DNA of 64,000 nucleotides from Acuticoccus sediminis (GTDB lineage Bacteria; Pseudomonadota; Alphaproteobacteria; Rhizobiales; Amorphaceae), in NCBI RefSeq assembly GCF_003258595.1, contig NZ_QHHQ01000001.1:1116001-1180000 (forward strand), written 5' to 3'. This document shows positions 1 through 64,000 of the stretch, in pieces. The notes beneath the pieces were generated by a model. It searched no databases. It saw only the letters and a program-made list of their open reading frames with translations, and had not been told where the DNA came from. The position numbers and the translations under genes were made by a program. Numbering within the stretch: position 1 is the first letter of the stretch; every line of letters begins with the position of its first letter.

Positions 1-10
1 AGCGAGTGCC

Positions 11-967
11 ATGGATGACAGCGTGCACGGAGGGGCGAAGCCCTCCAAGTACGACCGCCTCATCGCCCGGGCGCAGGAGGAGACCCCCGCTACGACCGTC
101 GTCGCCCACCCCTGTGACGAGACGGCTCTGCGCGGCGCGCTGGAAGCGGCGGCGGCGCGGCTGATCGTTCCGATCCTCGTCGGACCGGACGCCAGGATCC
201 GCGCCATCGCCGCCGAGCACGGCCTCGATCTCGCCGGCGTCGAGGTGGTCGATGCCCCGCATAGCGACGCCGCGGCGGCCCTCGCGGTGCGCCTCATCCG
301 CGAGGGGCGGGGCGAGCTCCTCATGAAAGGGAGCCTCCACACCGACGAGCTGATGCGCGAGGTCACCGCCTCCGCCACGGGGCTGCGCACGAAGCGGCGC
401 ATCAGCCACGTCTTCGTCATGGACGTGCCCGGTCACGCCGACACGCTCTTCATCACGGACGCGGCCATCAACATCTTCCCCGACCTCGAGGCGAAGCGGG
501 ACATCGTCCAGAACGCCATCGACCTGTGGACCGCGGTCGGCCTCGGGGAGCCGCGCGTCGCGATCCTGTCCGCCGTCGAGACGGTGACCCCGAAGATCCC
601 CTCCACGCTGGAGGCGGCGGCGCTCTGCAAGATGGCCGACCGGGGGCAGATCACCGGCGGCAAGATCGACGGCCCGCTCGCCTTCGACAACGCCATCGAC
701 CCGGAGGCGGCGCGCATCAAGGGGATCGTCTCGCCGGTCGCCGGCCACGCGCAGATCCTCGTCGTCCCCGACCTCGAGGCGGGCAACATGCTGGCGAAGA
801 ACCTGACCTTCCTCAGCCATGCGGACGCCGCCGGCATCGTGCTCGGCGCGCGGGTGCCGATCATCCTCACCTCGCGGGCAGACTCGGTGCGGACCCGGCT
901 CGCCTCGTGCGCGGTCGCATCGCTCTACGCCGCCGCGCGCCGCGCGTCGGCCCCGATCGCGGCTTGA
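11..967 (+). CDS. pta: Phosphate acetyltransferase (PTA/PTB family), possibly 5'-truncated by the window edge
   Basis: Interconverts acetyl-CoA plus phosphate and acetyl phosphate plus CoA; it feeds the acetate kinase that starts 5 nt after its stop, so the pair makes ATP by overflow or fermentative acetate formation. From the first ATG the product is 318 residues, the usual size of a stand-alone PTA_PTB domain, with the family stretches [29 protein letters not shown] and [22 protein letters not shown]. The ten bases before the ATG contain no in-frame stop, and close relatives are often the C-terminal half of a bifunctional MaoC-like hydratase/phosphate acetyltransferase, so the real gene could begin outside the window. 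No ribosome site can be judged. Any promoter or FNR-type box for this operon also lies outside the window. Confidence 0.85.
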
Positions 968-972
968 GCGCG

Positions 973-2160
973 ATGGAGGTCGTTCTCGCGGTCAACGCCG
1001 GCTCGTCGAGCCTCAAGTTTCAGATCTTCACCGTCGAGTCCGGCGAGCCGTCGCTCCACGTGCGCGGCGCGATCGACGGGATCGGCACGCGGCCGCGCCT
1101 TCACGCCACCGGTGCGGACGGTGCCGTTCTCGTCGACCGGACCTACACGGCAGCGGCGCTGGCGGATCTTCCCGCCGCGATCGGCGAGGCGCGTGTCTGG
1201 CTGGAGTCGCTCGAGGGCCTGACGCTGCGGGCGATCGGGCACCGTGTCGTCCACGGCGGGCCGGACTACGCCCGTCCGGTCCTGATCGACCAGGCGGTCC
1301 TCGACAAGCTCGCCACCTACCAGGAGCTCGCCCCGCTCCATCAGCCGAACAACCTCGCACCGATCCACCTCGTCATGGAGATCAACCGGGAGGTGCCGCA
1401 GGTCGCCTGCTTCGACACCGCGTTCCACAGGGGCCATCCGCCGGTCGCCCAGGCCTACGCGCTTCCCATCCGGTTCTACGACGAGGGTGTGCGGCGCTAC
1501 GGCTTCCACGGTCTCTCCTACGAGTACGTGGCCGAGCGCCTCGCCGTGGTCGCGCCGAAGGCGGCGGCCGGGCGGACCATCGTCGCCCACCTCGGCAGCG
1601 GCGCGTCGATGTGCGCCCTCGAGGCCGGGCGCAGCGTGGAGAGCACGATGGGCTTCACCGCGCTCGACGGCCTGCCGATGGGTACGCGCCCCGGCCAGCT
1701 CGACCCCGGCGTGGTCCTCTACCTGATCGCCGAGCGCGGCTTCACCGCCGACGGCGTGACGGACCTCCTCTACCATCAGGCGGGGCTGAAGGGCCTGTCG
1801 GGGGTGTCGAGCGACATGCGGGACCTGCTGGCGAGCGATGTGCCGCACGCCGCCTTCGCGGTCGACCACTTCGTCCACCGCGCCGGGCTCGCCGCCGGGA
1901 CGCTGGCGGCCGCGCTCCAGGGGCTCGACGCGTTCGTGTTCACCGCCGGCATCGGCGAGCACAGCCCGGTCGTGCGCGCCCGCATCGCCGAGCGGCTCGC
2001 CTGGCTCGGCGCGGAGCTCGATCCCGCCGCGAACGAGGCCGGCGAGATGGTGATCTCGACACCCCGAAGCCGGGTGCAGCTCCTCGTGGTGCCGACGAAC
2101 GAGGAGCTGATGATCGCCCGGCACACCCTCGCCCTCGTCGCGGCGACAGCCCCGACCTGA
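973..2160 (+). CDS. ackA: Acetate kinase
   Basis: Transfers phosphate between acetyl phosphate and ADP, giving acetate and ATP. The 395-residue product has the normal family length and the ASKHA signatures: [16 protein letters not shown] at the N-terminus, the substrate region [40 protein letters not shown] and the C-terminal [16 protein letters not shown]. The ATG at 973 starts directly at the conserved N-terminal strand and lies 5 nt after the preceding stop, so it is translationally linked to the phosphate acetyltransferase gene. fabI follows 15 nt downstream, forming a pta-ackA-fabI operon, an arrangement known from stress/low-oxygen clusters of other proteobacteria. Confidence 0.96.
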
Positions 2161-2175
2161 CCACGGAGAGCGCGC

Positions 2176-2961
2176 ATGTCCCGACCGGAGACGAAGGCGA
2201 ACCTGCTGGAGGGCTATCGCGGCCTCGTCGTCGGTATCGCCAACGACCGCTCCATCGCCTGGGGCTGCGCGCGGGCCTTCCACGCGCTCGGCGCCGAGCT
2301 TGCCGTCACCTACCTCAACGACAGGGCCCGCCCGTACGTCGAGCCGCTGGCGGCGGAGGTGGGGGCGCCGATCGTCATGCCGCTCGACGTCGCCGTGCCC
2401 GGCCAGATGGAGGCCGTCTTCGAGCGCATCACCGAGGTCTGGGGGGCGCTCGACTTCGTGGTCCACTCCATCGCCTTCTCGCCGCGCGAGACGCTGGCCG
2501 GCCGGGTCACCGACGTGCCGCTCGACGGCTTCCTGAAGACGATGGAGGTGTCCTGCTGGTCATTCATCCGCATGGGCCACCTCGCCGAACCGCTGATGAA
2601 GAGCGGCGGCACGCTGTTCACGATGACCTACTACGGCTCGCAGATGGTGGTGGAGAACTACAACGTCATGGGCGTCGCGAAGGCCGCGCTCGAGAGCGCG
2701 GTCCGCTACATGGCGGCCGAGCTGGGGCCGAAGGGCATCCGCGTCCACGCGATCTCGCCCGGCCCGCTCGCGACCCGCGCCGCATCAGGCATCCCCGAGT
2801 TCGACGAGCTGCTCGACAAGGCGAGGGCGAAGGCGCCGGCCCGCGCCCTGGTGTCGATCGACGACGTCGGTGCGGCGACCGCCTTCCTCGCCCACCGCGC
2901 CGCCAAGCTCATCACCGGCCAGGTCCTCTACATCGACGGTGGCTACCACATCATCGACTAG
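2176..2961 (+). CDS. fabI: Enoyl-[acyl-carrier-protein] reductase FabI
   Basis: NADH-dependent short-chain dehydrogenase that reduces trans-2-enoyl-ACP in the last step of fatty-acid elongation. It is 261 residues, the normal FabI length. It has the FabI-type nucleotide region GLVVGIANDRSIAWGCARAF rather than a classical SDR glycine motif, FVVHSIAF, and the catalytic Tyr-x6-Lys in VENYNVMGVAKAALES, followed by ISPGPLATRAASGI. An AGAGCG stretch lies before the ATG. Its place third in the acetate operon suggests a second, condition-specific FabI copy rather than the housekeeping one; this is inference, since no other fatty-acid gene is nearby. Confidence 0.93.
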   Translation: MSRPETKANLLEGYRGLVVGIANDRSIAWGCARAFHALGAELAVTYLNDRARPYVEPLAAEVGAPIVMPLDVAVPGQMEAVFERITEVWGALDFVVHSIAFSPRETLAGRVTDVPLDGFLKTMEVSCWSFIRMGHLAEPLMKSGGTLFTMTYYGSQMVVENYNVMGVAKAALESAVRYMAAELGPKGIRVHAISPGPLATRAASGIPEFDELLDKARAKAPARALVSIDDVGAATAFLAHRAAKLITGQVLYIDGGYHIID

Positions 2962-2997
2962 CCGCCCCCGGAGCGGCCGCGATCCCGCTCGCCGGTG

Positions 2998-4251
2998 TCA
3001 GGCCGTCTCGGCCCGGCGCCAGGCGGCGGTGGCATCGGCGGGGGCGGTGAGCGCGGCCATCAGGATGGCCTCGCTCAGCCTCGCCGCCCTGGTGAGCTCG
3101 CCGGGCTGGACGGCGCTGCGGGTGTCGCGGGCGGTGAGGACGTAGCGGGCGGCGGCCCCGGTGTCGCCGAACCCTGCGACGAGGCGGAAGGCGGGGATTC
3201 CGGCCCTCGCGAAGTTCGCATGGTCGGAGTTCGACTGGAACGGGCGGTGAAGGCCGAGCGGGATCCCCGCGCTGCCGGCCGCGTCGAGCAGGAACGGTTC
3301 GATACCGGCGAAGCCGCTGGTCAGTGCGGTGAGCGAGGCGCCGCCGGCGACCGAGTCGAGGTTCACGTTGAGCGCGATCGCGGCCCGTTCGGCGTCGCTC
3401 AGCGCGGCGACATAGTGCTCCGAGCCGGTGAGCGCCCATTCCTCGACGTTGAAGAACGCGACGCGCAGGCCGCGCGCCCATTCGCTGCGCCGCGCGATCG
3501 CCCGGCGCGCGACTTCCAGCGCGACGGCGAGTCCGGAACCGTTGTCGATGGCGCTCTCGGCGGGGTCGTGGCCGTCGATGTGGGCCGAGAGGACGACGCA
3601 GCCGTCGTCCGCCGGCACGTCGAAGAGGAGATTGGTGGCGGTCGAGGCACGCTCGCTCACCGCAATGGTGAGGCGGACGCGGGGACGGGCCCCGGCGGTC
3701 GGGCAGAGGGCGGCGGCGGTCTCGGGCGAGATGCCGGCGGCGGGGAGCGTCGGCGCGCCGGCGACCGACGCGGAGCCGCTGACGGTCATGCCGGGGGCCG
3801 GACCGACGATGAGGAAACCGGCGGCTCCGGCCTCGATCGCCCGCTGGATCTTGACGCGGCGGTGGATGGTGTCGGCGGAGAACATCAGTTCGTGGCGCAC
3901 CATCACGATGCGGCCCGGGATCTCGCCCGCATGCGCCTCGAACGCCTCGGGCGTGCCGCGGCCGAGGTCGAGGACCTCCGCCTCGATTCCACCGGCCGGA
4001 GTGGCGCCGCAGCGCAGGAGGGGCTGGAGGTCGCAGGACCGTCCGCCCGGTCCGACGAGGCTGGCGGCGTCGGCGCGCCAGGCGGTGTAGGGCACGGCCT
4101 TGCGCGCCGCTTCGACCCCGGTCGCCGCCGCGCCCAGCCTGGCCATCAGAGCGGTCGCGGCTTCCTCGGAAGGGGTGCCGCTCAGGCGTCCGCCGCAATC
4201 GCAGATGGCGTTGAACTCGTCGAGTAGCTGGCTGTCGGTGCGGTCGGTCAT
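2998..4251 (-). CDS. M28-family zinc metallopeptidase with PA domain
   Basis: Probable aminopeptidase or carboxypeptidase of 417 residues. A PA-like insert (IPGRIVMVRHELMF ... IEAGAAGFLIV) precedes the M28 catalytic core. Metal ligands are readable in order: His and Asp in SAHIDGHD, Asp in AIDNGSGLA, Glu-Glu in FFNVEEWALTGSEHY, Asp in NVNLDSVAG and His in SNSDHANFARAG. No signal peptide is apparent, so it is probably cytoplasmic. The ATG overlaps the stop of the upstream LysR gene (ATGA, 4 nt), so the two are translationally coupled. Placed beside an amino-acid type ABC importer and an M20 hydrolase, it probably handles small peptides or amidated amino acids. Confidence 0.85.
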   Translation of the reverse strand: MTDRTDSQLLDEFNAICDCGGRLSGTPSEEAATALMARLGAAATGVEAARKAVPYTAWRADAASLVGPGGRSCDLQPLLRCGATPAGGIEAEVLDLGRGTPEAFEAHAGEIPGRIVMVRHELMFSADTIHRRVKIQRAIEAGAAGFLIVGPAPGMTVSGSASVAGAPTLPAAGISPETAAALCPTAGARPRVRLTIAVSERASTATNLLFDVPADDGCVVLSAHIDGHDPAESAIDNGSGLAVALEVARRAIARRSEWARGLRVAFFNVEEWALTGSEHYVAALSDAERAAIALNVNLDSVAGGASLTALTSGFAGIEPFLLDAAGSAGIPLGLHRPFQSNSDHANFARAGIPAFRLVAGFGDTGAAARYVLTARDTRSAVQPGELTRAARLSEAILMAALTAPADATAAWRRAETA

Positions 4252-5180
4252 GGCGTCTCTGTCGGCTGGGGGGCGAGGGTCGGATCCGGTGTCTGCACCT
4301 GCCGGATCCTCTGGTCGATGAGGGCGAGGAGGTCGTCGCTCACCGGCTCGGGCTGGTCGAGCGTCCTGCGGAAGACGGCGATCTCGTAGGTGACGTCCGG
4401 CGCGAAGGGGACCGGCGTGAGGCCGAGGCCGGCGAAGAAGCGCGCCGAGAGCACGTCGACCAGCGCGACACCCGCGCCGGAGGCGACGAGGCCGCAGATG
4501 GTGCTGAAATACTCGCTGACGATGGCCGGCTGCCAGCGCGCGCCGGCAGAGACGAAGACCTCGCGCATGGTGTGGCCGATGAGACGGGTCTCGGCCATGC
4601 CGATCAGCGTGTCGCCGTCGAGGTCGCGCGGCGTGAGGTGCGGGCGGCCGGCCAGGGCGTGGCCGCGCGGGACGATGGCGACGCACGGCAGGCGATAGCG
4701 CTTGACCGGCGCGTCGCTGACGGAGACGGGCCATTCGCAGATCGCGACGTCCGCGCCGCCGGCCTCGAAGACCGCGGCCACCTCCTCGGACGTGCGGTGG
4801 ATCATCCGCGCGCGCAGGCCGGGGCGCTTCTCCAGCAGGGCCGGCATCACGGTCGGAAGCAGCGCCGTCGAGCCGCCCGGATGGCTCGCGATGACGAGCG
4901 ATTCCCGTTCGCCGTTGCGGATCGTCGTGGCGATGTCGGCGAGCTTGTCGAGCCCGCCGAGGACGGTCCGCACCTCCTCGTAGAAGCGCCGGCCCTCCGC
5001 GCTGATCCTGAGCCGCCCGTTGGCGCGATCGAACAGCGGGAAGCCGACCTGCGCCTCGAGGCGCGAGATCTGGGCGCTGACGGCGGGCTGCGTCACGCCC
5101 AGCACCTGTGCCGCGCCGGTGACGGAGGTGTTCTCGACCACGGCGCGGAAGGCTTCGAGCAGTTTGACGTCGATCTGCAT
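4248..5180 (-). CDS. LysR-family transcriptional regulator
   Basis: 310-residue LysR regulator with an N-terminal winged helix (KLLEAFRAVVENTSVTGAAQ, then VTQPAVSAQISRLEAQVGFPLFDR) and a C-terminal periplasmic-binding-like effector domain. The start was set at the ATG at 5180 because the helix begins immediately after it; an in-frame extension of 37 residues up to 5291 has no family resemblance. No strong ribosome site is seen. It is divergent from the ABC transporter operon that starts at 5294 and is coupled to the M28 peptidase gene, so it very likely controls one or both units through the 113-bp shared intergenic region. Confidence 0.9.
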   Translation of the reverse strand: MQIDVKLLEAFRAVVENTSVTGAAQVLGVTQPAVSAQISRLEAQVGFPLFDRANGRLRISAEGRRFYEEVRTVLGGLDKLADIATTIRNGERESLVIASHPGGSTALLPTVMPALLEKRPGLRARMIHRTSEEVAAVFEAGGADVAICEWPVSVSDAPVKRYRLPCVAIVPRGHALAGRPHLTPRDLDGDTLIGMAETRLIGHTMREVFVSAGARWQPAIVSEYFSTICGLVASGAGVALVDVLSARFFAGLGLTPVPFAPDVTYEIAVFRRTLDQPEPVSDDLLALIDQRIRQVQTPDPTLAPQPTETP

Positions 5181-5293
5181 AAAATTTCGATATGCCTTGC
5201 CGCGAGATTGATCACCACGAGGCCACAAAGACCAGTTATCCTGCGTAAATAAGGCATAACAAGCCGTGATGGTAAAGACAGTTGAGGGCACCA
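5181..5293. promoter_or_regulatory. Divergent LysR/ABC-operon promoter region with candidate operator
   Basis: AT-rich for this genome. It holds an imperfect dyad TTAT-N9-ATAA at 5236-5252 and a wider inverted pair ATGCCTT (5192-5198) / AAGGCAT (5251-5257). LysR regulators usually bind such dyads between their own gene and the divergent target. No effector can be named from the sequence. Confidence 0.4.
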
Positions 5294-6076
5294 GTGCAAA
5301 GCTCGCAAAACGGGACGATCGCAGCCGAACCGCTGATCGCCGTCGACGCGCTGGTGAAGCGCTTCGGTGACCTGACCGTGCTGCACGGCGTGTCGATGAA
5401 CATCGGCTCCGGCGAGGTGGTATGCGTCATCGGCCCGTCCGGCTCGGGCAAGACGACGCTGCTGCGCTCCGTCGCCCTGCTGGAAGCCCCCTCCGGCGGA
5501 CGCATCGCCATGAACGGCCGTGTCATCGCCACGGCGGAGCCGACCCGCGCCGTCAAGCGCGCGGCCCGCGAGGTGCGGTCCGACATCGGCATGGTGTTCC
5601 AGCACTTCAATCTGTGGCCGCACATGAACGTGCTCGACAACATCATCGAGGCGCCGCTCAGGGTCCGCCGCACGCCCCGCGACCAGGCGATCGCGGAGGC
5701 GGAGGCGCTGCTCGCCAAGGTCGGCCTGTCCGACAAGCGCGACACCTACCCGAGCCAGCTCTCGGGCGGGCAGCAGCAGCGCGTTGCGATCGCGCGGGCG
5801 CTCGCGATGCACCCCGCCGTCCTCCTCTTCGACGAGGCGACGTCCGCCCTCGACCCGGAGCTGAAGCGCGAGGTGCTCCTCGTCATGCGCGCGCTCGCCG
5901 CCGAAGGCATGACCATGATGGTCGTCACCCACGAGATGAATTTCGCCCGCAACGTCGGCTCCCGCGTCGTCTTCATGGACGCCGGCGAAATCGTCGAGGA
6001 GGGCGACCCCGCCGCCTTCTTCGACCATCCCACAACCGACCGCGCTGTCCGCTTCCTGCGGCAGTTCGAAGACTGA
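5294..6076 (+). CDS. Polar amino-acid type ABC transporter ATP-binding protein
   Basis: 260-residue ATPase of a GlnQ/HisP-type importer. Walker A is IGPSGSGKTTLLRS, Q-loop MVFQHFNLWPHMNVLDN, signature LSGGQQQRVAIARALA, Walker B VLLFDEATSALDPE and H-loop VVTHEMNFA. The GTG at 5294 is preferred over the TTG at 5282 because GAGGG at 5284-5288 sits 5 nt before it. It is first in an operon with the binding protein (26-nt gap) and the permease. Confidence 0.92.
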   Translation: MQSSQNGTIAAEPLIAVDALVKRFGDLTVLHGVSMNIGSGEVVCVIGPSGSGKTTLLRSVALLEAPSGGRIAMNGRVIATAEPTRAVKRAAREVRSDIGMVFQHFNLWPHMNVLDNIIEAPLRVRRTPRDQAIAEAEALLAKVGLSDKRDTYPSQLSGGQQQRVAIARALAMHPAVLLFDEATSALDPELKREVLLVMRALAAEGMTMMVVTHEMNFARNVGSRVVFMDAGEIVEEGDPAAFFDHPTTDRAVRFLRQFED

Positions 6077-6102
6077 TGGCTCAGAACGAAAGGTTTGGAA
6101 CG

Positions 6103-6921
6103 ATGAAACTTGGACACGTCCTGGCGCTCACCGCCAGCCTCGCGGCCGGCTCAGCCTTCATGCAGCTGGCGTCCACGCAGCCGGCGGCCGCCCAGCAGAC
6201 CGAGTCGGCCCTCTACGACATCACCAAGTCCGGCACGCTGCGGGTGTGCCAGTACCCGAGCTACTACTCGATCTCCTACCGCAACCCGAAGACGGGCGAG
6301 ATCGAGGGGATCGACGCCGACCTCTCCAAGGAGCTCGCCAAGGAGCTGGGCGTCGAGCTCGAGATCGTCGAGTCGAGCTTCGGCACGTTCATCGCCGACC
6401 TGCAGGCCGACAAGTGCGAGATCGGCATGTTCGGCGTCGGCGCGACGCTGAAGCGCGCGCAGGCGGTCGCCTTCTCCGACCCCTACCTGCTGACCAGCAT
6501 CTACGCCGTCGGCCGGAAGGGCGGAAAGATCGAGAGCTGGGAAGACATCGACCAGGAGGGCAACAAGGTCGCCGTGACGCTCGGCAGCTACATCGAGCCC
6601 TTCATGAAGAGCTACCTCAAGAATGCCGAGGTCGTGACCGTGGCCCCGCCCGCCACCCGCGAGGGCGAGCTGATGGCCAACCGCGCCGACGTCATCATGA
6701 CGGACTACCCGACCGCCATCAAAGTGACCGACGAATTCGACTGGGCCGTCACCATCGAGCCGAACGAGACGCTGCGTCTCACCCCGTACTCCTACGTGGT
6801 GCGGCAGGGCGACCAGATCTGGCTGAACTACGTCAACCTGTTCGTGAAGACCATAAAGCTGGACGGGCGGCTGAAGTTCTTCGCCGAGAAGAACAAGCTC
6901 GGCCCGATCGTCGCGCCCTGA
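6103..6921 (+). CDS. Extracellular solute-binding protein, family 3
   Basis: Periplasmic receptor of the adjacent ABC importer. 272 residues, with a signal peptide of about 32 residues (charged KLGH start, hydrophobic core, likely cut after QPAAA). The mature part has the family-3 pattern: SGTLRVCQYPSYYSISYRNP near the N-terminus, GIDADLSKELAKELGV, FGVGATLKRAQAVAFSDPYL and the hinge-proximal VAVTLGSY. The retained acidic and arginine residues fit polar amino acids or related guanidino/amide compounds, but the ligand cannot be deduced. RBS-like AAAGG lies about 10 nt before the ATG at 6103. Confidence 0.9.
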   Translation: MKLGHVLALTASLAAGSAFMQLASTQPAAAQQTESALYDITKSGTLRVCQYPSYYSISYRNPKTGEIEGIDADLSKELAKELGVELEIVESSFGTFIADLQADKCEIGMFGVGATLKRAQAVAFSDPYLLTSIYAVGRKGGKIESWEDIDQEGNKVAVTLGSYIEPFMKSYLKNAEVVTVAPPATREGELMANRADVIMTDYPTAIKVTDEFDWAVTIEPNETLRLTPYSYVVRQGDQIWLNYVNLFVKTIKLDGRLKFFAEKNKLGPIVAP

Positions 6922-7029
6922 CCGGTCCGCGTCCCTGAAGCCAACTGACCCGCACGGGGCCGCGGCCGGCGCGCCGGCCCGGGTCCCGTGCCGCGACCGC
7001 CGCCACCCGCGCCCTCCCGGAGAGCGACC

Positions 7030-7692
7030 ATGACGTACCAATTCCGCTGGGACGTGATCCCCGCCAACATCGACTTCCTGCTGTCGGGGCTGTGGCAGAC
7101 GCTGCTGATCTCGGCGGTGACGCTGGTGCTGGCGATGCTCGGCGGGCTCGTCATCGCGATGCTCGACATGTCAAAGTTCATCGTCTTCCGCACCATCGGG
7201 ATCTCGGTGGGCGAGGTGGTGCGCAACACGCCGATCCTGGTGCAGCTCCTGTGGATCTACTACGTGCTGCCGATGGTGCTGGGCATCAATCTCGACGCCT
7301 GGACGGCGCTCGTCATCGGCCTGTCGATCTATTCCTCGTGCTTCATCGCCGAGGCCTACCGGGCGGGCATCCAGGCGGTCCCGCGCGGCCACCTCGAGGC
7401 GGCCAGGGTGCTGGGCCTCAGCCCGATCCAGACCTTCACGCGCATCACCCTGCCGCAGGCGATCCGCATGACGCTGCCGCCGCTCGCCGCCAACTTCGTA
7501 CAGCTGATCAAGTACTCCTCGCTCGGCGCGGTCATCTCCGTCGGCGAGATCACGCGCCGCGGGATGGAACTGTCGGCCTCCATCTTCCGCCCGCTCGAAA
7601 TCTTCACCTTCATTGCGGTGGTGTACTTCCTCATCTGCTGGCCGCTGGCGATGGCGATCCGCATCTGGGAACGCCGCCTGACGGCCCGCTGA
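7030..7692 (+). CDS. Amino-acid ABC transporter permease
   Basis: 220-residue inner-membrane permease of the HisM/GlnP type with about five hydrophobic segments and the EAA loop (EAARVLGLSPIQTFTRITLPQAIRM) that docks on the ATPase. GEVVRNTPILVQLLWIYY is the usual start of the binding-protein-dependent permease domain. The ATG at 7030 has GGAGAG at 7019-7024; an upstream in-frame ATG-like start would add a proline-rich leader and was not used. Only one permease gene is present, so it may act as a homodimer. Confidence 0.9.
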   Translation: MTYQFRWDVIPANIDFLLSGLWQTLLISAVTLVLAMLGGLVIAMLDMSKFIVFRTIGISVGEVVRNTPILVQLLWIYYVLPMVLGINLDAWTALVIGLSIYSSCFIAEAYRAGIQAVPRGHLEAARVLGLSPIQTFTRITLPQAIRMTLPPLAANFVQLIKYSSLGAVISVGEITRRGMELSASIFRPLEIFTFIAVVYFLICWPLAMAIRIWERRLTAR

Positions 7693-7717
7693 CGACGCGC
7701 GGGCGGAGCTTCCAACG

Positions 7718-8659
7718 ATGCCAACCAGCCACGCGCGCGAGGACCTCCTCGTCGGTCCCACCACCTTCATGGGCCTTCCCTTCAGCCGCAGCGCCGAAGG
7801 GGCGGGCGCGGCGATCCTCGGCTGCCCGTTCGACTGCGGCACGCACCCGTTCCGCATCGGCGCGCGGCAGGGACCGGAGGCCATACGCCAGCAGTCCAAC
7901 CTGGTGCGCCGCTTCACCTCCGACGGTGTCGACGTCGACATCCTCGCCGAGATGGCCGCCATCGACGCCGGTGACGTCGCGCTGGTGCCTGGGCGGATCG
8001 AGGAGGCGTTCGCCGCCATCGAGGCGGCGGCCGGCGGGCTATTCGCGGGCGGTGCCGCCGTGGTCGGCTTCGGCGGCGACGGGAGCGTCTCGCTGCCGCT
8101 GCTGCGGGCGGCGGCGCCGTACCATCCCGGCCTCGTCGTCCTCCACGTCGACAGTCACTCCGACTCGCACCCGGTGGACGCCGATCACCCCTACGACGCC
8201 GCCACGCAGTTCACCCACGCCGCCCGCGAGCAGCGGGTGCTGGCGTCGAGCTCGTGGCATGTCGGCCTGCGCGGCACCACCTTTCGCGGCGGCGTCATCG
8301 GCCACACCCACGAGGTGGGCTACAACACGATGACGATGGACGCCTTCCAGGCCGAGGGGCACGAGGCGGCCATGGCCGAGCTGAACGCCGCGCTTGCCGG
8401 CCGACCGGTCTACCTGTCGTTCGACATGGACGTGTTCGACCCGTCGTGCGCGCCGGGCGTGTGCACGCCGGCATGGGGCGGCTTCTCGGCTCGCGAGGGG
8501 CTGCGTTTCATACGGGACCTGAAAGGGCTCAACATCGTCGGCGCCGACGTGAACACCGTGAGCCCGCCGCACGACGTGGGCGGCATGACGGCCTTCCTCG
8601 CCGCCGCCGTCACGTTCGAGATCCTGACCCTCATCTGGCACACCCGGCACCCCGCGTGA
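7718..8659 (+). CDS. Ureohydrolase (agmatinase/arginase family) with altered first metal motif
   Basis: 313-residue member of the arginase-agmatinase family, which hydrolyses guanidino compounds to urea plus an amine at a binuclear manganese or nickel site. Motif 2 is HVDSHSDSH (D145, H147, D149 in place of the usual DAHxD) and motif 3 is SFDMDVFDPSCAPG, both intact. Motif 1, normally GGDHS, reads GGDGS here (residues 119-123), so the first metal-binding histidine is a glycine. It lies between the ABC importer and an M20 hydrolase whose GTG overlaps its stop, so it belongs to the uptake operon. Substrate unknown: a guanidino compound brought in by the transporter is the simplest guess, but reduced metal binding or a different reaction is possible. 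Confidence 0.85.
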   Translation: MPTSHAREDLLVGPTTFMGLPFSRSAEGAGAAILGCPFDCGTHPFRIGARQGPEAIRQQSNLVRRFTSDGVDVDILAEMAAIDAGDVALVPGRIEEAFAAIEAAAGGLFAGGAAVVGFGGDGSVSLPLLRAAAPYHPGLVVLHVDSHSDSHPVDADHPYDAATQFTHAAREQRVLASSSWHVGLRGTTFRGGVIGHTHEVGYNTMTMDAFQAEGHEAAMAELNAALAGRPVYLSFDMDVFDPSCAPGVCTPAWGGFSAREGLRFIRDLKGLNIVGADVNTVSPPHDVGGMTAFLAAAVTFEILTLIWHTRHPA

Positions 8660-9924
8660 CCAGCGCCGAGACCGACACCGTGACCCACTCCGACGACGAC
8701 CTCATCGCATTCGCCCGCTCCCGGCAGGACGCCCTCGTGGCGCTGACCCGGGCGCTGGTACGCGTCCCCAGCGAGACCCCGCCGAGCGACACGGCCGCCG
8801 TCGTCGAGGTGGCGCGGCAGGCCCTCGCGGACGTGCCGGGGCTCGACATGCGCGTCGTGGAGAGCGTGCCGCCGGTCCAGAACCTCGTCGCCCGTCTGCC
8901 CGGCGGCAAGCCGGGGCCGACGCTCGTGCTGAGCGGGCACCTCGACACCTACCCGATCGGCGAGCGGGCGGCATGGACGCAGGACCCGCTGGGCGGCGAG
9001 ATCGTCGAGGGCCGCCTCTATGGCCGCGGCTCGGGCGACATGAAGGGGGGCTGTGCGGCGCTGATGGAGACCGTGCGCATCTTCGCCGAGCACATGCGCC
9101 CGTTTCCCGGCGAGCTGCTGCTCGTCCTCGCCGGTGACGAGGAGCGGATGGGCGAGCTCGGCACCCAGTGGCTCATCGACAACGTCCCCGAGGTCACCGG
9201 CGACGGCGTGATCGTGGCTGACGTCGGCGGCCCCGCGCTGCCGCGGCTCGGCGAGAAGGGGATGCTCTGGGTGGAACTGACCGCTGAGGGGCAGCAGGCC
9301 CATGGTGCGCACGTCCATGCCGGCCGCAACGCCGTCGACGCGATGATCGACGCGCTGAGCGACCTGCGCGCCCTCGAGGACCTCCCGGCCACCGCGCCCG
9401 AGGAGGCGGACCGCGTCATGCGGGAGGCCGCGACGAAGGAGGGGGCCGACGGCCCGGCGGCGCGACGTACGATGCAGCGCGTGACGGTCAACGTCGGGAC
9501 CTTCTCGGGCGGCGTGTCGCCCAATCTGGTGCCGGCCCGCGCGCAGGCCGCGCTCGACATCCGCATCCCCCTCGGTGTCTCGCTCGAGCGGCTGCGGGAC
9601 GCCCTGTCGGCGATCATGGCGCGGCACCCCGCCGTGCGCTGGGAGGAGACGCGCGCCTACGAGCCGACCTGGACGCCGCTCGCCTCGCCGATCGCGCGCG
9701 CGATGACGGGGGCGGCCGAGGCGATGTTCGGCCCGCGCGCCGTCGTGGACATGCGCGTCGGAGGCTCGGATTCGCGCCTGTGGCGCCGCGCCGGGTTCGA
9801 CACGGTGTGCCACGGCCTCACCGCCCTCAACCTCGGAGCGCCCGACGAGTGCTGCGCGGTGGACGAACTCTCCACGATCACGGCCGTCCAGTGCCTGGCG
9901 GCCCGCCGCTTCCTCGGCGCCTGA
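8656..9924 (+). CDS. M20-family metallopeptidase/amidohydrolase
   Basis: 422-residue M20/ArgE/DapE-type hydrolase that would release an amino acid or diamine from an acylated or peptidic precursor. Readable metal and catalytic residues: His and Asp in LSGHLDTYP, Asp in GRGSGDMKGG, Glu-Glu in GDEERMGELG, Asp in VADVGGP and a terminal His in VCHGLTALN; the dimerisation domain has HGAHVHAGRNAVDAM. The GTG at 8656 overlaps the preceding stop (GTGA), so it is coupled to the ureohydrolase; a second GTG at 8680 is possible. It completes the import-and-degradation module that begins at 5294. Confidence 0.88.
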   Translation: MTSAETDTVTHSDDDLIAFARSRQDALVALTRALVRVPSETPPSDTAAVVEVARQALADVPGLDMRVVESVPPVQNLVARLPGGKPGPTLVLSGHLDTYPIGERAAWTQDPLGGEIVEGRLYGRGSGDMKGGCAALMETVRIFAEHMRPFPGELLLVLAGDEERMGELGTQWLIDNVPEVTGDGVIVADVGGPALPRLGEKGMLWVELTAEGQQAHGAHVHAGRNAVDAMIDALSDLRALEDLPATAPEEADRVMREAATKEGADGPAARRTMQRVTVNVGTFSGGVSPNLVPARAQAALDIRIPLGVSLERLRDALSAIMARHPAVRWEETRAYEPTWTPLASPIARAMTGAAEAMFGPRAVVDMRVGGSDSRLWRRAGFDTVCHGLTALNLGAPDECCAVDELSTITAVQCLAARRFLGA

Positions 9925-10235
9925 GCGGCTCCTCATCGGCCTGACCGACGGGCCGCCCGGATCGATTCGCGCCCGTCTTTCAGACTGTTGGCGTCACAGG
10001 CTCTGTGCGGGCCTCGGCGCCGCCCGCATGGCCCTCCGGCCGCCACCTGACGCCGAGGCGCCGCGTCTTCGTGGACCAGATCTGCGGGACGCTCTTCTGA
10101 CGCGATCGTCGGGCTTGCGGCCGCGCCGCCTGCGCCGAAGGGCGTCCGAAAAAGAAATTCTCCCGCAGGCGGAATAAATCGGGCCGCGCCCGAGTCTCAC
10201 TGCTCGAAGGCGCCGAGCGCCAGCAGGAGAACGTC
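9925..10235. other. Intergenic region upstream of the DUF305 operon
   Basis: 311 bp without a credible gene. The last 65 bp turn AT-richer and contain GGAAT at 10171-10175 followed 18 nt later by GTC (10194-10196), a weak resemblance to an ECF-sigma promoter. This is noteworthy only because an ECF sigma gene lies at the end of the same gene run. Nothing else recognised. Confidence 0.3.
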
Positions 10236-10766
10236 ATGCGACATCGACACCTCGCATGTGTCGCCGCCATTCTCGCGGCGTCGATCGCCGGGTCGGCCGC
10301 CGAGGCCCACGATCCCCATAGAGGCGTTCAGGCGGGTGGGTCGTCGCCCGCCACCGCCGCCGAGGTTCCGTTCCTCGAAGAGAATGCCGCCGCCATGGAC
10401 AGGATGATGGCGGGGATGGACGTCGCGCCGACCGGCGATCTCGACGCCGACTTCACCGCCATGATGATCCCGCATCATCAAGGCGCCATCGACATGGCCG
10501 TCGCGTACCTGCGCTACGGCACCAACCCGCAGCTGAGGCGCCTGGCGCAGGAGATCGTCGTCGAGCAGCAGCAGGAGATCGCGGCGATGCGCCTCGCGGT
10601 CGGCCAGTCGCTGCCGCCGTCCGCTCCGGTCCCGACGCAACCCGCCGCCGCGTCCCCGGCGGAGCCGGCCGCGACGCCTCCGGCCGCGCCGATCGCCGCG
10701 TCCGCCCATCAACATGACCACGGATCCGATGCCGCTCCGGCGCCGCCCGCGGTCGCCCGTCACTGA
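10236..10766 (+). CDS. DUF305 family exported protein
   Basis: 176 residues with a signal peptide (about 24 residues, likely cut after AEA), then a DUF305 ferritin-like helical domain carrying the family hallmark MMIPHHQGAIDMA and EIVVEQQQEIAAMR. DUF305 proteins occur with metal-resistance and copper-related genes; their biochemical role is not settled. The C-terminal third is a Pro/Ala-rich linker ending in a His-rich HQHDHGSDAAP stretch, which could bind metal. A GGAGAA ribosome site precedes the ATG. The beta-propeller gene follows 12 nt later, so the two are co-transcribed. Confidence 0.85.
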   Translation: MRHRHLACVAAILAASIAGSAAEAHDPHRGVQAGGSSPATAAEVPFLEENAAAMDRMMAGMDVAPTGDLDADFTAMMIPHHQGAIDMAVAYLRYGTNPQLRRLAQEIVVEQQQEIAAMRLAVGQSLPPSAPVPTQPAAASPAEPAATPPAAPIAASAHQHDHGSDAAPAPPAVARH

Positions 10767-10778
10767 AGGAGCCGCCCC

Positions 10779-12227
10779 ATGACGACCCGTATCCTCGCCG
10801 GGCTTCTCGCCGGCACCATCCTCGCGGCTCCGGCGCAGGCGGGCGAAGCGCCCTTCGCTGCCTCGGCGCCGGAGGTTCCGCTCAGCAGCCGCGACCGCGT
10901 CTACGCCGCCGAGCAGTTCTCCAACACCGTCTCGGTCACCGACCCGGCGACCAATACGCTCCTCGGCGTCATCCGCCTCGGGGAACCGCAGCCCCGCAAC
11001 TTCAGTCCGCTCTACCGGGGCCAGGTGCTGGTGCACGGCCTCGGCTTCTCGCCCGACGGCAGGACGCTCGCGGTCGTCTCGATCGGCTCGAACTCGGTGA
11101 CGTTCGTCGACACCGCGACCAACGCGGTGAAGCACACCACCTACGTGGGCAGGTCCCCGCACGAGGTGTTCTTCACGCCCGACGGCAAGGAGGTCTGGGT
11201 CACGATCCGCGGCGAGGACTATATCGCCGTGCTCGACGCCGCCACGTACGAGGAGACCGACCGCATCGAGGTGCCGAACGGTCCGGGCATGCAGATCTTC
11301 TCGCCGGATGGCCGCTACGGGTACGTCTGCTCGTCGTTCTCGCCCGAGACCGTCGTCGTGTCCGTCGCGGACCACCGGATCGCCGGCCGGGTGAAGCAGG
11401 CGAGCCCCTTCTGCCCGAACATCGCCGCCACCCCGGACGGGACGCAGGTCTGGCTGACGCTGAAGGACATCGGCCAGACGCAGGTGATCAACGCCCGGCC
11501 ACCCTTCGACGTCATCACGACGTTCGACACCGGCCCGATCACCAACCACGTCAACTTCGCCAAGACCGCCGCCGGCACCCTCGCCTACGTCACCATCGGC
11601 GGTCTCAACGCCGTGAAGGTGTTCCGGACGGACGACTTCACCGAGGTCGCGACCATCCCGGTCGGCAAGCTGCCGCACGGGCTCTGGCCCTCGGGCGACG
11701 GGACGCGCATGTACGTCGGCCTGGAGAACGACGACGAGCTCGCCGCGATCGACACCGCCACCAACGAGGTGGTGGCCAGCATCCCGATCGGGCAGGCGCC
11801 ACAGGCCGTGGTCTACGTGCCGGGCGCCGTGCCGGATGGACCGGGGACGGAAAACCTCGAGCCGCTCGGCGTCGCCGGCGAGACGGCGGTCCTGACGCTG
11901 TCGCCGGACGGCACGGCGGGCGCGGCCCCGACCAGCGTGTCGCTGTTCGACCAGGGGCTGGTGCAGATCCTCCAGGCCTCCGTCACCGGCCTCACCCCGA
12001 AGTCACCCTACGTGCTGGCGCTCGCGAGGCGCGCCGACGGCGGCGGCACGCTGGAGCCGCTCGCGTCGTTCATGACCAACCCGGCGGGCTCGGCCATCGT
12101 CAACGCCACCGGGCCGATCCGCCAGCTCGTGAGGGGCGACGCGAAGGACGACCGGCGCTATCTGGTGATCGCGTCGGGCTCGGCGTCGGAGCCGGGGCCC
12201 GTCGTGCAGCGCGAGGCCGTCGACTGA
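10779..12227 (+). CDS. Secreted YncE-like beta-propeller protein
   Basis: 482 residues with a signal peptide (cut near AQA-GE). Repeats of the type VYAAEQFSNTVSVTDPATN, VDTATNAVKHTTYVGRSPHEVFFTPDG and AAIDTATNEVVASIPIGQAPQAVVYVPG mark a YVTN/cytochrome-d1-like seven-bladed propeller over roughly residues 35-350. No haem c motif (CxxCH) is present, so it is not an electron-transfer protein by itself. A C-terminal domain of about 110 residues follows (ETAVLTLSPDGTAGA...). It is co-transcribed with the DUF305 gene and followed by the ECF sigma gene, a combination suggesting a periplasmic stress or metal response. Confidence 0.85.
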   Translation: MTTRILAGLLAGTILAAPAQAGEAPFAASAPEVPLSSRDRVYAAEQFSNTVSVTDPATNTLLGVIRLGEPQPRNFSPLYRGQVLVHGLGFSPDGRTLAVVSIGSNSVTFVDTATNAVKHTTYVGRSPHEVFFTPDGKEVWVTIRGEDYIAVLDAATYEETDRIEVPNGPGMQIFSPDGRYGYVCSSFSPETVVVSVADHRIAGRVKQASPFCPNIAATPDGTQVWLTLKDIGQTQVINARPPFDVITTFDTGPITNHVNFAKTAAGTLAYVTIGGLNAVKVFRTDDFTEVATIPVGKLPHGLWPSGDGTRMYVGLENDDELAAIDTATNEVVASIPIGQAPQAVVYVPGAVPDGPGTENLEPLGVAGETAVLTLSPDGTAGAAPTSVSLFDQGLVQILQASVTGLTPKSPYVLALARRADGGGTLEPLASFMTNPAGSAIVNATGPIRQLVRGDAKDDRRYLVIASGSASEPGPVVQREAVD

Positions 12228-12294
12228 CGGTGCGGGGCGGCGAGCGGGCGGGATGGCGCGGCCGTCCCCGCCGGCCGAGCCTGAGGGAGAGGCC

Positions 12295-12825
12295 ATGAAC
12301 GAGGACATGGTGCGCCTCATCGAGCCGCTGATCCCGGCGTTGCGGCGCTATGCGCGCGCGCTGATGCGGGATCGCTCCGCCGCGGACGATCTGGTGCAGG
12401 ACTGCCTGGAGCGGGCGATCGGTCGCTGGCATCAGCGGCGCGGCGACGACGACGCCAAGGCCTGGATCTTCACGATCCTGCACAACCTCGCCATGACGCG
12501 TCTGCGCCGCTCGGCGGAGCGGCCGGCGCATCTCGCCCTCGACGATGCGGGTCCCGACTCGCTGGCGCGCGCGCCGTCGCAGGAGGACGGGCTGATGCAC
12601 CGCGACCTGCTGGCGGCGCTCGGCGCGCTGGCGGAGGAGCAGCGCACGGTCCTCCTGCTCGTGACCGTCGAGGATCTTTCCTACGCCGAGGCGGCGCGCG
12701 TGCTGGGTGTGCCGATCGGCACCGTGATGAGCCGCCTCTCGCGGGCTCGTGACCGGCTGGCGTCGCTGCTGTCGGCCGAACCGCCGGGGCGCCGGTCCCG
12801 GCCCTACCTTCGGAGCGTGAAATGA
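12295..12825 (+). CDS. ECF-subfamily RNA polymerase sigma factor
   Basis: 176-residue sigma factor with region 2 (LIPALRRYARALMRDRSAADDLVQDCLERAI ... WIFTILHNLAMTRLRR) and region 4 (LAALGALAEEQRTVLLLVTVEDLSYAEAARVLGVPIGTVMSRLSRAR), separated by a short linker, which defines the ECF class. The ATG at 12295 is chosen for the strong GAGGGAGAGG ribosome site; an in-frame start at 12253 would add a Pro-rich leader. Its stop overlaps the start of the anti-sigma gene. It probably directs transcription of the DUF305-propeller genes and itself, by analogy with similar gene sets. Confidence 0.93.
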   Translation: MNEDMVRLIEPLIPALRRYARALMRDRSAADDLVQDCLERAIGRWHQRRGDDDAKAWIFTILHNLAMTRLRRSAERPAHLALDDAGPDSLARAPSQEDGLMHRDLLAALGALAEEQRTVLLLVTVEDLSYAEAARVLGVPIGTVMSRLSRARDRLASLLSAEPPGRRSRPYLRSVK

Positions 12826-13646
12826 GCGTGCGCCCCATCACCGAGGACGACCTCAACCTCTATGTCGACGGGCGCCTCGACCATGCCCGTCATACCGAGG
12901 TCGCGGCCTATCTCGACGCGCATCCGGACGTCGCCCGGCGCGTGCAGGGCTTTCGCGATCAGCGCGACCGGCTCCGCGCCGCGTTTCAGCCGGTGGTCGA
13001 GGAGCCGATCCCGTCCGAACTCGACCTTCGGCGTCTGATCGCGGAGCGGCACCCGGCGCCGTCAGGGCCAGACGCGGCGGCACGGGGCCGACGGGCCGGG
13101 GCGCGGGTCGCCGGCGGCTGGATGCGGGCCGCCGCGGCGCTGGTCCTCCTGTGCGTCGGTGCGCTCGGCGGCTGGTCGCTCCGCGGCATGGGCGCTCCGG
13201 CAGTGGAGGGTGTCGGGGCACTCGCCCGTGAGGCGGCGGCGAGCTACGCTGTCTACGCCCCCGACCGCCTGCACCCGGTGGAGATCCGCGCCGACGATCG
13301 CGCCGCGCTCGACGACTGGATGGCGGCGCGCCTCGGCCGCCCGGTCGCGATCCCCGACCTCGCGCCGTCGGGCTACCGGTTCATGGGAGGGCGGATCGTG
13401 CCCACCGAGCACGGACCCGCGGTCCTGCTGATGTACGACGACGACAAGGGGACGCGCCTCGCGCTGCTGACCCGCCCGATGCGGGCCGACCGCGACGCCC
13501 CGATGTCGGCGCACGGCGACGGGGAGGTCAACGGCGTCACGTGGGCGGACGCCGGCCTCGGCTACAGCCTCGTCGGCCCAAAGTCCGCCGACACGCTCCA
13601 CCCCCTCGCCGACGAGGCGCGACGCCAGATCCTCGGCGCGGTCTGA
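12822..13646 (+). CDS. Membrane-anchored anti-sigma factor
   Basis: 274 residues. The N-terminal cytoplasmic part (ITEDDLNLYVDGRLDHARHTEVAAYLDAHPDVARRV) is the typical ECF anti-sigma segment; one transmembrane helix (AAAALVLLCVGALGGWSL) lies near residue 105, followed by a periplasmic domain of about 150 residues. No zinc-binding HxxxCxxC motif is seen, so it is a non-ZAS type. ATGA overlap with the sigma gene indicates coupled synthesis in fixed ratio. It should hold the sigma factor at the membrane until a periplasmic signal arrives. Confidence 0.88.
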   Translation: MSVRPITEDDLNLYVDGRLDHARHTEVAAYLDAHPDVARRVQGFRDQRDRLRAAFQPVVEEPIPSELDLRRLIAERHPAPSGPDAAARGRRAGARVAGGWMRAAAALVLLCVGALGGWSLRGMGAPAVEGVGALAREAAASYAVYAPDRLHPVEIRADDRAALDDWMAARLGRPVAIPDLAPSGYRFMGGRIVPTEHGPAVLLMYDDDKGTRLALLTRPMRADRDAPMSAHGDGEVNGVTWADAGLGYSLVGPKSADTLHPLADEARRQILGAV

Positions 13647-13692
13647 GGCTGCCGCTGGGGCGCGGCGGCGGGGGTCCGATCCCGGCCGGTGA

Positions 13693-14316
13693 TCAGCTGA
13701 GCGACTTGATGAGGTCCCAGAACTCCTCACGGTTGTTGGTGCGCGGAAACGGCTCCTTCGGCACGGGAAGACCGAGGAAGGCGCAGAGCGGTTCCCAGCC
13801 GTCCTTGACCGCGTAGACGAGCAGCCGGTCGGCCGGGATCGCGGCCTTCACTGCATCGTTGTGCGCGACGAACGCGGCGGCGAGCGCGTCCTTGTCCGCG
13901 TCGGCGGGGATGCCGGACCGGAGGATCACCCGCCGGACCATCGCCAGCCATTCGCGGAAACGCTCCGGCGGATCGTCGGCGTCGAACGTGATCTTGTGGA
14001 TCGTCTCGCCGAAGCTTTCCGCCCAGCTTCGCGGGTCGCGCACGCCGAGGATGAACCTGGCGTCCGGGTACGCGGCGTTCAGCTCGCGGTAGAAGCACGC
14101 CGTCGGCCAGTCGACGGCGCTCTCGTAGCCGGCATAGATCGTCGGCCAGTCCGGCTTGCCGTCCATCACGTCATTCCAGAGGGGAAGCTGGACCGGAAGG
14201 TTCCGGGCGACCTCCTCCATATGGAAGCAGGGGCCGAAGCCCAACGTCTCCAGCGCGATCCGCAGGGAATATGTCCCGGTTCGGCCAAGTCCCACCCCGA
14301 TTACGTGCAGCGGCAC
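13693..14316 (-). CDS. Sulfotransferase-family protein
   Basis: 207-residue P-loop sulfotransferase-like enzyme. The PAPS-binding loop reads VIGVGLGRTGTYSLRIAL at the N-terminus, and ARFILGVRDPRSWAESF carries the Arg/Ser that contacts the 3'-phosphate in the family; WDLIKSLS is the C-terminus. It starts with GTG at 14316 behind GGGAGGGCGAG. It is convergent with the anti-sigma gene and its acceptor is unknown. This short type is common in proteobacteria and often unassigned. Confidence 0.85.
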   Translation of the reverse strand: MPLHVIGVGLGRTGTYSLRIALETLGFGPCFHMEEVARNLPVQLPLWNDVMDGKPDWPTIYAGYESAVDWPTACFYRELNAAYPDARFILGVRDPRSWAESFGETIHKITFDADDPPERFREWLAMVRRVILRSGIPADADKDALAAAFVAHNDAVKAAIPADRLLVYAVKDGWEPLCAFLGLPVPKEPFPRTNNREEFWDLIKSLS

Positions 14317-14591
14317 CTCGCCCTCCCAGGCGGTTATTTTATTTGCTGCACTGTAGTTGAATTATGAATGTCCAAAAATGCTATGTATATGAAATCACCG
14401 TGAGGCGAGGCGGTGTGTTGATGGAGGGATTGATTGCCGGGGTGCTGAATGATCTGGCGAATACCTGACTTGCTTATGTAATCGTGCGTATCCCTGGGGG
14501 AGGCATTACCGGCCGAACATCGGCCGATGAGTGGACGGGCCGCGGCGCGGACGCATTGCTGCGGCGGCCCGGCAGTTTTATATAGCGATCA
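14317..14591. promoter_or_regulatory. AT-rich divergent intergenic region before the TetR gene
   Basis: 275 bp between the sulfotransferase and TetR genes, visibly AT-richer than the surroundings, with TATGTATATGAAAT around 14382-14395 as a plausible -10 area. It presumably carries divergent promoters and a TetR operator. No clear inverted repeat was found. Confidence 0.35.
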
Positions 14592-15326
14592 ATGAAGAAA
14601 TCCGGATCGACATCGGAACCGAAGCAGCCCGCGCGGCGTGGCCGTGGACGGCCTCGTGCGTTCGACCGCGAGGCGGCGCTGGCAGAGGCGACGCGCCTCT
14701 TCTGGCAGAACGGCTACGAAGCGACGTCGATCGCCGATCTCACCGAGGCGATGGGGATCGGATCCCCCAGCCTCTACGCGGCGTTCGGCTCCAAGGACGC
14801 CCTCTACGCCGAGGCCCTGCGCTTCTACGTGGAGAAATACGAGGCACTCGTCTGGGACGGCTTCAATGCGGCGACGACAGCGCGCGCAGCCGTCGAGGCC
14901 TACCTCGCGGCCTCGGCGGCGACGTTCTCCGGTGCGTTCGGCGACTTTCCCCGGGGCTGCATGGTGACGCTGTCGTCGATCGGCAGCGAGGGGCACGAGG
15001 ATTTGTGCGCACTCGTCCGGTCGGGGCGATGCGTCGGGTTCGACCGGGTGAAGGCGCGCCTGAACCAGGCCGTCGCGGAGGGAGAGCTGCCGGCGTCGCT
15101 CGACGTGCACGCCCTCGCGCGCTTCGTCCAGACGGTCCAGAGCGGCATGTCCATCCTGGCCCGCGACGGGGCGTCCCGTTCCGATCTGGAGGCGGTCGCG
15201 CAGCTTGCCATGCTCGGATGGGATGCCCGCACCGGTCCCACGCCGGCGGCGCCGGCCGCGAAACGCGCCCCGGCCCGCCGCCGGCAGGCAGGACACGCAA
15301 AGGGCGCGCCCCCTTCCGGCGGGTGA
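14592..15326 (+). CDS. TetR-family transcriptional regulator
   Basis: 244 residues. A basic RRGRGRPRAFDREAAL leader precedes the TetR helix-turn-helix (ATRLFWQNGYEATSIADLTEAMGIGSPSLYAAFGSKDALYAEAL), and a ligand-binding domain follows, ending in a disordered Ala/Pro/Arg tail. The form (RGRPRxFD plus FPRGCM near residue 120) matches the AcrR/YxaF-like group that often controls efflux or oxidoreductase genes; no such target is adjacent, apart from the divergent sulfotransferase and the downstream cyclase cassette. Confidence 0.9.
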   Translation: MKKSGSTSEPKQPARRGRGRPRAFDREAALAEATRLFWQNGYEATSIADLTEAMGIGSPSLYAAFGSKDALYAEALRFYVEKYEALVWDGFNAATTARAAVEAYLAASAATFSGAFGDFPRGCMVTLSSIGSEGHEDLCALVRSGRCVGFDRVKARLNQAVAEGELPASLDVHALARFVQTVQSGMSILARDGASRSDLEAVAQLAMLGWDARTGPTPAAPAAKRAPARRRQAGHAKGAPPSGG

Positions 15327-15641
15327 GGGGGAGGTCTGAAGTTGCCTTCGGGCAGCCGAGCCTCGTTTCGGCGGGTCGCGGGTGCGCAATCTCAGGCTGT
15401 CTTCCGGGCGTGGAGCCACCCGGCGCGCGAGCGGACGCACCCAACCTCTCCGCAACAAGAAATCTGGATTTAGCATAATTATGTCTCATTTCTTCGAATA
15501 ATATTAATTTGATGTCGTGTTCGAGGGGTTGAGGCACGCATGTGGCGACGCGGCGGCAGACACCGTCGTCGGGTCCTGACATGCGATGAAACTTAAGGTG
15601 ACTGCTTAGTATTCGGTAGACCAAACTCCGCGGGAACATTG
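15327..15641. promoter_or_regulatory. Intergenic region upstream of the cyclase-PAP2-S8 cassette
   Basis: 315 bp. The stretch 15470-15520 is the most AT-rich in the neighbourhood (TAGCATAATTATG, AATAATATTAATTTGATG) and is the likely promoter of the following three-gene operon. No gene and no clear operator were recognised. Confidence 0.35.
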
Positions 15642-17438
15642 ATGTTGAGCGGTACCGTATACGCAACAGCCGGGAGTGGCGGCGGCATTTCGACGGTGAA
15701 TGACACGGTCATCCTCGTCGTCGACGTCGTCGAGTCCGTTCGTCTTATGCAAAAGCGGGAGGGCCAGACCGTCCGGCGGTGGCTGGAGCTGACGGCGGAC
15801 ATGGGAGCGCTCCTCGAAGAGCGCCAATGCGGGCAGATTCTCAAGAAGTCCGGCGACGGTGTCATCTTCCGGTTCGACAGCGTCCCGCGGGCGGTCGAGG
15901 TCGGCCTCGCGATCCTGTCCCGCAGCGCGGCCGCGAACCGCGGCGTCGAGCCGGGCACCGAGATCATGCTGCGGATGGCCCTCGAGGTCTGCCCCATCAT
16001 CGTCGCCCCGGACGACATCTACGGGCACGGCCTCAACGTGGCGATGCGCATGGTCACGCTCGCCGGGCCCGGGGAGATCGTGGCGACGGCCCGCGCCCGC
16101 GAGCAGCTCGTCGCCGGCCTCGACGCCACCGTCGAGGACCTCGGCGACTGCTACCTGAAGCACATCGATGAGCCCGTCCGCGTCTTCAAGATCTCCGGCC
16201 CCGCTGCCGGAATCGCGATCCGCCCGCTGATCGACGCGGACGACCTCGCGCCGATGCTGGCGGTGATCCCGTTCGAGGGGCTGGCGGAGGGCGAGGGGGC
16301 GCTTCTCGGCGAGGTGCTGGCGGAGGAGCTCATCACCAACCTCGGCCGCTCGTCGGACCTGCGGGTGGTCTCCCGCCTGTCGACGACGGCGCTGCGGGGG
16401 CGGGCGCTCGGCGTCGCCGACATCTCCCGGCTCCTCCACGCCGACTACGTCCTCTCCGGCACCTACCGCGTCGTGGCCGACGAGCTGGTGCTCGACGTCG
16501 AGCTCGCCGAGCCTGACACGGCCTCGGTGTTCTGGAGCGAGCGGCGGACCGGGTCTCTGCGCAGCGTGCTCGACCCGTCCTCGGAGTTCGTGGCGGGCCT
16601 CGTCGACGTGGTCAGTCACGCCATCGTCGGGCGCGAGCTGCGCCTCGCCCGCTCGCGCTCGGTCTCCAACCTCAAGCACTACACCCTGATGATCGCCGCG
16701 GTGGCGCTCATGAACCGCCTGTCGCCCCGCGACTTCGCCGAGTCGCGCCGCCTGCTGGAGGCGCTGATCGAGCGCGCGACGCGGCAGGCGGTGCCGCAGG
16801 CGTGGCTCGCCAAGTGGCACATCCTGCGGGTGCAGCAGGGCTGGTCGGACGACCCGGAGCGGGACGGAGCGCTCGCCGCGCAGGCCACCCGGATCGCTCT
16901 CGAAGTCGACCCGGAGTGCTCGCTCGCGCTGGCGATCGACGGTTTCGTGAAGACCAACCTCATCAAGCGCTTCGACCTTGCCGAGACGCGCTTCGACGAG
17001 GCCATCGACGTCTGCCCCAGCAACTCGCTCGCCTGGATCCTGCGGGCCAACATGCACGTGTTCCGCGGGGAGGGGGAGGCGGCGGTGTCCGACGCCCGGC
17101 GGGCGCTGTCGCTGTCGCCGCTCGATCCGCACCGCTTCTTCTACGACGCGCTCAGCGCGGGGGCCTACTTCGCCAACGCCCAGTACGAGCGCGCCATCGA
17201 GTACGCGCGCGCCTCGATGCGTCTCAACCGGCAGCACACGTCCACGCTGCGCATTCTCGCCGTGTCGCTGCTGCGGCTCGGCGCGGACAAGGAAGCGGGC
17301 CGCGTCGCCGACCTGCTGCGAGAGGTCGAGCCCAACCTGACGGTCGAGAACTGGCTCCGCCGCTCACCCAGCGCCGACTACCCGATCGGGCGCGACTTCG
17401 CGCGCTCGCTCGCCGAACTCGGATTTCCACAACGATAG
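15642..17438 (+). CDS. Class III adenylyl/guanylyl cyclase fused to FlgO/TolB-like domain and TPR repeats
   Basis: 598 residues. Residues 20-190 are a CHD nucleotide cyclase domain in which the expected catalytic residues can be read: D28 (VILVVDVVES) and D72 (KKSGDG) for metal, K69 and D125 (PDDIYG) for the base, N132 and R136 (LNVAMRM) for the transition state. Residues 205-320 resemble the FlgO/TolB N-terminal fold seen in rhizobial cyclases (MLAVIPFEGL ... ADYVLSGTYRVVADELVLDVEL). The rest is TPR-like helices (about 345-580). No membrane helix. It likely makes cAMP or cGMP in response to a TPR-bound partner. It is 26 nt upstream of the PAP2 gene. The ribosome site is weak (GGGAAC), so the start is uncertain by a few codons. 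Confidence 0.85.
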   Translation: MLSGTVYATAGSGGGISTVNDTVILVVDVVESVRLMQKREGQTVRRWLELTADMGALLEERQCGQILKKSGDGVIFRFDSVPRAVEVGLAILSRSAAANRGVEPGTEIMLRMALEVCPIIVAPDDIYGHGLNVAMRMVTLAGPGEIVATARAREQLVAGLDATVEDLGDCYLKHIDEPVRVFKISGPAAGIAIRPLIDADDLAPMLAVIPFEGLAEGEGALLGEVLAEELITNLGRSSDLRVVSRLSTTALRGRALGVADISRLLHADYVLSGTYRVVADELVLDVELAEPDTASVFWSERRTGSLRSVLDPSSEFVAGLVDVVSHAIVGRELRLARSRSVSNLKHYTLMIAAVALMNRLSPRDFAESRRLLEALIERATRQAVPQAWLAKWHILRVQQGWSDDPERDGALAAQATRIALEVDPECSLALAIDGFVKTNLIKRFDLAETRFDEAIDVCPSNSLAWILRANMHVFRGEGEAAVSDARRALSLSPLDPHRFFYDALSAGAYFANAQYERAIEYARASMRLNRQHTSTLRILAVSLLRLGADKEAGRVADLLREVEPNLTVENWLRRSPSADYPIGRDFARSLAELGFPQR

Positions 17439-17464
17439 AACATACTTCGGGGGATTGAACGACC

Positions 17465-18709
17465 ATGGCAACGCTCGGAAGTCTCGGCTCATTGGGGAGC
17501 CTCGGTTCACTCGGCAGTCTCGGTTCACTCGGATCCCTCGGAAGCCTGGGTTCGCTCGGCAGCCTCGGCTCGCTGGGAAGCCTCGGATCGCTCGGCAGCC
17601 TCGCCGGCAGCTACGACAGCGGCTCGACCGCCGAAGCGCTGATCTGGACCCACGACGGCATCGCCGGCCCCTGGTCGCCGCCCACCGCGGACCCCATGCC
17701 GCTCGACGACGAGAACGGCACGACGAGCGACTGGGTGCAGCAGCTCGACCGGCTGTCGCCGGCGATCATCGCCTCCCTCGTCGACTTCGAGCTCGTCTCG
17801 CGGCTCGGCTTCACGGTGGAGGCGGACGGAATGGCGGTGCGCCACCTGGAGACGGCGGCGCCGGCCTACCACACGCTTTTCAAGATCCGGCGGCCGACGA
17901 TTTCGATCTTCAAGGACCAGCTCAACTACCTCGCGACCTACGCGGACCTTCGCCAGGACCGCGCCGCGGAGATCCTGACGCAGCTCTCGCCGCCCTTGGC
18001 CTTCCTCAGCGCGATCGCCTACATCCATCCGGACCGGACGCCGCGGACGATCCAGCTCATCGCCGCGGCGCTCCGGCTGGCGAACGTCGTGGAGATGCGG
18101 GTCAAGACCGCGCTCGCCTGCAAGCGGCCGCTGGAGTTCTCGTCGCAGGTCCAGCCGATGATCCTCACGCCGACCCACGGCTCGTTCCCGAGCGGGCACT
18201 CGTGCGAGTCCTTCCTGCTGGCCTTCGTCCTCTACAAGCTGATCACGTCGTCGACGAACAACCCGCAGTTCGCCGGGACGAGCGCCGAGAACTGGAGCCG
18301 CAAGCTGCTGCAGCTCGCCGCGCGCATCGCCATCAACCGCACCGTCGCAGGGGTGCACTTCCCCGCCGACAGCGCGGCCGGGTGCGTCCTCGGGCTCACG
18401 CTCGGCAACTACTTCGTGAAGCGGGTGCAGCCGAACTCCGGGGTGAACGTCAGCGCCGACGCCTACCTGTTCGACGGCACGAGGTTCCCCCTTCGCGCGG
18501 AGGAGAATCCGGGTGCCGGGATCTTCGCCGACTTCGTCTGGTGGCAGTACTTCGACGTGGCCGCCGGGGCGCAGCGGGCGCAGACGCCGCTCGGCGTGGC
18601 GACGCCGTTCGTGGAGCGGACGGGCTCGTTCGCGCTCCAGAATTCCGAGCGGTCGCCGATCCTGACCTGGCTGTGGAACAAGGCCGTGGCCGAATGGGAC
18701 ACGCCCTGA
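17465..18709 (+). CDS. PAP2/vanadium-haloperoxidase-fold protein with N-terminal (LGS) repeat tract
   Basis: 414 residues. After MAT, residues 4-45 are fourteen uninterrupted Leu-Gly-Ser triplets; the rest is a PAP2/haloperoxidase domain. The three phosphatase/vanadate motifs are present: K-x6-RP at K214-P222, PSGH at 242-245 and R292-x5-H298-x3-D302. The acid-base and nucleophile histidines are therefore both retained, so it may be a phosphatase or a vanadium-dependent haloperoxidase. There is no obvious multi-helix membrane region, which favours a soluble enzyme of the haloperoxidase type. It sits between the cyclase and S8 protease genes (26- and 28-nt gaps), clearly one operon. The LGS tract could act as an assembly, anchoring or export tag; unknown. 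Confidence 0.85.
   Translation: MATLGSLGSLGSLGSLGSLGSLGSLGSLGSLGSLGSLGSLGSLGSLAGSYDSGSTAEALIWTHDGIAGPWSPPTADPMPLDDENGTTSDWVQQLDRLSPAIIASLVDFELVSRLGFTVEADGMAVRHLETAAPAYHTLFKIRRPTISIFKDQLNYLATYADLRQDRAAEILTQLSPPLAFLSAIAYIHPDRTPRTIQLIAAALRLANVVEMRVKTALACKRPLEFSSQVQPMILTPTHGSFPSGHSCESFLLAFVLYKLITSSTNNPQFAGTSAENWSRKLLQLAARIAINRTVAGVHFPADSAAGCVLGLTLGNYFVKRVQPNSGVNVSADAYLFDGTRFPLRAEENPGAGIFADFVWWQYFDVAAGAQRAQTPLGVATPFVERTGSFALQNSERSPILTWLWNKAVAEWDTP
17474..17599 (+). repeat. (LGS)14-coding tract
   Basis: Fourteen consecutive 9-nt units coding Leu-Gly-Ser at the 5' end of the PAP2 gene. The units are not identical: Leu is CTC, CTG or TTG, Gly is GGA, GGC, GGG or GGT, and Ser is AGT, AGC, TCA, TCG or TCC. 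This synonymous scatter argues that the amino-acid repeat is maintained by selection and is not a fresh slippage product. Confidence 0.9.
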
Positions 18710-18737
18710 GCCGGCGGATGCGAGAGGAGGGCAGGCC

Positions 18738-21080
18738 ATGGCCGAAGACCGCTACGACATCCCGCTCGGCGACCCGTATCTGCGCTGGCTGATCGGTCCC
18801 GGGCTGATCGCCGCGCGCGGCGGGTTCGTGGATCCCCGGAACGAGGAGATCCGTACGCCCGTGCTGATCGGGTTCAGGGACACCACCATCGAGGCGATCG
18901 AGCAGGGCCTCGACTTCGCGGAGGACGGGGAGAACGGGGCGGCCTGGCGCGACGGCCTCGCCATCCCCGCATTCCTCAAGTCGTTCAACGACCTCACCAA
19001 GCGGCTCCGCCCGGACAGTGACGATCCGCGCGGCCTGTTGGAGAAGGCCGGCGTTGTCATGGGCTTCGCCAGCGACAGCGCGCTCGCGGCGTACCAGAGG
19101 GAGGCCGAGGCACGGTCGGACAACTCGTTCGTGCCGCAGCGCATTTTCAGCGTGGCTCCGGGGCCGGCGATCGATCCGGACCGCACGGGCGACACCGAGG
19201 ACGTCGGCAACTTCGCCGACCCCTGGAGGAACATCGACGTCGCCCTCACCGAGCGGCTGCTGGTGCCGTTCTACAAGGAGGTCGGCGGCGGCGAGGACCT
19301 TTCGTTCCTGCGGCGCGCGCAGAACACGGCGCTTTTCGGCCAGTCCACCGTCGTCGCCGTGATCGACGACGCGGTCGCCTACGCCAACTCGCGGTTCGAG
19401 GCGTTCGACCCGGTGACGAGCGCGTTCCGCACGTCCGTCTCCTCCGCCTGGATCCAGAGGGACCCGGCCGGGCTGATGTTCGACCGGGCGGGCATCGACG
19501 GCCAGCTGGCGGCGGTCGCCGCGGCCGGGATGTCGGCGGACGACGAGGCCGTCTACCGGCGCGCCGGCGTTCTCGACTTCGGCCGCCTGGACCGCCATTC
19601 GCTCGCCTACCGCGCCAGCCACGGCACCGCGGTGCTCGACCTCGCCAACGGTGCGCCGGCGGGGGACATGGCGGAGCTCGCCACGCGGAACCTGAAGGTG
19701 GTCCAGCTGCCGCTCGAGGTCATCCGCGACACCTCGCTGTCGCGCCTCGACGCGTACGTCTTCCCCGGCTTCATCTACCTGCTCTTCAACGTCGTGATCG
19801 AGACGCTGATGGCGAAGTTCCCGAACTTCCCGCTGGTGGACGAGGAGGTCGAAATCACCGTTCTGCCGATGGTGGTGAACATGTCCATCGGCAACACCGC
19901 CGGGCCGCACGACGGCGGCAGCGTGCTGGAGCGGGGGTTCGACTTCATCCTGCGCTGGTGGAACGACTTCGTTGCGCCGCTCGCGCTGACCCTGCCGTCC
20001 GGCAACAGCCACCTCGCCCGGATCCACGCGGGGGCGACGCTGAGGGGGGTGCCAGGCACGGCGTCCGCGGCGCGGGTGTTCGACTGGCAGGTCCAGCCGG
20101 ACGACAAGACCGAGAGCGCCATCGAGATCTGGCTCCCGCCGATCGACGACCCGTTCGCGCCGCCCGCGCCGCGCGTCCGGGTGAAGGCCCTGCCGCCGGG
20201 CAAGCCGGACGGCGCTGCGGGGTTCGACTGGGTCACGGAGTTCGATGCGGCGGCGTTCGTGCAGCCGTTCGGGGCGATCGACAACGCATGGCTCTCGGTC
20301 ACGTACAGCTTCAATCCGCTGGACCGGCGCGGGGTCTTCATGGTGAACATCGCGCCGACGGCGTTCGCCAACCCGGACCTCGCCGGAACGCCGGACGTGT
20401 TCCTGGCGCCGCCCGGCCGCTGGCGCATCCTGATCGAGAAGGTGACGCCCGAGCCGGGCGATCTGCCGATCGAAGCCTGGGTCCAGCGGGACGATACGCC
20501 GTTCAACTTCCGACGCCTGGGCCGGCAGTCGTACTTCAACAATGCCTGCTATGAACGCTACGACGCGACCGGGCACCCCATCGAGGAGGATCCGCCGGAC
20601 GGGTGCGTGGTGCGCCGCTCCGGCAGCATGAGCGCGATCGCGACCGGCTGCCGGCCGGTCGTCGTCGGCGGGGCGGTCAGGACCGAGCCGGTGAACGGGA
20701 GCCGGGAGTTCGTCCTGGCGCGCTACTCCGCCGGAGGGCCGGCCTCCACCCCGCCGTGCCCCGACGAGCCGGAGCGCAAGGGACCCGACGTCGTCGCGAG
20801 GAGCGACGACTCGCGGGTGGCGCACGGGGTGCTGGCCGCAGGGACCGCGAGCGGCAGCACGGTCTCGGTCGGCGGGACGAGCATCGCGTCCCCCCAGGTC
20901 GCCAACGCGCTGGCCCGGATGGCGGATGCGGGCGTGCCGCCGAATCGGACCCAGATCCAGGCGGCGGCGGAGGCGGTCGTCGCCGGGCCGGTCGAGCGGG
21001 TGGGCGCCGGCATCGTACGCTCCGAGCACACCCCGTCCGCGACCCGTCCCCTGGTCCAGCGGCCGGGCCCGCCGGACTGA
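18738..21080 (+). CDS. Subtilisin-like S8 serine protease, large and leaderless
   Basis: 780 residues with a complete subtilase triad: D210 in VVAVIDDAVAYAN, H295 in YRASHGTAVLDLANG and S715 in GGTSIASPQVANA; the oxyanion Asn is likely in LTLPSGNSH near residue 423. The Asp-His distance (85 residues) and the large insertions between His and Ser are much longer than in secreted subtilisins. The 200 residues before the Asp have no signal peptide and no recognised prodomain, so it probably acts in the cytoplasm or is exported unconventionally. Last gene of the cyclase-PAP2-S8 operon. The substrate may be a partner protein of the cassette; unknown. Confidence 0.85.
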   Translation: MAEDRYDIPLGDPYLRWLIGPGLIAARGGFVDPRNEEIRTPVLIGFRDTTIEAIEQGLDFAEDGENGAAWRDGLAIPAFLKSFNDLTKRLRPDSDDPRGLLEKAGVVMGFASDSALAAYQREAEARSDNSFVPQRIFSVAPGPAIDPDRTGDTEDVGNFADPWRNIDVALTERLLVPFYKEVGGGEDLSFLRRAQNTALFGQSTVVAVIDDAVAYANSRFEAFDPVTSAFRTSVSSAWIQRDPAGLMFDRAGIDGQLAAVAAAGMSADDEAVYRRAGVLDFGRLDRHSLAYRASHGTAVLDLANGAPAGDMAELATRNLKVVQLPLEVIRDTSLSRLDAYVFPGFIYLLFNVVIETLMAKFPNFPLVDEEVEITVLPMVVNMSIGNTAGPHDGGSVLERGFDFILRWWNDFVAPLALTLPSGNSHLARIHAGATLRGVPGTASAARVFDWQVQPDDKTESAIEIWLPPIDDPFAPPAPRVRVKALPPGKPDGAAGFDWVTEFDAAAFVQPFGAIDNAWLSVTYSFNPLDRRGVFMVNIAPTAFANPDLAGTPDVFLAPPGRWRILIEKVTPEPGDLPIEAWVQRDDTPFNFRRLGRQSYFNNACYERYDATGHPIEEDPPDGCVVRRSGSMSAIATGCRPVVVGGAVRTEPVNGSREFVLARYSAGGPASTPPCPDEPERKGPDVVARSDDSRVAHGVLAAGTASGSTVSVGGTSIASPQVANALARMADAGVPPNRTQIQAAAEAVVAGPVERVGAGIVRSEHTPSATRPLVQRPGPPD

Positions 21081-21234
21081 TCCGCCGGCCCCACCGGCCG
21101 GCCGCCGCGGCGACAGCCCGTCTCGCGGCGGCCCGGCCCCTGGGCGTCGAAGCCGCCTCTGCGTGGCCGGCGTGGCGCGCACCGCCGGAGTGCCATCACA
21201 GCACCGCTGCAATCTCGGCTCGGCATCGCGAAAT

Positions 21235-21248
21235 TTGATTCCGGTCAA
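21235..21248. promoter_or_regulatory. FNR/FixK-type box upstream of hemN
   Basis: TTGAT-TCCG-GTCAA, a match to the palindromic TTGA(T/C)-N4-(A/G)TCAA consensus, 85 nt before the hemN GTG. hemN is a classical FNR/FixK target because it replaces the oxygen-dependent HemF when oxygen is low. Confidence 0.8.
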
Positions 21249-21333
21249 CGCAAGGGCGGCACGGCTCGGTTGTGGTGCGCTGCGCCGGGCAGGACGGACT
21301 GATGGTCGCCACTGCGGCAGATTGGAGGAATGT

Positions 21334-22686
21334 GTGGCAGCCGACCTGGCGAACTACATGACGATGGCGGTCCCGCGGTACACGAGCTACCCGACCGCCC
21401 CGCACTTCCACACCGGGATCGACGCGGACACCTACGCGAGCTGGCTCGCCCAGCTCGACGCGGACGCGCCGGTGTCGCTCTACCTGCACGTCCCGTTCTG
21501 CCGGCAGATCTGCTGGTACTGCGGTTGCAACATGAAGCTGGTCGGCGACCGCGAGGAGCCGCTGCGGGACTATGTCGACGTCCTCGACCGCGAGATCGCG
21601 CTCGTCGCCGGTGCGCTGCCCGCCCGGCTGAAGGTCTCCCACATCCACTGGGGCGGCGGCACGCCGACGGTGCTGAGCGGCGACGACCTGGCGAAGGTCA
21701 TGGCGACCCTGCACCGCCATTTCGACGTGCGGGGGGATGCCGAGGTGGCGATCGAGTGCGACCCCCGCACCTTCGACGCGGCGAAGGCGAACGCCCTCGG
21801 CGCCCTCGGCTTCAACCGCGCGAGCTTCGGCGTGCAGGAGTTCGATCCGCGGGTGCAGGCCGCGATCAACCGCATCCAGCCGCCGGCGATGGTGGCGGCG
21901 GCGGTCGAGGCGCTGACGGCGGCCGGGATCGAGCGCATCAACTTCGACCTCATCTACGGCCTTCCGCACCAGACGACGGAGATGCTCCTCGACACCGTGG
22001 CGCAATGCCTGGGGCTCGGGCCGAGCCGGATCGCGCTGTTCGGCTACGCGCACGTCCCCTGGGCGGCCAAGCGGCAGCGGATGATCGCCGCAGAGGCGTT
22101 GCCGGGCGCATCGGAACGGTTCCAGCAGGCGGAGCGTGCCGCCGAGGCGCTCGTCGCCGGCGGAATGGTCGCGGTGGGGATGGACCATTTCGCCTTCCCG
22201 GACGATCCGCTCGCCAAGGCGGTGCGGACCCGCCGCCTGCGGCGCAACTTCCAGGGCTACACGACCGACGAGGCGACGACGCTGATCGGCATGGGCTCCA
22301 CCTCGATCGGCCGCACGCCCTTCGGCTACGTGCAGAACGCCAGCGAGACCGGGGCCTGGGCCCGGGCCATCACGGAGGGGCGCCTCGCCGTCGCCAAGGG
22401 CGTCTGCCTCAGCGAGGACGACGTGCTGCGGGGCCGCGCGATCGAGGAGCTGATGTGCTTCGGCACGCTCGACATGGACGACCTCGCCCGCCGCTTCGAG
22501 GCGCAGCAGGACTGGGCGGACGACGCGCTCGCCTTCCTGCGACCGCTGGAGGCGGACGGGCTCGTCACCATCGACCATGGCCGCGTCACCGTGACGTCTG
22601 CGGGGCGGCCGTTCGTGCGCATCATCGCCAGCTCGTTCGACCGGTACATCACCCGTGGGCCGTGCCGCCACTCGGCGGCGGTATAG
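21334..22686 (+). CDS. hemN: Oxygen-independent coproporphyrinogen III oxidase
   Basis: Radical-SAM enzyme that decarboxylates coproporphyrinogen III to protoporphyrinogen IX without oxygen. 450 residues, the HemN length. The cluster-binding motif C56-x3-C60-x2-C63 is in [12 protein letters not shown], the next Cys being characteristic of true Hem[32 protein letters not shown] and [12 protein letters not shown] follow. The GTG start at 21334 is set by GGAGGA at 21324-21329 and by the conserved N-terminus; an in-frame upstream extension has no homologous look. An FNR/FixK box lies 85 nt upstream, indicating induction at low oxygen. It would supply haem, including for the FixL-like sensor encoded at 54.3-56.3 kb. 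Confidence 0.95.
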
Positions 22687-22940
22687 GCCTGTTCAGGCCC
22701 GGGGGCCGGAGCCGACGTCCGCGCGGCCCGAGCGTCCGTGGCCTATCCGGGACGCCGGGCCGATACCCCTTTGAGACTTGCGCGCGCGGCGGGGTCTGCC
22801 ACCCTGCCCGGTGCGGCGGCTGCGACCAAACGCGTCGCCGGGGCGGGGGGAGGCGGCTCTCCCCACAGGGTTTCGACATCCTCACTTGGAAGAACCGTGC
22901 CCCGGCGCTATTCCGGCGCTCCGCACCGACAGGAGGCACC

Positions 22941-25310
<2,370 letters not shown>

Positions 25311-25347
25311 GCATCGCCGCGCCGCACCACGGCCGGCGGGTGGCCGG

Positions 25348-26025
25348 GTGACCTTCCTGTTCGACGGGCCGGACGACGCTGCGACGACGGTCCTCCTCGC
25401 GCACGGGGCCGGCGCGGCGATGGACTCCGCCGCCATGACGGCCATGGCCGCCGCGCTCGGCGGGGCGGGCCTGCGCGTCGCGCGGTTCGAGTTCGCCTAC
25501 ATGGCCGCGCGCCGCGACGCGGGGCGGAAGCCACCGCCCCGCGCCGACAAGCTGCTTCCGGAGTACCGCGCGGCGGTGGCCGCGCTGGGCGCTCCGGGGC
25601 GGGTGATCATCGGCGGAAAGTCCATGGGCGGGCGCGTCGCCAGCCTGCTCGTGGACGAGCTGCATCAGGCGGGGCGCGCCGCGGGGCTCCTCTGCCTCGG
25701 CTACCCGTTCCACCCGCCGGGCAAGCCGGACCAGCTCCGCACCGAGCACCTCGCCACGCTGGGAACGCCGGCGCTGATCTGCCAGGGCACGCGCGACCCG
25801 CTGGGCACGCGCGAGGAGGTCTCCACCTACACCCTGTCGAGCGCCATCGAGATCCTGTGGCTCGAGGACGGGGACCACGACCTGAAGCCGCGCAAGCGCG
25901 TGACCGGCCTCACCGCGGCCGACCACCTCGCGACCGTCGCGGGCACCGTCGCGGCATGGGCGGCGCGCCTCCCGCAGGGCGCGGACCGCTCGGCCCGAAC
26001 GGACGCGCCTGGCCTCAGGCGGTGA
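25348..26025 (+). CDS. KANL3/Tex30-like alpha/beta hydrolase
   Basis: 225-residue alpha/beta hydrolase of the dienelactone-hydrolase/KANL3-Tex30 type: VLLAHGAGAAMDS oxyanion loop, nucleophile elbow GGKSMGGRVAS, Asp in QGTRDPLGT and His in LEDGDHDLKP. Substrate unknown. It starts with GTG 37 nt after tex. The 3' end overlaps the convergent monooxygenase gene by 11 nt. Confidence 0.85.
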   Translation: MTFLFDGPDDAATTVLLAHGAGAAMDSAAMTAMAAALGGAGLRVARFEFAYMAARRDAGRKPPPRADKLLPEYRAAVAALGAPGRVIIGGKSMGGRVASLLVDELHQAGRAAGLLCLGYPFHPPGKPDQLRTEHLATLGTPALICQGTRDPLGTREEVSTYTLSSAIEILWLEDGDHDLKPRKRVTGLTAADHLATVAGTVAAWAARLPQGADRSARTDAPGLRR

Positions 26026-27490
26026 CCGTCGGGGTGCCCGGGGCGACGCGGGCGTCGAGCTCGTCGCCCTGGATCTCCACCTCGCTGTAGCCGGTGATGC
26101 GGGCCATCTGGGCGTCGTAGTCCTCGAGGAAGAAGTTGCGGGCGATGCCCTCGGCGAGGCGCCGCGCACCGTCGCCGACGCCCGGGATATCGCCGGAGAT
26201 TAGCCCGAGGCTCGCCATCGCGGCGATGTTGAAGGAGTGGACGCGGCTCACCCAGGCGTCGCCCTCCAGGCGGGGGCGGAAGGTGAAGTCGTCGCACACG
26301 TCCGGGTGCCGGGCGAACTGGCCGACCACCTCCGGCGGGAGGTCGAGGTCGCTCATGAGCACCACGTGGCCATCGAGCGCGACCAGCTCCGGCCGCCCGC
26401 CGAGGTCGACCTTGAACCCCGTGCCGAGGATCACCTTGTCGACCGTGAGCCGTTCGCCGCCGAGGTCGAGCACGATCCGCGACCCGCTCGCGTCGACGCC
26501 GCGCACCGATGTTCCCGGGTGGAAATGGAAACGGCGGTCGTGCGCGATGCGGGCCACCGAGTCGGCCGGCGGCGCGACCGCCACCTCGAAGGCCGCGTTG
26601 AGGAGGGCCAGCCGCTCCGCCGGCGGCAGGGCCGGCATGCCGAAGGTGAAGCCGGCGTGGACCATGGTCTTGAAGCGATTGTACGTTGCGAGCTTCGGCC
26701 GGCGCATCAGCATGTGGACCGACCCGGCCCCGGCCTCCAGCGCCGTCGCCGCATTGTCGAAGGCCGAGGCGGACGCGCCGATCACAGCGACGTCCCGGCC
26801 CGCGAGCGCCTCGAAGTCGATCGCCTCGACGGTGTGCTGGAACCGCGCGTCGCCGGCCGGCACCCAGCCCGGCATCGCCGGTCCGCCGAGCCCGTCGCGC
26901 CCGGTCGCGAGCACGAGCCGCCGAGCCCTGATCCGCTGCGCTGCGCCGCCGCGGGTCACCGCGACCTCGACGCCGGTCTCGGTCGGCGCGATGGCTGTGA
27001 GGGCGCAGCCGTTCTCGACCGGAAGCTCCAGCGCCTCGCGGAACCAGACCAGATAGTCCTGCCACATGCCGCGCGGGATCTTGCCGAGGCCGGCCCAGGC
27101 GGCGGAGCCGTAGAGCGCCTCGTGGTAGGCGCGGAAGGTGAGGGCGGGGATGTCCTGCGCCGGGCCGACGAGGTGATTGGGCGAGCGCAGCGTCTTCATC
27201 CGCGCGTAGGTCACCCACGGGCCCTCGAGCCCCGCCGGGGCGGCGTCGATCACGGCGTGGTTGCGGATCCCGGCCTTGTTGAGCGCGAAGCTGGCCGCGA
27301 GCCCCATCTGGCCGCCGCCCACGACGAGGACGTCGAGCTCGCCGGGACGCGCCGGCAGCCAGTTCTCGGGCGGATAGTTGATGAAGGAGAGATCCCGGCG
27401 AAGCTCGGCCGTGTGCCGGTCGAGACCGACGGGACCGTCCTCGCGGCGCGAATCCCCGGATCCCGGATCGGCAGTGGCGTGGTTCGTCAT
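26015..27490 (-). CDS. Flavin-containing monooxygenase-like NAD(P)-binding protein
   Basis: 491-residue flavoprotein with an FAD site VLVVGGGQMGLAASFALNKAG and a second nucleotide site VAVIGASASAFDNAATALEAG, the arrangement of FMO/Baeyer-Villiger type oxygenases, and the ATG-like LVLATGRDGLGG. It begins at the ATG at 27490 behind AGAGG; a 28-residue upstream extension is not conserved-looking. Substrate unknown. It is separated by 199 nt from the upstream Old Yellow Enzyme gene on the same strand. Confidence 0.85.
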   Translation of the reverse strand: MTNHATADPGSGDSRREDGPVGLDRHTAELRRDLSFINYPPENWLPARPGELDVLVVGGGQMGLAASFALNKAGIRNHAVIDAAPAGLEGPWVTYARMKTLRSPNHLVGPAQDIPALTFRAYHEALYGSAAWAGLGKIPRGMWQDYLVWFREALELPVENGCALTAIAPTETGVEVAVTRGGAAQRIRARRLVLATGRDGLGGPAMPGWVPAGDARFQHTVEAIDFEALAGRDVAVIGASASAFDNAATALEAGAGSVHMLMRRPKLATYNRFKTMVHAGFTFGMPALPPAERLALLNAAFEVAVAPPADSVARIAHDRRFHFHPGTSVRGVDASGSRIVLDLGGERLTVDKVILGTGFKVDLGGRPELVALDGHVVLMSDLDLPPEVVGQFARHPDVCDDFTFRPRLEGDAWVSRVHSFNIAAMASLGLISGDIPGVGDGARRLAEGIARNFFLEDYDAQMARITGYSEVEIQGDELDARVAPGTPTVTA

Positions 27491-27689
27491 GGAGGCCTCT
27501 TCGTCGTCTTCTGGCCCCGTGGGGGAGGCGCTGCGGGGGGCGGCGCGGCCGAGGCACGCGCCATTAAACCCCAATTGTTAGCGCAACGCCTCTCCGCGTG
27601 CCCTCCCGCTGCGCGAAAGGGACCTATGCAATCGCGATCGGCGGGCTCCGGACGGCATCGCGCCCCGGCCGGCGTTCGCCGCTCGCCTG

Positions 27690-28799
27690 TCAGTCGGCGG
27701 GCTCCGCGAAGAGCTCCTTGTAACGGCGCGGCTGGGACCTGAGGTACTGGTTGGCGACGCGGATCTTCACCCCGAGGTGGGCCGCCGCATGCCAGGGCCA
27801 GCGCGGATCGTAGAGGATGCCGCGGGCGAGGGCGATCATGTCCGCGTCGCCGGTCGCGACGATCGCCTCGGCCTGGTCGTAGTCGGTGATGAGGCCCACC
27901 GCGACGACGGGCACCTTCACCGCCTGCTTGACCGCCCGCGCCAGCGGGACCTGATAGTTCGGCCCGATCGGGATCTGCTGATTCGGCGAGATGCCGCCGC
28001 TCGACACGTGGATCGCGTCGCAGCCGCGCGCCTCGAGCGCGACGGCGAGCGCCACCGCGTCGTCCACGCTCCAGCCGCCGTCCATCCAGTCCGAACCGGA
28101 GATGCGGACCGTCACGGGACGATCGGCCGGGAAGTTCGCGCGCACGACGTCGAAGATCTCCAGCGGGAAGCGCATCCGGTTCTCCCGGCTGCCGCCGTAG
28201 TCGTCCGTGCGCTGGTTGGAGAGCGGGGAGAGGAACGCGTTGAGGAGGTAGCCGTGCGCGGCGTGGATCTGCACCGCGTCGATGCCGAGCCGTGCGGCCC
28301 GGCGCGCCGCATCGGCGAAGCCGTCGCGGATGCGCTGGAGGCCGGCCTCGTCGAGCGCGATCGGCGGGACGTCGTCCGGCATGTTCGGGATCGCCGAGGG
28401 GCCGAAGGTCTGCCAGCCGTTCGGCTTGTCCGGGTGGATCTGCCGGCCGCCCTTCCACGGCACCTCGTGCGAGGCCTTGCGCCCGGCGTGGGCCAGCTGG
28501 ATGGCGATGGGCATGCTGGACCACTTCCGCACGCCGTCGAGGACGCGCTTCATCGCCGCCTCGGTGCGGTCGTCCCACAGGCCGACGTCGCCGTAGCTGA
28601 TGCGCCCCTCCGGCACGACCGCCGTCGCCTCGATGGTGAGGACGGCGGCGGCGGACATCGCGAGGTTGCCGAGGTGGATGAGGTGCCAGTCGGTCATCTC
28701 GCCATCGGTCGCCGAGTAGGTGCACATCGGCGCGATCACGATCCGGTTGGCAAGGGTCTTCGATCCGATGGTGATCGGACTGAAAAGGACGGACGGCAT
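27690..28799 (-). CDS. NADH:flavin oxidoreductase, Old Yellow Enzyme (YqjM-like)
   Basis: 369-residue TIM-barrel FMN enzyme reducing activated C=C bonds. YqjM-type features: N-terminal LFSPITIGSKTLANRIVIAPMCTYSA with the redox Cys, IQLAHAGRKAS with the substrate-binding His, IHAAHGYLLNAFLSPLSNQRTDDYGGSRENRMRFPLEI and the C-terminal FMN phosphate site MIALARGILYDPRWPWHAA. The start at 28799 gives the standard family N-terminus. It may act in electrophile or xenobiotic detoxification. Confidence 0.92.
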   Translation of the reverse strand: MPSVLFSPITIGSKTLANRIVIAPMCTYSATDGEMTDWHLIHLGNLAMSAAAVLTIEATAVVPEGRISYGDVGLWDDRTEAAMKRVLDGVRKWSSMPIAIQLAHAGRKASHEVPWKGGRQIHPDKPNGWQTFGPSAIPNMPDDVPPIALDEAGLQRIRDGFADAARRAARLGIDAVQIHAAHGYLLNAFLSPLSNQRTDDYGGSRENRMRFPLEIFDVVRANFPADRPVTVRISGSDWMDGGWSVDDAVALAVALEARGCDAIHVSSGGISPNQQIPIGPNYQVPLARAVKQAVKVPVVAVGLITDYDQAEAIVATGDADMIALARGILYDPRWPWHAAAHLGVKIRVANQYLRSQPRRYKELFAEPAD

Positions 28800-29021
28800 C
28801 GAGAACTCCTGTCTTTCCGGATCGTTTCGCCGCGCCAGATGGCCACGGTCAAGTCGATCAGCCTGACATAAATTAACGACCTGCGCGCGGCGGCGTGAGA
28901 CCCCACGGGCAATTTGCCGTTCGGGATCGACAAGTCGCATGCGGAATGTCCCGTCGCCGCCGGTTGGAGCGCTCTCCGGCCCGATGGCGGCCTTCCCGTC
29001 AGGCGGCCGGCGTCGGTGGAA

Positions 29022-29035
29022 TTGACGATTGTCAA
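29022..29035. promoter_or_regulatory. FNR/FixK-type box upstream of the groEL paralog
   Basis: TTGAC-GATT-GTCAA, a perfect palindromic pair of half-sites, 55 nt before the ATG at 29091. It lies in the 291-bp gap between the divergent Old Yellow Enzyme and chaperonin genes; it is 222 nt from the former, so the chaperonin operon is the likely target. Confidence 0.8.
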
Positions 29036-29090
29036 CGCCTCGCAGGCCCATCCCGCCAAGGACTGAAGGGTGGAGTTCGGGGGCCGTCCG

Positions 29091-30713
29091 ATGGCGCACA
29101 AGCAGATCCTGTTCCATTCGGCCGCGCGGGAAAAGGTGCTGCGTGGCGCGACGCAACTCGCCGATGCGGTACGGGTGACGCTCGGCCCCCGCTCCAAGTC
29201 GGTCCTAATCGAGAAGCCCTGGGGCGCGCCGATCGTGTGCAACGACGGGGTGACCATCGCCAAGGAGGTGGACCTCAAGGACCCGGAGGAGAACCTCGGC
29301 GCCCGCATGCTGCGCCAGGCTGCGGAGAAGACCGGCGAGATGGTGGGCGACGGGACCAGCACGTCCACCATCCTCGCCCACGCCATCTTCGCCGAGGGCG
29401 TGCGCAACGTGGTGGCCGGGGCCAGCGCAATCGACATCAAGCGCGGCCTCGACCGCGCCACCCGCCGCGCGGTCGAGGCGCTCCGCGCCCACTCGCGTCC
29501 GGTGAAGTCCCGCCTCGAGAAGACGCAGGTCGCGACGATCTCGGCGCACAACGACCCGACGATCGGCGAGCTGGTGGCGGACGCGATCGAGAAGGTGGGC
29601 GACGAGGGGGTCGTCTCGGTCGAGGAGTCGAAGACCACGGAGACGGTCCTCGAGGTGGTCGAGGGGATGCAGTTCGATCGTGGCTTCCTCTCGCGCTACT
29701 TCGTCACCCAGCCGGAGACGATGGAGGCCGTCCTCGAGGACGCGCTGGTCCTCGTCTCGGACCAGAAGATCGGGGCGCTGCAGGACCTGCTGCCGCTGCT
29801 GGAGGCGGTCGCGAAGCTCGGCCAGCCGCTGCTGCTCATCGCCGAGGATGTGGAGGGGGAGGCGCTCGCCACGCTGATCGTCAACCAGCTGCGCAGCGCG
29901 CTGCGGTGCTGTGCTGTGAAGGCGCCCGGCTTCGGCGACCGCCGCAAGGCGATGCTGCAGGACATCGCCATACTCACCGGCGGCGAGGTGATCTCCCGGG
30001 ATCTCGGCACGAAGCTCGACCAGGTCACCGTCGAGCAGCTCGGCAAGGCCAAGCGCGTCGTCGTCGACAAGGACGCGACGACGATCATCGGCGGCGCCGG
30101 CAAGCGCGCGCTGATCGACGCGCGGATCGTCGAGATCCGCCGCGAGATCGAGGAGACGACCAGCGACTACGACCGGGAAAAACTTCAGGAGCGGCTCGCA
30201 AAGCTCGTCGGCGGCGTCGCCGTCGTTCACGTCGGCGCGCCCTCCGAGTCTGAGATGAAGACACGCAAGGAGGCCCTCGACGACGCGATCAGCGCGACGA
30301 AGGCCGCGGTTGCGGAGGGCATCGTTCCCGGCGGTGGTCTCGCGCTGCTGCGCTGCATCGCCGCCGTCGAGGACGAGGAGGGCCAGTGCGAGGGCGACGA
30401 ACGTACGGGGGTGCAGATCCTGAAGCGCGCCCTCGAGGCTCCCACCCGGCAGATCGCCGAGAACTCGGCGAGCGACGGCGGTGTCGTCGTGGCGCGCATG
30501 CTGGAAGGGCAGGGCAGCCAGGGCTTCGACGCCGGGCGCAAGGTTTACGTCGACCTGCTCGAGGCCGGCATCGTCGACCCCACCAAGGTCGTGCGCGTTG
30601 CGCTCGAGAACGCGGTGTCGGTCGCCAGCATCCTGCTGCTGACCGAAGCGACAATGACGGAAATTCCGGAGGAACACAAAGAGCGGGCGATGCAGCCCGA
30701 ACTGGACCTGTGA
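29091..30713 (+). CDS. GroEL-family chaperonin, divergent paralog without groES
   Basis: 540-residue group I chaperonin. It retains the nucleotide motifs [42 protein letters not shown], the hinge [17 protein letters not shown] and [12 protein letters not shown], so ATPase function is likely. It differs from housekeeping Gro[21 protein letters not shown] replaces the usual start, and the C-terminus ends in an acidic [12 protein letters not shown] without the GGM tail. No groES is adjacent. The ATG at 29091 is chosen for the family start; a GTG at 29070 is possible. chaB follows. With an FNR/FixK box upstream, it is probably a low-oxygen or stress-specific chaperonin with a restricted client set. 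Confidence 0.9.
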
Positions 30714-30729
30714 GGCCTGACCGCAGGCC
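30714..30729 (+). other. Small inverted repeat between groEL and chaB
   Basis: GGCCTG-ACCG-CAGGCC, a perfect 6-bp stem with a 4-nt loop directly after the groEL stop. There is no T-run, so it is not a standard terminator; it might be an mRNA processing or stability element within the operon. Confidence 0.4.
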
Positions 30730-30755
30730 CCGGTCTTCAGGATGGAGGATAATCC

Positions 30756-30962
30756 ATGCCCTACACGACAAATCATGAGTTGCCACTGCCGATACAGAGG
30801 CGCCTTCCGTCCCAGGCACAGGACATCTATCGAATGGCGTTCAACCGCGCGTTCGATTCCTACCTCGACGATGCAGGGCGCGAGGAGCGGTCGCACCGGA
30901 TCGCCTGGTCCGCCGTGAAGCGGGCCTACACGCGCAACGGCGGCGACTGGGTGCGGCGATGA
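30756..30962 (+). CDS. chaB: ChaB family protein
   Basis: 68 residues with the ChaB layout: MPYTTNHELPLPIQRRLPSQ, QDIYRMAFNRAFDSY, REERSHRIAWSAVKRAY. ChaB was named as a regulator of the ChaA cation antiporter in E. coli; the molecular role is not firmly known and no chaA is in the window. GGAGG lies before the ATG. The stop overlaps the ATG of the next gene (ATGA), and groEL is 42 nt upstream, so it belongs to the groEL operon. Confidence 0.88.
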   Translation: MPYTTNHELPLPIQRRLPSQAQDIYRMAFNRAFDSYLDDAGREERSHRIAWSAVKRAYTRNGGDWVRR

Positions 30963-32047
30963 ACGTCTGGCAGCCGCAACCGCTGGTGCTCGAAACCGGG
31001 ACCCTGACGAACCTGCGGGCGGCGCAGGCCGCGACGATGGACGACTTGCGCCGCGTCCAGGCGCATACGCTCGACCTTTTCGGCTTCGGCGTGCACGAGT
31101 GCGACCACGAGATCGTGGCGTCGGGCCCGCACTGGCGGCTGCGGCGTTATTCCGGGCCCGGCAACGGCATTCCGCTGCTGATGATCCCGGCGCCGATCAA
31201 GCGCCCCTACATCTGGGACCTTGCCCCGACGGCCAGTATCGTGCGCTTCTGCCTCGATCGCGGGTTCGACGTCCACATGGTCGAGTGGCTGCCGCCCGCG
31301 AACGGCGACGGGAGCGCAGGCTTATCGGCCTACGCCAACGCGATCGTGGAGGCGGGCGAGACCATTGGCGCCGGACACGCTGACAACCTGCCCTTCGTCA
31401 TCGGCCACTCGCTCGGCGGGACGCTTGCGGCGATCGCCTGCTCGCTGCGGCCCGAGGTCGTGCGCGGCCTCATCCTCCTCGGGGCGCCGCTCAGCTTCGG
31501 CCCGGGCTCCAGCCCCTTCCGGGATGTCGTGGTCGCGAACCGCAACGGAGTGGCGCAGTTCGGCACGGTCGCAGGCTCCGAGCTCTCCCAGTCGTGCGCG
31601 CTCCTGTCGCCCGGCACGTTCGTCTGGTCGCGCTGGGTGGACGGCGTCCTCAGCCTCTCCGACCCTGCCGCGTTCGACACACACGTGCGGATCGAGCGCT
31701 GGGCGCTGGACGAGGTGCCGCTGCCGTGCCGGCTGGTCCACCAGATCGTCGAGCGGCTCTACCGGGAGAACGGCTTCGAGGCCGGCACGCTCGACGTTGC
31801 CGGCAGGGCGCTGGGCCCGTCGGACATGCACCTGCCGGTCCTCGCCGTGGTCAACGACGCCGACGAGATCGGCCCCCGCGCGGCGATCGAGCCCTTCTTC
31901 GCCCGGATGCCGGACGCGGATACCGAGATCGTCTCGCAACCGGCCGAGATCGGCGTCGGGCTCCAGCATCTCGCCGTGCTGGCGGGCCGCCGGGCGCAGG
32001 CGGAGACCTGGCCCAAGATCGCGCAATGGATCGCGGGCCACGCCTGA
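30959..32047 (+). CDS. PhaC-like alpha/beta hydrolase
   Basis: 362 residues resembling class III poly(3-hydroxyalkanoate) synthases: PLLMIPAPIKRPYIWDLAP, FDVHMVEWLPP, and the nucleophile elbow FVIGHSLGGTLAAIAC. In genuine PhaC the elbow nucleophile is cysteine (GxCxGG), whereas here it is serine, so hydrolase activity is more likely than polymerase. Probable acid Asp in VNDADEIGP and His in GLQHLAVL. Coupled to chaB by a 4-nt overlap. It may act in turnover or modification of a storage polymer or a thioester during low-oxygen conditions (inference). Confidence 0.75.
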   Translation: MNVWQPQPLVLETGTLTNLRAAQAATMDDLRRVQAHTLDLFGFGVHECDHEIVASGPHWRLRRYSGPGNGIPLLMIPAPIKRPYIWDLAPTASIVRFCLDRGFDVHMVEWLPPANGDGSAGLSAYANAIVEAGETIGAGHADNLPFVIGHSLGGTLAAIACSLRPEVVRGLILLGAPLSFGPGSSPFRDVVVANRNGVAQFGTVAGSELSQSCALLSPGTFVWSRWVDGVLSLSDPAAFDTHVRIERWALDEVPLPCRLVHQIVERLYRENGFEAGTLDVAGRALGPSDMHLPVLAVVNDADEIGPRAAIEPFFARMPDADTEIVSQPAEIGVGLQHLAVLAGRRAQAETWPKIAQWIAGHA

Positions 32048-32152
32048 GACGCGGCAACGGTCCCGTCGCGGTCGCCCGGCCATCCGGTGCGCCGCGCCAG
32101 CACCGGGGCCGCGGCCGTCCGGCGGCCCGGTTTGCCGGACGGGATCGCGGCC

Positions 32153-32614
32153 ATGAACGCCAGCGCGGGTGTGCTGATGTACCGGCGCGGGGAGGAGGGC
32201 ATCGAGGTCCTTCTCGTCCATCCGGGCGGCCCGTTCTGGCGGCGCAAGGACGACGGCGCGTGGTCGGTTCCGAAGGGCCTGATCGAGCCGGGTGAAGACC
32301 CGGACGTCGCCGCGAGGCGGGAGTTCGAAGAGGAGATCGGCACGCCTGCGGCCGGAGACCTTCTCCGGCTCGGCACCGTCCGTCAGTCCGGCGGCAAGGT
32401 GGTCGAGGCCTTCGCCCTCGAGGGCGACGCGGACGCCACCGGGATCAGCGGCGGCGGGACCGTCGAGGTCGAGTGGCCCCGCGGCAGCGGCCGGATCCTC
32501 TCGTTCCCGGAGGTCGACCGCGCCGCGTGGCTCACGCTGCCGCAGGCGCGCGTGAAGATGCTGGCGAGCCAGCGCCCCTTCCTCGACCGGCTGGAGGCTC
32601 ACCTCCGCGCCTGA
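32153..32614 (+). CDS. NUDIX hydrolase
   Basis: 153 residues with an intact NUDIX box (G-x5-E-x7-REFEEEIG, spanning GLIEPGED to EEEIGT) and the start SAGVLMYRRGEEGIEVLLVHPGGPFWRRKDDGAWSVPKG, the pattern of small NTP/diadenosine-polyphosphate pyrophosphohydrolases. Start set at the ATG at 32153; an in-frame start at 32087 would add an Arg/Pro-rich leader. Specificity not predictable. It is 105 nt downstream of the PhaC-like gene. Confidence 0.9.
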   Translation: MNASAGVLMYRRGEEGIEVLLVHPGGPFWRRKDDGAWSVPKGLIEPGEDPDVAARREFEEEIGTPAAGDLLRLGTVRQSGGKVVEAFALEGDADATGISGGGTVEVEWPRGSGRILSFPEVDRAAWLTLPQARVKMLASQRPFLDRLEAHLRA

Positions 32615-32666
32615 CCGCCTCCCCGCGCCTCTGCGCGGCCGTCCGCCCCGATGCGTTCCGGTTCAA

Positions 32667-32680
32667 TTGACACTTCGCAA
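32667..32680. promoter_or_regulatory. Degenerate FNR/FixK-like box upstream of the phosphoribosyltransferase gene
   Basis: TTGAC-ACTT-CGCAA: one good half-site, the other with two mismatches, 63 nt before the ATG at 32744. The spacing matches the convincing boxes in this window, but the sequence alone is weak. Confidence 0.35.
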
Positions 32681-32743
32681 ACGGACCTTGGAGCGGTCGG
32701 CAAGACTCGGGGCCATCAGGGCAGTCCCTGTGAGGAGGGTTGT

Positions 32744-33397
32744 ATGTTCTTCAAGGATCGTCGTGACGCCGGCCGCCTGCTGGCCAAGAAGCTCGCGAGA
32801 TATCGCGGCACGAACGCGATCGTCCTTGCCTTGCCGCGCGGCGGCGTGCCCGTGGCCTACGAGGTCGCCCGCGCGCTGAAGCTTCCGTTCGACCTCATGC
32901 TGGTGCGAAAGCTCGGCGTTCCCGGGCACGAGGAATACGCCATGGGCGCCATCGCCAACGGCGACGTGCAGGTCCTGAACAAGGACGTGATCGAGGATCT
33001 GAGGATTCCGGCGCAGCTGATCGCCGCGGTCGCCAAGCGCGAGCGGACGGAGCTGGAGCGGCGCAACGAAGTCTACCGCGGCGGCGAAGGGGCGCCGGCG
33101 GTCGAAGGACGCACGGTCATCCTGGTCGATGACGGGATCGCGACCGGTGCGGACATGCGGGCGGCGGTGGCGGCGCTGGGGACCCAGCACGCCGCCAGGG
33201 TCGTCGTGGCCGCACCGGTCGCCTCGTACCAGGCCTGCTCGGAGCTGCGCGAGATCGTCGACGAGGTCGTCGTGGTCGCGACCCCCGTGCCGTTCGGCGG
33301 TGTCGGGCTCTATTACCTCGATTTCCAGCAGACCCCCGACGCGGAGGTCGTGCGCCTGCGGTCGGAGACCGAAGTGCCCACGTCCTGGTGGCACTGA
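32744..33397 (+). CDS. Phosphoribosyltransferase domain protein
   Basis: 217 residues of the type I PRTase fold: FFKDRRDAGRLLAKKLARY start, ALPRGGVPVAYEVARAL, and the PRPP loop VILVDDGIATGADMRAAV. This stand-alone family (often written as phosphoribosyltransferase or dienelactone-hydrolase partner) is repeatedly found in low-oxygen and stress gene clusters; its base substrate is unknown. GAGGAGGG precedes the ATG at 32744. The erythromycin-esterase-like gene follows after 19 nt. Confidence 0.88.
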   Translation: MFFKDRRDAGRLLAKKLARYRGTNAIVLALPRGGVPVAYEVARALKLPFDLMLVRKLGVPGHEEYAMGAIANGDVQVLNKDVIEDLRIPAQLIAAVAKRERTELERRNEVYRGGEGAPAVEGRTVILVDDGIATGADMRAAVAALGTQHAARVVVAAPVASYQACSELREIVDEVVVVATPVPFGGVGLYYLDFQQTPDAEVVRLRSETEVPTSWWH

Positions 33398-33416
33398 CGC
33401 CGGAAGGGACACCGCC

Positions 33417-34760
33417 GTGCATGCCCACGAGCATCTCCTCGCAGAGATCAGGAGCGAGGCGCTGCCTCTTGAGGCCGCCGCCTCGCTGGATCGTCTCGTC
33501 GCGATGGCCGCCGACGCCCGCTTCGTACTGATCGGCGAGGCGACGCACGGCACAGACGAGTTCTACAGCGTCCGCGCCGAGATCACGCAGCGGCTGATCC
33601 GCGACCACGGGTTCGCGGCGGTGGCGGCCGAGGCCGACTGGCCGGACGCCTACCGGGTCAACCGTTACGTCCGGGGCGACGCGGCGATCCGCGACGCCGA
33701 CGACGCCCTCTCGCACTTCCAGCGCTTCCCGGCCTGGATGTGGCGCAACACGGTGGTGCGGGACTTCGCCGAATGGCTGCGCGGGTACAACGACGGCATA
33801 GCCCTGCCGGCGCTCAAGGCCGGGTTCTACGGCCTCGACCTCTACAGTCTCGAGGCGTCCATCGCGGCGGTGGTCGCCTACCTCGACAAGGTCGACCCGC
33901 GGGCGGCGACGCTCGCGCGGGAGCATTATGCCTGCTTCGACCTCGGCATTACCCGCAACGCGCAGCAGTACGGCTACGCCACCATGCTCGGCGCCTCGCC
34001 GGGTTGCGAGGAGGAGGTGCTGGCCCAGCTCCTGTCGCTCCGCCGCAAGCGCTACGAGTACCTCACGCGGGACGGGTTCGCCGCCGGTGAGGCGTACTAC
34101 TGCGCCGAACAGAACGCCGCCGTCGTGCACAACGCCGAGCGGTACTACCGGACGATGTTCACCGGGCATGTCTCGTCCTGGAACCTGCGCGATCGGCACA
34201 TGGTGAGCACCCTCTACGGGCTCGCCGACCATCTGCACGTCCAGCGCGGAGAGCCGCCGAAGATCGTCGTGTGGGCGCACAACTCCCACGTCGGCGACGC
34301 GCGGGCGACCGAGATGGGGCAGCGCGGGGAGTGGAACATCGGTTCGCTTGTGCGCGAGGCGCACGGCCGCAGCGCGGTCCTCGTCGGCTTCTCGACCCAT
34401 GCCGGCAGCGTCCGGGCGGCGAGCGAGTGGGACGGTCCGGGCGAGGTGAAGACCGTACGGCCGGCGCTGCAGGGCAGCTACGAGGCGCTGTTCCACGAGG
34501 CCCTGGGGGGCGACGCCCTGGTCCTGCTGCGCGACAACGAGGTGCTGTACCGCCACCTCGGCCTGTCGCGGCTGCAGCGGGCCATCGGCGTCCTGTACCT
34601 GCCGCAGACCGAGCGGCAGAGCCACTATTTCTTCGCCCAGCTCCCGGAGCAGTTCGACGCGCTGATCCACATCGACCAGACGCGCGCCCTCCTTCCCCTC
34701 GCCCCTGCCGCGCAGGCCCCGGAGGAGGAGGTCTTCGAGACCTACCCCACCGGCTTCTAG
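33417..34760 (+). CDS. Erythromycin-esterase-family protein
   Basis: 447 residues of the Erythro_esteras family (EreA/EreB/succinoglycan-biosynthesis-like): RFVLIGEATHGTDEFYSVRAEITQRLI carries the catalytic His and Glu, then VAAEADWPDAYRVNRYVRG, FYGLDLYSLEASI and VVWAHNSHVGDARATEMG. It starts with GTG at 33417 behind GGAAGGGA. Most members of this family have no proven antibiotic substrate, and the genomic context (phosphoribosyltransferase, FtsH, universal stress protein) favours a stress role over macrolide resistance. Confidence 0.85.
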   Translation: MHAHEHLLAEIRSEALPLEAAASLDRLVAMAADARFVLIGEATHGTDEFYSVRAEITQRLIRDHGFAAVAAEADWPDAYRVNRYVRGDAAIRDADDALSHFQRFPAWMWRNTVVRDFAEWLRGYNDGIALPALKAGFYGLDLYSLEASIAAVVAYLDKVDPRAATLAREHYACFDLGITRNAQQYGYATMLGASPGCEEEVLAQLLSLRRKRYEYLTRDGFAAGEAYYCAEQNAAVVHNAERYYRTMFTGHVSSWNLRDRHMVSTLYGLADHLHVQRGEPPKIVVWAHNSHVGDARATEMGQRGEWNIGSLVREAHGRSAVLVGFSTHAGSVRAASEWDGPGEVKTVRPALQGSYEALFHEALGGDALVLLRDNEVLYRHLGLSRLQRAIGVLYLPQTERQSHYFFAQLPEQFDALIHIDQTRALLPLAPAAQAPEEEVFETYPTGF

Positions 34761-34844
34761 CGACGACGGCACGGCCCAGATGGCCCGCGCGCCGCGACGG
34801 GCGTTCGCGCGGACGGCGTGTACGGGGTGCGCCGACCTCGCGGT

Positions 34845-36701
34845 CTACTCCGCGATGACGGCGTTCGAGCCGGAGTCGACGGTGCCCTTCGGCACCGGCT
34901 TGATCGCCTTCTTTAGGTCCACGAGCGTCACCGCGTCGAGCGTCTCCTTCGCGAGCAGGTCCGCCGCCGCCCGGCGCAACAGGTCGCAATTGGCGCGCAG
35001 GATGCCGAGCGCCCGCTCGTAGGCCGCCCCGACGATCGACTGAACCGCGGCGTCGAGCCGCTCGGAGGTCGCGTCGCTGTAGGCGCGCTCCAGGTACGGC
35101 GCCGGGCTGTCGCCCAGCAACGTCGTCCGGTCGCGGTCGTAGCTCACGTGGCCGAGCGTCTCGACCATGCCGTAGCGGGCGGCCATCGAGCGGGCGATGT
35201 CCGTCGCCTTGACGAGGTCGTCGGCCGCGCCGGTCGACCGCTGGCCGAAGATGAGCGCCTCCGCCGCCCGACCGCCGAGCAGGACCGCGATCTTGTTCTC
35301 GAGCTCCTCCCGGGTCATCAGGAACCGGTCCTCGGTCGGGCGCTGGATCGTGTAGCCGAGCGCGCCGACGCCGCGCGGGATGATCGAGACCTTGTGGACC
35401 TCGTCCGTCCCCGGCAGCGCCATCGCCACAAGGGCGTGCCCCATCTCGTGGTGGGCGACGACCTCCCGCTCGCGCGGGTTCAGCACGCGGTTGCGCTTTT
35501 CCAGACCCGCCACGATCCGCTCCACGGCCCGCGTGAAGTCGTCGAGCGAGACCTCCTCCGCCCGGCGCCGCGTCGCGAGCAGCGCCGCCTCGTTGACGAG
35601 GTTCGCGAGGTCCGCCCCGCTGAAGCCGGTGGTCAGCGCGGCGATCTCGTCGATCTTCACGTCGCTCGCCAGCGTGATCTTCTTGAGGTGGACGGCGAGG
35701 ATCTGGATGCGGCCGGCGCGATCCGGCCGGTCGACGAGGATCTGCCGGTCGAAGCGGCCGGCCCGCAGCAGCGCGGGGTCGAGGATCTCCGGCCGGTTCG
35801 TCGCGGCGAGGAGCACGACGCCGACGCTGGGATCGAAGCCGTCGATCTCCGACAACAGCTGGTTGAGCGTCTGCTCGCGCTCGTCGTGGCCGCCGACGAG
35901 CTGCGAGGCCCCGCGCGCCCGCCCGAGCGCGTCGAGCTCGTCGATGAAGATGATCGCCGGGGCCTTGCGCCGGGCCTGGTCGAAGAGGTCGCGCACACGC
36001 GCCGCGCCGACGCCGACGAACATCTCGACGAACTCCGAGCCCGAGATGGAGAAGAACGGCACGCCCGCCTCGCCGGCGACGGCGCGCGCGAGCAGCGTCT
36101 TGCCCGTCCCCGGCGGCCCGACGAGGAGGACGCCCTTCGGGATGTGCGCGCCGAGCCGGCCATAGTCCTGCGGCGCCTTGAGGAACTCGATGATCTCCTT
36201 CAGCTCCTCCTTGGCCTCGTCGACACCCGCGACGTCGTCGAAGCCGACCTTGGTGTCGGTCTCCATGTAGACCCGCGCCGTGCTCTTGCCGACGGACATC
36301 ATCCCGCCGATGCCGCCACCCCCCATGCGGCGCAGCAGGAACATCCACATCCCGAAGAAGAGGAGCGTCGGCAGGACCCACGAGAGGATCGTCGTGAGCA
36401 GCGAGGTGGACTGCCCCGTGAAGGTGACGCCCGTCGCGTCGAGCTTGTCCGCGAGGGCCGGATCGACGCGCGTGGTCGTGAAGGACGACTTGCCGTCGTG
36501 CGGCGTGACGTAGGTGCCGCGGATGATCTCCGGACCGACGGTGACGTCCTTGATGTCACCCCGCTTCAGCTGCTCCTCGAAGGTGCTGTAGGGGATGGCT
36601 TCGACCGTGGTGTGCTCGGTCCAGAGGTTGTGCGCGACCATCGTGCCGAACAGCAGCAGCATGAAGATCCAGGGATCGAACGTCGGGTTGCGCTGAGCCA
36701 T
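34845..36701 (-). CDS. ftsH: FtsH-family ATP-dependent zinc metalloprotease
   Basis: 618-residue inner-membrane AAA protease. Two N-terminal transmembrane helices (about 11-25 and 102-123) flank a periplasmic loop; the AAA domain has Walker A GPPGTGKT (195-202), Walker [13 protein letters not shown] and the second region of homology [19 protein letters not shown]; the zinc site is HEMGH (418-422). It degrades misfolded membrane and short-lived cytoplasmic proteins. The context, away from tilS/folP and in a stress block, suggests an accessory copy. A one-mismatch FNR/FixK box lies 60 nt before its start. Confidence 0.93.
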
Positions 36702-36761
36702 GGCCTAACCCTCCTCGGCGATGGGCACGGGAGAGGGTACGCCACCGCCGCAGCCGTGGTG

Positions 36762-36775
36762 CTGACATCCGTCAA
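36762..36775. promoter_or_regulatory. FNR/FixK-like box upstream of ftsH
   Basis: Reads TTGAC-GGAT-GTCAG on the ftsH strand (one mismatch to the palindrome), 60 nt before the ATG at 36701 and between ftsH and the upstream host-attachment gene. Confidence 0.6.
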
Positions 36776-36816
36776 GTCGTCCGCCGCGTCCGGCCGGGCG
36801 CGGACGGCGCCGGGGG

Positions 36817-37272
36817 TCAGGGCCGCGAGATCAGGTCCGCGACCTGAGCCGTCGGGACGTGGGTGAGGTCGCGGTCGATCTCGGCGACCACCATCGCGCT
36901 GACCCGGGGCGAGAAGTGCGCCCGGAGGCGGCCGAGCATGCGCGGCGGCGATGCGACGACAAGGCGCGGGCTCGCCTCCCGGCCCAGCCGCTCCTCCAGC
37001 ATGTCGGCGACGGTGCGGGCGAACTGGTCCTCGGCGTCCTCGTGCAGGTCGGGCATGGCGAAGCTGCCGCGCATGGTCCTCGACCCCTTGTCGAAATGAC
37101 CGGGCCGATCCGTGCCGAGCTCGGCCGTCCTGCCGTGGTCGTGCGTCATCGTGGTCTCCGCCTGGAGCTCGGGCCGCAGCGCATCGCCCCTGTTGACCAG
37201 CAGGACGGCCCTGGCCCCGTCGGCAAGCAGGATGAAGTCGCCGCCGTGCAAACGAAATTCCGTCCGTTCCAT
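36817..37272 (-). CDS. Host attachment family protein
   Basis: 151 residues of the Host_attach family, first linked to Agrobacterium attachment to plant cells: DFILLADGARAVLLVNRGD, HFDKGSRTMRGSFAMPDLHEDAEDQFARTVADMLEERL, LVVASPPRMLGRLRAHFSP and AEIDRDLTHVPTAQVADLI. The fold is related to the eRF1/Pelota-like bacterial families; a real attachment role is not proven for most members. AGGGAGCGAG precedes the ATG. FNR/FixK-like box 60 nt upstream; divergent from glk. Confidence 0.87.
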   Translation of the reverse strand: MERTEFRLHGGDFILLADGARAVLLVNRGDALRPELQAETTMTHDHGRTAELGTDRPGHFDKGSRTMRGSFAMPDLHEDAEDQFARTVADMLEERLGREASPRLVVASPPRMLGRLRAHFSPRVSAMVVAEIDRDLTHVPTAQVADLISRP

Positions 37273-37332
37273 GGAAGGCTCGCTCCCTCTTCGTCAGAGC
37301 GGCGAGGGTGCGCCTGCCCATGGCGGGCGGGT

Positions 37333-37346
37333 TTGACAATGATCAG
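37333..37346. promoter_or_regulatory. FNR/FixK-like box for the host-attachment gene
   Basis: TTGAC-AATG-ATCAG (one mismatch), 60 nt before the host-attachment start codon at 37272. First of two boxes in the 217-bp divergent gap. Confidence 0.6.
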
Positions 37347-37373
37347 TCGCGCCCGCCCCCGCGCCGTCCGCGA

Positions 37374-37387
37374 TTGACGGATCTCAA
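37374..37387. promoter_or_regulatory. FNR/FixK-like box for glk
   Basis: TTGAC-GGAT-CTCAA (one mismatch), 102 nt before the glucokinase ATG at 37490. Its centre is 41 bp from the neighbouring box, so each divergent promoter may have its own site. Confidence 0.6.
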
Positions 37388-37489
37388 CGCGGGCGCCCGG
37401 CGACGGGAGATCATCCGTCCGCTCGACCCGGGCCGGACCGGGCGGGCGGCGCTCCGGCGCGGCGCGGTGCCTCGTTTCGGGAGGGGATC

Positions 37490-38476
37490 ATGCAGCTCAT
37501 TTCCACAAGCCACAGAGCCCTGATCGGCGACATCGGCGGCACGAACGCGAGGTTCGCAGCCTCGGACCTTACCGGCCGGAATCTGACCGACCGCCTGACC
37601 CTGCCGACGCAGGAGTTCGGCTCGATGACCGACCTCCTGGCCGCCTATACGTCGCGCACCGGCGTGCGGGCGGAGGTCGCCTGCCTCGCCGTCGCGGGTC
37701 CGATCACGCACGGTGCGGCGAAGCTGACGAACGCGGCGTGGTCGTTCTCCGAGACCGACGTGTGCCGCGCGACCGGGGTCGTCGGCGCCCGCCTCGTCAA
37801 CGACTTCGAGGCGCTCGCCTACGGCGTGCCGCACCTCGGGGAGCACGACCTCGCGACGGTCAAGCCGGGCACGGCCAATCCGAAGGCGCCGGTGGTCGTG
37901 CTTGGTCCGGGGACCGGCTTCGGCGCGGCGAGCCTCGTGCCGACCGGCAAGGGGTGGATCAGCCTCCCCGGGGAAGGCGGCCACATGACGTTCGGGACCA
38001 CCGCGGACGAGGAGGAGAGCGTCGTCCACGACCACTTCGCGTCGATCTACGAGCACGTCTCGGTCGAGAGGATCCTGTCGGGGAGCGGCATCGAGGCGAT
38101 CGACGGCTGCTTCGGCGGACCGGGACGGTCGGCGGAGGAAATCGTCGAGGAGGCCGCGCGCGGCGACGGCGGGACCGCGTCCCGCACGATCGACTTCTTC
38201 GCCCGCGTCCTCGCGCGCATCGCCGGGGACATCGCCCTCGTCGTCGGTGCGCGGGGCGGCGTCTACCTGGGCGGAGGCATCGCGCCGCGCATCCTCGACG
38301 CCCTCGACAGCGACGCGTTCCGGACGGCCTTCGTGCGCAAGGGGCGCATGTCGGGCTACCTGGCCGACATACCCGTGCGCGTCATCACCATCGATGACGG
38401 CGGCCTGCGCGGCGCGGCCGTCCTCGCCGCCGAGCTCGTTCCCGACGCGGACCGGGTCGGATGGGCCCACACCTGA
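37490..38476 (+). CDS. glk: Glucokinase
   Basis: Phosphorylates glucose to glucose-6-phosphate. 328 residues, the size of proteobacterial Glk, with the phosphate-1 motif LIGDIGGTNARFA, LVNDFEALAYG, the adenosine-region LGPGTGFGAASL, catalytic GEGGH and VYLGGGIAPRIL. GGAGGGGATC precedes the ATG. With pfkB and the acetate operon in the same window, and a candidate FNR/FixK box upstream, it could feed glycolysis under oxygen limitation. Confidence 0.93.
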   Translation: MQLISTSHRALIGDIGGTNARFAASDLTGRNLTDRLTLPTQEFGSMTDLLAAYTSRTGVRAEVACLAVAGPITHGAAKLTNAAWSFSETDVCRATGVVGARLVNDFEALAYGVPHLGEHDLATVKPGTANPKAPVVVLGPGTGFGAASLVPTGKGWISLPGEGGHMTFGTTADEEESVVHDHFASIYEHVSVERILSGSGIEAIDGCFGGPGRSAEEIVEEAARGDGGTASRTIDFFARVLARIAGDIALVVGARGGVYLGGGIAPRILDALDSDAFRTAFVRKGRMSGYLADIPVRVITIDDGGLRGAAVLAAELVPDADRVGWAHT

Positions 38477-38491
38477 CGGTGCGCCCGGCGG

Positions 38492-39595
38492 TCAGCCCGG
38501 CAGGGCCGTCCCCCCGCAGCGCTGCAGCGCCTCGTCGATCATCCCGTAGGCGACGCGCGCGACCTGGGTGGTGCGGAAGAAGTTGATCAGCACGTCCCAC
38601 GGATCGGAGATGCGTTGCAGTCCGGAGATGAACACGACGAGCGTCGCGACGCTCGTCTCGCCCGAGACGACCAGATAGCCGCCGACGCACAGGACCATGA
38701 TCGGCCCCAGCGCGTCGAGGAAGTTGCCGAGGAAGGTCAGAAAGTACTTCAGCCGGTAGATGATCATCCGCAGCCTGAAGATATGGTCGGTGAGGCACCG
38801 GGCGAGCCGGTTGGACCCCGTGCCGCCGGCGACGATCTCGACCTCGGTCTCGCCGAGGCGCCGCAGCCGCTTGGTCTTCAGCCGGACGAGACGGTTGATC
38901 TGATGCTGGACCAGGGGGACGAGGATCGCCTGCGGCAGGTAGATGGCGACGGCGAGCACCGCGATCAGCGGCTCCACCCACAGCATGTAGGCGATCACCC
39001 AGGAAATGGTGGAGAGCTGGAGGGTCGGTACGGCGAAGCTGTCGCTGGCGAAGCCGCCGACGTCCTCCGCCTCCGCCAGCAGCATGGAGACCATCGTTCC
39101 GACGTCGACCGGCGCGTCCGTCGGCCCCTCGTGCGATGTGCCGGGTGACGGGCTGACACTCAGGATTCGCAGGCGCAGGCTCCGGGCGACGGTCTCCAGC
39201 ACGAGGGCCTTGCGCAGGTTCAGGGCATACTTCAGCGCGCCCTGGACGAGGATCAGCGCGAAGTAGATCGCGCCGTAGACGACGATGAGCCTCACCGATT
39301 GCCCGCTGACCGCGTCCTCCACGATACGGCGCTGGAGCTCGAGCGGGATCATCGCGAGGGGGCCGATGACGAACGTCAGCGCGAGGATGATGCCCTGCTG
39401 CGCGGCCGTCGTGTGCCAGACGTAGCCGTAGAGCGCGCGATGGCTCGCCATGCCGAGCGCCGGGCGGCGGCTGAACAGCGTGGCGAACAGCCGCAGACGG
39501 TGCATCCTGCGCGCGGCGTCGTGCGGGGCGAGCCGGGCGTGGCCGCGGCGCCGCGTCAGGCGGTCGAGGAAGTAGAGGTCCTGCGGCCGTGCCAT
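38492..39595 (-). CDS. ABC-transporter transmembrane protein without ATPase domain
   Basis: 367 residues containing a type I ABC exporter transmembrane domain: hydrophobic segments near 72-92, 104-122, 190-208, 212-232 and 290-312, with cytoplasmic loops LRKALVLETVARSLRLRILS and ETEVEIVAGGTGSNRLARCLTDHIFRLR similar to exporter coupling helices. The protein stops after the membrane region (GMIDEALQRCGGTALPG) where a nucleotide-binding domain would normally begin, and no separate ATPase gene is adjacent. Either it partners with an ATPase encoded elsewhere or it has a non-transport role. No frameshift remnant of an ATPase was seen downstream, where the convergent glk gene ends 15 nt away. Confidence 0.75.
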   Translation of the reverse strand: MARPQDLYFLDRLTRRRGHARLAPHDAARRMHRLRLFATLFSRRPALGMASHRALYGYVWHTTAAQQGIILALTFVIGPLAMIPLELQRRIVEDAVSGQSVRLIVVYGAIYFALILVQGALKYALNLRKALVLETVARSLRLRILSVSPSPGTSHEGPTDAPVDVGTMVSMLLAEAEDVGGFASDSFAVPTLQLSTISWVIAYMLWVEPLIAVLAVAIYLPQAILVPLVQHQINRLVRLKTKRLRRLGETEVEIVAGGTGSNRLARCLTDHIFRLRMIIYRLKYFLTFLGNFLDALGPIMVLCVGGYLVVSGETSVATLVVFISGLQRISDPWDVLINFFRTTQVARVAYGMIDEALQRCGGTALPG

Positions 39596-39911
39596 GGGAC
39601 GCTACAGGGTGCGCAGCCCGCTGGCGCGTGCCGTGTGCGAGGCGGCGGGGCGCGGACGGGCTTGCACCGTTGTCCTCCGGTCGGACCCGCTCCCCTCCGC
39701 GGCGATCGGCGGAGTGACCGCGAGCGATGACTGCGACATCTGTCCCATCCCGACCCCTCCGCGTTCGATGGCCGTGCCGCGATGCCGCAGGCCCCACCTG
39801 AAAACACGACAGGATCGGCCGCCGGTGAGTGGCGCGGTTGACGTGCGTCAATTGCCGGCGGTGCGAAGGAGCGATCGTGGGCCCCGGCGAACTCTCGTTG
39901 GGGAGGCTTCG
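39596..39911. promoter_or_regulatory. Divergent intergenic region ABC-TM / usp
   Basis: 316 bp without a credible gene. It contains the usp FNR/FixK box at 39838-39851, 242 nt from the divergent ABC-TM start. Nothing else recognised. Confidence 0.4.
39838..39851. promoter_or_regulatory. FNR/FixK-type box upstream of usp
   Basis: TTGAC-GTGC-GTCAA, perfect palindrome of half-sites, 60 nt before the usp ATG at 39912. Universal stress genes are known targets of FNR-family regulators in several proteobacteria. Confidence 0.8.
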
Positions 39912-40751
39912 ATGAGCACGACGATCAAGACCATTCTCGTCTATGCCGACCGCAGCGGGGCGTGCGGCCCGTTCCTGATCAAGGCGGCCGCGTTCGCCGC
40001 CGGTCATGACGCGCATCTGGTGGTGCTGGTCGTCGGCCTCGAGCCGACCTCGGCCTACGGCGGGCTCCCCGAGATCCCGTTCAGCAGCTATTTCGCCGAG
40101 GTCACGGCGGTCCACGAGGAGGTGCACCGCACGAGTTCCTGGGCCGACGAGAACCTTTCCGCCACCGGCGTCTCGTTCGACGTGCGCGGTATCGTCGTGC
40201 CTCACGGGACCGAGGGGCGGGCGGTGGCGCGGCACGCCCGCTACGCCGACCTGACGCTGGTCCCGCGCCTCGGCACCGACGGGTCCTGGCACCGTATCGT
40301 CGACGCGGCGCTCTTCGAGAGCGGGCATCCGGTGCTGCTATGCCCGCCGAAAGCCGCACTCGACCCCCTGGGAGAACGGGTGCTGATCGGCTGGGACGCA
40401 CGACCGGAGGCGGCGCGCGCGGTCAGCGATGCGCTGGGCCTCATCTCGGGCGCCAGCGACATCCGCGCGGTGACCGTCTCCTCGCGGACCGGGGCGCACG
40501 CCCACGGGGAGGACCCCGGCACGGATCTCGTCGCATTTCTCGCACGGCACGGCCTCCCCGTGCGGGTGGACGCGATCCCTCGCGACAACCGTTCGGTGGC
40601 CGACGCCATCCTGCGGCACGCGCATTCCATGGGCGCCGACCTCATCGTCTCCGGCGCCTACGGCCATTCGCGACTGAGCGAAATCATCATCGGTGGAGCG
40701 ACCCGGGACCTGATGCGGGTCACCGACCGGCCGCTCTTCATGGCGCACTGA
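39912..40751 (+). CDS. Universal stress protein, tandem-domain UspA family
   Basis: 279 residues made of two Usp-like halves. The C-terminal half has the ATP-binding pattern G-x2-G-x9-G(A/S) in SGAYGHSRLSEIIIGGATRDLM; the N-terminal half (IKTILVYADRSGACGPFLIKAAAFAAG) lacks a clear one. Usp proteins support survival during starvation and oxygen limitation. The ATG at 39912 follows GGGAGG at 39901-39906; upstream in-frame sequence from 39594 is not homologous. A perfect FNR/FixK box is 60 nt upstream. Flavodoxin gene 61 nt downstream, same strand. Confidence 0.9.
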   Translation: MSTTIKTILVYADRSGACGPFLIKAAAFAAGHDAHLVVLVVGLEPTSAYGGLPEIPFSSYFAEVTAVHEEVHRTSSWADENLSATGVSFDVRGIVVPHGTEGRAVARHARYADLTLVPRLGTDGSWHRIVDAALFESGHPVLLCPPKAALDPLGERVLIGWDARPEAARAVSDALGLISGASDIRAVTVSSRTGAHAHGEDPGTDLVAFLARHGLPVRVDAIPRDNRSVADAILRHAHSMGADLIVSGAYGHSRLSEIIIGGATRDLMRVTDRPLFMAH

Positions 40752-40812
40752 CGGGCGTGCGCCGCACGTGACCGTCCCAACGGCTGAGCCGCAACATCAC
40801 GGAGATCGACTG

Positions 40813-41295
40813 ATGCGCAATTTGCTAGTCGTCTACTTCTCGGAGACCGGGCACACGGCGCGTGCCGCGAGGGACGTCGCACTCCGGCTCGGAGGCGACC
40901 TCGATCGGATCGTACCGCTGATGCCGCAGAAGTCGTCGCCGCTGGCGAAGGCGTTCGCCGCGCTGATGGGGCGCGAGGAACTGGTCCACAATCCGGCCCG
41001 CAACCCGTCCGAATATGCGGTCGTCGTCATCGCCTCCCCGGTCTGGGCGGGCCGTCTTCCCCCGCCGGTGCGCGGCTACCTCGGCAAGGTCAAGGGTCGG
41101 CTCGGTGCGGTCGCCTTCCTCGTCACGTGCGGTGGCGGCGGCACCAGGGCGGCGTTCCGGTGCATGCGCGACGCCGCCGGCCGGCCGCCCATCGCGCAGG
41201 TCACGATCACCGACGCCGACCGCCGCTCGGGCATGGACGCGGGGAAGCTCGCCACATTCGCCGACATGCTGCGCGAGGAGCGCGCCGCGGCCTAG
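40813..41295 (+). CDS. Flavodoxin-family protein
   Basis: 160 residues with the FMN phosphate loop YFSETGHTARAARDVA at the N-terminus and the ring-stacking regions VVIASPVWAGRLPPPVRGYL and VTCGGGGTRAAFRCM. It is probably a small FMN electron carrier or quinone/flavin reductase. Start at the ATG at 40813 behind GGAGAT; a 15-residue in-frame extension lacks the flavodoxin strand. Downstream of usp on the same strand, so possibly in the same low-oxygen transcript. Confidence 0.87.
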   Translation: MRNLLVVYFSETGHTARAARDVALRLGGDLDRIVPLMPQKSSPLAKAFAALMGREELVHNPARNPSEYAVVVIASPVWAGRLPPPVRGYLGKVKGRLGAVAFLVTCGGGGTRAAFRCMRDAAGRPPIAQVTITDADRRSGMDAGKLATFADMLREERAAA

Positions 41296-41366
41296 GCCGC
41301 GGCCGGCCGGGCGGATCGTCGACGGGCGCGTCCGTGCGGTCCGGCCGGGCATGAGGACGACATCCC

Positions 41367-43097
41367 ATGTATTTCCACGCGCTCGCCACCGACTACGACG
41401 GAACGCTCGCGCGGGACGGCGTCGTCTACGCGGCGACGTGCATGGCGCTTCGCCGCTTCAAGGCCGGTGGACGCCGGCTCGTCCTCGTGACGGGTCGGGA
41501 GCTGCCGGACCTCGCCCGCGTCTTCCCCGCCCTCGACCTCTTCGACCGGGTGGTCGCCGAGAACGGCGCGCTGCTGTTCAATCCGGCGACGGGACGCGAG
41601 CGTGTGCTCGGCACCGCGCCGCCGGAGCGCTTCGTGCAGCGGCTCCGCTCGCTCGGCGTCGAGCCGATGTCCGTCGGCCGCGCCATCGTCGCGACGTGGG
41701 AGCCCCACCAGGGGAAGGTGCTCGAGGCCATCCGCGAGCTCGGCCTCGAATGGCAGATCGTCTTCAACAAGGGCGCGGTGATGGTCCTGCCGAGCGGGAT
41801 CAACAAGGAAACCGGCCTCGCCGCCGCGCTCGACGAGCTGGGCCTGTCGATCAACAACGCGGTCGGGGTCGGTGACGCGGAGAACGACCACGCCTTCCTC
41901 AGCGCGTCGGGTTGCTCCGCCGCCGTCGCCAACGCGCTCGACGGCCTGAAGGCGGAGGTCGACATCGTCCTCCGGCGGGACCACGGCGCGGGGGTCGTCG
42001 AGCTGATCGACCGGATCATCGCGGACGACGCCCGGCTTGCCGCGCCGCCGCGGCATGGCCTCTGCTACGGCGAGCTGGCCGGCGGCGGGCAGGCCGTGCT
42101 GGTCCCGCAGGGCGGCAACGTCCTCGTCACCGGGGCCACGGCGTGCGGGAAGACGACGCTCGCGATCGCCCTGTCCGAGGAGATGGCCGCCAAGGGCTTC
42201 GAGTTCGCCGTCATCGACCCGGAGAGCGACTACGAGGCGCTCGCGCATGCGGTCGCGATCGGCACCGAACGGGTCGCGCCGGTGCTCGCCGAGGCGATCC
42301 AGATCCTCGGCGACGCGAAGGTGAACCTCGTCGTCTGCACGCAGGCGATGAGCCTCGGCGAGCGCCAGGCCTTCCTCGCCGGCTTTCTCGGCGAGGCGGC
42401 GGCGCTGCGGGCCCGGACCGGACGGCCGCACTGGATCGTCGTCGACGAGGCGCATCAGGTGCTGCCGAGCGGTGGCGAGGCCGCCTCCCGGTTCGACGCG
42501 ATCGGCGTCGATGCCGCCATCCTCGTGACGCTCTCGCCGCAGCAGATCTCGCACAGGGTGCTCGCCTCGGTCGGCACCGTCCTCGCCATCGGCACGGACG
42601 CGCCGCTGGCGGTCGAGGCAGTCGCGGGCCGTCTCGGCATCGCGCCGCCGGTCGACATGCCGGCTCCGGCGGAGGGGCAGCTCCTGCGCTGGCTGCCGCG
42701 TGTGGCGGAGGCGCGGCCCGCGCTCGTCGACATCCACCCCTGCGCGCAGCCGCACCTGCGGCATCGGGGAAAGTATGCGCTCGGCGACCTCGGGCCCTGG
42801 CGGAGCTTCTATTTCCGCGGCCCGGCGCGGCGGCTCAACAGGGCCGCCAACAACCTCTACAGCTTCATCGAGGCGGGCGCCGAGGTCGGCGACGAGGTCT
42901 GGGCGTATCACCTGCACGCCGGCGACTACGCGTCCTGGTTTCGCGACGTCATCAAGGACGAGGACCTCGCGCGCCTCGCCGAAATCCTGGCGGCCGACGC
43001 GGCGATGACGCCCGGGGCCAGCCGCGAGGCCATCGCCGAGGCGGTGCGCGAGCGCTACGCGGGCCCCGCCGACGAGAGCTGGCGGCAGGGCCGCTGA
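41367..43097 (+). CDS. HAD phosphatase - P-loop ATPase fusion protein
   Basis: 576 residues in two parts. Residues 1-225 are a Cof/HAD-IIB phosphatase: nucleophile and acid D9 and D11 in ATDYDGTLARDG, VTGRELPDL, and the metal motif GVGDAENDHAFL. Residues 235-430 are a HerA/DUF87-like ATPase: Walker A GATACGKTT (256-264), VIDPESDYEAL, and Walker B HWIVVDEAHQVLP with D360-E361. The last 140 residues are unassigned. The pairing of a sugar-phosphate type phosphatase and a motor-like ATPase in one chain is unusual. The 71-nt gap after flavodoxin and same orientation allow one transcription unit. Function unknown. Confidence 0.8.
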   Translation: MYFHALATDYDGTLARDGVVYAATCMALRRFKAGGRRLVLVTGRELPDLARVFPALDLFDRVVAENGALLFNPATGRERVLGTAPPERFVQRLRSLGVEPMSVGRAIVATWEPHQGKVLEAIRELGLEWQIVFNKGAVMVLPSGINKETGLAAALDELGLSINNAVGVGDAENDHAFLSASGCSAAVANALDGLKAEVDIVLRRDHGAGVVELIDRIIADDARLAAPPRHGLCYGELAGGGQAVLVPQGGNVLVTGATACGKTTLAIALSEEMAAKGFEFAVIDPESDYEALAHAVAIGTERVAPVLAEAIQILGDAKVNLVVCTQAMSLGERQAFLAGFLGEAAALRARTGRPHWIVVDEAHQVLPSGGEAASRFDAIGVDAAILVTLSPQQISHRVLASVGTVLAIGTDAPLAVEAVAGRLGIAPPVDMPAPAEGQLLRWLPRVAEARPALVDIHPCAQPHLRHRGKYALGDLGPWRSFYFRGPARRLNRAANNLYSFIEAGAEVGDEVWAYHLHAGDYASWFRDVIKDEDLARLAEILAADAAMTPGASREAIAEAVRERYAGPADESWRQGR

Positions 43098-43116
43098 CGG
43101 CGCCGCCGCCCGGCCG

Positions 43117-45516
43117 TCAGGCGCGTGCGCGAAGGCGTGCCGCCGCGCCTTCTGCCTCGGCAACGACCTTCTTGACCGCGAGGAAGCTGTCCGGCGTCAC
43201 AGAGATCGAATCGATCCCCTCGCCGACGAGGAAGTGGGCGAACTCCGGATGGTCGCTGGGCGCCTGCCCGCAGAGGCCGATGACCGCGCCCGCCGCGTGC
43301 GCCTCGCGGATCACGGTGGCGATCATCCAGCGCACCGCGTCATCGTTCTCGTCGAAGAGCGGAGCGAGGATGTCCGAATCGCGGTCGACGCCGAGCGTGA
43401 GCTGCGTCAGGTCGTTGGAGCCGATGGAGAAGCCGTCGAAGCGCGATGCGAAGGCCTTCGCGAGGACCACGTTGGACGGGATCTCGGCCATGACGAACAC
43501 CTGGAGCCCGTCCTCGCCCCGCTTCAGGCCGTTCTCGGCCATCACGCCGAGCACCTTGTCGGCTTCCGTCACCGAACGGCAGAACGGCACCATCACGGCG
43601 ACGTTGGTGAAGCCGAGCCGGTTCCGCAGCATCGCTATGGCCCGGCACTCCAGCGCGAAGGCGGGGCGGTAGGCGTCGTTGGCGTAGCGCGAGGCGCCCC
43701 GGAAGCCGATCATCGGGTTCTCCTCGGCCGGCTCGAACGCCTTGCCGCCCAGGAGGCCGGCATACTCATTGGTCTTGAAGTCGCTGAAACGTACGAGGCA
43801 GCGGTTCGGATGGACCACGGCGGCGATCCGCGCGAGGCTCTGCGCCAGCGTCGTCACGAAGTACTCGGTGCGGTCGGCGTAGCCCTGCGTCAGGGCCTCG
43901 ATCTCGCGCCGGTCGGCCTCGCCCTCGACGGCGTCGAAGTGGACGAGCGCCATCGGGTGCACCCGGATCCGGTTAGCGATGACGAACTCCATCCGCGCGA
44001 GGCCCACGCCGTCCGTCGGCAGCCGCCACCAGCGGAACGCGGCGCCCGGATTGGCGAGGTTCAGCATGACCTTGGTCTTCGTCGCCGGAAGGTCGGTCAG
44101 CGTGAGCGTCTCGGCCGCGACGGTGGCGGCTCCTTCGTAGACGAAGCCGGTGTCGCCTTCCGCGCAGGAGACGGTCACCGTCTGTCCGGAGTGGAGGTGC
44201 TCGGTCGCGTCGCCGGTGCCGACGATCGCCGGCACGCCGAGCTCGCGCGAGACGATGGCGGCGTGGGAGGTGCGCCCGCCATGGTCGGTGACGATCGCGG
44301 CAGCCCGCTTCATCACCGGCACCCAGTCGGGATCGGTCGTACGCGTCACGAGGATCGCGCCGTCGACGAAGCGCGCCTGGTCGGCGACGTCCTCGATCAG
44401 GCAGACCTCGCCGGTGACGACCTGATCGCCGATGGCGAGGCCGGTCGCCAGGGGCCGGCCCTTGTCCTTGATGCGGTAGGTGCGCAGCGCCGTGTCGTGC
44501 TCCTGAGAGCGGACCGTCTCGGGGCGCGCCTGGACGATGTAGAGCCGGCCGTTCGCGCCGTCCCGCCCCCACTCGATGTCCATCGGGCAGCGGTAGTGCT
44601 CCTCGATCGTCACAGCCCAGCGCGCGAGGGTGAGGATGTCCTCGTCGCAGAGCACCATCCGCCGGCGCTCGGCCTTGGCGGTCGGCACCGTCCGGGTGCG
44701 GTCGGTGCCGGTGCCGTAGATCATCTTCACCGTCTTCTCGCCGCAGCGCTTCTCGACGATGGGCACGAGTGTGCCGTCGCTCAGGAACGGCTTGAAGACC
44801 ACGTACTCGTCCGGGTCGACCATGCCCTGGACCACCGTCTCGCCGAGGCCCCAGGCGGCGTTGATGACGACCACGCGGTCGAACCCGCTCTCGGGGTCGA
44901 TGGTGAACATCACGCCCGAGCCGCCGATGTCGGTGCGCACCATGATCTGGACGCCGACGGAGAGGGCGACGGAGAGGTGGTCGAAGCCCTTCGCCTCCCG
45001 GTAGGCGATCGCCCGGTCGGTGAAGAGGGAGGCGAAGCAGCGCCGGACCGCGTCGAGGAGCGCGCCGGGGCCGGACACGTTGAGGAATGTCTCCTGCTGG
45101 CCTGCGAAGCTGGCGTCGGCGAGGTCCTCGGCGGTCGCGCTCGAGCGGACGGCGACCGCAGCGTTCGTCTCGCCGACCCTGCGGCACAGCGCCTCGTAGG
45201 CCTCGACGATCGTCTGGGCGAGCGGATCGGGCCACGGCGCGGCGACGATGGCCTGCCGGATCGCCCTCGCGATGTCGGGCAGCGTGCCCCGCCGGGCGGC
45301 GAGGTCGGCCAGCAGGCTGCGGATGCGCGGCTCGAGTGCGTTTGCGGCGATGAACGCGCGGTAGGCGGTGGAGGACGTCGCGAAGCCTGGCGGCACCTCG
45401 ATGCCTTTCGCGCCGAGCGTCGCGATCATCTCGCCCAGCGAGGCGTTCTTGCCGCCGACCGTGGCGACGTCGCCGCGGCGCGCGTTCTCCAGCCAAACGA
45501 TCGCTTCGTTGCCCAT
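43117..45516 (-). CDS. ppsA: Phosphoenolpyruvate synthase
   Basis: 799 residues, the PpsA length. N-terminal ATP-grasp domain (TVGGKNASLGEMIATL, AVRSSATAEDLADASFAGQQETFLN, GGSGVMFTIDPESGF), phosphohistidine domain with the catalytic His in HGGRTSHAAIVSRELGVPAIVG, and a C-terminal PEP-binding TIM barrel with ECRAIAMLRNRLGF and IGLCGQAPSDHPEFA. It converts pyruvate, ATP and water to PEP, AMP and phosphate. The ATG at 45516 is chosen for GGAGGAAG 5 nt upstream and the MGNEAIVWL start; 42 further in-frame residues are excluded because they run into the promoter. FNR/FixK box 73 nt upstream; PfkB gene upstream on the same strand. Confidence 0.94.
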   Translation of the reverse strand: MGNEAIVWLENARRGDVATVGGKNASLGEMIATLGAKGIEVPPGFATSSTAYRAFIAANALEPRIRSLLADLAARRGTLPDIARAIRQAIVAAPWPDPLAQTIVEAYEALCRRVGETNAAVAVRSSATAEDLADASFAGQQETFLNVSGPGALLDAVRRCFASLFTDRAIAYREAKGFDHLSVALSVGVQIMVRTDIGGSGVMFTIDPESGFDRVVVINAAWGLGETVVQGMVDPDEYVVFKPFLSDGTLVPIVEKRCGEKTVKMIYGTGTDRTRTVPTAKAERRRMVLCDEDILTLARWAVTIEEHYRCPMDIEWGRDGANGRLYIVQARPETVRSQEHDTALRTYRIKDKGRPLATGLAIGDQVVTGEVCLIEDVADQARFVDGAILVTRTTDPDWVPVMKRAAAIVTDHGGRTSHAAIVSRELGVPAIVGTGDATEHLHSGQTVTVSCAEGDTGFVYEGAATVAAETLTLTDLPATKTKVMLNLANPGAAFRWWRLPTDGVGLARMEFVIANRIRVHPMALVHFDAVEGEADRREIEALTQGYADRTEYFVTTLAQSLARIAAVVHPNRCLVRFSDFKTNEYAGLLGGKAFEPAEENPMIGFRGASRYANDAYRPAFALECRAIAMLRNRLGFTNVAVMVPFCRSVTEADKVLGVMAENGLKRGEDGLQVFVMAEIPSNVVLAKAFASRFDGFSIGSNDLTQLTLGVDRDSDILAPLFDENDDAVRWMIATVIREAHAAGAVIGLCGQAPSDHPEFAHFLVGEGIDSISVTPDSFLAVKKVVAEAEGAAARLRARA

Positions 45517-45589
45517 CCCGGCTTCCTCCGCTGTCAGGCGGCCGACCGACGCCGCCCCGACAGGGTGGCGCGGTTCCGGCCGGACCGCC

Positions 45590-45603
45590 TTGACGATCAT
45601 CAA
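45590..45603. promoter_or_regulatory. FNR/FixK-type box upstream of ppsA
   Basis: On the ppsA strand TTGAT-GATC-GTCAA, a full consensus match, 73 nt before the ATG at 45516. It lies between the pfkB stop and ppsA start, so ppsA probably has its own promoter. Confidence 0.8.
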
Positions 45604-45670
45604 ACCCGGAGCGGCGCCGAACCTGGGCGGCCGTCCGCGCACCCGGCGGAGGGGACCGGCGGGACGGCGG

Positions 45671-46618
45671 TCAGGTGAGGTGCGACGCGGGCGTCACCGT
45701 GTGCCACTCGACCTTGTCGAGGAGGCGCCGGGCGTCGGCCGGGTCGCTGAGCTCGGTCCCGGGCGTGAGGAGGGCGGCAGCCCCGGCCGCGGCGCCGTGC
45801 GCGACGGCGTCGGCCAGCGAGGCGCCGTCGTCGAGCGCGGCGAGGAGCGCGCCGAGCATCGAGTCGCCCGCGCCGACGGCGCTGACGAGCGGGACCTCCG
45901 GGGCGTTGTAGGCGATCGCCTCCTCGCCGGTGACGAGGAGCGCGCCGTCCTCCCCGAGCGAGACGAGGATGTTGTCGGCATGACCGTTCGCGATCGCCTC
46001 GCGGGAGAACGCGATCCGCTCGTCGGTGGTCGGGAGGCTTCGCCCGGCCATCCCCTCCAGCTCGCGAAGGTTCGGCTTGATGAGATAGGCGCCCCGTGCG
46101 CCCGCCAGGATCTCCCCCGGGCCGTCGAGCACGAAGCGCGCACCGAGCTGCCGCGCCTCGGCGCAGAGCGAGGCGAGGAAGCCGGGCGAGGTGTCCGCCG
46201 GCAGGCTGCCGCTGTGGACCACGAAGGACGGCCGTCCGAGCGCCGCGACGGCCCGGGCGACCGCCGCCTCCTCGCCGGGGGTGATGGGAGGGCCAGGCAT
46301 CACGAAGCGGAACTGCTCGCCGTCCGACCGCTGCGTCACGGTGAAGCTCTGGCGGGTCTCGCCGGCGATCGGGACGGTCTTCACGTCGAGCCCCTCGGCC
46401 GCGGCGAGGTCGGCCACGCGCTGTCCGGCGAGCCCGCCGGCGGTCAGCACCGCGACGACCGATGCGCCGAAGCGGCGGGCGACGCGCGCGACGTTGATCC
46501 CGCCACCGCCGGCGTTCACCAGCGGCGCGGTGCAGCGCAGCTTGTCCGTCGGGCGCACCGAGTCGACGCTGGTGGCGACATCGAGCGCGGGGTTGGTGGT
46601 GACGGTGACGATCGGCAT
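45671..46618 (-). CDS. pfkB: 6-phosphofructokinase II (PfkB family)
   Basis: 315-residue ribokinase-fold sugar kinase. The N-terminal DKLRCTAPLVNAGGGGINVAR matches E. coli PfkB rather than FruK or ribokinase; GEQFRFVMPGPPITPGEE and the catalytic/anion-hole VGAGDSMLGALLAALDDGASLADAV complete the signature. It phosphorylates fructose-6-phosphate to fructose-1,6-bisphosphate. With glk, ppsA and pta-ackA it forms a glycolysis/fermentation set in this window. FNR/FixK box 106 nt upstream. Confidence 0.92.
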   Translation of the reverse strand: MPIVTVTTNPALDVATSVDSVRPTDKLRCTAPLVNAGGGGINVARVARRFGASVVAVLTAGGLAGQRVADLAAAEGLDVKTVPIAGETRQSFTVTQRSDGEQFRFVMPGPPITPGEEAAVARAVAALGRPSFVVHSGSLPADTSPGFLASLCAEARQLGARFVLDGPGEILAGARGAYLIKPNLRELEGMAGRSLPTTDERIAFSREAIANGHADNILVSLGEDGALLVTGEEAIAYNAPEVPLVSAVGAGDSMLGALLAALDDGASLADAVAHGAAAGAAALLTPGTELSDPADARRLLDKVEWHTVTPASHLT

Positions 46619-46956
46619 GTCGAGGCTCCACGGGGGTCGTCCCTAACCGAAGCGTTCGGCGCGCCCGCGTCAACCGACGTGAGGTCGATGGGCGGCGCCG
46701 TTCCGCCGGGGCGGCGGCGGAGGTTTGATATCGGTCAACGCACTGGCGCCGGCGGGATGCGACATGTCGGAGGTCCCGATACCGCGAGCGGCACGATGTC
46801 CCAACCGAGGTCCACTCCTGCGTTGGCCTGTCCGGCGCCTGCCGCCCGTGCGGCAAGCCGGTCCGCGCGCCCGCGCGGGACGGCTGCGCGTCCCGCCGTC
46901 GCGCCGCCGCCCGCACACCGCCGCGCAGACGATGTGCAGCCGCCGGCGGGTGGCGC
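46619..46956. promoter_or_regulatory. Divergent intergenic region pfkB / hlyD
   Basis: 338 bp with no credible gene; it holds one FNR/FixK box at 46725-46738, which could serve either or both divergent units. Confidence 0.45.
46725..46738. promoter_or_regulatory. FNR/FixK-type box between pfkB and the exporter operon
   Basis: TTGAT-ATCG-GTCAA, full consensus. It is 106 nt from the pfkB ATG (minus strand) and 218 nt from the hlyD GTG (plus strand); spacing favours pfkB, but control of both is possible. Confidence 0.75.
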
Positions 46957-48024
46957 GTGAGGCGCAGGCGCTGGGTCATCCTCCTCGTCCTCGCCGGGGT
47001 CGCCGCCGCGGCGTACGCCGTCTGGTCGGGGCGCAACGGAAACGGGCTGCCGGAGGGCTTCGCCGCCGCCAACGGGCGGCTCGAGGCGGTGGAGATCGAC
47101 GTCGCGACCAAAGGCTCCGGACGCGTCGAGGCGCTCCTCGTGGACGAGGGACAGCGTGTCGACGAGGGGCAGGAGCTGGCGCGGATGGACGTCGCGGTGC
47201 TGCTGGCGCAGAAGCGCGAGGCCGAGGCCAATCTGCACCGCGCCGAGATCAACGTCGACACCGCCGGCGACCTGATCCGCCAGCAGGAGGCCGAGCGCCG
47301 CGCGGCGGATGCCACCGTCGAGCAGCGCAAGGCCGAAGTGGCGGTGGCGGAGAAGATCTTCGACCGCGTCAAGGAGCTCGTGGCGCGGGGGACCGCGCCG
47401 ATCGAGCGGCTCGACAACGCGACCGCGACCCTCGACGGTGCCCGCGCCGCGCTCGCGGCGGCTGAGGCCGGAGTCGCTGCCGCCGAGGCCGCCGTGGGCT
47501 ACGCCCGGTCCGAGGAGGTCGCCGCGCGCGCCGGCGTCGACGCCGCCAAGGCGACGCTGGAGCGCATCAAGGCGGACATCGACGACACGAACCTGCGCTC
47601 GCCGCGGGAGGGACGCGTCCAGTATATCGTCGCCCGGCCGGGGGAAGTGCTGGCTTCCGGCGGCGTGATCCTCAACCTCGTCGACCTCACCGACGTCTAC
47701 ATGACGTTCTTCCTGCCGACGGCGGACGCCGGCCGCGTCGCGCTGGGAACCGACGTGCGCCTCGTGCTCGACGCCGCGCCGCAGTACGTGATCCCCGCCG
47801 CGGTGAGCTACGTCGCCGACGTCGCCCAGTTCACGCCGAAGACGGTCGAGACCGCGGACGAACGCGCGAAGCTGATGTTCCGCATCAAGGCTGCCATCCC
47901 GCAGGACCTCCTGAAGAAGTACATCGCCTACGTGAAGACCGGCCTGCCGGGCACGGCCTACGTCCGCCTCGATCCCGCCACGCCCTGGCCCGAGCAGCTC
48001 GAGGTGAAGCTGCCCGATGAGTGA
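46957..48024 (+). CDS. HlyD-family membrane fusion protein (YhiI-like)
   Basis: 355-residue periplasmic adaptor of an ABC exporter. A single N-terminal membrane anchor ([18 protein letters not shown]), a biotinyl-lipoyl half-motif ([39 protein letters not shown]), a long alpha-hairpin coiled coil (about 80-205), then the second lipoyl half ([28 protein letters not shown]). The GTG start at 46957 has a weak ribosome site. The 3' end overlaps the RbbA-like gene by 8 nt. This is the yhiI-rbbA-yhhJ gene order of E. coli. Confidence 0.9.
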
Positions 48025-50767
48025 CACCGCCCTCGGCGACGTTCCCGGGACGGCGGTGGTGCGCCTGTCGCGGGTCGGCCTCGCCTACGGGAGGGTCCGG
48101 GCGCTCGCGGACGTGTCGCTTCGGATCGCCCCGGGTGGCCTCGTCGGCTTCGTCGGCCCGGACGGGGTGGGCAAGTCGAGCCTCCTGGCGCTGGTCGCCG
48201 GGACGCGCGTCGTGCAGCAGGGCGAGGTTGCCGTGCTCGGCGGGTCGATGGCCGATGCCCGGCATCGGCGGGCGGTCTGCCCGCGCATCGCCTACATGCC
48301 GCAGGGCCTCGGCAAGAACCTCTACGCGACGCTCACGGTGGCGGAGAACATCGACGTGTTCGCCCGCCTGTTCGCCCTGCCGCGGTCCGAGCGGCGGCGA
48401 CGCAGCGCCATGCTGACCGAGCGCACCGGCCTCGCCCCGTTCGTCGACCGGCCGGCCGGCAAGCTGTCGGGCGGGATGAAGCAGAAGCTCGGCCTCTGCT
48501 GCGCGCTCATCCACGACCCGGACCTTCTCATCCTCGACGAGCCGACGACAGGCGTCGACCCGCTCTCCCGGCGTCAGTTCTGGCGGCTGATCGACGAGAT
48601 CCGCGCCGAGCGTCCCGGCATGACGGTCCTCGTCGCGACCTCGTACATGGACGAGGCGGCGCGCTTCGACCGGCTGATCGCGATGGACGCGGGCCGCATC
48701 CTGGCGGACGCCCCGCCCGCCGCGCTCCTCACCAGCACCGGGGCGGCGACGCTGGAGGAGGCGTTCGTCGCGCTGCTGCCCGAGGGGCGCCGGGGCGGAG
48801 AGGGGCCCGTCGAGACCCAGCGCCTGCCGGACCATCCGGCCGTCGCGATCGAGGCGGAGGGGCTGACCAAGCGGTTCGGCGACTTCACCGCGGTCGACCA
48901 CGTCACCTTCAGCATCCCGCGCGGCGAGATCTTCGGCTTCGTCGGCTCGAACGGCTGCGGCAAGACGACGACGATGAAGATGCTGACCGGCCTGTTGCCG
49001 GCCGACGAGGGGCGCGCCCGGCTGTTCGGCCGCGAGGTGGACACGCGCGACCTCGCGACCCGCCGGCGCGTCGGCTACATGTCGCAGTCCTTCTCGCTCT
49101 ACGGCGAGCTGACGGTGCGGCAGAACCTGGAGCTGCACGCCCGCCTCTTCAGCATCCCCAAGGGTGAGATCGCCGGCCGCGTGCGCGAGACGGCCGAGCG
49201 CTTCGGCCTGACCGGGGTGATGGACGCGCTGCCGGAATCGCTGCCGCTCGGCCAGCGCCAGCGCCTCTCGCTGGGCGTCGCGATCATCCACCGGCCGGAG
49301 ATCCTCATCCTCGACGAGCCGACGTCGGGGGTGGATCCGATCGCGCGGGACGGCTTCTGGCGTGTCCTCATGGAGCTCTCCCGGCGCGACGGGGTGACGA
49401 TCTTCATCTCCACCCACTTCATGAACGAGGCGAGCCGCTGCGACCGCATCGCGCTGATGCATGCCGGGCGCGTCCTCGTCACCGGCGCGCCCGACGAGAT
49501 CGTCGCCTCCCGGGGCGCCGCCTCGCTGGAGGACGCGTTCATCGCCGCGCTGGAGGGAGCGTCCGCCGACGCGCCCGCGCGCGCCGCCCCACCGGCGATT
49601 CCCGGGCCGCGGGAGGCGCCGCCGAAGGTGCCGCCGGCGTCCGCCTTCGACCGCCGGCGCTTTGCCAGCTACGCCGTCCGGGAGGCGCTGGAGCTGAGGC
49701 GCGACCCGATCCGCCTCACCCTCGCGACGATCGGCAGCGCGCTTCTCCTCGTGGTGATGGGCTACGGGATCAGCCTCGACGTGAACGACCTCACGGTCGC
49801 CGTGCTCGACCGCGACCGGACCACCGTCAGCGAGGACTATGCCCTCAACATCGAGGGATCGGCCTACTTCGATCCAAGGCCGCCGCTGACGAGCTACGCC
49901 GACCTCGACGCGCGCATGCGGGCGGGCGAGATCAGTCTCGCCATCGAGATCCCGCCGGACTTCGGCCGCGACCTCGCGCGGGGGGCGGCGCCGGAGATCG
50001 CCGCCTGGGTCGACGGCGCGATGCCCACCCGCGCCGAGACCATCGAAGGCTACGTCAGCGGCATGCACGCGGGCTGGTTGGCGCAGCGTGCCCGCGAGAG
50101 CGGGGCGGACGTCGAGACCGGCCTCGTCGAGATCGAGACGCGTTACCGCTACAACCCCAACGTGGAGAGCATCGTCGCAATCGTGCCCGGCGTGATCCCG
50201 ATCCTGCTGATGCTGATTCCCGCGATGCTGGGCGCGCTCAGCGTGGTTCGGGAGAAGGAACTCGGCTCGATCGTCAATTTCTACGCGACGCCGACGACGC
50301 GGCTCGAGTTCCTCCTCGGCAAGCTCGTCCCCTACGTCGTCCTCTCGACGGCGAGCTTCGTGCTCCTCGTCGGGCTTGCCGTCTTCGGGTTCGGCGTGCC
50401 GCTCACCGGCAGCTTCGCCACGCTGCTGCTGGCGGCCGGCCTCTACACGGCCTCGGCGACGGCGCTCGGCCTCGTGTTCTCGACGTTCATGCGCAGCCAG
50501 ATCGCGGCGATCTTCGGGACGGCGATCCTCAGCATCCTGCCGGCGGTCAGCTTCTCCGGCCTCGTCGACCCCGTGTCGTCGCTGGTGGGCGTCGGCCGTT
50601 TGATCGGCGAGGTCTATCCGACCTCCCACTTCATCACGATCTCCCGGGGAATCTTCTCCAAGAACCTGGGCCTTGCCGACCTCGGCGTGGAGTTCGGCGC
50701 GCTCGCTCTCGCGATCCCCGTCCTCGTCGGCGTCGCGGCGGTGTTCCTGAGGAAGCAGGAGCGATGA
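48017..50767 (+). CDS. Double ATPase-permease ABC protein, RbbA-like
   Basis: 916 residues, close to E. coli RbbA (about 911). Two ABC ATPase domains followed by an ABC-2 membrane domain. NBD1: Walker [13 protein letters not shown], signature [12 protein letters not shown], Walker [17 protein letters not shown]2: Walker [13 protein letters not shown], a degenerate signature [12 protein letters not shown], Walker [14 protein letters not shown]. The membrane part (about 555-910) has a large periplasmic loop and five or six helices, ending [23 protein letters not shown]. RbbA in E. coli is described as ribosome-associated ATPase, but its permease part and operon with HlyD/YhhJ fit an exporter. 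Overlaps the next gene by 4 nt. Confidence 0.92.
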
Positions 50768-51882
50768 ACGGCGCGGCGACGATCTGGCGCCTCGGGATCA
50801 AGGAGCTGCGCAGCCTCGGCCGCGACCGGGTGCTCCTCGCGCTGGTGCTCTACTCGTTCAGTCTCGGCATCTACGCCGCCGCCGAGCATATTCCCGAGAC
50901 GCTGCACCGTGCGCCGATCGCCATCGTCGACGAGGACCGCTCGCAGCTCTCGACGCGGATCGCCGCCGCGTTCTACCCGCCCCACTTCATGCCGCCGTCC
51001 GAGATCACGGCGGCGGAGATGGACCGCCGTCTCGACGCCGGCGACGTCACCTTCGCGCTCGTCCTGCCGGTCGGGCTGCAGCGCGACGTGCTGCGGGGCG
51101 AGCGCCCGGCGGTGCAGCTCAACGTCGACGCCACCCGCGTCTCGCAGGCCTTCACCGGGGCAGGCTACATCGCCGAGATCGTCAGCGGAGAGGTCGCCGC
51201 GTTCGTCGCGCGCTACCGCTCAGTCGCCGAGGCTCCCGCGGAGCTGACGATGCGGGCCCGGTACAACCCGCTCCTCACCTTCTCCTGGTTCGGCGCAGTG
51301 ATGGAACTCGTCAACAACGTCACGCTGCTGTCCATCATCCTCACCGGCGCGGCGCTCATCCGCGAGCGCGAGCACGGGACCATCGAGCACCTCCTCGTCA
51401 TGCCCGTGACGCCGCTCCAGATCATGCTCGGGAAGGTGTGGGCGATGGGGGCGGTGGTGCTCGCGGCATCGGCCGTCTCGATCGCGCTGGTCGTCCGTAT
51501 GGTGATCGGGATGCCGGTGGAGGGGTCGGTCGCCCTCTTCCTCGCGGGGGCGGGGCTGCACCTCTTCGCGACGACGTCGCTCGGCATCTTCCTCGCGACG
51601 CTCGCCCGGTCGATGCCGCAGTTCGGGCTCCTGACGATCCTCGTCATCCTGCCGCTGGAGATGCTGTCAGGCGGCCAGACCCCGCGCGAGAACATGCCCG
51701 AGGCGATCCAGGCCATCATGTCCCTGGCGCCGACCACCCACTTCGTGACGCTGTCGCAGGCCATCCTGTTCCGTGGCGCGGGAATCGAGGTGGTGTGGCC
51801 GCAGTTCCTGGCGCTCCTCGCCATAGGCACTGCGCTCTTCGCCGCGGCCCTCGCCCGCTTCCGCGTCGCCATCGCGCAGTAG
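50764..51882 (+). CDS. ABC-2 type permease (YhhJ-like)
   Basis: 372-residue permease that would pair with the RbbA-like protein. One N-terminal helix ([22 protein letters not shown]), a periplasmic domain with the ABC-2 family [19 protein letters not shown], then five helices from about residue 170 ([70 protein letters not shown]). ATGA overlap with the upstream gene. Last gene of the three-gene exporter operon; the FixK-like gene is convergent 31 nt later. Substrate unknown. Confidence 0.92.
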
Positions 51883-51913
51883 CGGGGGTGGGCCGGCGGG
51901 GAGGGGGCCGGCG

Positions 51914-52594
51914 TCAGGCGCAGAACCGCCCGCGCGCCGCGCCGTCGCCGTCGTCCTGCGCCAGCGCCTGGAGCGCCGCGCGGTCGCGGATCGTCACGGT
52001 GTCGCTGCGCGGCAGGGCGATGATGCCCAGCGTCCTGAGGCGCGTGATCGCCCGGCTCACGGTCTCGATGGTGAGGCCGAGATAGTCGGCCATCTCGCTG
52101 CGGCTGATCGGCACCATGAAGGTCTCGGCGCCGCCCGAGGAGCGCGACGAAATGTCGAGGAAGCACGCCGCGACACGGCCGATCGCCGTGCGGCTGCCGA
52201 TCACCATGAGCCGGTCGCTGAGACGCGACTGCTCCAGCGTCAGCGCCTCCAGCAGCCGCCGCGCGGTCACCGGGCTCTCGTCGATGGCCCGTTCCACGGC
52301 CGCGCGCGCGATTCGCCGCACGACGGTCGGGCGCACCGCGATGGCGCTGAAGCTGTAGTTCTCCTCGTAGCCGACGCCGACATATTCGCCCTTGAACCGC
52401 AGGTCCTGGATGATCCGGCACCCGTCGATCCCGGTCCGGTAGATCACGACGACGCCGTTCACGATCATGAACATCGCCTCGGCGGGGGCGCCTTCGTGAA
52501 AAATGTGCTCGTGGCTGCCGACCCGGGTCAGAGGCGTCGCATGAGAAGAAAAGGCGCTGTGACTGGCGGGATGTGTGGAAAGTGAAGCGATCAT
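51914..52594 (-). CDS. Crp/Fnr-family regulator, FixK-like (no Fe-S cysteines)
   Basis: 226 residues: cyclic-nucleotide-binding-like sensor (about 20-110), dimerisation helix (RRLLEALTLEQSRLSDRLMVIG) and a Crp winged helix (SRSEMADYLGLTIETVSRAITRLRTLGII). The recognition helix has E177-x2-S180-R181, the residues FNR and FixK use to read TTGAY half-sites. Unlike FNR there is no N-terminal cysteine cluster; only C59, C144 and C225 exist, so it cannot bind a [4Fe-4S] cluster in the FNR manner. The ATG at 52594 is chosen for GAGGAGG upstream. It is the best candidate to bind the TTGA(T/C)-N4-(A/G)TCAA boxes in this window. Divergent from the response regulator gene. Confidence 0.9.
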   Translation of the reverse strand: MIASLSTHPASHSAFSSHATPLTRVGSHEHIFHEGAPAEAMFMIVNGVVVIYRTGIDGCRIIQDLRFKGEYVGVGYEENYSFSAIAVRPTVVRRIARAAVERAIDESPVTARRLLEALTLEQSRLSDRLMVIGSRTAIGRVAACFLDISSRSSGGAETFMVPISRSEMADYLGLTIETVSRAITRLRTLGIIALPRSDTVTIRDRAALQALAQDDGDGAARGRFCA

Positions 52595-52736
52595 GACTGC
52601 CTCCTCGAACCAGCCGGGAAACCGGCTCTTTCGTTGAAGCAGATCGACATCGCAGGGTTTTGCCTCCAATGTGTCAGTCGCGTTGCTGGCTGATGTTAAT
52701 GAACAAGGGTTCTTTCAGGGTAGGCGGACGTTCGTC

Positions 52737-53489
52737 ATGCACACCGCGTGCATTCTGATTGTTGATGACGACCCGAAGGTCCGCTCCCTGATGCGGCGGT
52801 CTCTGGAGCCGGAGGGCTTCGAGGTCGACGAAGCCGCCGACGAGCCGGACCTGCTGGCACGGATGGCCGAGCGCCGCTACGACCTCATCACCCTGGATCT
52901 CGGTCTTCGCGGTACGGACGGCCTCGAGATCGCGCGCCGCCTCCGACGGACCAGCGACACGCCGATCATCATGGTCACCGGCAAGGGCGACGTCATCGAC
53001 CGCGTCGTCGGACTGGAGGTCGGCGCCGACGACTATCTCGTCAAACCGTTCCATGTCCGCGAGTTCGTCGCGCGGGTGAGGACCGTGCTGCGCCGGACGA
53101 TCAAGCCGGCGGAACCGGCCGAGGAGACGGCGAATGAACCCGGCGATCCGGGCTACGTCATCGGCGAGCTGAAACTGCTCGTCGCCGACCGCGTGCTGGT
53201 CGGGTCGGACGGTGAGCCGATTTCGCTGACCGAGGGGGAGTTCGCCATCCTCGCCGCCCTCGCGCAGGCGCAGGGGCGTGTGCTGACGCGCGAGGCGCTG
53301 ATCCTCGCCCGCGGGGACGACGTCGACGCGTTCGACCGCGCGATCGACAGCACCGTCGCGCGGCTGCGCAAGAAGCTGCCGCCCGACACGATCGCCACCG
53401 TCCGGCAGGTCGGCTACAAGATCGGCGTTCCCACCGAACCTGCGACGTTCACGAAATCCCCCAGCGGCGTCCGCCACATCCTGCTCTGA
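52737..53489 (+). CDS. OmpR-family response regulator
   Basis: 250 residues. Receiver domain with ILIVDDDPKVRSLMRRSL acidic pocket, phospho-acceptor D54 (LITLDLGLRGTDG), TGKGDV Thr and VKPFHVREFVARV Lys; then an OmpR-type winged helix (ISLTEGEFAILAALAQAQGRVLTREALILA ... IDSTVARLRKKLPPDTIATVRQVGYKIG). No gene-internal kinase pair; the FixL-like hybrid kinase two genes away is the nearest candidate partner, although classical FixL signals to FixJ, a NarL/FixJ-type regulator. The start was set at the ATG at 52737, just before the first receiver strand; a GTG at 52671 is possible. Confidence 0.9.
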   Translation: MHTACILIVDDDPKVRSLMRRSLEPEGFEVDEAADEPDLLARMAERRYDLITLDLGLRGTDGLEIARRLRRTSDTPIIMVTGKGDVIDRVVGLEVGADDYLVKPFHVREFVARVRTVLRRTIKPAEPAEETANEPGDPGYVIGELKLLVADRVLVGSDGEPISLTEGEFAILAALAQAQGRVLTREALILARGDDVDAFDRAIDSTVARLRKKLPPDTIATVRQVGYKIGVPTEPATFTKSPSGVRHILL

Positions 53490-53502
53490 CGCCCCGCACC
53501 GT

Positions 53503-53516
53503 TTGACGGTTGTCAA
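53503..53516. promoter_or_regulatory. FNR/FixK-type box upstream of the BON gene
   Basis: TTGAC-GGTT-GTCAA, perfect palindrome of half-sites, 13 nt after the response-regulator stop and 73 nt before the BON ATG at 53590. Confidence 0.8.
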
Positions 53517-53589
53517 TCCTCGGCGCCCGCCGCGCGGCAGGGTCAAGCCAGGGCTGGCCCATGACTTGGGCGCGAGGGAGCAAGCAGCC

Positions 53590-54240
53590 ATGCGAAGCGA
53601 CAGGGACATCAAGAACGACATCCTGGCCGAGCTCGAGTGGGACCCGGAGGTCGAAATGGCAGACATCGGCGTGACCGTCGTCGACGGCGCGGTCACTCTG
53701 TCGGGCAGCGTTCCGTCCTATCCGGAGCGCAAGGCCGCCGAGCGCGCCGCCAAGCGCGTCAAGGGCGTGGTGTCGATCGCGGAGGACATCCGCGTCCGGC
53801 CCGCCAACGCGCCCTTCTGCGACGACAGCAGCCTCGCAAAGCGCATCGCCCACGTACTGGAGTGGGACCCCGCGCTGCCGCACGACCTCATCCAGGCGGA
53901 GGTGCGCGACGGCGCCGTGACGCTCACCGGCGAGGTCCAGTGGCACTTCCAGCGCGAGCTGGTGGAGGCCCACGTCACCCGCATCGGCGGCATACAGTCG
54001 GTGACCAACCTCCTGACCGTGACCCCGCATGCGGCCAGGCGCGAGGTGAAGCGCGAGATCGTCCGCGCCCTCCACCGCAACGCCGACGTCGAAGCGGCCA
54101 ACATCGACATCGACGTCAAGGACGGCGTGGTGAGCATCGGCGGGCAGGTGAAGGCGTACTACGAGAAGGAACTCGTCAAGAACGCCGTCTGGAAGGCGCC
54201 CGGCGTCACCGCGATCGAGGACCACATCAAGATCGGCTGA
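53590..54240 (+). CDS. Triple BON-domain protein (OsmY-like)
   Basis: 216 residues built from three consecutive BON domains starting near residues 3, 78 and 149; each has the pattern V-x-DG-x-V-x-(L/I)-x-G-x-V (VVDGAVTLSGSVPSY, VRDGAVTLTGEVQWH, VKDGVVSIGGQVKAY). BON domains bind phospholipid or other envelope components; OsmY is a periplasmic stress protein. No signal peptide is seen here, so it may be cytoplasmic. GAGGGAG lies 9 nt before the ATG at 53590. Perfect FNR/FixK box 73 nt upstream; convergent with the FixL-like gene. Confidence 0.9.
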   Translation: MRSDRDIKNDILAELEWDPEVEMADIGVTVVDGAVTLSGSVPSYPERKAAERAAKRVKGVVSIAEDIRVRPANAPFCDDSSLAKRIAHVLEWDPALPHDLIQAEVRDGAVTLTGEVQWHFQRELVEAHVTRIGGIQSVTNLLTVTPHAARREVKREIVRALHRNADVEAANIDIDVKDGVVSIGGQVKAYYEKELVKNAVWKAPGVTAIEDHIKIG

Positions 54241-54292
54241 CGGCACGGCCCGGGCACAGCCGACGCGCGGCCGTGACAATCGGGACCGGGGC

Positions 54293-56257
54293 TCAGGCCG
54301 GCGTGTCGAGGGCCGCGCGGACCGCCCGCGCGAGCTGGTCCATCGAATAGGGCTTGCGCAGGATCTGGTCCGCGGAGAGCTGCAGCTTGCCGTGCCACGA
54401 CACCAGGTCGGGCCCGGCGTAGCCCGTCGTGACCAGAACGCGCAGCCCGGGCCTCTCGGCCCACGCCCGCCGGGCCAGCTCGAAGCCCGACATGCCGTCG
54501 CGCATCACGATGTCGGTGAACATGAGGTCGACCTCGGGGATCGTCCTGAGCCGCTGCAGGCCGTCCGTCCCGCTGCCGGCCTCGACCGTCCGGTATCCGA
54601 GCTCCCTCAGGCGCGTCGTCGCGATGCGCCGCACCCGCGCATCGTCCTCGACGACGAGGATCATCTCGCCCTTCCCCCTGGCGGCAGCCGGCATCTCGGC
54701 CCGGGACGGATCGCCGGCGTGCTCCTCCTGGTCGGCCCGGGGCAGGTAGAGCGTCACGGTCGTGCCCCGCCCCAGGGCACTATCGATCTCAACATGCCCC
54801 TTGGACTGCTTGACGAAGCCGTAGACCATGGACAGGCCGAGCCCGTTGCCTGTGCTCTGCGCCCGGGTGGTGAAGAACGGCTCGAAGGCATGATCGCGCA
54901 CCTCCTCGGTCATCCCGCAGCCGTTGTCGGCGACCTGGACCACGACATAGCGGCCGAGGCGGACGTCCGGGTGGCTCAGCGCGTAGCTTGCGTCGATCTC
55001 GCCATCGAACACCGAGAAGACGAGGCGGCCGCCGCTCTCCATGGCGTCGCGTGCGTTGATCGCGAGATTGAGCAGCGCGGTCTGAAGCTGCGCGGTGTCC
55101 GCGACGGCCCTGCCGGGCGTGCCGCGCACGTCCACGACGATCTCGATGTCGTTGCCGAGCGTGCGGCTCAGCATCGAGGCGACCCCCTTCACGAGCTCGG
55201 CGAGGTCGATCTCCCTGGGATCGAGCGACTGCTTGCGTCCGAACGAGAGGAGCTGCGAGGTGAGCTGCGTTCCGAGATCGATGGCCTCCCGCGCTTCCTT
55301 CAGCGCCGTCGGGTCCGGCCGGTCCGGCCTCGCCTCGATCAGCTCGAGGTTGCCGGAGATCACAAAGAGGAGATTGTTGAAGTCGTGCGCGATGCCGCCG
55401 GTGAGCTGGCCGATGGCCTCCATCTTGTGCGCCTGCCGCAGTTCCTCCTCGATCCGCATCCGGGCCGACAGGTCGCGGATGAAGCCGATGAAGATGCGGT
55501 GGTTGGCCACGCGCGCCTCGCCGACGGACAGCTCGACCGGCATCGTCCGGCCGTCCTTGGTCTGGCCCTTGACGACCCGCCCGACGCCGATGATGCGGCG
55601 CTCGCCCGTGCGCAGGTATCGCTCGAGGTAGCCGCCGTGCGCCTCGCGGTCGCCGTGCGGCATGAGCATCGACACGTTCCGCCCCACGGCCTCGGCGGCC
55701 GTGTACCCGAACAGGAGCTCGGCCGAGCGGCTGAACGACTGGATGACGCCGGTGGTGTCGATGACGATGAGGGCATCGGGCGCGGTGTCGAGGATGACCT
55801 GGAGGAGGGCGGCCTGGTGACGGCCCGCGGCGGTCGACTGCTCGGCGATCGACCGTGAGACCTGGTGACGGATGGCGAGCAGCGCGGTGCCCCACAGGAC
55901 GACGAGAGCGGCCGCGCGGTAGATCACCGTCTCGACCGGGCCGGCCGGCGGCGTGACCGGGGTCATCGCATAGCCGATCACGGAGCACAGGCTGCCGGCG
56001 ACCGCCAGAATGAGCGTCGCCCTCGGCGAGGGGAGCCAGAACGCCGCCAGCACGGGGATCGAGTAGAGGACGGCGACGGCATTGAGCTCCGGCTTCGCGA
56101 GGTCGATGCCGAGGAACAGGGCGTCGGCGATGAGGCCGACGGCGACCATCACGGCCGATCGCCTTACGGGGTCCGTCGCCGGCGCGAGCGAAGGTCCGGC
56201 CTGGGCGAGGCAATGGGACGGGGCGCCCGGATCCTCACTGGGATCGTCACGGGCCAT
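54293..56257 (-). CDS. FixL-like haem-PAS hybrid sensor histidine kinase
   Basis: 654 residues. Four hydrophobic segments (about 34-52, 59-75, 79-97, 111-130), a PAS domain (about 145-265), a HisKA-type phospho-His H291 (GGIAHDFNNLL), HATPase (GLGLSMVYGFVKQSKGH) and a C-terminal receiver (MILVVEDDARVRRI ... MFTDIVMRDGMSG). The PAS segment EAHGGYLERY followed by RIIGVGRVV aligns with FixL: H207 matches the proximal haem ligand (H200 in Bradyrhizobium FixL) and R227 the distal R220, with the same 20-residue spacing. It therefore likely senses oxygen through haem. The ATG at 56257 follows AAGGA. It differs from classical FixL by the fused receiver. Confidence 0.88.
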   Translation of the reverse strand: MARDDPSEDPGAPSHCLAQAGPSLAPATDPVRRSAVMVAVGLIADALFLGIDLAKPELNAVAVLYSIPVLAAFWLPSPRATLILAVAGSLCSVIGYAMTPVTPPAGPVETVIYRAAALVVLWGTALLAIRHQVSRSIAEQSTAAGRHQAALLQVILDTAPDALIVIDTTGVIQSFSRSAELLFGYTAAEAVGRNVSMLMPHGDREAHGGYLERYLRTGERRIIGVGRVVKGQTKDGRTMPVELSVGEARVANHRIFIGFIRDLSARMRIEEELRQAHKMEAIGQLTGGIAHDFNNLLFVISGNLELIEARPDRPDPTALKEAREAIDLGTQLTSQLLSFGRKQSLDPREIDLAELVKGVASMLSRTLGNDIEIVVDVRGTPGRAVADTAQLQTALLNLAINARDAMESGGRLVFSVFDGEIDASYALSHPDVRLGRYVVVQVADNGCGMTEEVRDHAFEPFFTTRAQSTGNGLGLSMVYGFVKQSKGHVEIDSALGRGTTVTLYLPRADQEEHAGDPSRAEMPAAARGKGEMILVVEDDARVRRIATTRLRELGYRTVEAGSGTDGLQRLRTIPEVDLMFTDIVMRDGMSGFELARRAWAERPGLRVLVTTGYAGPDLVSWHGKLQLSADQILRKPYSMDQLARAVRAALDTPA

Positions 56258-56493
56258 GTTCGTTTCCTTCATCATGAGAGCCGTGGTCCGCCAATTCAGG
56301 AGAACATATCGCCAAGTCGTGTCGAGGTCCCGTCCGGGCCGCGTCCCGGCCGAAGGCGAACGCCCCGCCGCCGGCCCGCGGCGCCCGTCCCGATGCGGCG
56401 TCACCGGGACGGGCGCCGGGCAGGCGTCCCCGTCCGGTTCGAAAATTCGCGCTGCCGGCCGCGCCGACCCCGCCGCTTGCCCCCCACGCCCCG

Positions 56494-56726
56494 ACCCTGT
56501 CATCCGGCTGCGCCGTCGTGCCCCGTCATCCGGCTGCGCCGCCGGACCGCGTCATCCGGCCGCGCCGCCGGGCCCCGTCATCCGGCTACGCCGTCGGGCC
56601 GCGTCATCCGGCTACGCCGTCGGGCCCCGTCATCCGGCTGCGCCGCCGGACCGCGTCATCCGGCCGCGCCGCCGGGCCCCGTCATCCGGCTACGCCGTCC
56701 GGCCGCGCCATCTGGCCTTGTCGCCG
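56494..56726. repeat. 26-bp tandem repeat array
   Basis: Eight near-identical 26-bp units and one degenerate unit. The core GTCATCCGGC recurs at 56499, 56525, 56551, 56577, 56603, 56629, 56655 and 56681 (exact 26-bp steps), with a decayed copy at 56707. Units alternate between two versions (CCCCGTCATCCGGCT and CCGCGTCATCCGGCC types), a higher-order 52-bp period. Since 26 is not a multiple of 3 it is not a protein repeat. Confidence 0.95.
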
Positions 56727-57269
56727 CCTCGAAAGCCGAACGTCGGCGGCCCGCCTCAACGTCGGCGCGACTTTCTGCCGCCGGCTTCGGCGCCCCGACG
56801 CGTTCCGGACGGCACCGTACTGTTTCCCTCACCACGCCGGTCGCATCGCTCCCGAGGTGTCCCCCGGATGCGGTGCCCCGATCCGATGCCTCGGGGCACC
56901 CCACGTCCGGCCGTACCGCGCGGGTTCCCCGATGCGCTGTCCCACTCCCTCGCGGCGGGGAAAATTTGTCTCGCCCGGCCGAGACCATGAAGTCGTGTAC
57001 TCCCGGGAGAATTCGAGCGTCGCGGCCCCGACGGGGCCACAACTCCGGCGAGAGACGGTGCCGGCGGCCACCGCCGGTTCGCCCCGTCGATCACCCGGCG
57101 AAACTCGCCGGGAAATCTCGTGCGGGCCGCCAGCGCGCCGGCGCAGCGGCGAACTTCCGGTACCGGACTCGGATGATAGACCACCCCGAGAGGCGCGACT
57201 TGCGATTCGTCAATCGCCGATCCTAAGCCGGCGTCGTTGCGCCCGGCGCACCTCCTGGTGACACCTTCC

Positions 57270-57374
57270 CGACGCCCGACGCCCGACGCCCGACGCCCGA
57301 CGCCCGACGCCCGACGCCCGACGCCCGACGCCCGACGCCCGACGCCCGACGCCCGACGCCCGACGCCCGACGCC
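57270..57374. repeat. (CGACGCC)15 heptamer array
   Basis: Fifteen perfect copies of CGACGCC in 105 bp. It resembles a microsatellite prone to copy-number change. It lies 180 bp upstream of the tRNA-Gly gene. No spacer structure, so not a CRISPR. Confidence 0.97.
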
Positions 57375-57555
57375 CCGCCCCCTGCCGCCTCGCCCCCGGC
57401 GGAAAACGTCGACGATCGTGAAGACGCGGTTCCTTTCCTTCCGCCTTGCGCTTGATCAGGAAGATCGGAGTGCTGTAGATGTGTGGGATCGACGGCTCCC
57501 GATGACGCGGAAGGGCGGAACACGTCCGGTGCCGAAACGGTGGTGCTGTCGATAG

Positions 57556-57630
57556 GCGGGTGTAGTTCAGTGGTAGAACGCAAGCTTCCCAAGCTTGATG
57601 TCGTGGGTTCGATCCCCATCGCCCGCTCCA
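57556..57630 (+). tRNA. tRNA-Gly (anticodon CCC)
   Basis: 75 nt including an encoded CCA end (57628-57630). Acceptor stem GCGGGTG pairs with CGCCCGC (one G-T wobble); D arm GTTC...GAAC; anticodon stem CAAGC/GCTTG with loop TTCCCAA giving anticodon CCC at 57588-57590; T arm GTGGG-TTCGATC-CCCAT. It resembles E. coli glyU. No integrated element follows its 3' end. Confidence 0.96.
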
Positions 57631-58304
57631 ACCCTTTCCAAGACGACCGACTGCCCGATCGCGCCAGCTCACGTCGCGACGCACCGCACCTGCGATACCG
57701 ATCCGTGCTGCCGTCCCGCAGGCAATTCGACGCCCCTATGAATTGCGGCCATCCGCCGAACTCCCGCGCCGTCTCGTGCCGTTCGACCCATTATGCCGAT
57801 GTGGATCGCGGTCAGATCGAACGCGTGACACATGGGAATGCCCTCTGGCCCTCTGGCCCTCTGGCCCTCTGGCCCTCTGGCCCTCTCGCCTACATGCGCC
57901 GACGAGCCGTTAGCCCGGACTTTCCTCAGTCTGTCCTTTGCCATGGCGAATCTGGCGATGAGCAGAGCGTTCCGCTGCCGGCACACCGAGCGGCAACATT
58001 ACGGGCTCCAGGGCGACTAATGACGCCACGGTGGGCGCGGTCGAACGCATAGAGACCATGGACAATTTACTGTGGATGCAGTTCGACTCTCGGAGCAACG
58101 AGCCCGCTGGTACGAAGGCCCACCCTACGACCGCCTGACCGACAGCGGATTTCACGGCAGACATCATGCCCGGCTCGATGGAACCGGGCCACGGCCCAGC
58201 CTTCATTGCGCTCGGCGTCTGCGCGCGAGGACAACTCCCACCCTTGCCCGCCGACGATCCCCCGACCGCCGCGGCACATCCTCGCGCGCTACGGCTGAAG
58301 CCGC
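57631..58304. other. Intergenic region between tRNA-Gly and yraN
   Basis: 674 bp with no supportable gene; it contains the 8-bp array at 57841-57888. No terminator or promoter was clearly recognised. Confidence 0.5.
57841..57888. repeat. (CCCTCTGG)5 octamer array
   Basis: Five perfect copies of CCCTCTGG followed by one variant (CCCTCTCG). Purine/pyrimidine-skewed short array in non-coding DNA. Confidence 0.93.
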
Positions 58305-58781
58305 CTACCAGACGAAATCATCCGTCGGGACGAAGTCGAAGGCGTTGTCGATGTACTCGATCCGGCTGCCGCTCCAGACGAGCGCGATGTCGAACCGGAT
58401 CGTGAACGCGGCGAATGCGTCGTTGCGCGAGAGCCACTCGTCCGCGGCGCGGGACAGGCGCCGCTGCTTGCGTTCGTCGACCGCCAGAAGGCCGTCCCAC
58501 CCCTTGCGGCGAGCCTTCACCTCGACGAACGCGACGTCGCCGTCCCGCGTGGCGATGATGTCGACTTCCCCGGAACGGAGCCGAACGCGGCGGCCGATGA
58601 TGTCGTAACCGCCGCTGAGGAGGAAGAGCGCGACGCTGCGTTCCGCGTCGAGGCCGAAGTCGTAGGCGGTGACCCGCTTGCGGGACGGCGCATGGCGCCG
58701 GGGCGGCCCGACCGGCTCCGCAGCGACTTTTGTAGCTGGTCGACGTGTGCGTACGTCGATCTTCTGCTGCAGTGCAAGCAC
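58305..58781 (-). CDS. yraN: YraN family (UPF0102) endonuclease-fold protein
   Basis: 158 residues. The core has the family pattern: AYDFGLDAERSVALFLLSGGYDIIGRRVRLRSGEVDIIATRDGDVAFVEVKARR, i.e. a GxxAE-like start and an E-x-D-x10-E-x-K restriction-endonuclease-like active site (GEVDII and FVEVKAR). YraN proteins are predicted Holliday-junction-resolvase-related nucleases; function is not proven. It has a basic N-terminal extension of about 35 residues and starts with GTG behind GAGGTGG. The usual rsmI neighbour is absent; instead a heptamer array and dacA lie upstream. Confidence 0.87.
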   Translation of the reverse strand: MLALQQKIDVRTRRPATKVAAEPVGPPRRHAPSRKRVTAYDFGLDAERSVALFLLSGGYDIIGRRVRLRSGEVDIIATRDGDVAFVEVKARRKGWDGLLAVDERKQRRLSRAADEWLSRNDAFAAFTIRFDIALVWSGSRIEYIDNAFDFVPTDDFVW

Positions 58782-58843
58782 AACCCACCTCGTAAAATGC
58801 GCCTATAGGTTGCATCTGCGCATGCGCCGCGTCAAGCACCTTC

Positions 58844-58953
58844 CCGGCACCCGGCACCCGGCACCCGGCACCCGGCACCCGGCACCCGGCACCCGGCACC
58901 CGGCACCCGGCACCCGGCACCCGGCACCCGGCACCCGGCACCCGGCACCCGGC
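58844..58953. repeat. (CCGGCAC)15 heptamer array between dacA and yraN
   Basis: Fifteen perfect copies of CCGGCAC plus a 5-nt partial, beginning 13 bp after the dacA stop (read on the minus strand) and ending 62 bp before the yraN start. Same unit length and copy number as the array at 57270 but a different sequence. Confidence 0.97.
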
Positions 58954-58966
58954 TTGCAATCGACCG

Positions 58967-60619
58967 TTACGTCACGTCGGACGGAGGCTCGGTGTCGTCC
59001 TGGTTGGCCGGGAGGGCCGGGCGCGCGGGCGGGAGCGGCGGGGGACCACCGCCGACGATGGCGCCGGACAGCGGGTCCGGACGCTCCGCGTCGGCCCCGC
59101 CGAGCGAGATCGGGAAGGGCGCCGCCGGAGGTTGTGTGGTCAGGTAGGTGAGCGGGCGCTCCGGTTCCGGCTGCGGGAAGGCCTCGCGCAGCTCGGCGAC
59201 CGCCAGGGGATTGGGGATCGGGAACGCCGGCGAGGCCGTCCAGCCGTCCGGGGCGAGGGTCTGGGGGGCGCTTCCGGATGGCCCGGCGGACGTGGTGAAC
59301 GACGCGGGTGCGAGCTTCGCCCTGTCCGCGGCCTGGGGGGCCGGATCGTCCGCATTCGTCTCGGCGGTGGCGCTGGCGGCGGCGCCGGCCGTGTGCGGGC
59401 GGTCCGGGTGGAGCTGGGGGAGGAGGGTGAGCTCAACGGGCTGCCAGCCGGCGGGGACCAGCTCGGCATCGGCGAGGCGGCGCTCCGGAGGCGGTGCCGG
59501 CTCAAACGACATCGGCTCGGGGCGGGGGGCGGCGAGGAGCTCGGCCTTCAGCTGCTTCTGCGCGGCCATCTTCAGCCGGTAGGCCGCCACCTTGGCCCGC
59601 TGCGCCTCGACCGCCGCGACGGTCGCGACCGTGCCGTCGGAGTAGCGGGTGATCGGACGGCGGGCGCCGCAGACGTCGTCTCGCCGGTCGGCGGCGGTCG
59701 CGTCCACAGGATTGGCGAGCGCCTGGACGGTGCCGAGATCGAGGCGCGTCCCGCCGACCGGGCGCAGGTCGAGCCGGCCGTCGGCCTTGTCGAAGCCGTC
59801 GAGGGCGACGGACCCGCCGTCGGCCAGCGCGACGAACCCCTTCTCGAAGAGCTCGCCCGCGCGCTCGTTGCGCTCCACCGTCGTGAGCCCGCCCAGCACC
59901 ACGGCGCCGAGGCGGTGCCCGTCCCGCGTCGCCGTCGCCGCCACGTTGAAGCCGGAGGCGCAGATGAAGCCCGTCTTCATCCCGTCCGCCCCCTCGACCT
60001 GCCGCAAGAGGGCGTTGTGGTTGCGGATGTTGCGGGCGCCGAGCTGGACGCCGGTCATCGAGAAGAAGTCGGCCCGGTCCGGGAAATCGTTCGTCAGCGC
60101 CATCATCAGCACCGCGATGTCGCGCGCCGTCGTGATCTGCTTCTCGTTCGGCAGGCCGTGCGGGTTGTCGTACATCGTCGCCGTCATGCCGAGATCGGCG
60201 GCCGCCGCGTTCATCCGGTCGACGAAGCCCGCCAGCGTCCCGCCCACCGACTCGGCGAGCGCGAAGGCGATGTCGTTGGCCGACTTCGTCATCAGGATCC
60301 GCAGCGCCGTCTCGACGGTGAGGACGGTGCCGACGGGAAAGCCCATGCGGCTCGGCGGCTGCTGATTGGCCTGGGGCGAGATCTTCACCGGCGAGGTGAG
60401 CTTCAGCTCGCCCTTCTCGATCGCCTGGAAGGTCACGTAGGCCGTCATCAGCTTGGTGATCGAGGCCGGGTACCAGAGCGCCGTCGGCTCGTACTCGGAC
60501 AGGATCGTCCCGTCCGCCATGTCGAACAGAAGGTACGAACCGACCTCGGCACGGGCCGGAACGGCACGCCAGGACACCAGAGCCAGGGCGGCGACCAGGA
60601 CCAGACGGATCAGGGTCAT
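58967..60619 (-). CDS. dacA: D-alanyl-D-alanine carboxypeptidase (S11, DacA-type)
   Basis: 550-residue low-molecular-weight penicillin-binding protein that trims the terminal D-Ala of peptidoglycan stem peptides. Signal peptide to about residue 24 (VPARA-EV); S11 catalytic motifs S53-I-T-K56, S113-A-N115 and K215-T-G217. The catalytic domain and PBP5-like C-terminal domain end near residue 345; about 200 further residues are Pro/Ala-rich, longer than in E. coli DacA, and no amphipathic C-terminal anchor is evident. The ATG at 60619 follows GGGAGAG; an upstream in-frame start is not used. Confidence 0.92.
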   Translation of the reverse strand: MTLIRLVLVAALALVSWRAVPARAEVGSYLLFDMADGTILSEYEPTALWYPASITKLMTAYVTFQAIEKGELKLTSPVKISPQANQQPPSRMGFPVGTVLTVETALRILMTKSANDIAFALAESVGGTLAGFVDRMNAAAADLGMTATMYDNPHGLPNEKQITTARDIAVLMMALTNDFPDRADFFSMTGVQLGARNIRNHNALLRQVEGADGMKTGFICASGFNVAATATRDGHRLGAVVLGGLTTVERNERAGELFEKGFVALADGGSVALDGFDKADGRLDLRPVGGTRLDLGTVQALANPVDATAADRRDDVCGARRPITRYSDGTVATVAAVEAQRAKVAAYRLKMAAQKQLKAELLAAPRPEPMSFEPAPPPERRLADAELVPAGWQPVELTLLPQLHPDRPHTAGAAASATAETNADDPAPQAADRAKLAPASFTTSAGPSGSAPQTLAPDGWTASPAFPIPNPLAVAELREAFPQPEPERPLTYLTTQPPAAPFPISLGGADAERPDPLSGAIVGGGPPPLPPARPALPANQDDTEPPSDVT

Positions 60620-60751
60620 CGGACTCTCCCGCACAGATTGCGCGCGGCGCGGTCGTGACACGCCACGAAAAGAATGGCAGCCCTTGACCTGTCGCGGCTT
60701 CGACGCGCGGCGTCAATGGCCGTGCCCCTGCGGCACAGAGACAATTCAACC

Positions 60752-61030
60752 ATGGATGCAAAAATGGGCCAGGTCCAAGATCGGATTACAGAAACTCTGA
60801 CGGAGCGGTTCGCGCCCTCGCATCTGGAAGTGATCGACGAGTCCGCCCTCCACGCCGGCCATATGGGGGCGCGGCCGGAGGGAGAAACGCACTTCCGCAT
60901 CCGCATCACCGCCGAGGCGTTCCGCGACAAGTCGCGCCTGCAGCGCCACCGGATGGTCAACGAGGCGGTGGCCGCCGAACTCGCCGGCCCGGTCCACGCC
61001 CTCGCCATCAGCGCCGACGTCCCCGCCTGA
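60752..61030 (+). CDS. bolA: BolA family protein
   Basis: 92 residues of the BolA class II KH-like fold: TETLTERFAPSHLEVIDESALHAGHMGARPEGETHFRIRITAEAFRDKSRLQRHRMVNEAVAAEL, including the conserved His residues used with monothiol glutaredoxins for Fe-S binding. Roles include Fe-S trafficking and stress morphology. Start ATG at 60752, or 60764; a longer in-frame start at 60674 overlaps the region before dacA and is unlikely. Confidence 0.9.
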   Translation: MDAKMGQVQDRITETLTERFAPSHLEVIDESALHAGHMGARPEGETHFRIRITAEAFRDKSRLQRHRMVNEAVAAELAGPVHALAISADVPA

Positions 61031-61278
61031 GCCGAGCCGCCGGCAGCACCGTCGTTCGCCCGGGGCCGGTGGCCGCTGTCCACAGGATCGTTCGTCCCGC
61101 CGGCTGCCGGACCGCGATGCCGCCGCCGGACCGGCCGGCGCGCGCGCCGGGGAGCGGGTCCGCCCGGCGGAGGGGCGCCCCCCGCGACATTGCGACCGCA
61201 TGGCGGTCCCGAGCGGTCGACCCGTGGTCGGCGGCGCGTCCCGTCCCTATCTCGTCGACGCCGAGTAGGGAACGACAC

Positions 61279-62076
61279 ATGCGCGAGCGGCTCAGAGCCA
61301 TTCTTTCCACCCGGGCGTGGGAGGGCGTCATCACCGCCCTCATCATCGCCAACGCCATCACCCTGGGGCTCGAGACGAGCACGTCCGTGGTCGACGCCGT
61401 CGGACCGCTGCTCCTCGCCTTCGACAGGCTGATCCTCGCCGTCTTCGTCGTCGAGATCACCGCGCGGCTCTACGTGCATCGCTGGCGCTTCTTCGCCGAC
61501 GCCTGGAGCCTCTTCGACTTCACCGTCGTCGCGATCGCCCTCGTGCCGTCGTCCGGGCCGTTCCAGGTGCTGCGCGCGCTTCGCATCCTGCGTGTGCTGC
61601 GCCTCATCTCGGTGGTGCCGTCGCTGCGGCGCGTCGTCACCGGTCTCATCGCCGCGCTCCCGGGGATGGGCTCGATCGTCTTCCTTCTCGGCATCGTCTT
61701 CTACGTCGGCTCGGTGATGGCGACTGAGCTCTTCGGGGACCGCTTCCCGGACTGGTTCGGCTCCATCGGCCTCTCGGCCTACACGCTGTTCCAGATCATG
61801 ACGCTGGAATCGTGGTCGATGGGGATCGTCCGGCCGGTGATGGAGGCGGCACCCTACGCCTGGGTCTTCTTCGTCCCCTTCATCCTGCTGACCTCCTTCG
61901 TGGTGCTGAACCTCTTCATCGGCGTCGTGGTCTCGGCGATGCAGGAGTCGGTGGAGGAGAGCGCGGCCGACAGCCGGGCCGAGATCGTCAGGGAGGGCGA
62001 GACGGTGGCGCGGTCGATCAAGGCGATGCGCAAGGACATCGCCGAGCTGCGTGCGCTGGTGGAAAGGCGCCTCTGA
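61279..62076 (+). CDS. BacNav-type voltage-gated sodium channel
   Basis: 265-residue six-helix channel subunit. S1 around 14-32, S2-S3 around 45-90; S4 carries arginines every third residue (R99, R102, R105, R108 in QVLRALRILRVLRLI); the selectivity filter is T175-L-E177-S-W-S180, identical to the sodium-selective bacterial channels (NaChBac/NavAb: TLESW), followed by MGIVRPVMEAAPYAWVFFVPFI S6 and a C-terminal coiled coil (SIKAMRKDIAELRALVERRL) for tetramer assembly. It would admit Na+ on depolarisation and may support motility or pH/ion homeostasis. TAGGGA precedes the ATG at 61279. Confidence 0.93.
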   Translation: MRERLRAILSTRAWEGVITALIIANAITLGLETSTSVVDAVGPLLLAFDRLILAVFVVEITARLYVHRWRFFADAWSLFDFTVVAIALVPSSGPFQVLRALRILRVLRLISVVPSLRRVVTGLIAALPGMGSIVFLLGIVFYVGSVMATELFGDRFPDWFGSIGLSAYTLFQIMTLESWSMGIVRPVMEAAPYAWVFFVPFILLTSFVVLNLFIGVVVSAMQESVEESAADSRAEIVREGETVARSIKAMRKDIAELRALVERRL

Positions 62077-62085
62077 GGCGGGACG

Positions 62086-62970
62086 TCAGAGCGGCGTCCA
62101 GCCCGAGCGGTCGAGGTGGTAGCGGTCGGCGAACTGGGCGACCGGTTCGGCGAGGGCGTTGCGCAGCGCCACCTGCTCCGCGTCGCTGATGCGCCACTGC
62201 GGCTCCGGGCGGCGCAGCACGCGTCCGGCCATCCGCTGGAGCGTCGGGCGGAGCTGCTCGCGCATCTCGCGCGGGACAACCTTCCCGTAGATCCCCTTCA
62301 GCGCCCTGAGCCGGTCGAGGTGCTCGGCGCCCGCGGCGGCGTCGAGATCGGCCTTCCTCTGCTCCGCGCTGTTGAGCCGCGAGGCGGTCCCGCCGATCTC
62401 GAACGGGCTCGGCGGATCGATCTCGAGGAAGGCGCACAGCCGGGCAAGCGTCGCGGTCTTGTCCGCGGTCAGCGCCTCGAGCTGCATGATGTGGAGCCGG
62501 TCCGGCCCGAATGTCTCGCGGTAGAAGGTGGTCTGCTGCTCGAAGTCGGCGACCTGCACGAGGTGGCGGAAGAGCCGCTCGCGGTCGCCGTCGAACCAGC
62601 CCGCATTCTGCCCGTGGGCGAGGCCCGACCGGATCAGCTCGATCGGGTCGCGCACGATGTAGATGAAGCGGAAGGACAGGCCGTGCTCGGCCTCGAACGC
62701 GGCGATGCGCTCCGCGACGTTCGGAAAGTCGGGGTACTTGGCGTACTCGGTCGAGCCCTCCAGGGCGAGGCGGTGGATCGCCGGATCGTAGTCCGGCCAC
62801 AGGGCCTGGTAGCGGGACAGGCCGTCGTCCCAGCCGGGCCGGGAGAAGTACATCGGCTCCTTGGGGACGCTGCCGCAGACTTCGGGGAGGGCGGCCAGCT
62901 CGTTGAAGAGCGTGGTGGTGCCGCATTTCATGGCGCCGACGATGACGGCAAAGGATGTGGGGCCGGGCAT
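62086..62970 (-). CDS. Sulfotransferase domain protein
   Basis: 294 residues with the PAPS-binding 5'-phosphosulfate loop FAVIVGAMKCGTTTLFNEL, KEPMYFSRPGW, and the 3'-phosphate motif FRFIYIVRDPIELIRSGLAHG, matching the heparan-type/NDST-like bacterial sulfotransferases. Acceptor unknown, possibly a surface polysaccharide or lipid. The ATG at 62970 follows GGGAGG. Convergent with the sodium channel gene (9-nt gap). The next gene, a GH16 glycosidase on the other strand, also suggests polysaccharide work in this region. Confidence 0.88.
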   Translation of the reverse strand: MPGPTSFAVIVGAMKCGTTTLFNELAALPEVCGSVPKEPMYFSRPGWDDGLSRYQALWPDYDPAIHRLALEGSTEYAKYPDFPNVAERIAAFEAEHGLSFRFIYIVRDPIELIRSGLAHGQNAGWFDGDRERLFRHLVQVADFEQQTTFYRETFGPDRLHIMQLEALTADKTATLARLCAFLEIDPPSPFEIGGTASRLNSAEQRKADLDAAAGAEHLDRLRALKGIYGKVVPREMREQLRPTLQRMAGRVLRRPEPQWRISDAEQVALRNALAEPVAQFADRYHLDRSGWTPL

Positions 62971-63173
62971 CGAACGGCGCCTCCCTCTCAAAGATTACCG
63001 ATCCTTTGGGCCCGGACTTCGGCGGAAGAACGAGCCTCGCCTGGATATCATGCCACGTTCCACCCTCAACTTAACATTTGACGATGAGGGGGCCGGCGGA
63101 CCTGTGCAACGCCTTGATCGTACACTGCGCGTGGTTTGGACCGCGCCGACCCACAGTTTCCGAAGGTGCGTTC

Positions 63174-64000
63174 ATGGTCCTCGAAGCGCCGCCGTTCGAC
63201 GAAACGTTCGATTCGCTCGACACCGACATCTGGTACGTCTCGAGCTATACCAACGCCGACTCCTACATCGACACCTCGTGGTCGCCGAACAACGCGATCA
63301 TCCATGACGAGGGGGTGCTCGAACTCCTCCTCGAAAAGGAGAGCCGCGGCGGCAAGCCGTACACCGGGGCGGAGATCCAGACCTACGACTTCTACGGCTA
63401 CGGCCGCTACGAGGTCACGATGCAGGCCTCGGGGGAGGAGGGCGTCAACTCATCCTTCTTCACCTACACCGGCGATCATCTGGGCGACGACTGGAACGAG
63501 ATCGACATCGAGATCTACGGCCTCGACCCGACGAAGCTGCACGTCGCCTACCATAACGACGGCGAGACGTTCGAGCAGGAGATCGACCTCGGCTTCGACG
63601 CGTCCGAGGGGATGCACACCTACGCGTTCGAATGGCGGCCGGACAGCGTGTCCTGGTACGTCGACGGCGAGCTGGTCCTCGTCGAGGAGGCGACCATCGC
63701 CCCTGTGCCGGACGTCGAGGGCCGCATCATGGCGAGCATCTGGACGGGCTGGAACTCCCACCTCGGCGAGCCGACCTTCGAGACCTCGACCAGCGCCTAC
63801 TACGACGAGATCTCCTTTACGCCCTTCACCGACATCGAGCAGCCGCCCGCGCCGCCGCTGATCGGCGACTTCGCGGTCCAGCTCGTCAATACGGACACCG
63901 ACGAGATCGTCGCCTACCTGCAGGACGGGATGACGATCGACCGCGACCTGTTCGGCGACGCCAACCTCACCGTCAACGTCATCGCCTACGACCGCGACCT
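63174..64000 (+). CDS. GH16-family glycoside hydrolase (3' end outside window)
   Basis: At least 275 residues, still open at 64000. Residues about 8-225 are a GH16 jelly-roll (laminarinase/licheninase/agarase clan): FDETFDSLDTDIWYVSSY start, AEIQTYDFYGYGRYEVTMQAS, the catalytic E-I-D-I-E in DDWNEIDIEIYGLDP, HTYAFEWRPDSVSWYVDGELV and YYDEISFTPF. It probably cuts a beta-glucan or related polysaccharide. There is no N-terminal signal peptide, and a further domain starts at about 230 (LIGDFAVQLVNTDTDEIVAYL), which fits the modular type I secreted exopolysaccharide-processing enzymes; the C-terminus needed to confirm this is missing. Confidence 0.87.
   Translation, partial: MVLEAPPFDETFDSLDTDIWYVSSYTNADSYIDTSWSPNNAIIHDEGVLELLLEKESRGGKPYTGAEIQTYDFYGYGRYEVTMQASGEEGVNSSFFTYTGDHLGDDWNEIDIEIYGLDPTKLHVAYHNDGETFEQEIDLGFDASEGMHTYAFEWRPDSVSWYVDGELVLVEEATIAPVPDVEGRIMASIWTGWNSHLGEPTFETSTSAYYDEISFTPFTDIEQPPAPPLIGDFAVQLVNTDTDEIVAYLQDGMTIDRDLFGDANLTVNVIAYDRD

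What the first reader, a model, noticed from the sequence alone, without database searches (positions are those of the whole stretch)
21235..53516. Probable FNR/FixK-type low-oxygen regulon with nine binding boxes
Six perfect matches to TTGA(T/C)-N4-(A/G)TCAA (21235, 29022, 39838, 45590, 46725, 53503) and three one-mismatch versions (36762, 37333, 37374) were found. All are intergenic. Eight lie 55-106 nt before the start of hemN, groEL, ftsH, the host-attachment gene, glk, usp, ppsA and the BON gene; the ninth, at 46725, is 106 nt from pfkB and 218 nt from hlyD. Assuming independent bases at about 70% GC, a hand estimate gives about 0.02 perfect matches expected in 64 kb, so six is far above chance. 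hemN and usp are typical FNR/FixK targets. The remaining genes (chaperonin, FtsH, glk, pfkB, ppsA, BON) would define a fermentation-and-stress regulon centred on this block.
Basis: partly seen in the sequence, partly recalled or inferred. Interest (0 to 1): 0.85.

Follow-up and report, generated by a model that had tools for sequence, protein, structure and literature searches.

The report
Low-oxygen FixK regulon with oxygen sensor
The nine short DNA boxes are very probably docking sites for a FixK/FNR-type low-oxygen switch whose likely oxygen sensor sits beside it, a known kind of bacterial control system seen here with its own variations.

Summary
In detail: six perfect and three one-mismatch TTGAY-N4-RTCAA sites, all intergenic once the ppsA start is set by relatives; shuffles give 0.04 perfect sites. 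The genome has 27 perfect sites against 4 for the reversed pattern, 25 not inside genes, including those before ccoN and ccoG. In relatives, orthologs of perfect-box genes are boxed in 13 of 13 cases, other neighbours in 2 of 23. Of the one-mismatch sites only that of baeRF ("host attachment") has support; ftsH (0 of 2) and glk (0 of 1) do not.

The regulator at 51914 is FixK-type without Fe-S cysteines. Beside it lie an OmpR-type response regulator and a hybrid FixL. This trio stands with usp and BON genes on two of three rhizobial plasmids viewed. FixK, hFixL and ppsA orthologs share the same 4 of 10 family genomes; hemN is boxed in 6 of 6, so probably under the separate Fe-S Fnr too. Bradyrhizobium induces the same kinds of genes in microoxia. 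Variant features: no rhizobial K-box, another conserved element before fixK, a TTGAC-N4-GTCAA bias.

The parts
21235..21248 (.). perfect box before hemN
   Evidence: box starts 63-109 nt before the first matched hemN codon in 6 of 6 genomes with hemN
29022..29035 (.). perfect box before groEL (divergent OYE-type oxidoreductase 223 nt away)
   Evidence: box before groEL in G001 and G002
36762..36775 (.). one-mismatch box before ftsH; not found at orthologs
   Evidence: 0 of 2 orthologs
37333..37346 (.). one-mismatch box between baeRF and glk
   Evidence: baeRF orthologs boxed 2 of 2
37374..37387 (.). one-mismatch box between baeRF and glk; glk ortholog without a box
   Evidence: 0 of 1 for glk
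39838..39851 (.). perfect box before usp
   Evidence: 3 of 3 homologs boxed; the one in G001 is only 43% identical
45590..45603 (.). perfect box before ppsA
   Evidence: 3 of 3 relatives boxed; unboxed paralog in the same genome
46725..46738 (.). perfect box between pfkB and hlyD
   Evidence: hlyD homolog boxed 1 of 1, a partial gene; no pfkB ortholog in the stretches fetched
53503..53516 (.). perfect box before BON gene
   Evidence: 2 of 2 orthologs boxed
51914..52594 (-). FixK-type Crp/Fnr regulator, no N-terminal Fe-S cysteines, recognition helix I-E-T-V-S-R
   Evidence: Caulobacter FixK model 157 bits, below its cut-off of 300; FixK2 4i2o 1.5e-25
52647..52673 (-). conserved element CAC-N6-GRCAAA-N4-TGCGAYGT upstream of fixK, candidate operator of the response regulator
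   Evidence: pattern made from 4 fixK upstream regions; no second exact copy in those genomes and none exact in the other 6
52737..53489 (+). OmpR-type response regulator, FxkR-like by position
   Evidence: 43-49% in the 25 best plasmid hits listed
54293..56149 (-). hybrid FixL-type histidine kinase (haem-type PAS, HisKA, HATPase, REC)
   Evidence: FixL 1d06 1.3e-33; 49-56% in the 25 best plasmid hits listed
53590..54240 (+). BON-domain protein
21334..22686 (+). hemN, oxygen-independent coproporphyrinogen III oxidase
   Evidence: TIGR00538 over cut-off
29091..30713 (+). groEL, no groES called beside it
34845..36701 (-). ftsH
36817..37272 (-). baeRF family 12 / 'host attachment' protein
37490..38476 (+). 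glucokinase
39912..40751 (+). universal stress protein
43117..45516 (-). ppsA-type PEP synthase
45671..46618 (-). PfkB-family hexose kinase
46957..48024 (+). HlyD-type adaptor, followed by ABC exporter genes (48017-51882)

Best explanation
The boxes are operators of FNR-class regulators in a low-oxygen regulon of an alphaproteobacterium. The block is served chiefly by its own FixK (51914-52594). FixK has no Fe-S cluster motif, so it is probably made on demand: a hybrid FixL with a haem PAS (54293-56149) senses falling oxygen, the OmpR-type response regulator beside it (52737-53489) is activated and switches on fixK, perhaps at the conserved element 52647-52673, and FixK then activates usp, ppsA, BON, groEL, baeRF and pfkB/hlyD, mostly from TTGAC-N4-GTCAA-like boxes. 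A second, Fe-S-type Fnr encoded next to ccoNOPQ probably runs cco, and hemN alone or together with FixK. Shown: the boxes, their excess, intergenic placement, presence at orthologs, the protein classes, and joint presence of FixK, hFixL and ppsA. Inferred: binding, activation, the phosphorelay, the operator's role, and the division of labour.
For: Six perfect sites against 0.04 in shuffles; 27 in the genome against 4 for the reversed pattern. Of the 21 sites outside the window, 19 are not inside called genes; P about 4e-10 at the 25% non-coding fraction my caller gives there. Targets outside the window include classical ones: ccoN, ccoG, a di-haem peroxidase, PhaC, usp. Orthologs: 13 of 13 of perfect-box genes boxed against 2 of 23 other neighbours; ppsA 4 of 4 genomes with the unboxed paralog as control; hemN 6 of 6. 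FixK at 57-68%, hFixL at 70-73% and ppsA at 80-82% occur in the same 3 of 9 relatives. TTGAC-N4-GTCAA counts are 13, 11, 5, 5 with fixK and 1, 2, 2, 2, 3, 4 without. FixL histidine and arginine line up. The RR-fixK-hfixL trio lies on Sinorhizobium and Ensifer plasmids with usp (perfect box) and BON (one-mismatch box) genes. Microoxic induction of USP, PEP synthase, glucokinase, PfkB kinase and host-attachment protein in B. diazoefficiens (PMC6515984).
Against: No expression or binding data for this organism. The ftsH and glk boxes are not found at orthologs. Several sites outside the window lie by genes that fit no low-oxygen regulon (exonuclease, transglycosylase, MFS transporter, sulfatase/RTX proteins), and some lie far from any start. 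The published FxkR target, the K-box, is absent before fixK here. FixK here does not group with the rhizobial hFixL-linked FixK proteins in the tree. Which of the two FNR-class proteins binds which box is not shown; Tsoy 2016 found no group-specific change among DNA-contacting residues, and the pfkB/hlyD box is of mixed type. The family comparison is of 10 genomes that share ancestry, so the counts are not independent; the TTGAC pattern's own reversed control reaches 6 in G003. A Roseomonas plasmid with ppsA-FixK-usp has no such boxes before ppsA or usp. B. diazoefficiens Table 2 marks the host-attachment protein as a putative direct FixK2 target, but not PEP synthase, glucokinase or the PfkB kinase.
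Confidence: 0.85

Rival explanations
1. All boxes, those in the block included, are run by the Fe-S Fnr beside cco; the FixK at 51914 plays little part in them.
For: Fnr has the same recognition helix I-E-T-V-S-R, and hemN is boxed also in 3 genomes without the FixK ortholog.
Against: TTGAC-N4-GTCAA sites are more frequent in the 4 genomes with FixK; boxes of usp, ppsA, BON and groEL are C/G-type in 27 of 30 half-sites against 7 of 24 at cco and hemN; the ppsA ortholog occurs only in genomes with FixK.
Confidence: 0.1
2. The boxes respond to nitric oxide or another signal through a Dnr/Nnr-type regulator, not to oxygen.
For: Dnr/Nnr regulators are thought to use similar boxes (recalled, from no call); DNR is the second-best solved relative of FixK.
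Against: FixK2 is the best solved relative; the neighbouring sensor is FixL-like; among the 20 site-adjacent genes scanned outside the window none was a denitrification gene, though this was not a whole-genome search for such genes.
Confidence: 0.04
3. The boxes are a chance or compositional feature of AT-richer intergenic DNA.
For: Intergenic DNA of a genome with about 71% GC in this window may be richer in AT; I did not measure it apart.
Against: The reversed pattern, of the same composition, gives 4 against 27, and boxes are found at orthologous genes after rearrangement.
Confidence: 0.01

Closest known systems
hFixL-FxkR-FixK cascade of Rhizobium leguminosarum and R. etli (PMC7888657, passages read; PMC4999443, outline and sections 9, 15 and 24)
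   Same: Hybrid FixL, a response regulator that induces fixK, FixK without Fe-S cluster, anaeroboxes at targets, a separate Fe-S FnrN acting on the same kind of box. That FxkR is of the OmpR type is recalled, not read in these passages
   Different: No GTTACA-N4-GTTACA K-box before fixK; another conserved element instead; FixK in a separate clade; targets near fixK are stress and fermentation genes, while cco lies elsewhere beside fnr
RR-fixK-hfixL modules with usp and BON genes on Sinorhizobium and Ensifer plasmids (L153, L154)
   Same: Same three regulators side by side, with usp, BON and (in L153) acetate-CoA ligase/GNAT and alcohol dehydrogenase genes; perfect box before a usp and one-mismatch box before BON in both
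   Different: Perfect K-box present; no ppsA, pfkB, groEL, ftsH or baeRF annotated in the stretches seen. A third locus viewed (L191) has fixK-hfixL beside cco and hemN, without usp or BON
Microoxic regulon of Bradyrhizobium diazoefficiens (PMC6515984, section 18 part 1 and passages)
   Same: USP, PEP synthase, glucokinase, PfkB kinase, host-attachment protein, PhaC2, HemN and cbb3 oxidase rise in microoxia; several are putative direct FixK2 targets
   Different: FixK2 there is induced by FixLJ (start of the abstract of PMC9104804); PEP synthase, glucokinase and the PfkB kinase are not marked as direct FixK2 targets; groEL3 there is a NifA target
Low-oxygen-activated (lxa) locus of Burkholderia cenocepacia (PMC6127331 and PMC3759415, passages; original Sass 2013 paper not held)
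   Same: Clustered USPs, BON protein and phosphofructokinase, linked to low oxygen, with a proposed FNR/FixK-type regulator
   Different: A betaproteobacterium; regulator not beside the locus by its gene number; boxes there not checked by me

Membership tests
FNR/FixK (anaerobox) regulon | TTGAY-N4-RTCAA boxes above chance and outside genes | tested here: met
FNR/FixK (anaerobox) regulon | Classical targets boxed (cco, hemN) | tested here: met
FNR/FixK (anaerobox) regulon | Oxygen-dependent expression through these boxes | not testable with these tools
   needs transcripts and mutants
FixK (51914) | Crp/Fnr fold with FNR-class helix and no N-terminal Fe-S cysteines | tested here: met
   (by sequence; no structure predicted)
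FixK (51914) | NCBIfam FixK model NF050806 over its cut-off | tested here: not met
   157 bits against a cut-off of 300; the model is of Caulobacter FixK
hFixL | Haem PAS with FixL His and Arg, kinase core, C-terminal receiver | tested here: met
   which His and Arg matter is recalled
hFixL | Haem binding and oxygen-regulated kinase activity | not testable with these tools
   needs purified protein
FxkR cascade | OmpR-type regulator beside fixK and hfixL | tested here: met
FxkR cascade | K-box GTTACA-N4-GTTACA before fixK | tested here: not met
   the same pattern gives perfect K-boxes in L153 and L154
FxkR cascade | FixK in the same clade as the hFixL-linked rhizobial FixK | tested here: not met
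   16 proteins, some cut short at the N-terminus by my gene caller; support moderate
FixLJ-FixK cascade | FixJ (LuxR-type) regulator beside fixL | tested here: not met
   the neighbouring regulator has an OmpR-type output domain; the rest of the genome was not searched for FixJ

The most novel reading that the evidence does not exclude
In this lineage two FNR-class regulators split the low-oxygen response. The Fe-S Fnr reads TTGAT-N4-ATCAA-like boxes at respiratory genes. A separate FixK, switched on by hybrid FixL and an OmpR-type regulator through a new single-copy operator (CAC-N6-GRCAAA-N4-TGCGAYGT), reads TTGAC-N4-GTCAA boxes at fermentation, chaperone and stress genes. The regulator cassette and some of its targets are gained and lost together.
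Probability: 0.4. Interest if true: 0.5.

Novelty: new variant of a known kind. Interest (0 to 1): 0.4.

Why it matters
It places the hybrid-FixL/OmpR-regulator/FixK cascade, best known from rhizobial symbiosis, in a genome where the genes near fixK are fermentation and stress genes. It also gives a natural comparison: 4 family genomes with FixK and hFixL and 6 without. That makes it testable whether FixK and Fnr prefer different versions of one box, a question that Tsoy 2016 left open after finding no group-specific change in the DNA-contacting residues. For genome annotation it supplies a regulatory link between scattered genes of vague name (usp, BON, baeRF).

Tried and rejected

K-box of rhizobial FxkR: no site in window 52401-52800 with up to 4 of 12 mismatches, and only four 3-mismatch hits elsewhere in the window; in the three relatives the best hits before fixK have 4 or 5 mismatches.

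Genome scan with the HAD-ATPase protein 41367-43097 to find the block in named genomes: 40 loci, many of them Cyanobacteria and other phyla. I did not analyse them for boxes.

Naming the organism: alpha_tmRNA hit shows an alphaproteobacterium (of 14 control genomes only Caulobacter has it); the 16S search returned nothing; order not determined.

Roseomonas plasmid ppsA-FixK-usp: looked like the same block, but no perfect or one-mismatch box before ppsA or usp. The stretches around FixK-like proteins of Azospirillum and S. numidicum show no RR-fixK-hfixL trio as annotated and no perfect box.

A -10 element at fixed distance behind the boxes was looked for by eye and is not clear.

Counts that leave rows out: the 13 of 13 and 2 of 23 leave out the one-mismatch genes (baeRF 2 of 2, ftsH 0 of 2, glk 0 of 1) and the ABC membrane gene that shares the usp box (0 of 1). 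They cover only stretches I fetched, most of which were chosen because boxes or fixK lie there. The usp homolog in G001 is only 43% identical. The G002 groEL case counts after reading its start by hand; itself scored it as unboxed. The half-site comparison (27 of 30 against 7 of 24) uses boxes from genomes that share ancestry; it includes groEL, usp, ppsA and BON, and leaves out baeRF and the two pfkB/hlyD boxes, which are of mixed type (1 of 2 half-sites each). 'Not inside' allows a small overlap: the site at C1:38155 overlaps the 3' end of a called gene by 4 bases. The output was cut in the middle, so part of its loci was read only through.
Full report
Observation. Shuffles of the window give 0.04 perfect sites on average and never more than 1, against 6 seen. 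In the whole genome (7,759,911 bases, 44 contigs) there are 27 perfect sites, against 4 for the reversed pattern. Six of the 27 fall in this window where 0.22 would be expected from even spacing, and no random placement out of 20,000 gave six in 32.3 kb. With a codon-usage gene caller written here, 5 of the 6 perfect window sites touch no called gene; the sixth overlaps by 11 bases a ppsA start that relatives do not support. Of the other 21, 19 are not inside called genes; the two inside are at C3:786538 and C23:8140. The caller finds 75% coding in the 17 stretches outside the window, which gives P of about 4e-10 for 19 or more of 21.

What the sites elsewhere control. Sites lie 61 nt before ccoN and 136 nt before ccoG, the former directly behind a gene for an Fe-S-type Fnr (N-terminal C-x2-C-x7-C). 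Others lie before a di-haem cytochrome c peroxidase (57 nt), a PhaC-type polymerase (206), a usp gene (56), an alcohol dehydrogenase (215), an acetate-CoA ligase/GNAT protein (55), a phosphoribosyl pyrophosphate synthetase-like protein (57), a potassium transporter (213) and two sulfatase/RTX proteins (103, 104). Still others lie by an exonuclease, a transglycosylase, an MFS transporter, a DUF1003 protein and an FG-GAP/RTX protein, which are not expected targets. The Pfam scans covered 20 genes at or near the 21 sites outside the window; 2 of these 20 had no family at the threshold used, and the genes at 6 sites were not scanned (one of these sites lies before a Crp-family gene read).

The regulators. 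The protein at 51914 has the I-E-T-V-S-R recognition helix of FNR-class regulators and no Fe-S cysteines at its N-terminus. Its best solved relative is FixK2 (4i2o, 1.5e-25). It scores best with the Caulobacter FixK model, though under that model's cut-off (157 against 300 bits). Of 14 HTH_Crp_2 matches over the cut-off in the genome, 12 are Crp-type proteins that I read. Two of the 12 have this helix: the FixK here and the Fe-S Fnr beside cco. The helix reading rests on recalled FNR/CRP knowledge.

The likely sensor. The kinase at 54293-56149 has a PAS domain that matches FixL structures (1d06, 1.3e-33), with the FixL histidine and arginine in line, followed by the kinase core and a C-terminal receiver. 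That is a hybrid FixL. Which histidine and arginine matter is recalled. Between it and fixK lie the BON gene and an OmpR-type response regulator. In R. leguminosarum hFixL signals through FxkR to induce fixK, FixK then acts on anaeroboxes, and a separate FnrN takes over near anoxia (PMC7888657, passages). On Sinorhizobium and Ensifer plasmids the three genes stand side by side, with usp (perfect box) and BON (one-mismatch box) genes close by. A third rhizobial locus viewed has fixK-hfixL beside cco and hemN instead. The 25 best kinase hits on plasmids are 49-56% identical and the 25 best response-regulator hits 43-49%; OmpR-type regulators are many, so the latter is weak evidence alone.

Comparison within the family. 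Ten genomes are held. The FixK ortholog (57-68%) is in G001, G002 and G004 besides the window's own. The hFixL ortholog (70-73%) and ppsA (80-82%) are in exactly the same four; four of the other six have a kinase of 38-43% identity (E limit 1e-80), none has a ppsA match at E 1e-40. TTGAC-N4-GTCAA is commoner in those four (13, 11, 5, 5; reversed control 3, 0, 2, 1) than in the other six (1, 2, 2, 2, 3, 4; reversed control 6, 3, 0, 1, 0, 2), while TTGAT-N4-ATCAA is not (5, 10, 4, 2 against 3, 3, 8, 3, 4, 3). Boxes of usp, ppsA, BON and groEL are C/G-type in 27 of 30 half-sites, those of ccoN, ccoG and hemN in 7 of 24. The sequences share ancestry, so the P values are only a guide. hemN is boxed in 6 of 6 genomes that have it at E 1e-60, three of them without the FixK ortholog, so hemN belongs at least to Fnr.

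Boxes at orthologs. In the stretches held from G001, G002 and G004, orthologs of genes with a perfect box have one in 13 of 13 cases: hemN 2, groEL 2, usp 3, ppsA 3, hlyD 1, BON 2. Other neighbours have one in 2 of 23. Most of these stretches were chosen because they hold boxes or fixK. The ppsA and hemN tests were whole-genome searches and do not have that bias; the window genome's second ppsA-like gene, 62% identical, has no box. The baeRF genes are boxed (2 of 2); ftsH (0 of 2) and glk (0 of 1) are not. Gene order differs between the species; in G001 groEL lies about 65 kb from fixK and is still boxed.

How fixK itself is switched on. No box and no K-box lies before fixK, although the same pattern finds perfect K-boxes in the two rhizobial loci. 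Aligning the fixK upstream regions of the four species shows a conserved stretch. A pattern made from its core, CAC-N6-GRCAAA-N4-TGCGAYGT, matches these four by construction. What is informative is that it has no second copy in those genomes, even with one mismatch, and no exact copy in the other six, where two one-mismatch copies turn up; the reversed control gives one match in all ten. It is the candidate operator of the response regulator; that it is bound is inference, and plain relatedness of the four upstream regions could explain part of the conservation.

Known or new. In B. diazoefficiens, microoxia raises USPs, PEP synthase (blr4655), glucokinase (blr4658), a PfkB-type kinase (blr4659), a host-attachment protein, PhaC2, HemN and the cbb3 oxidase. 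The host-attachment protein, PhaC2, one of three USPs in the core list, HemN1/HemN2 and cbb3 subunits are marked as putative direct FixK2 targets; PEP synthase, glucokinase and the PfkB-type kinase are not (PMC6515984, section 18 part 1 and passages). The lxa locus of B. cenocepacia has USPs, a BON protein and phosphofructokinase (PMC6127331, passages). So the gene set and the logic are known. In the listings I saw no paper that ties this regulator trio to this gene set with a non-K-box element before fixK; I read only parts of the papers cited. PMC4999443 (sections 9, 15, 24) reports the hFixL-FxkR-FixKf cascade in R. etli, R. leguminosarum and S. meliloti among 50 genomes. The tree of 16 proteins puts the FixK of this family apart from the rhizobial hFixL-linked ones, with moderate support and some rows cut short. 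I therefore call it a new variant of a known kind.

Limits. No expression or binding data exist here. The organism is an unnamed alphaproteobacterium; its order is not known. One genome family of ten members underlies the comparison.

Noticed in passing
window 41367-43097: A HAD-IIB phosphatase fused to a P-loop ATPase domain, with relatives of 26-60% identity in Cyanobacteria, planctomycetes, Chloroflexi, Rokubacteria and others (40 loci).
   Followed up: partly
L049 5001-5014 and L050 5001-5014 (G000 C2:589484 and C2:862935): Two sulfatase/RTX-repeat paralogs each have a perfect box 103-104 nt upstream, an unusual target for an FNR-class regulator.
   Followed up: no
L139 8184-9743 (G001 C24): G001 has a second FixK (48-51%) divergent from a BON gene with a perfect TTGAT-N4-ATCAA box between them.
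   Followed up: no
window 30834-30962: A 42-aa reading frame directly after groEL has a relative after groEL in G001 and G002 (59-61%); no groES was called beside this groEL.
   Followed up: no
L190 5064-9723: A Roseomonas marmotae plasmid carries ppsA, a FixK-like gene, usp and, further on, hsp20, but without TTGAY-N4-RTCAA boxes before ppsA or usp, so its regulator may read another site.
   Followed up: partly
window 17465-17600: A PAP2-domain protein begins with a long run of L-G-S repeats.
   Followed up: no
L143 about 8015-9638 (G002 C2): The groEL gene of G002 reads on in two frames, a frameshift or an assembly error.
   Followed up: no
own genome G000: No 16S rRNA match was returned for the window's genome, though the alpha-type tmRNA is found.
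   Followed up: no
window 11-2961: Three genes in a row look like phosphate acyltransferase, acetate kinase and enoyl-ACP reductase by eye (recalled, no family search); they have no box with up to one mismatch although they would fit a fermentation regulon.
   Followed up: no
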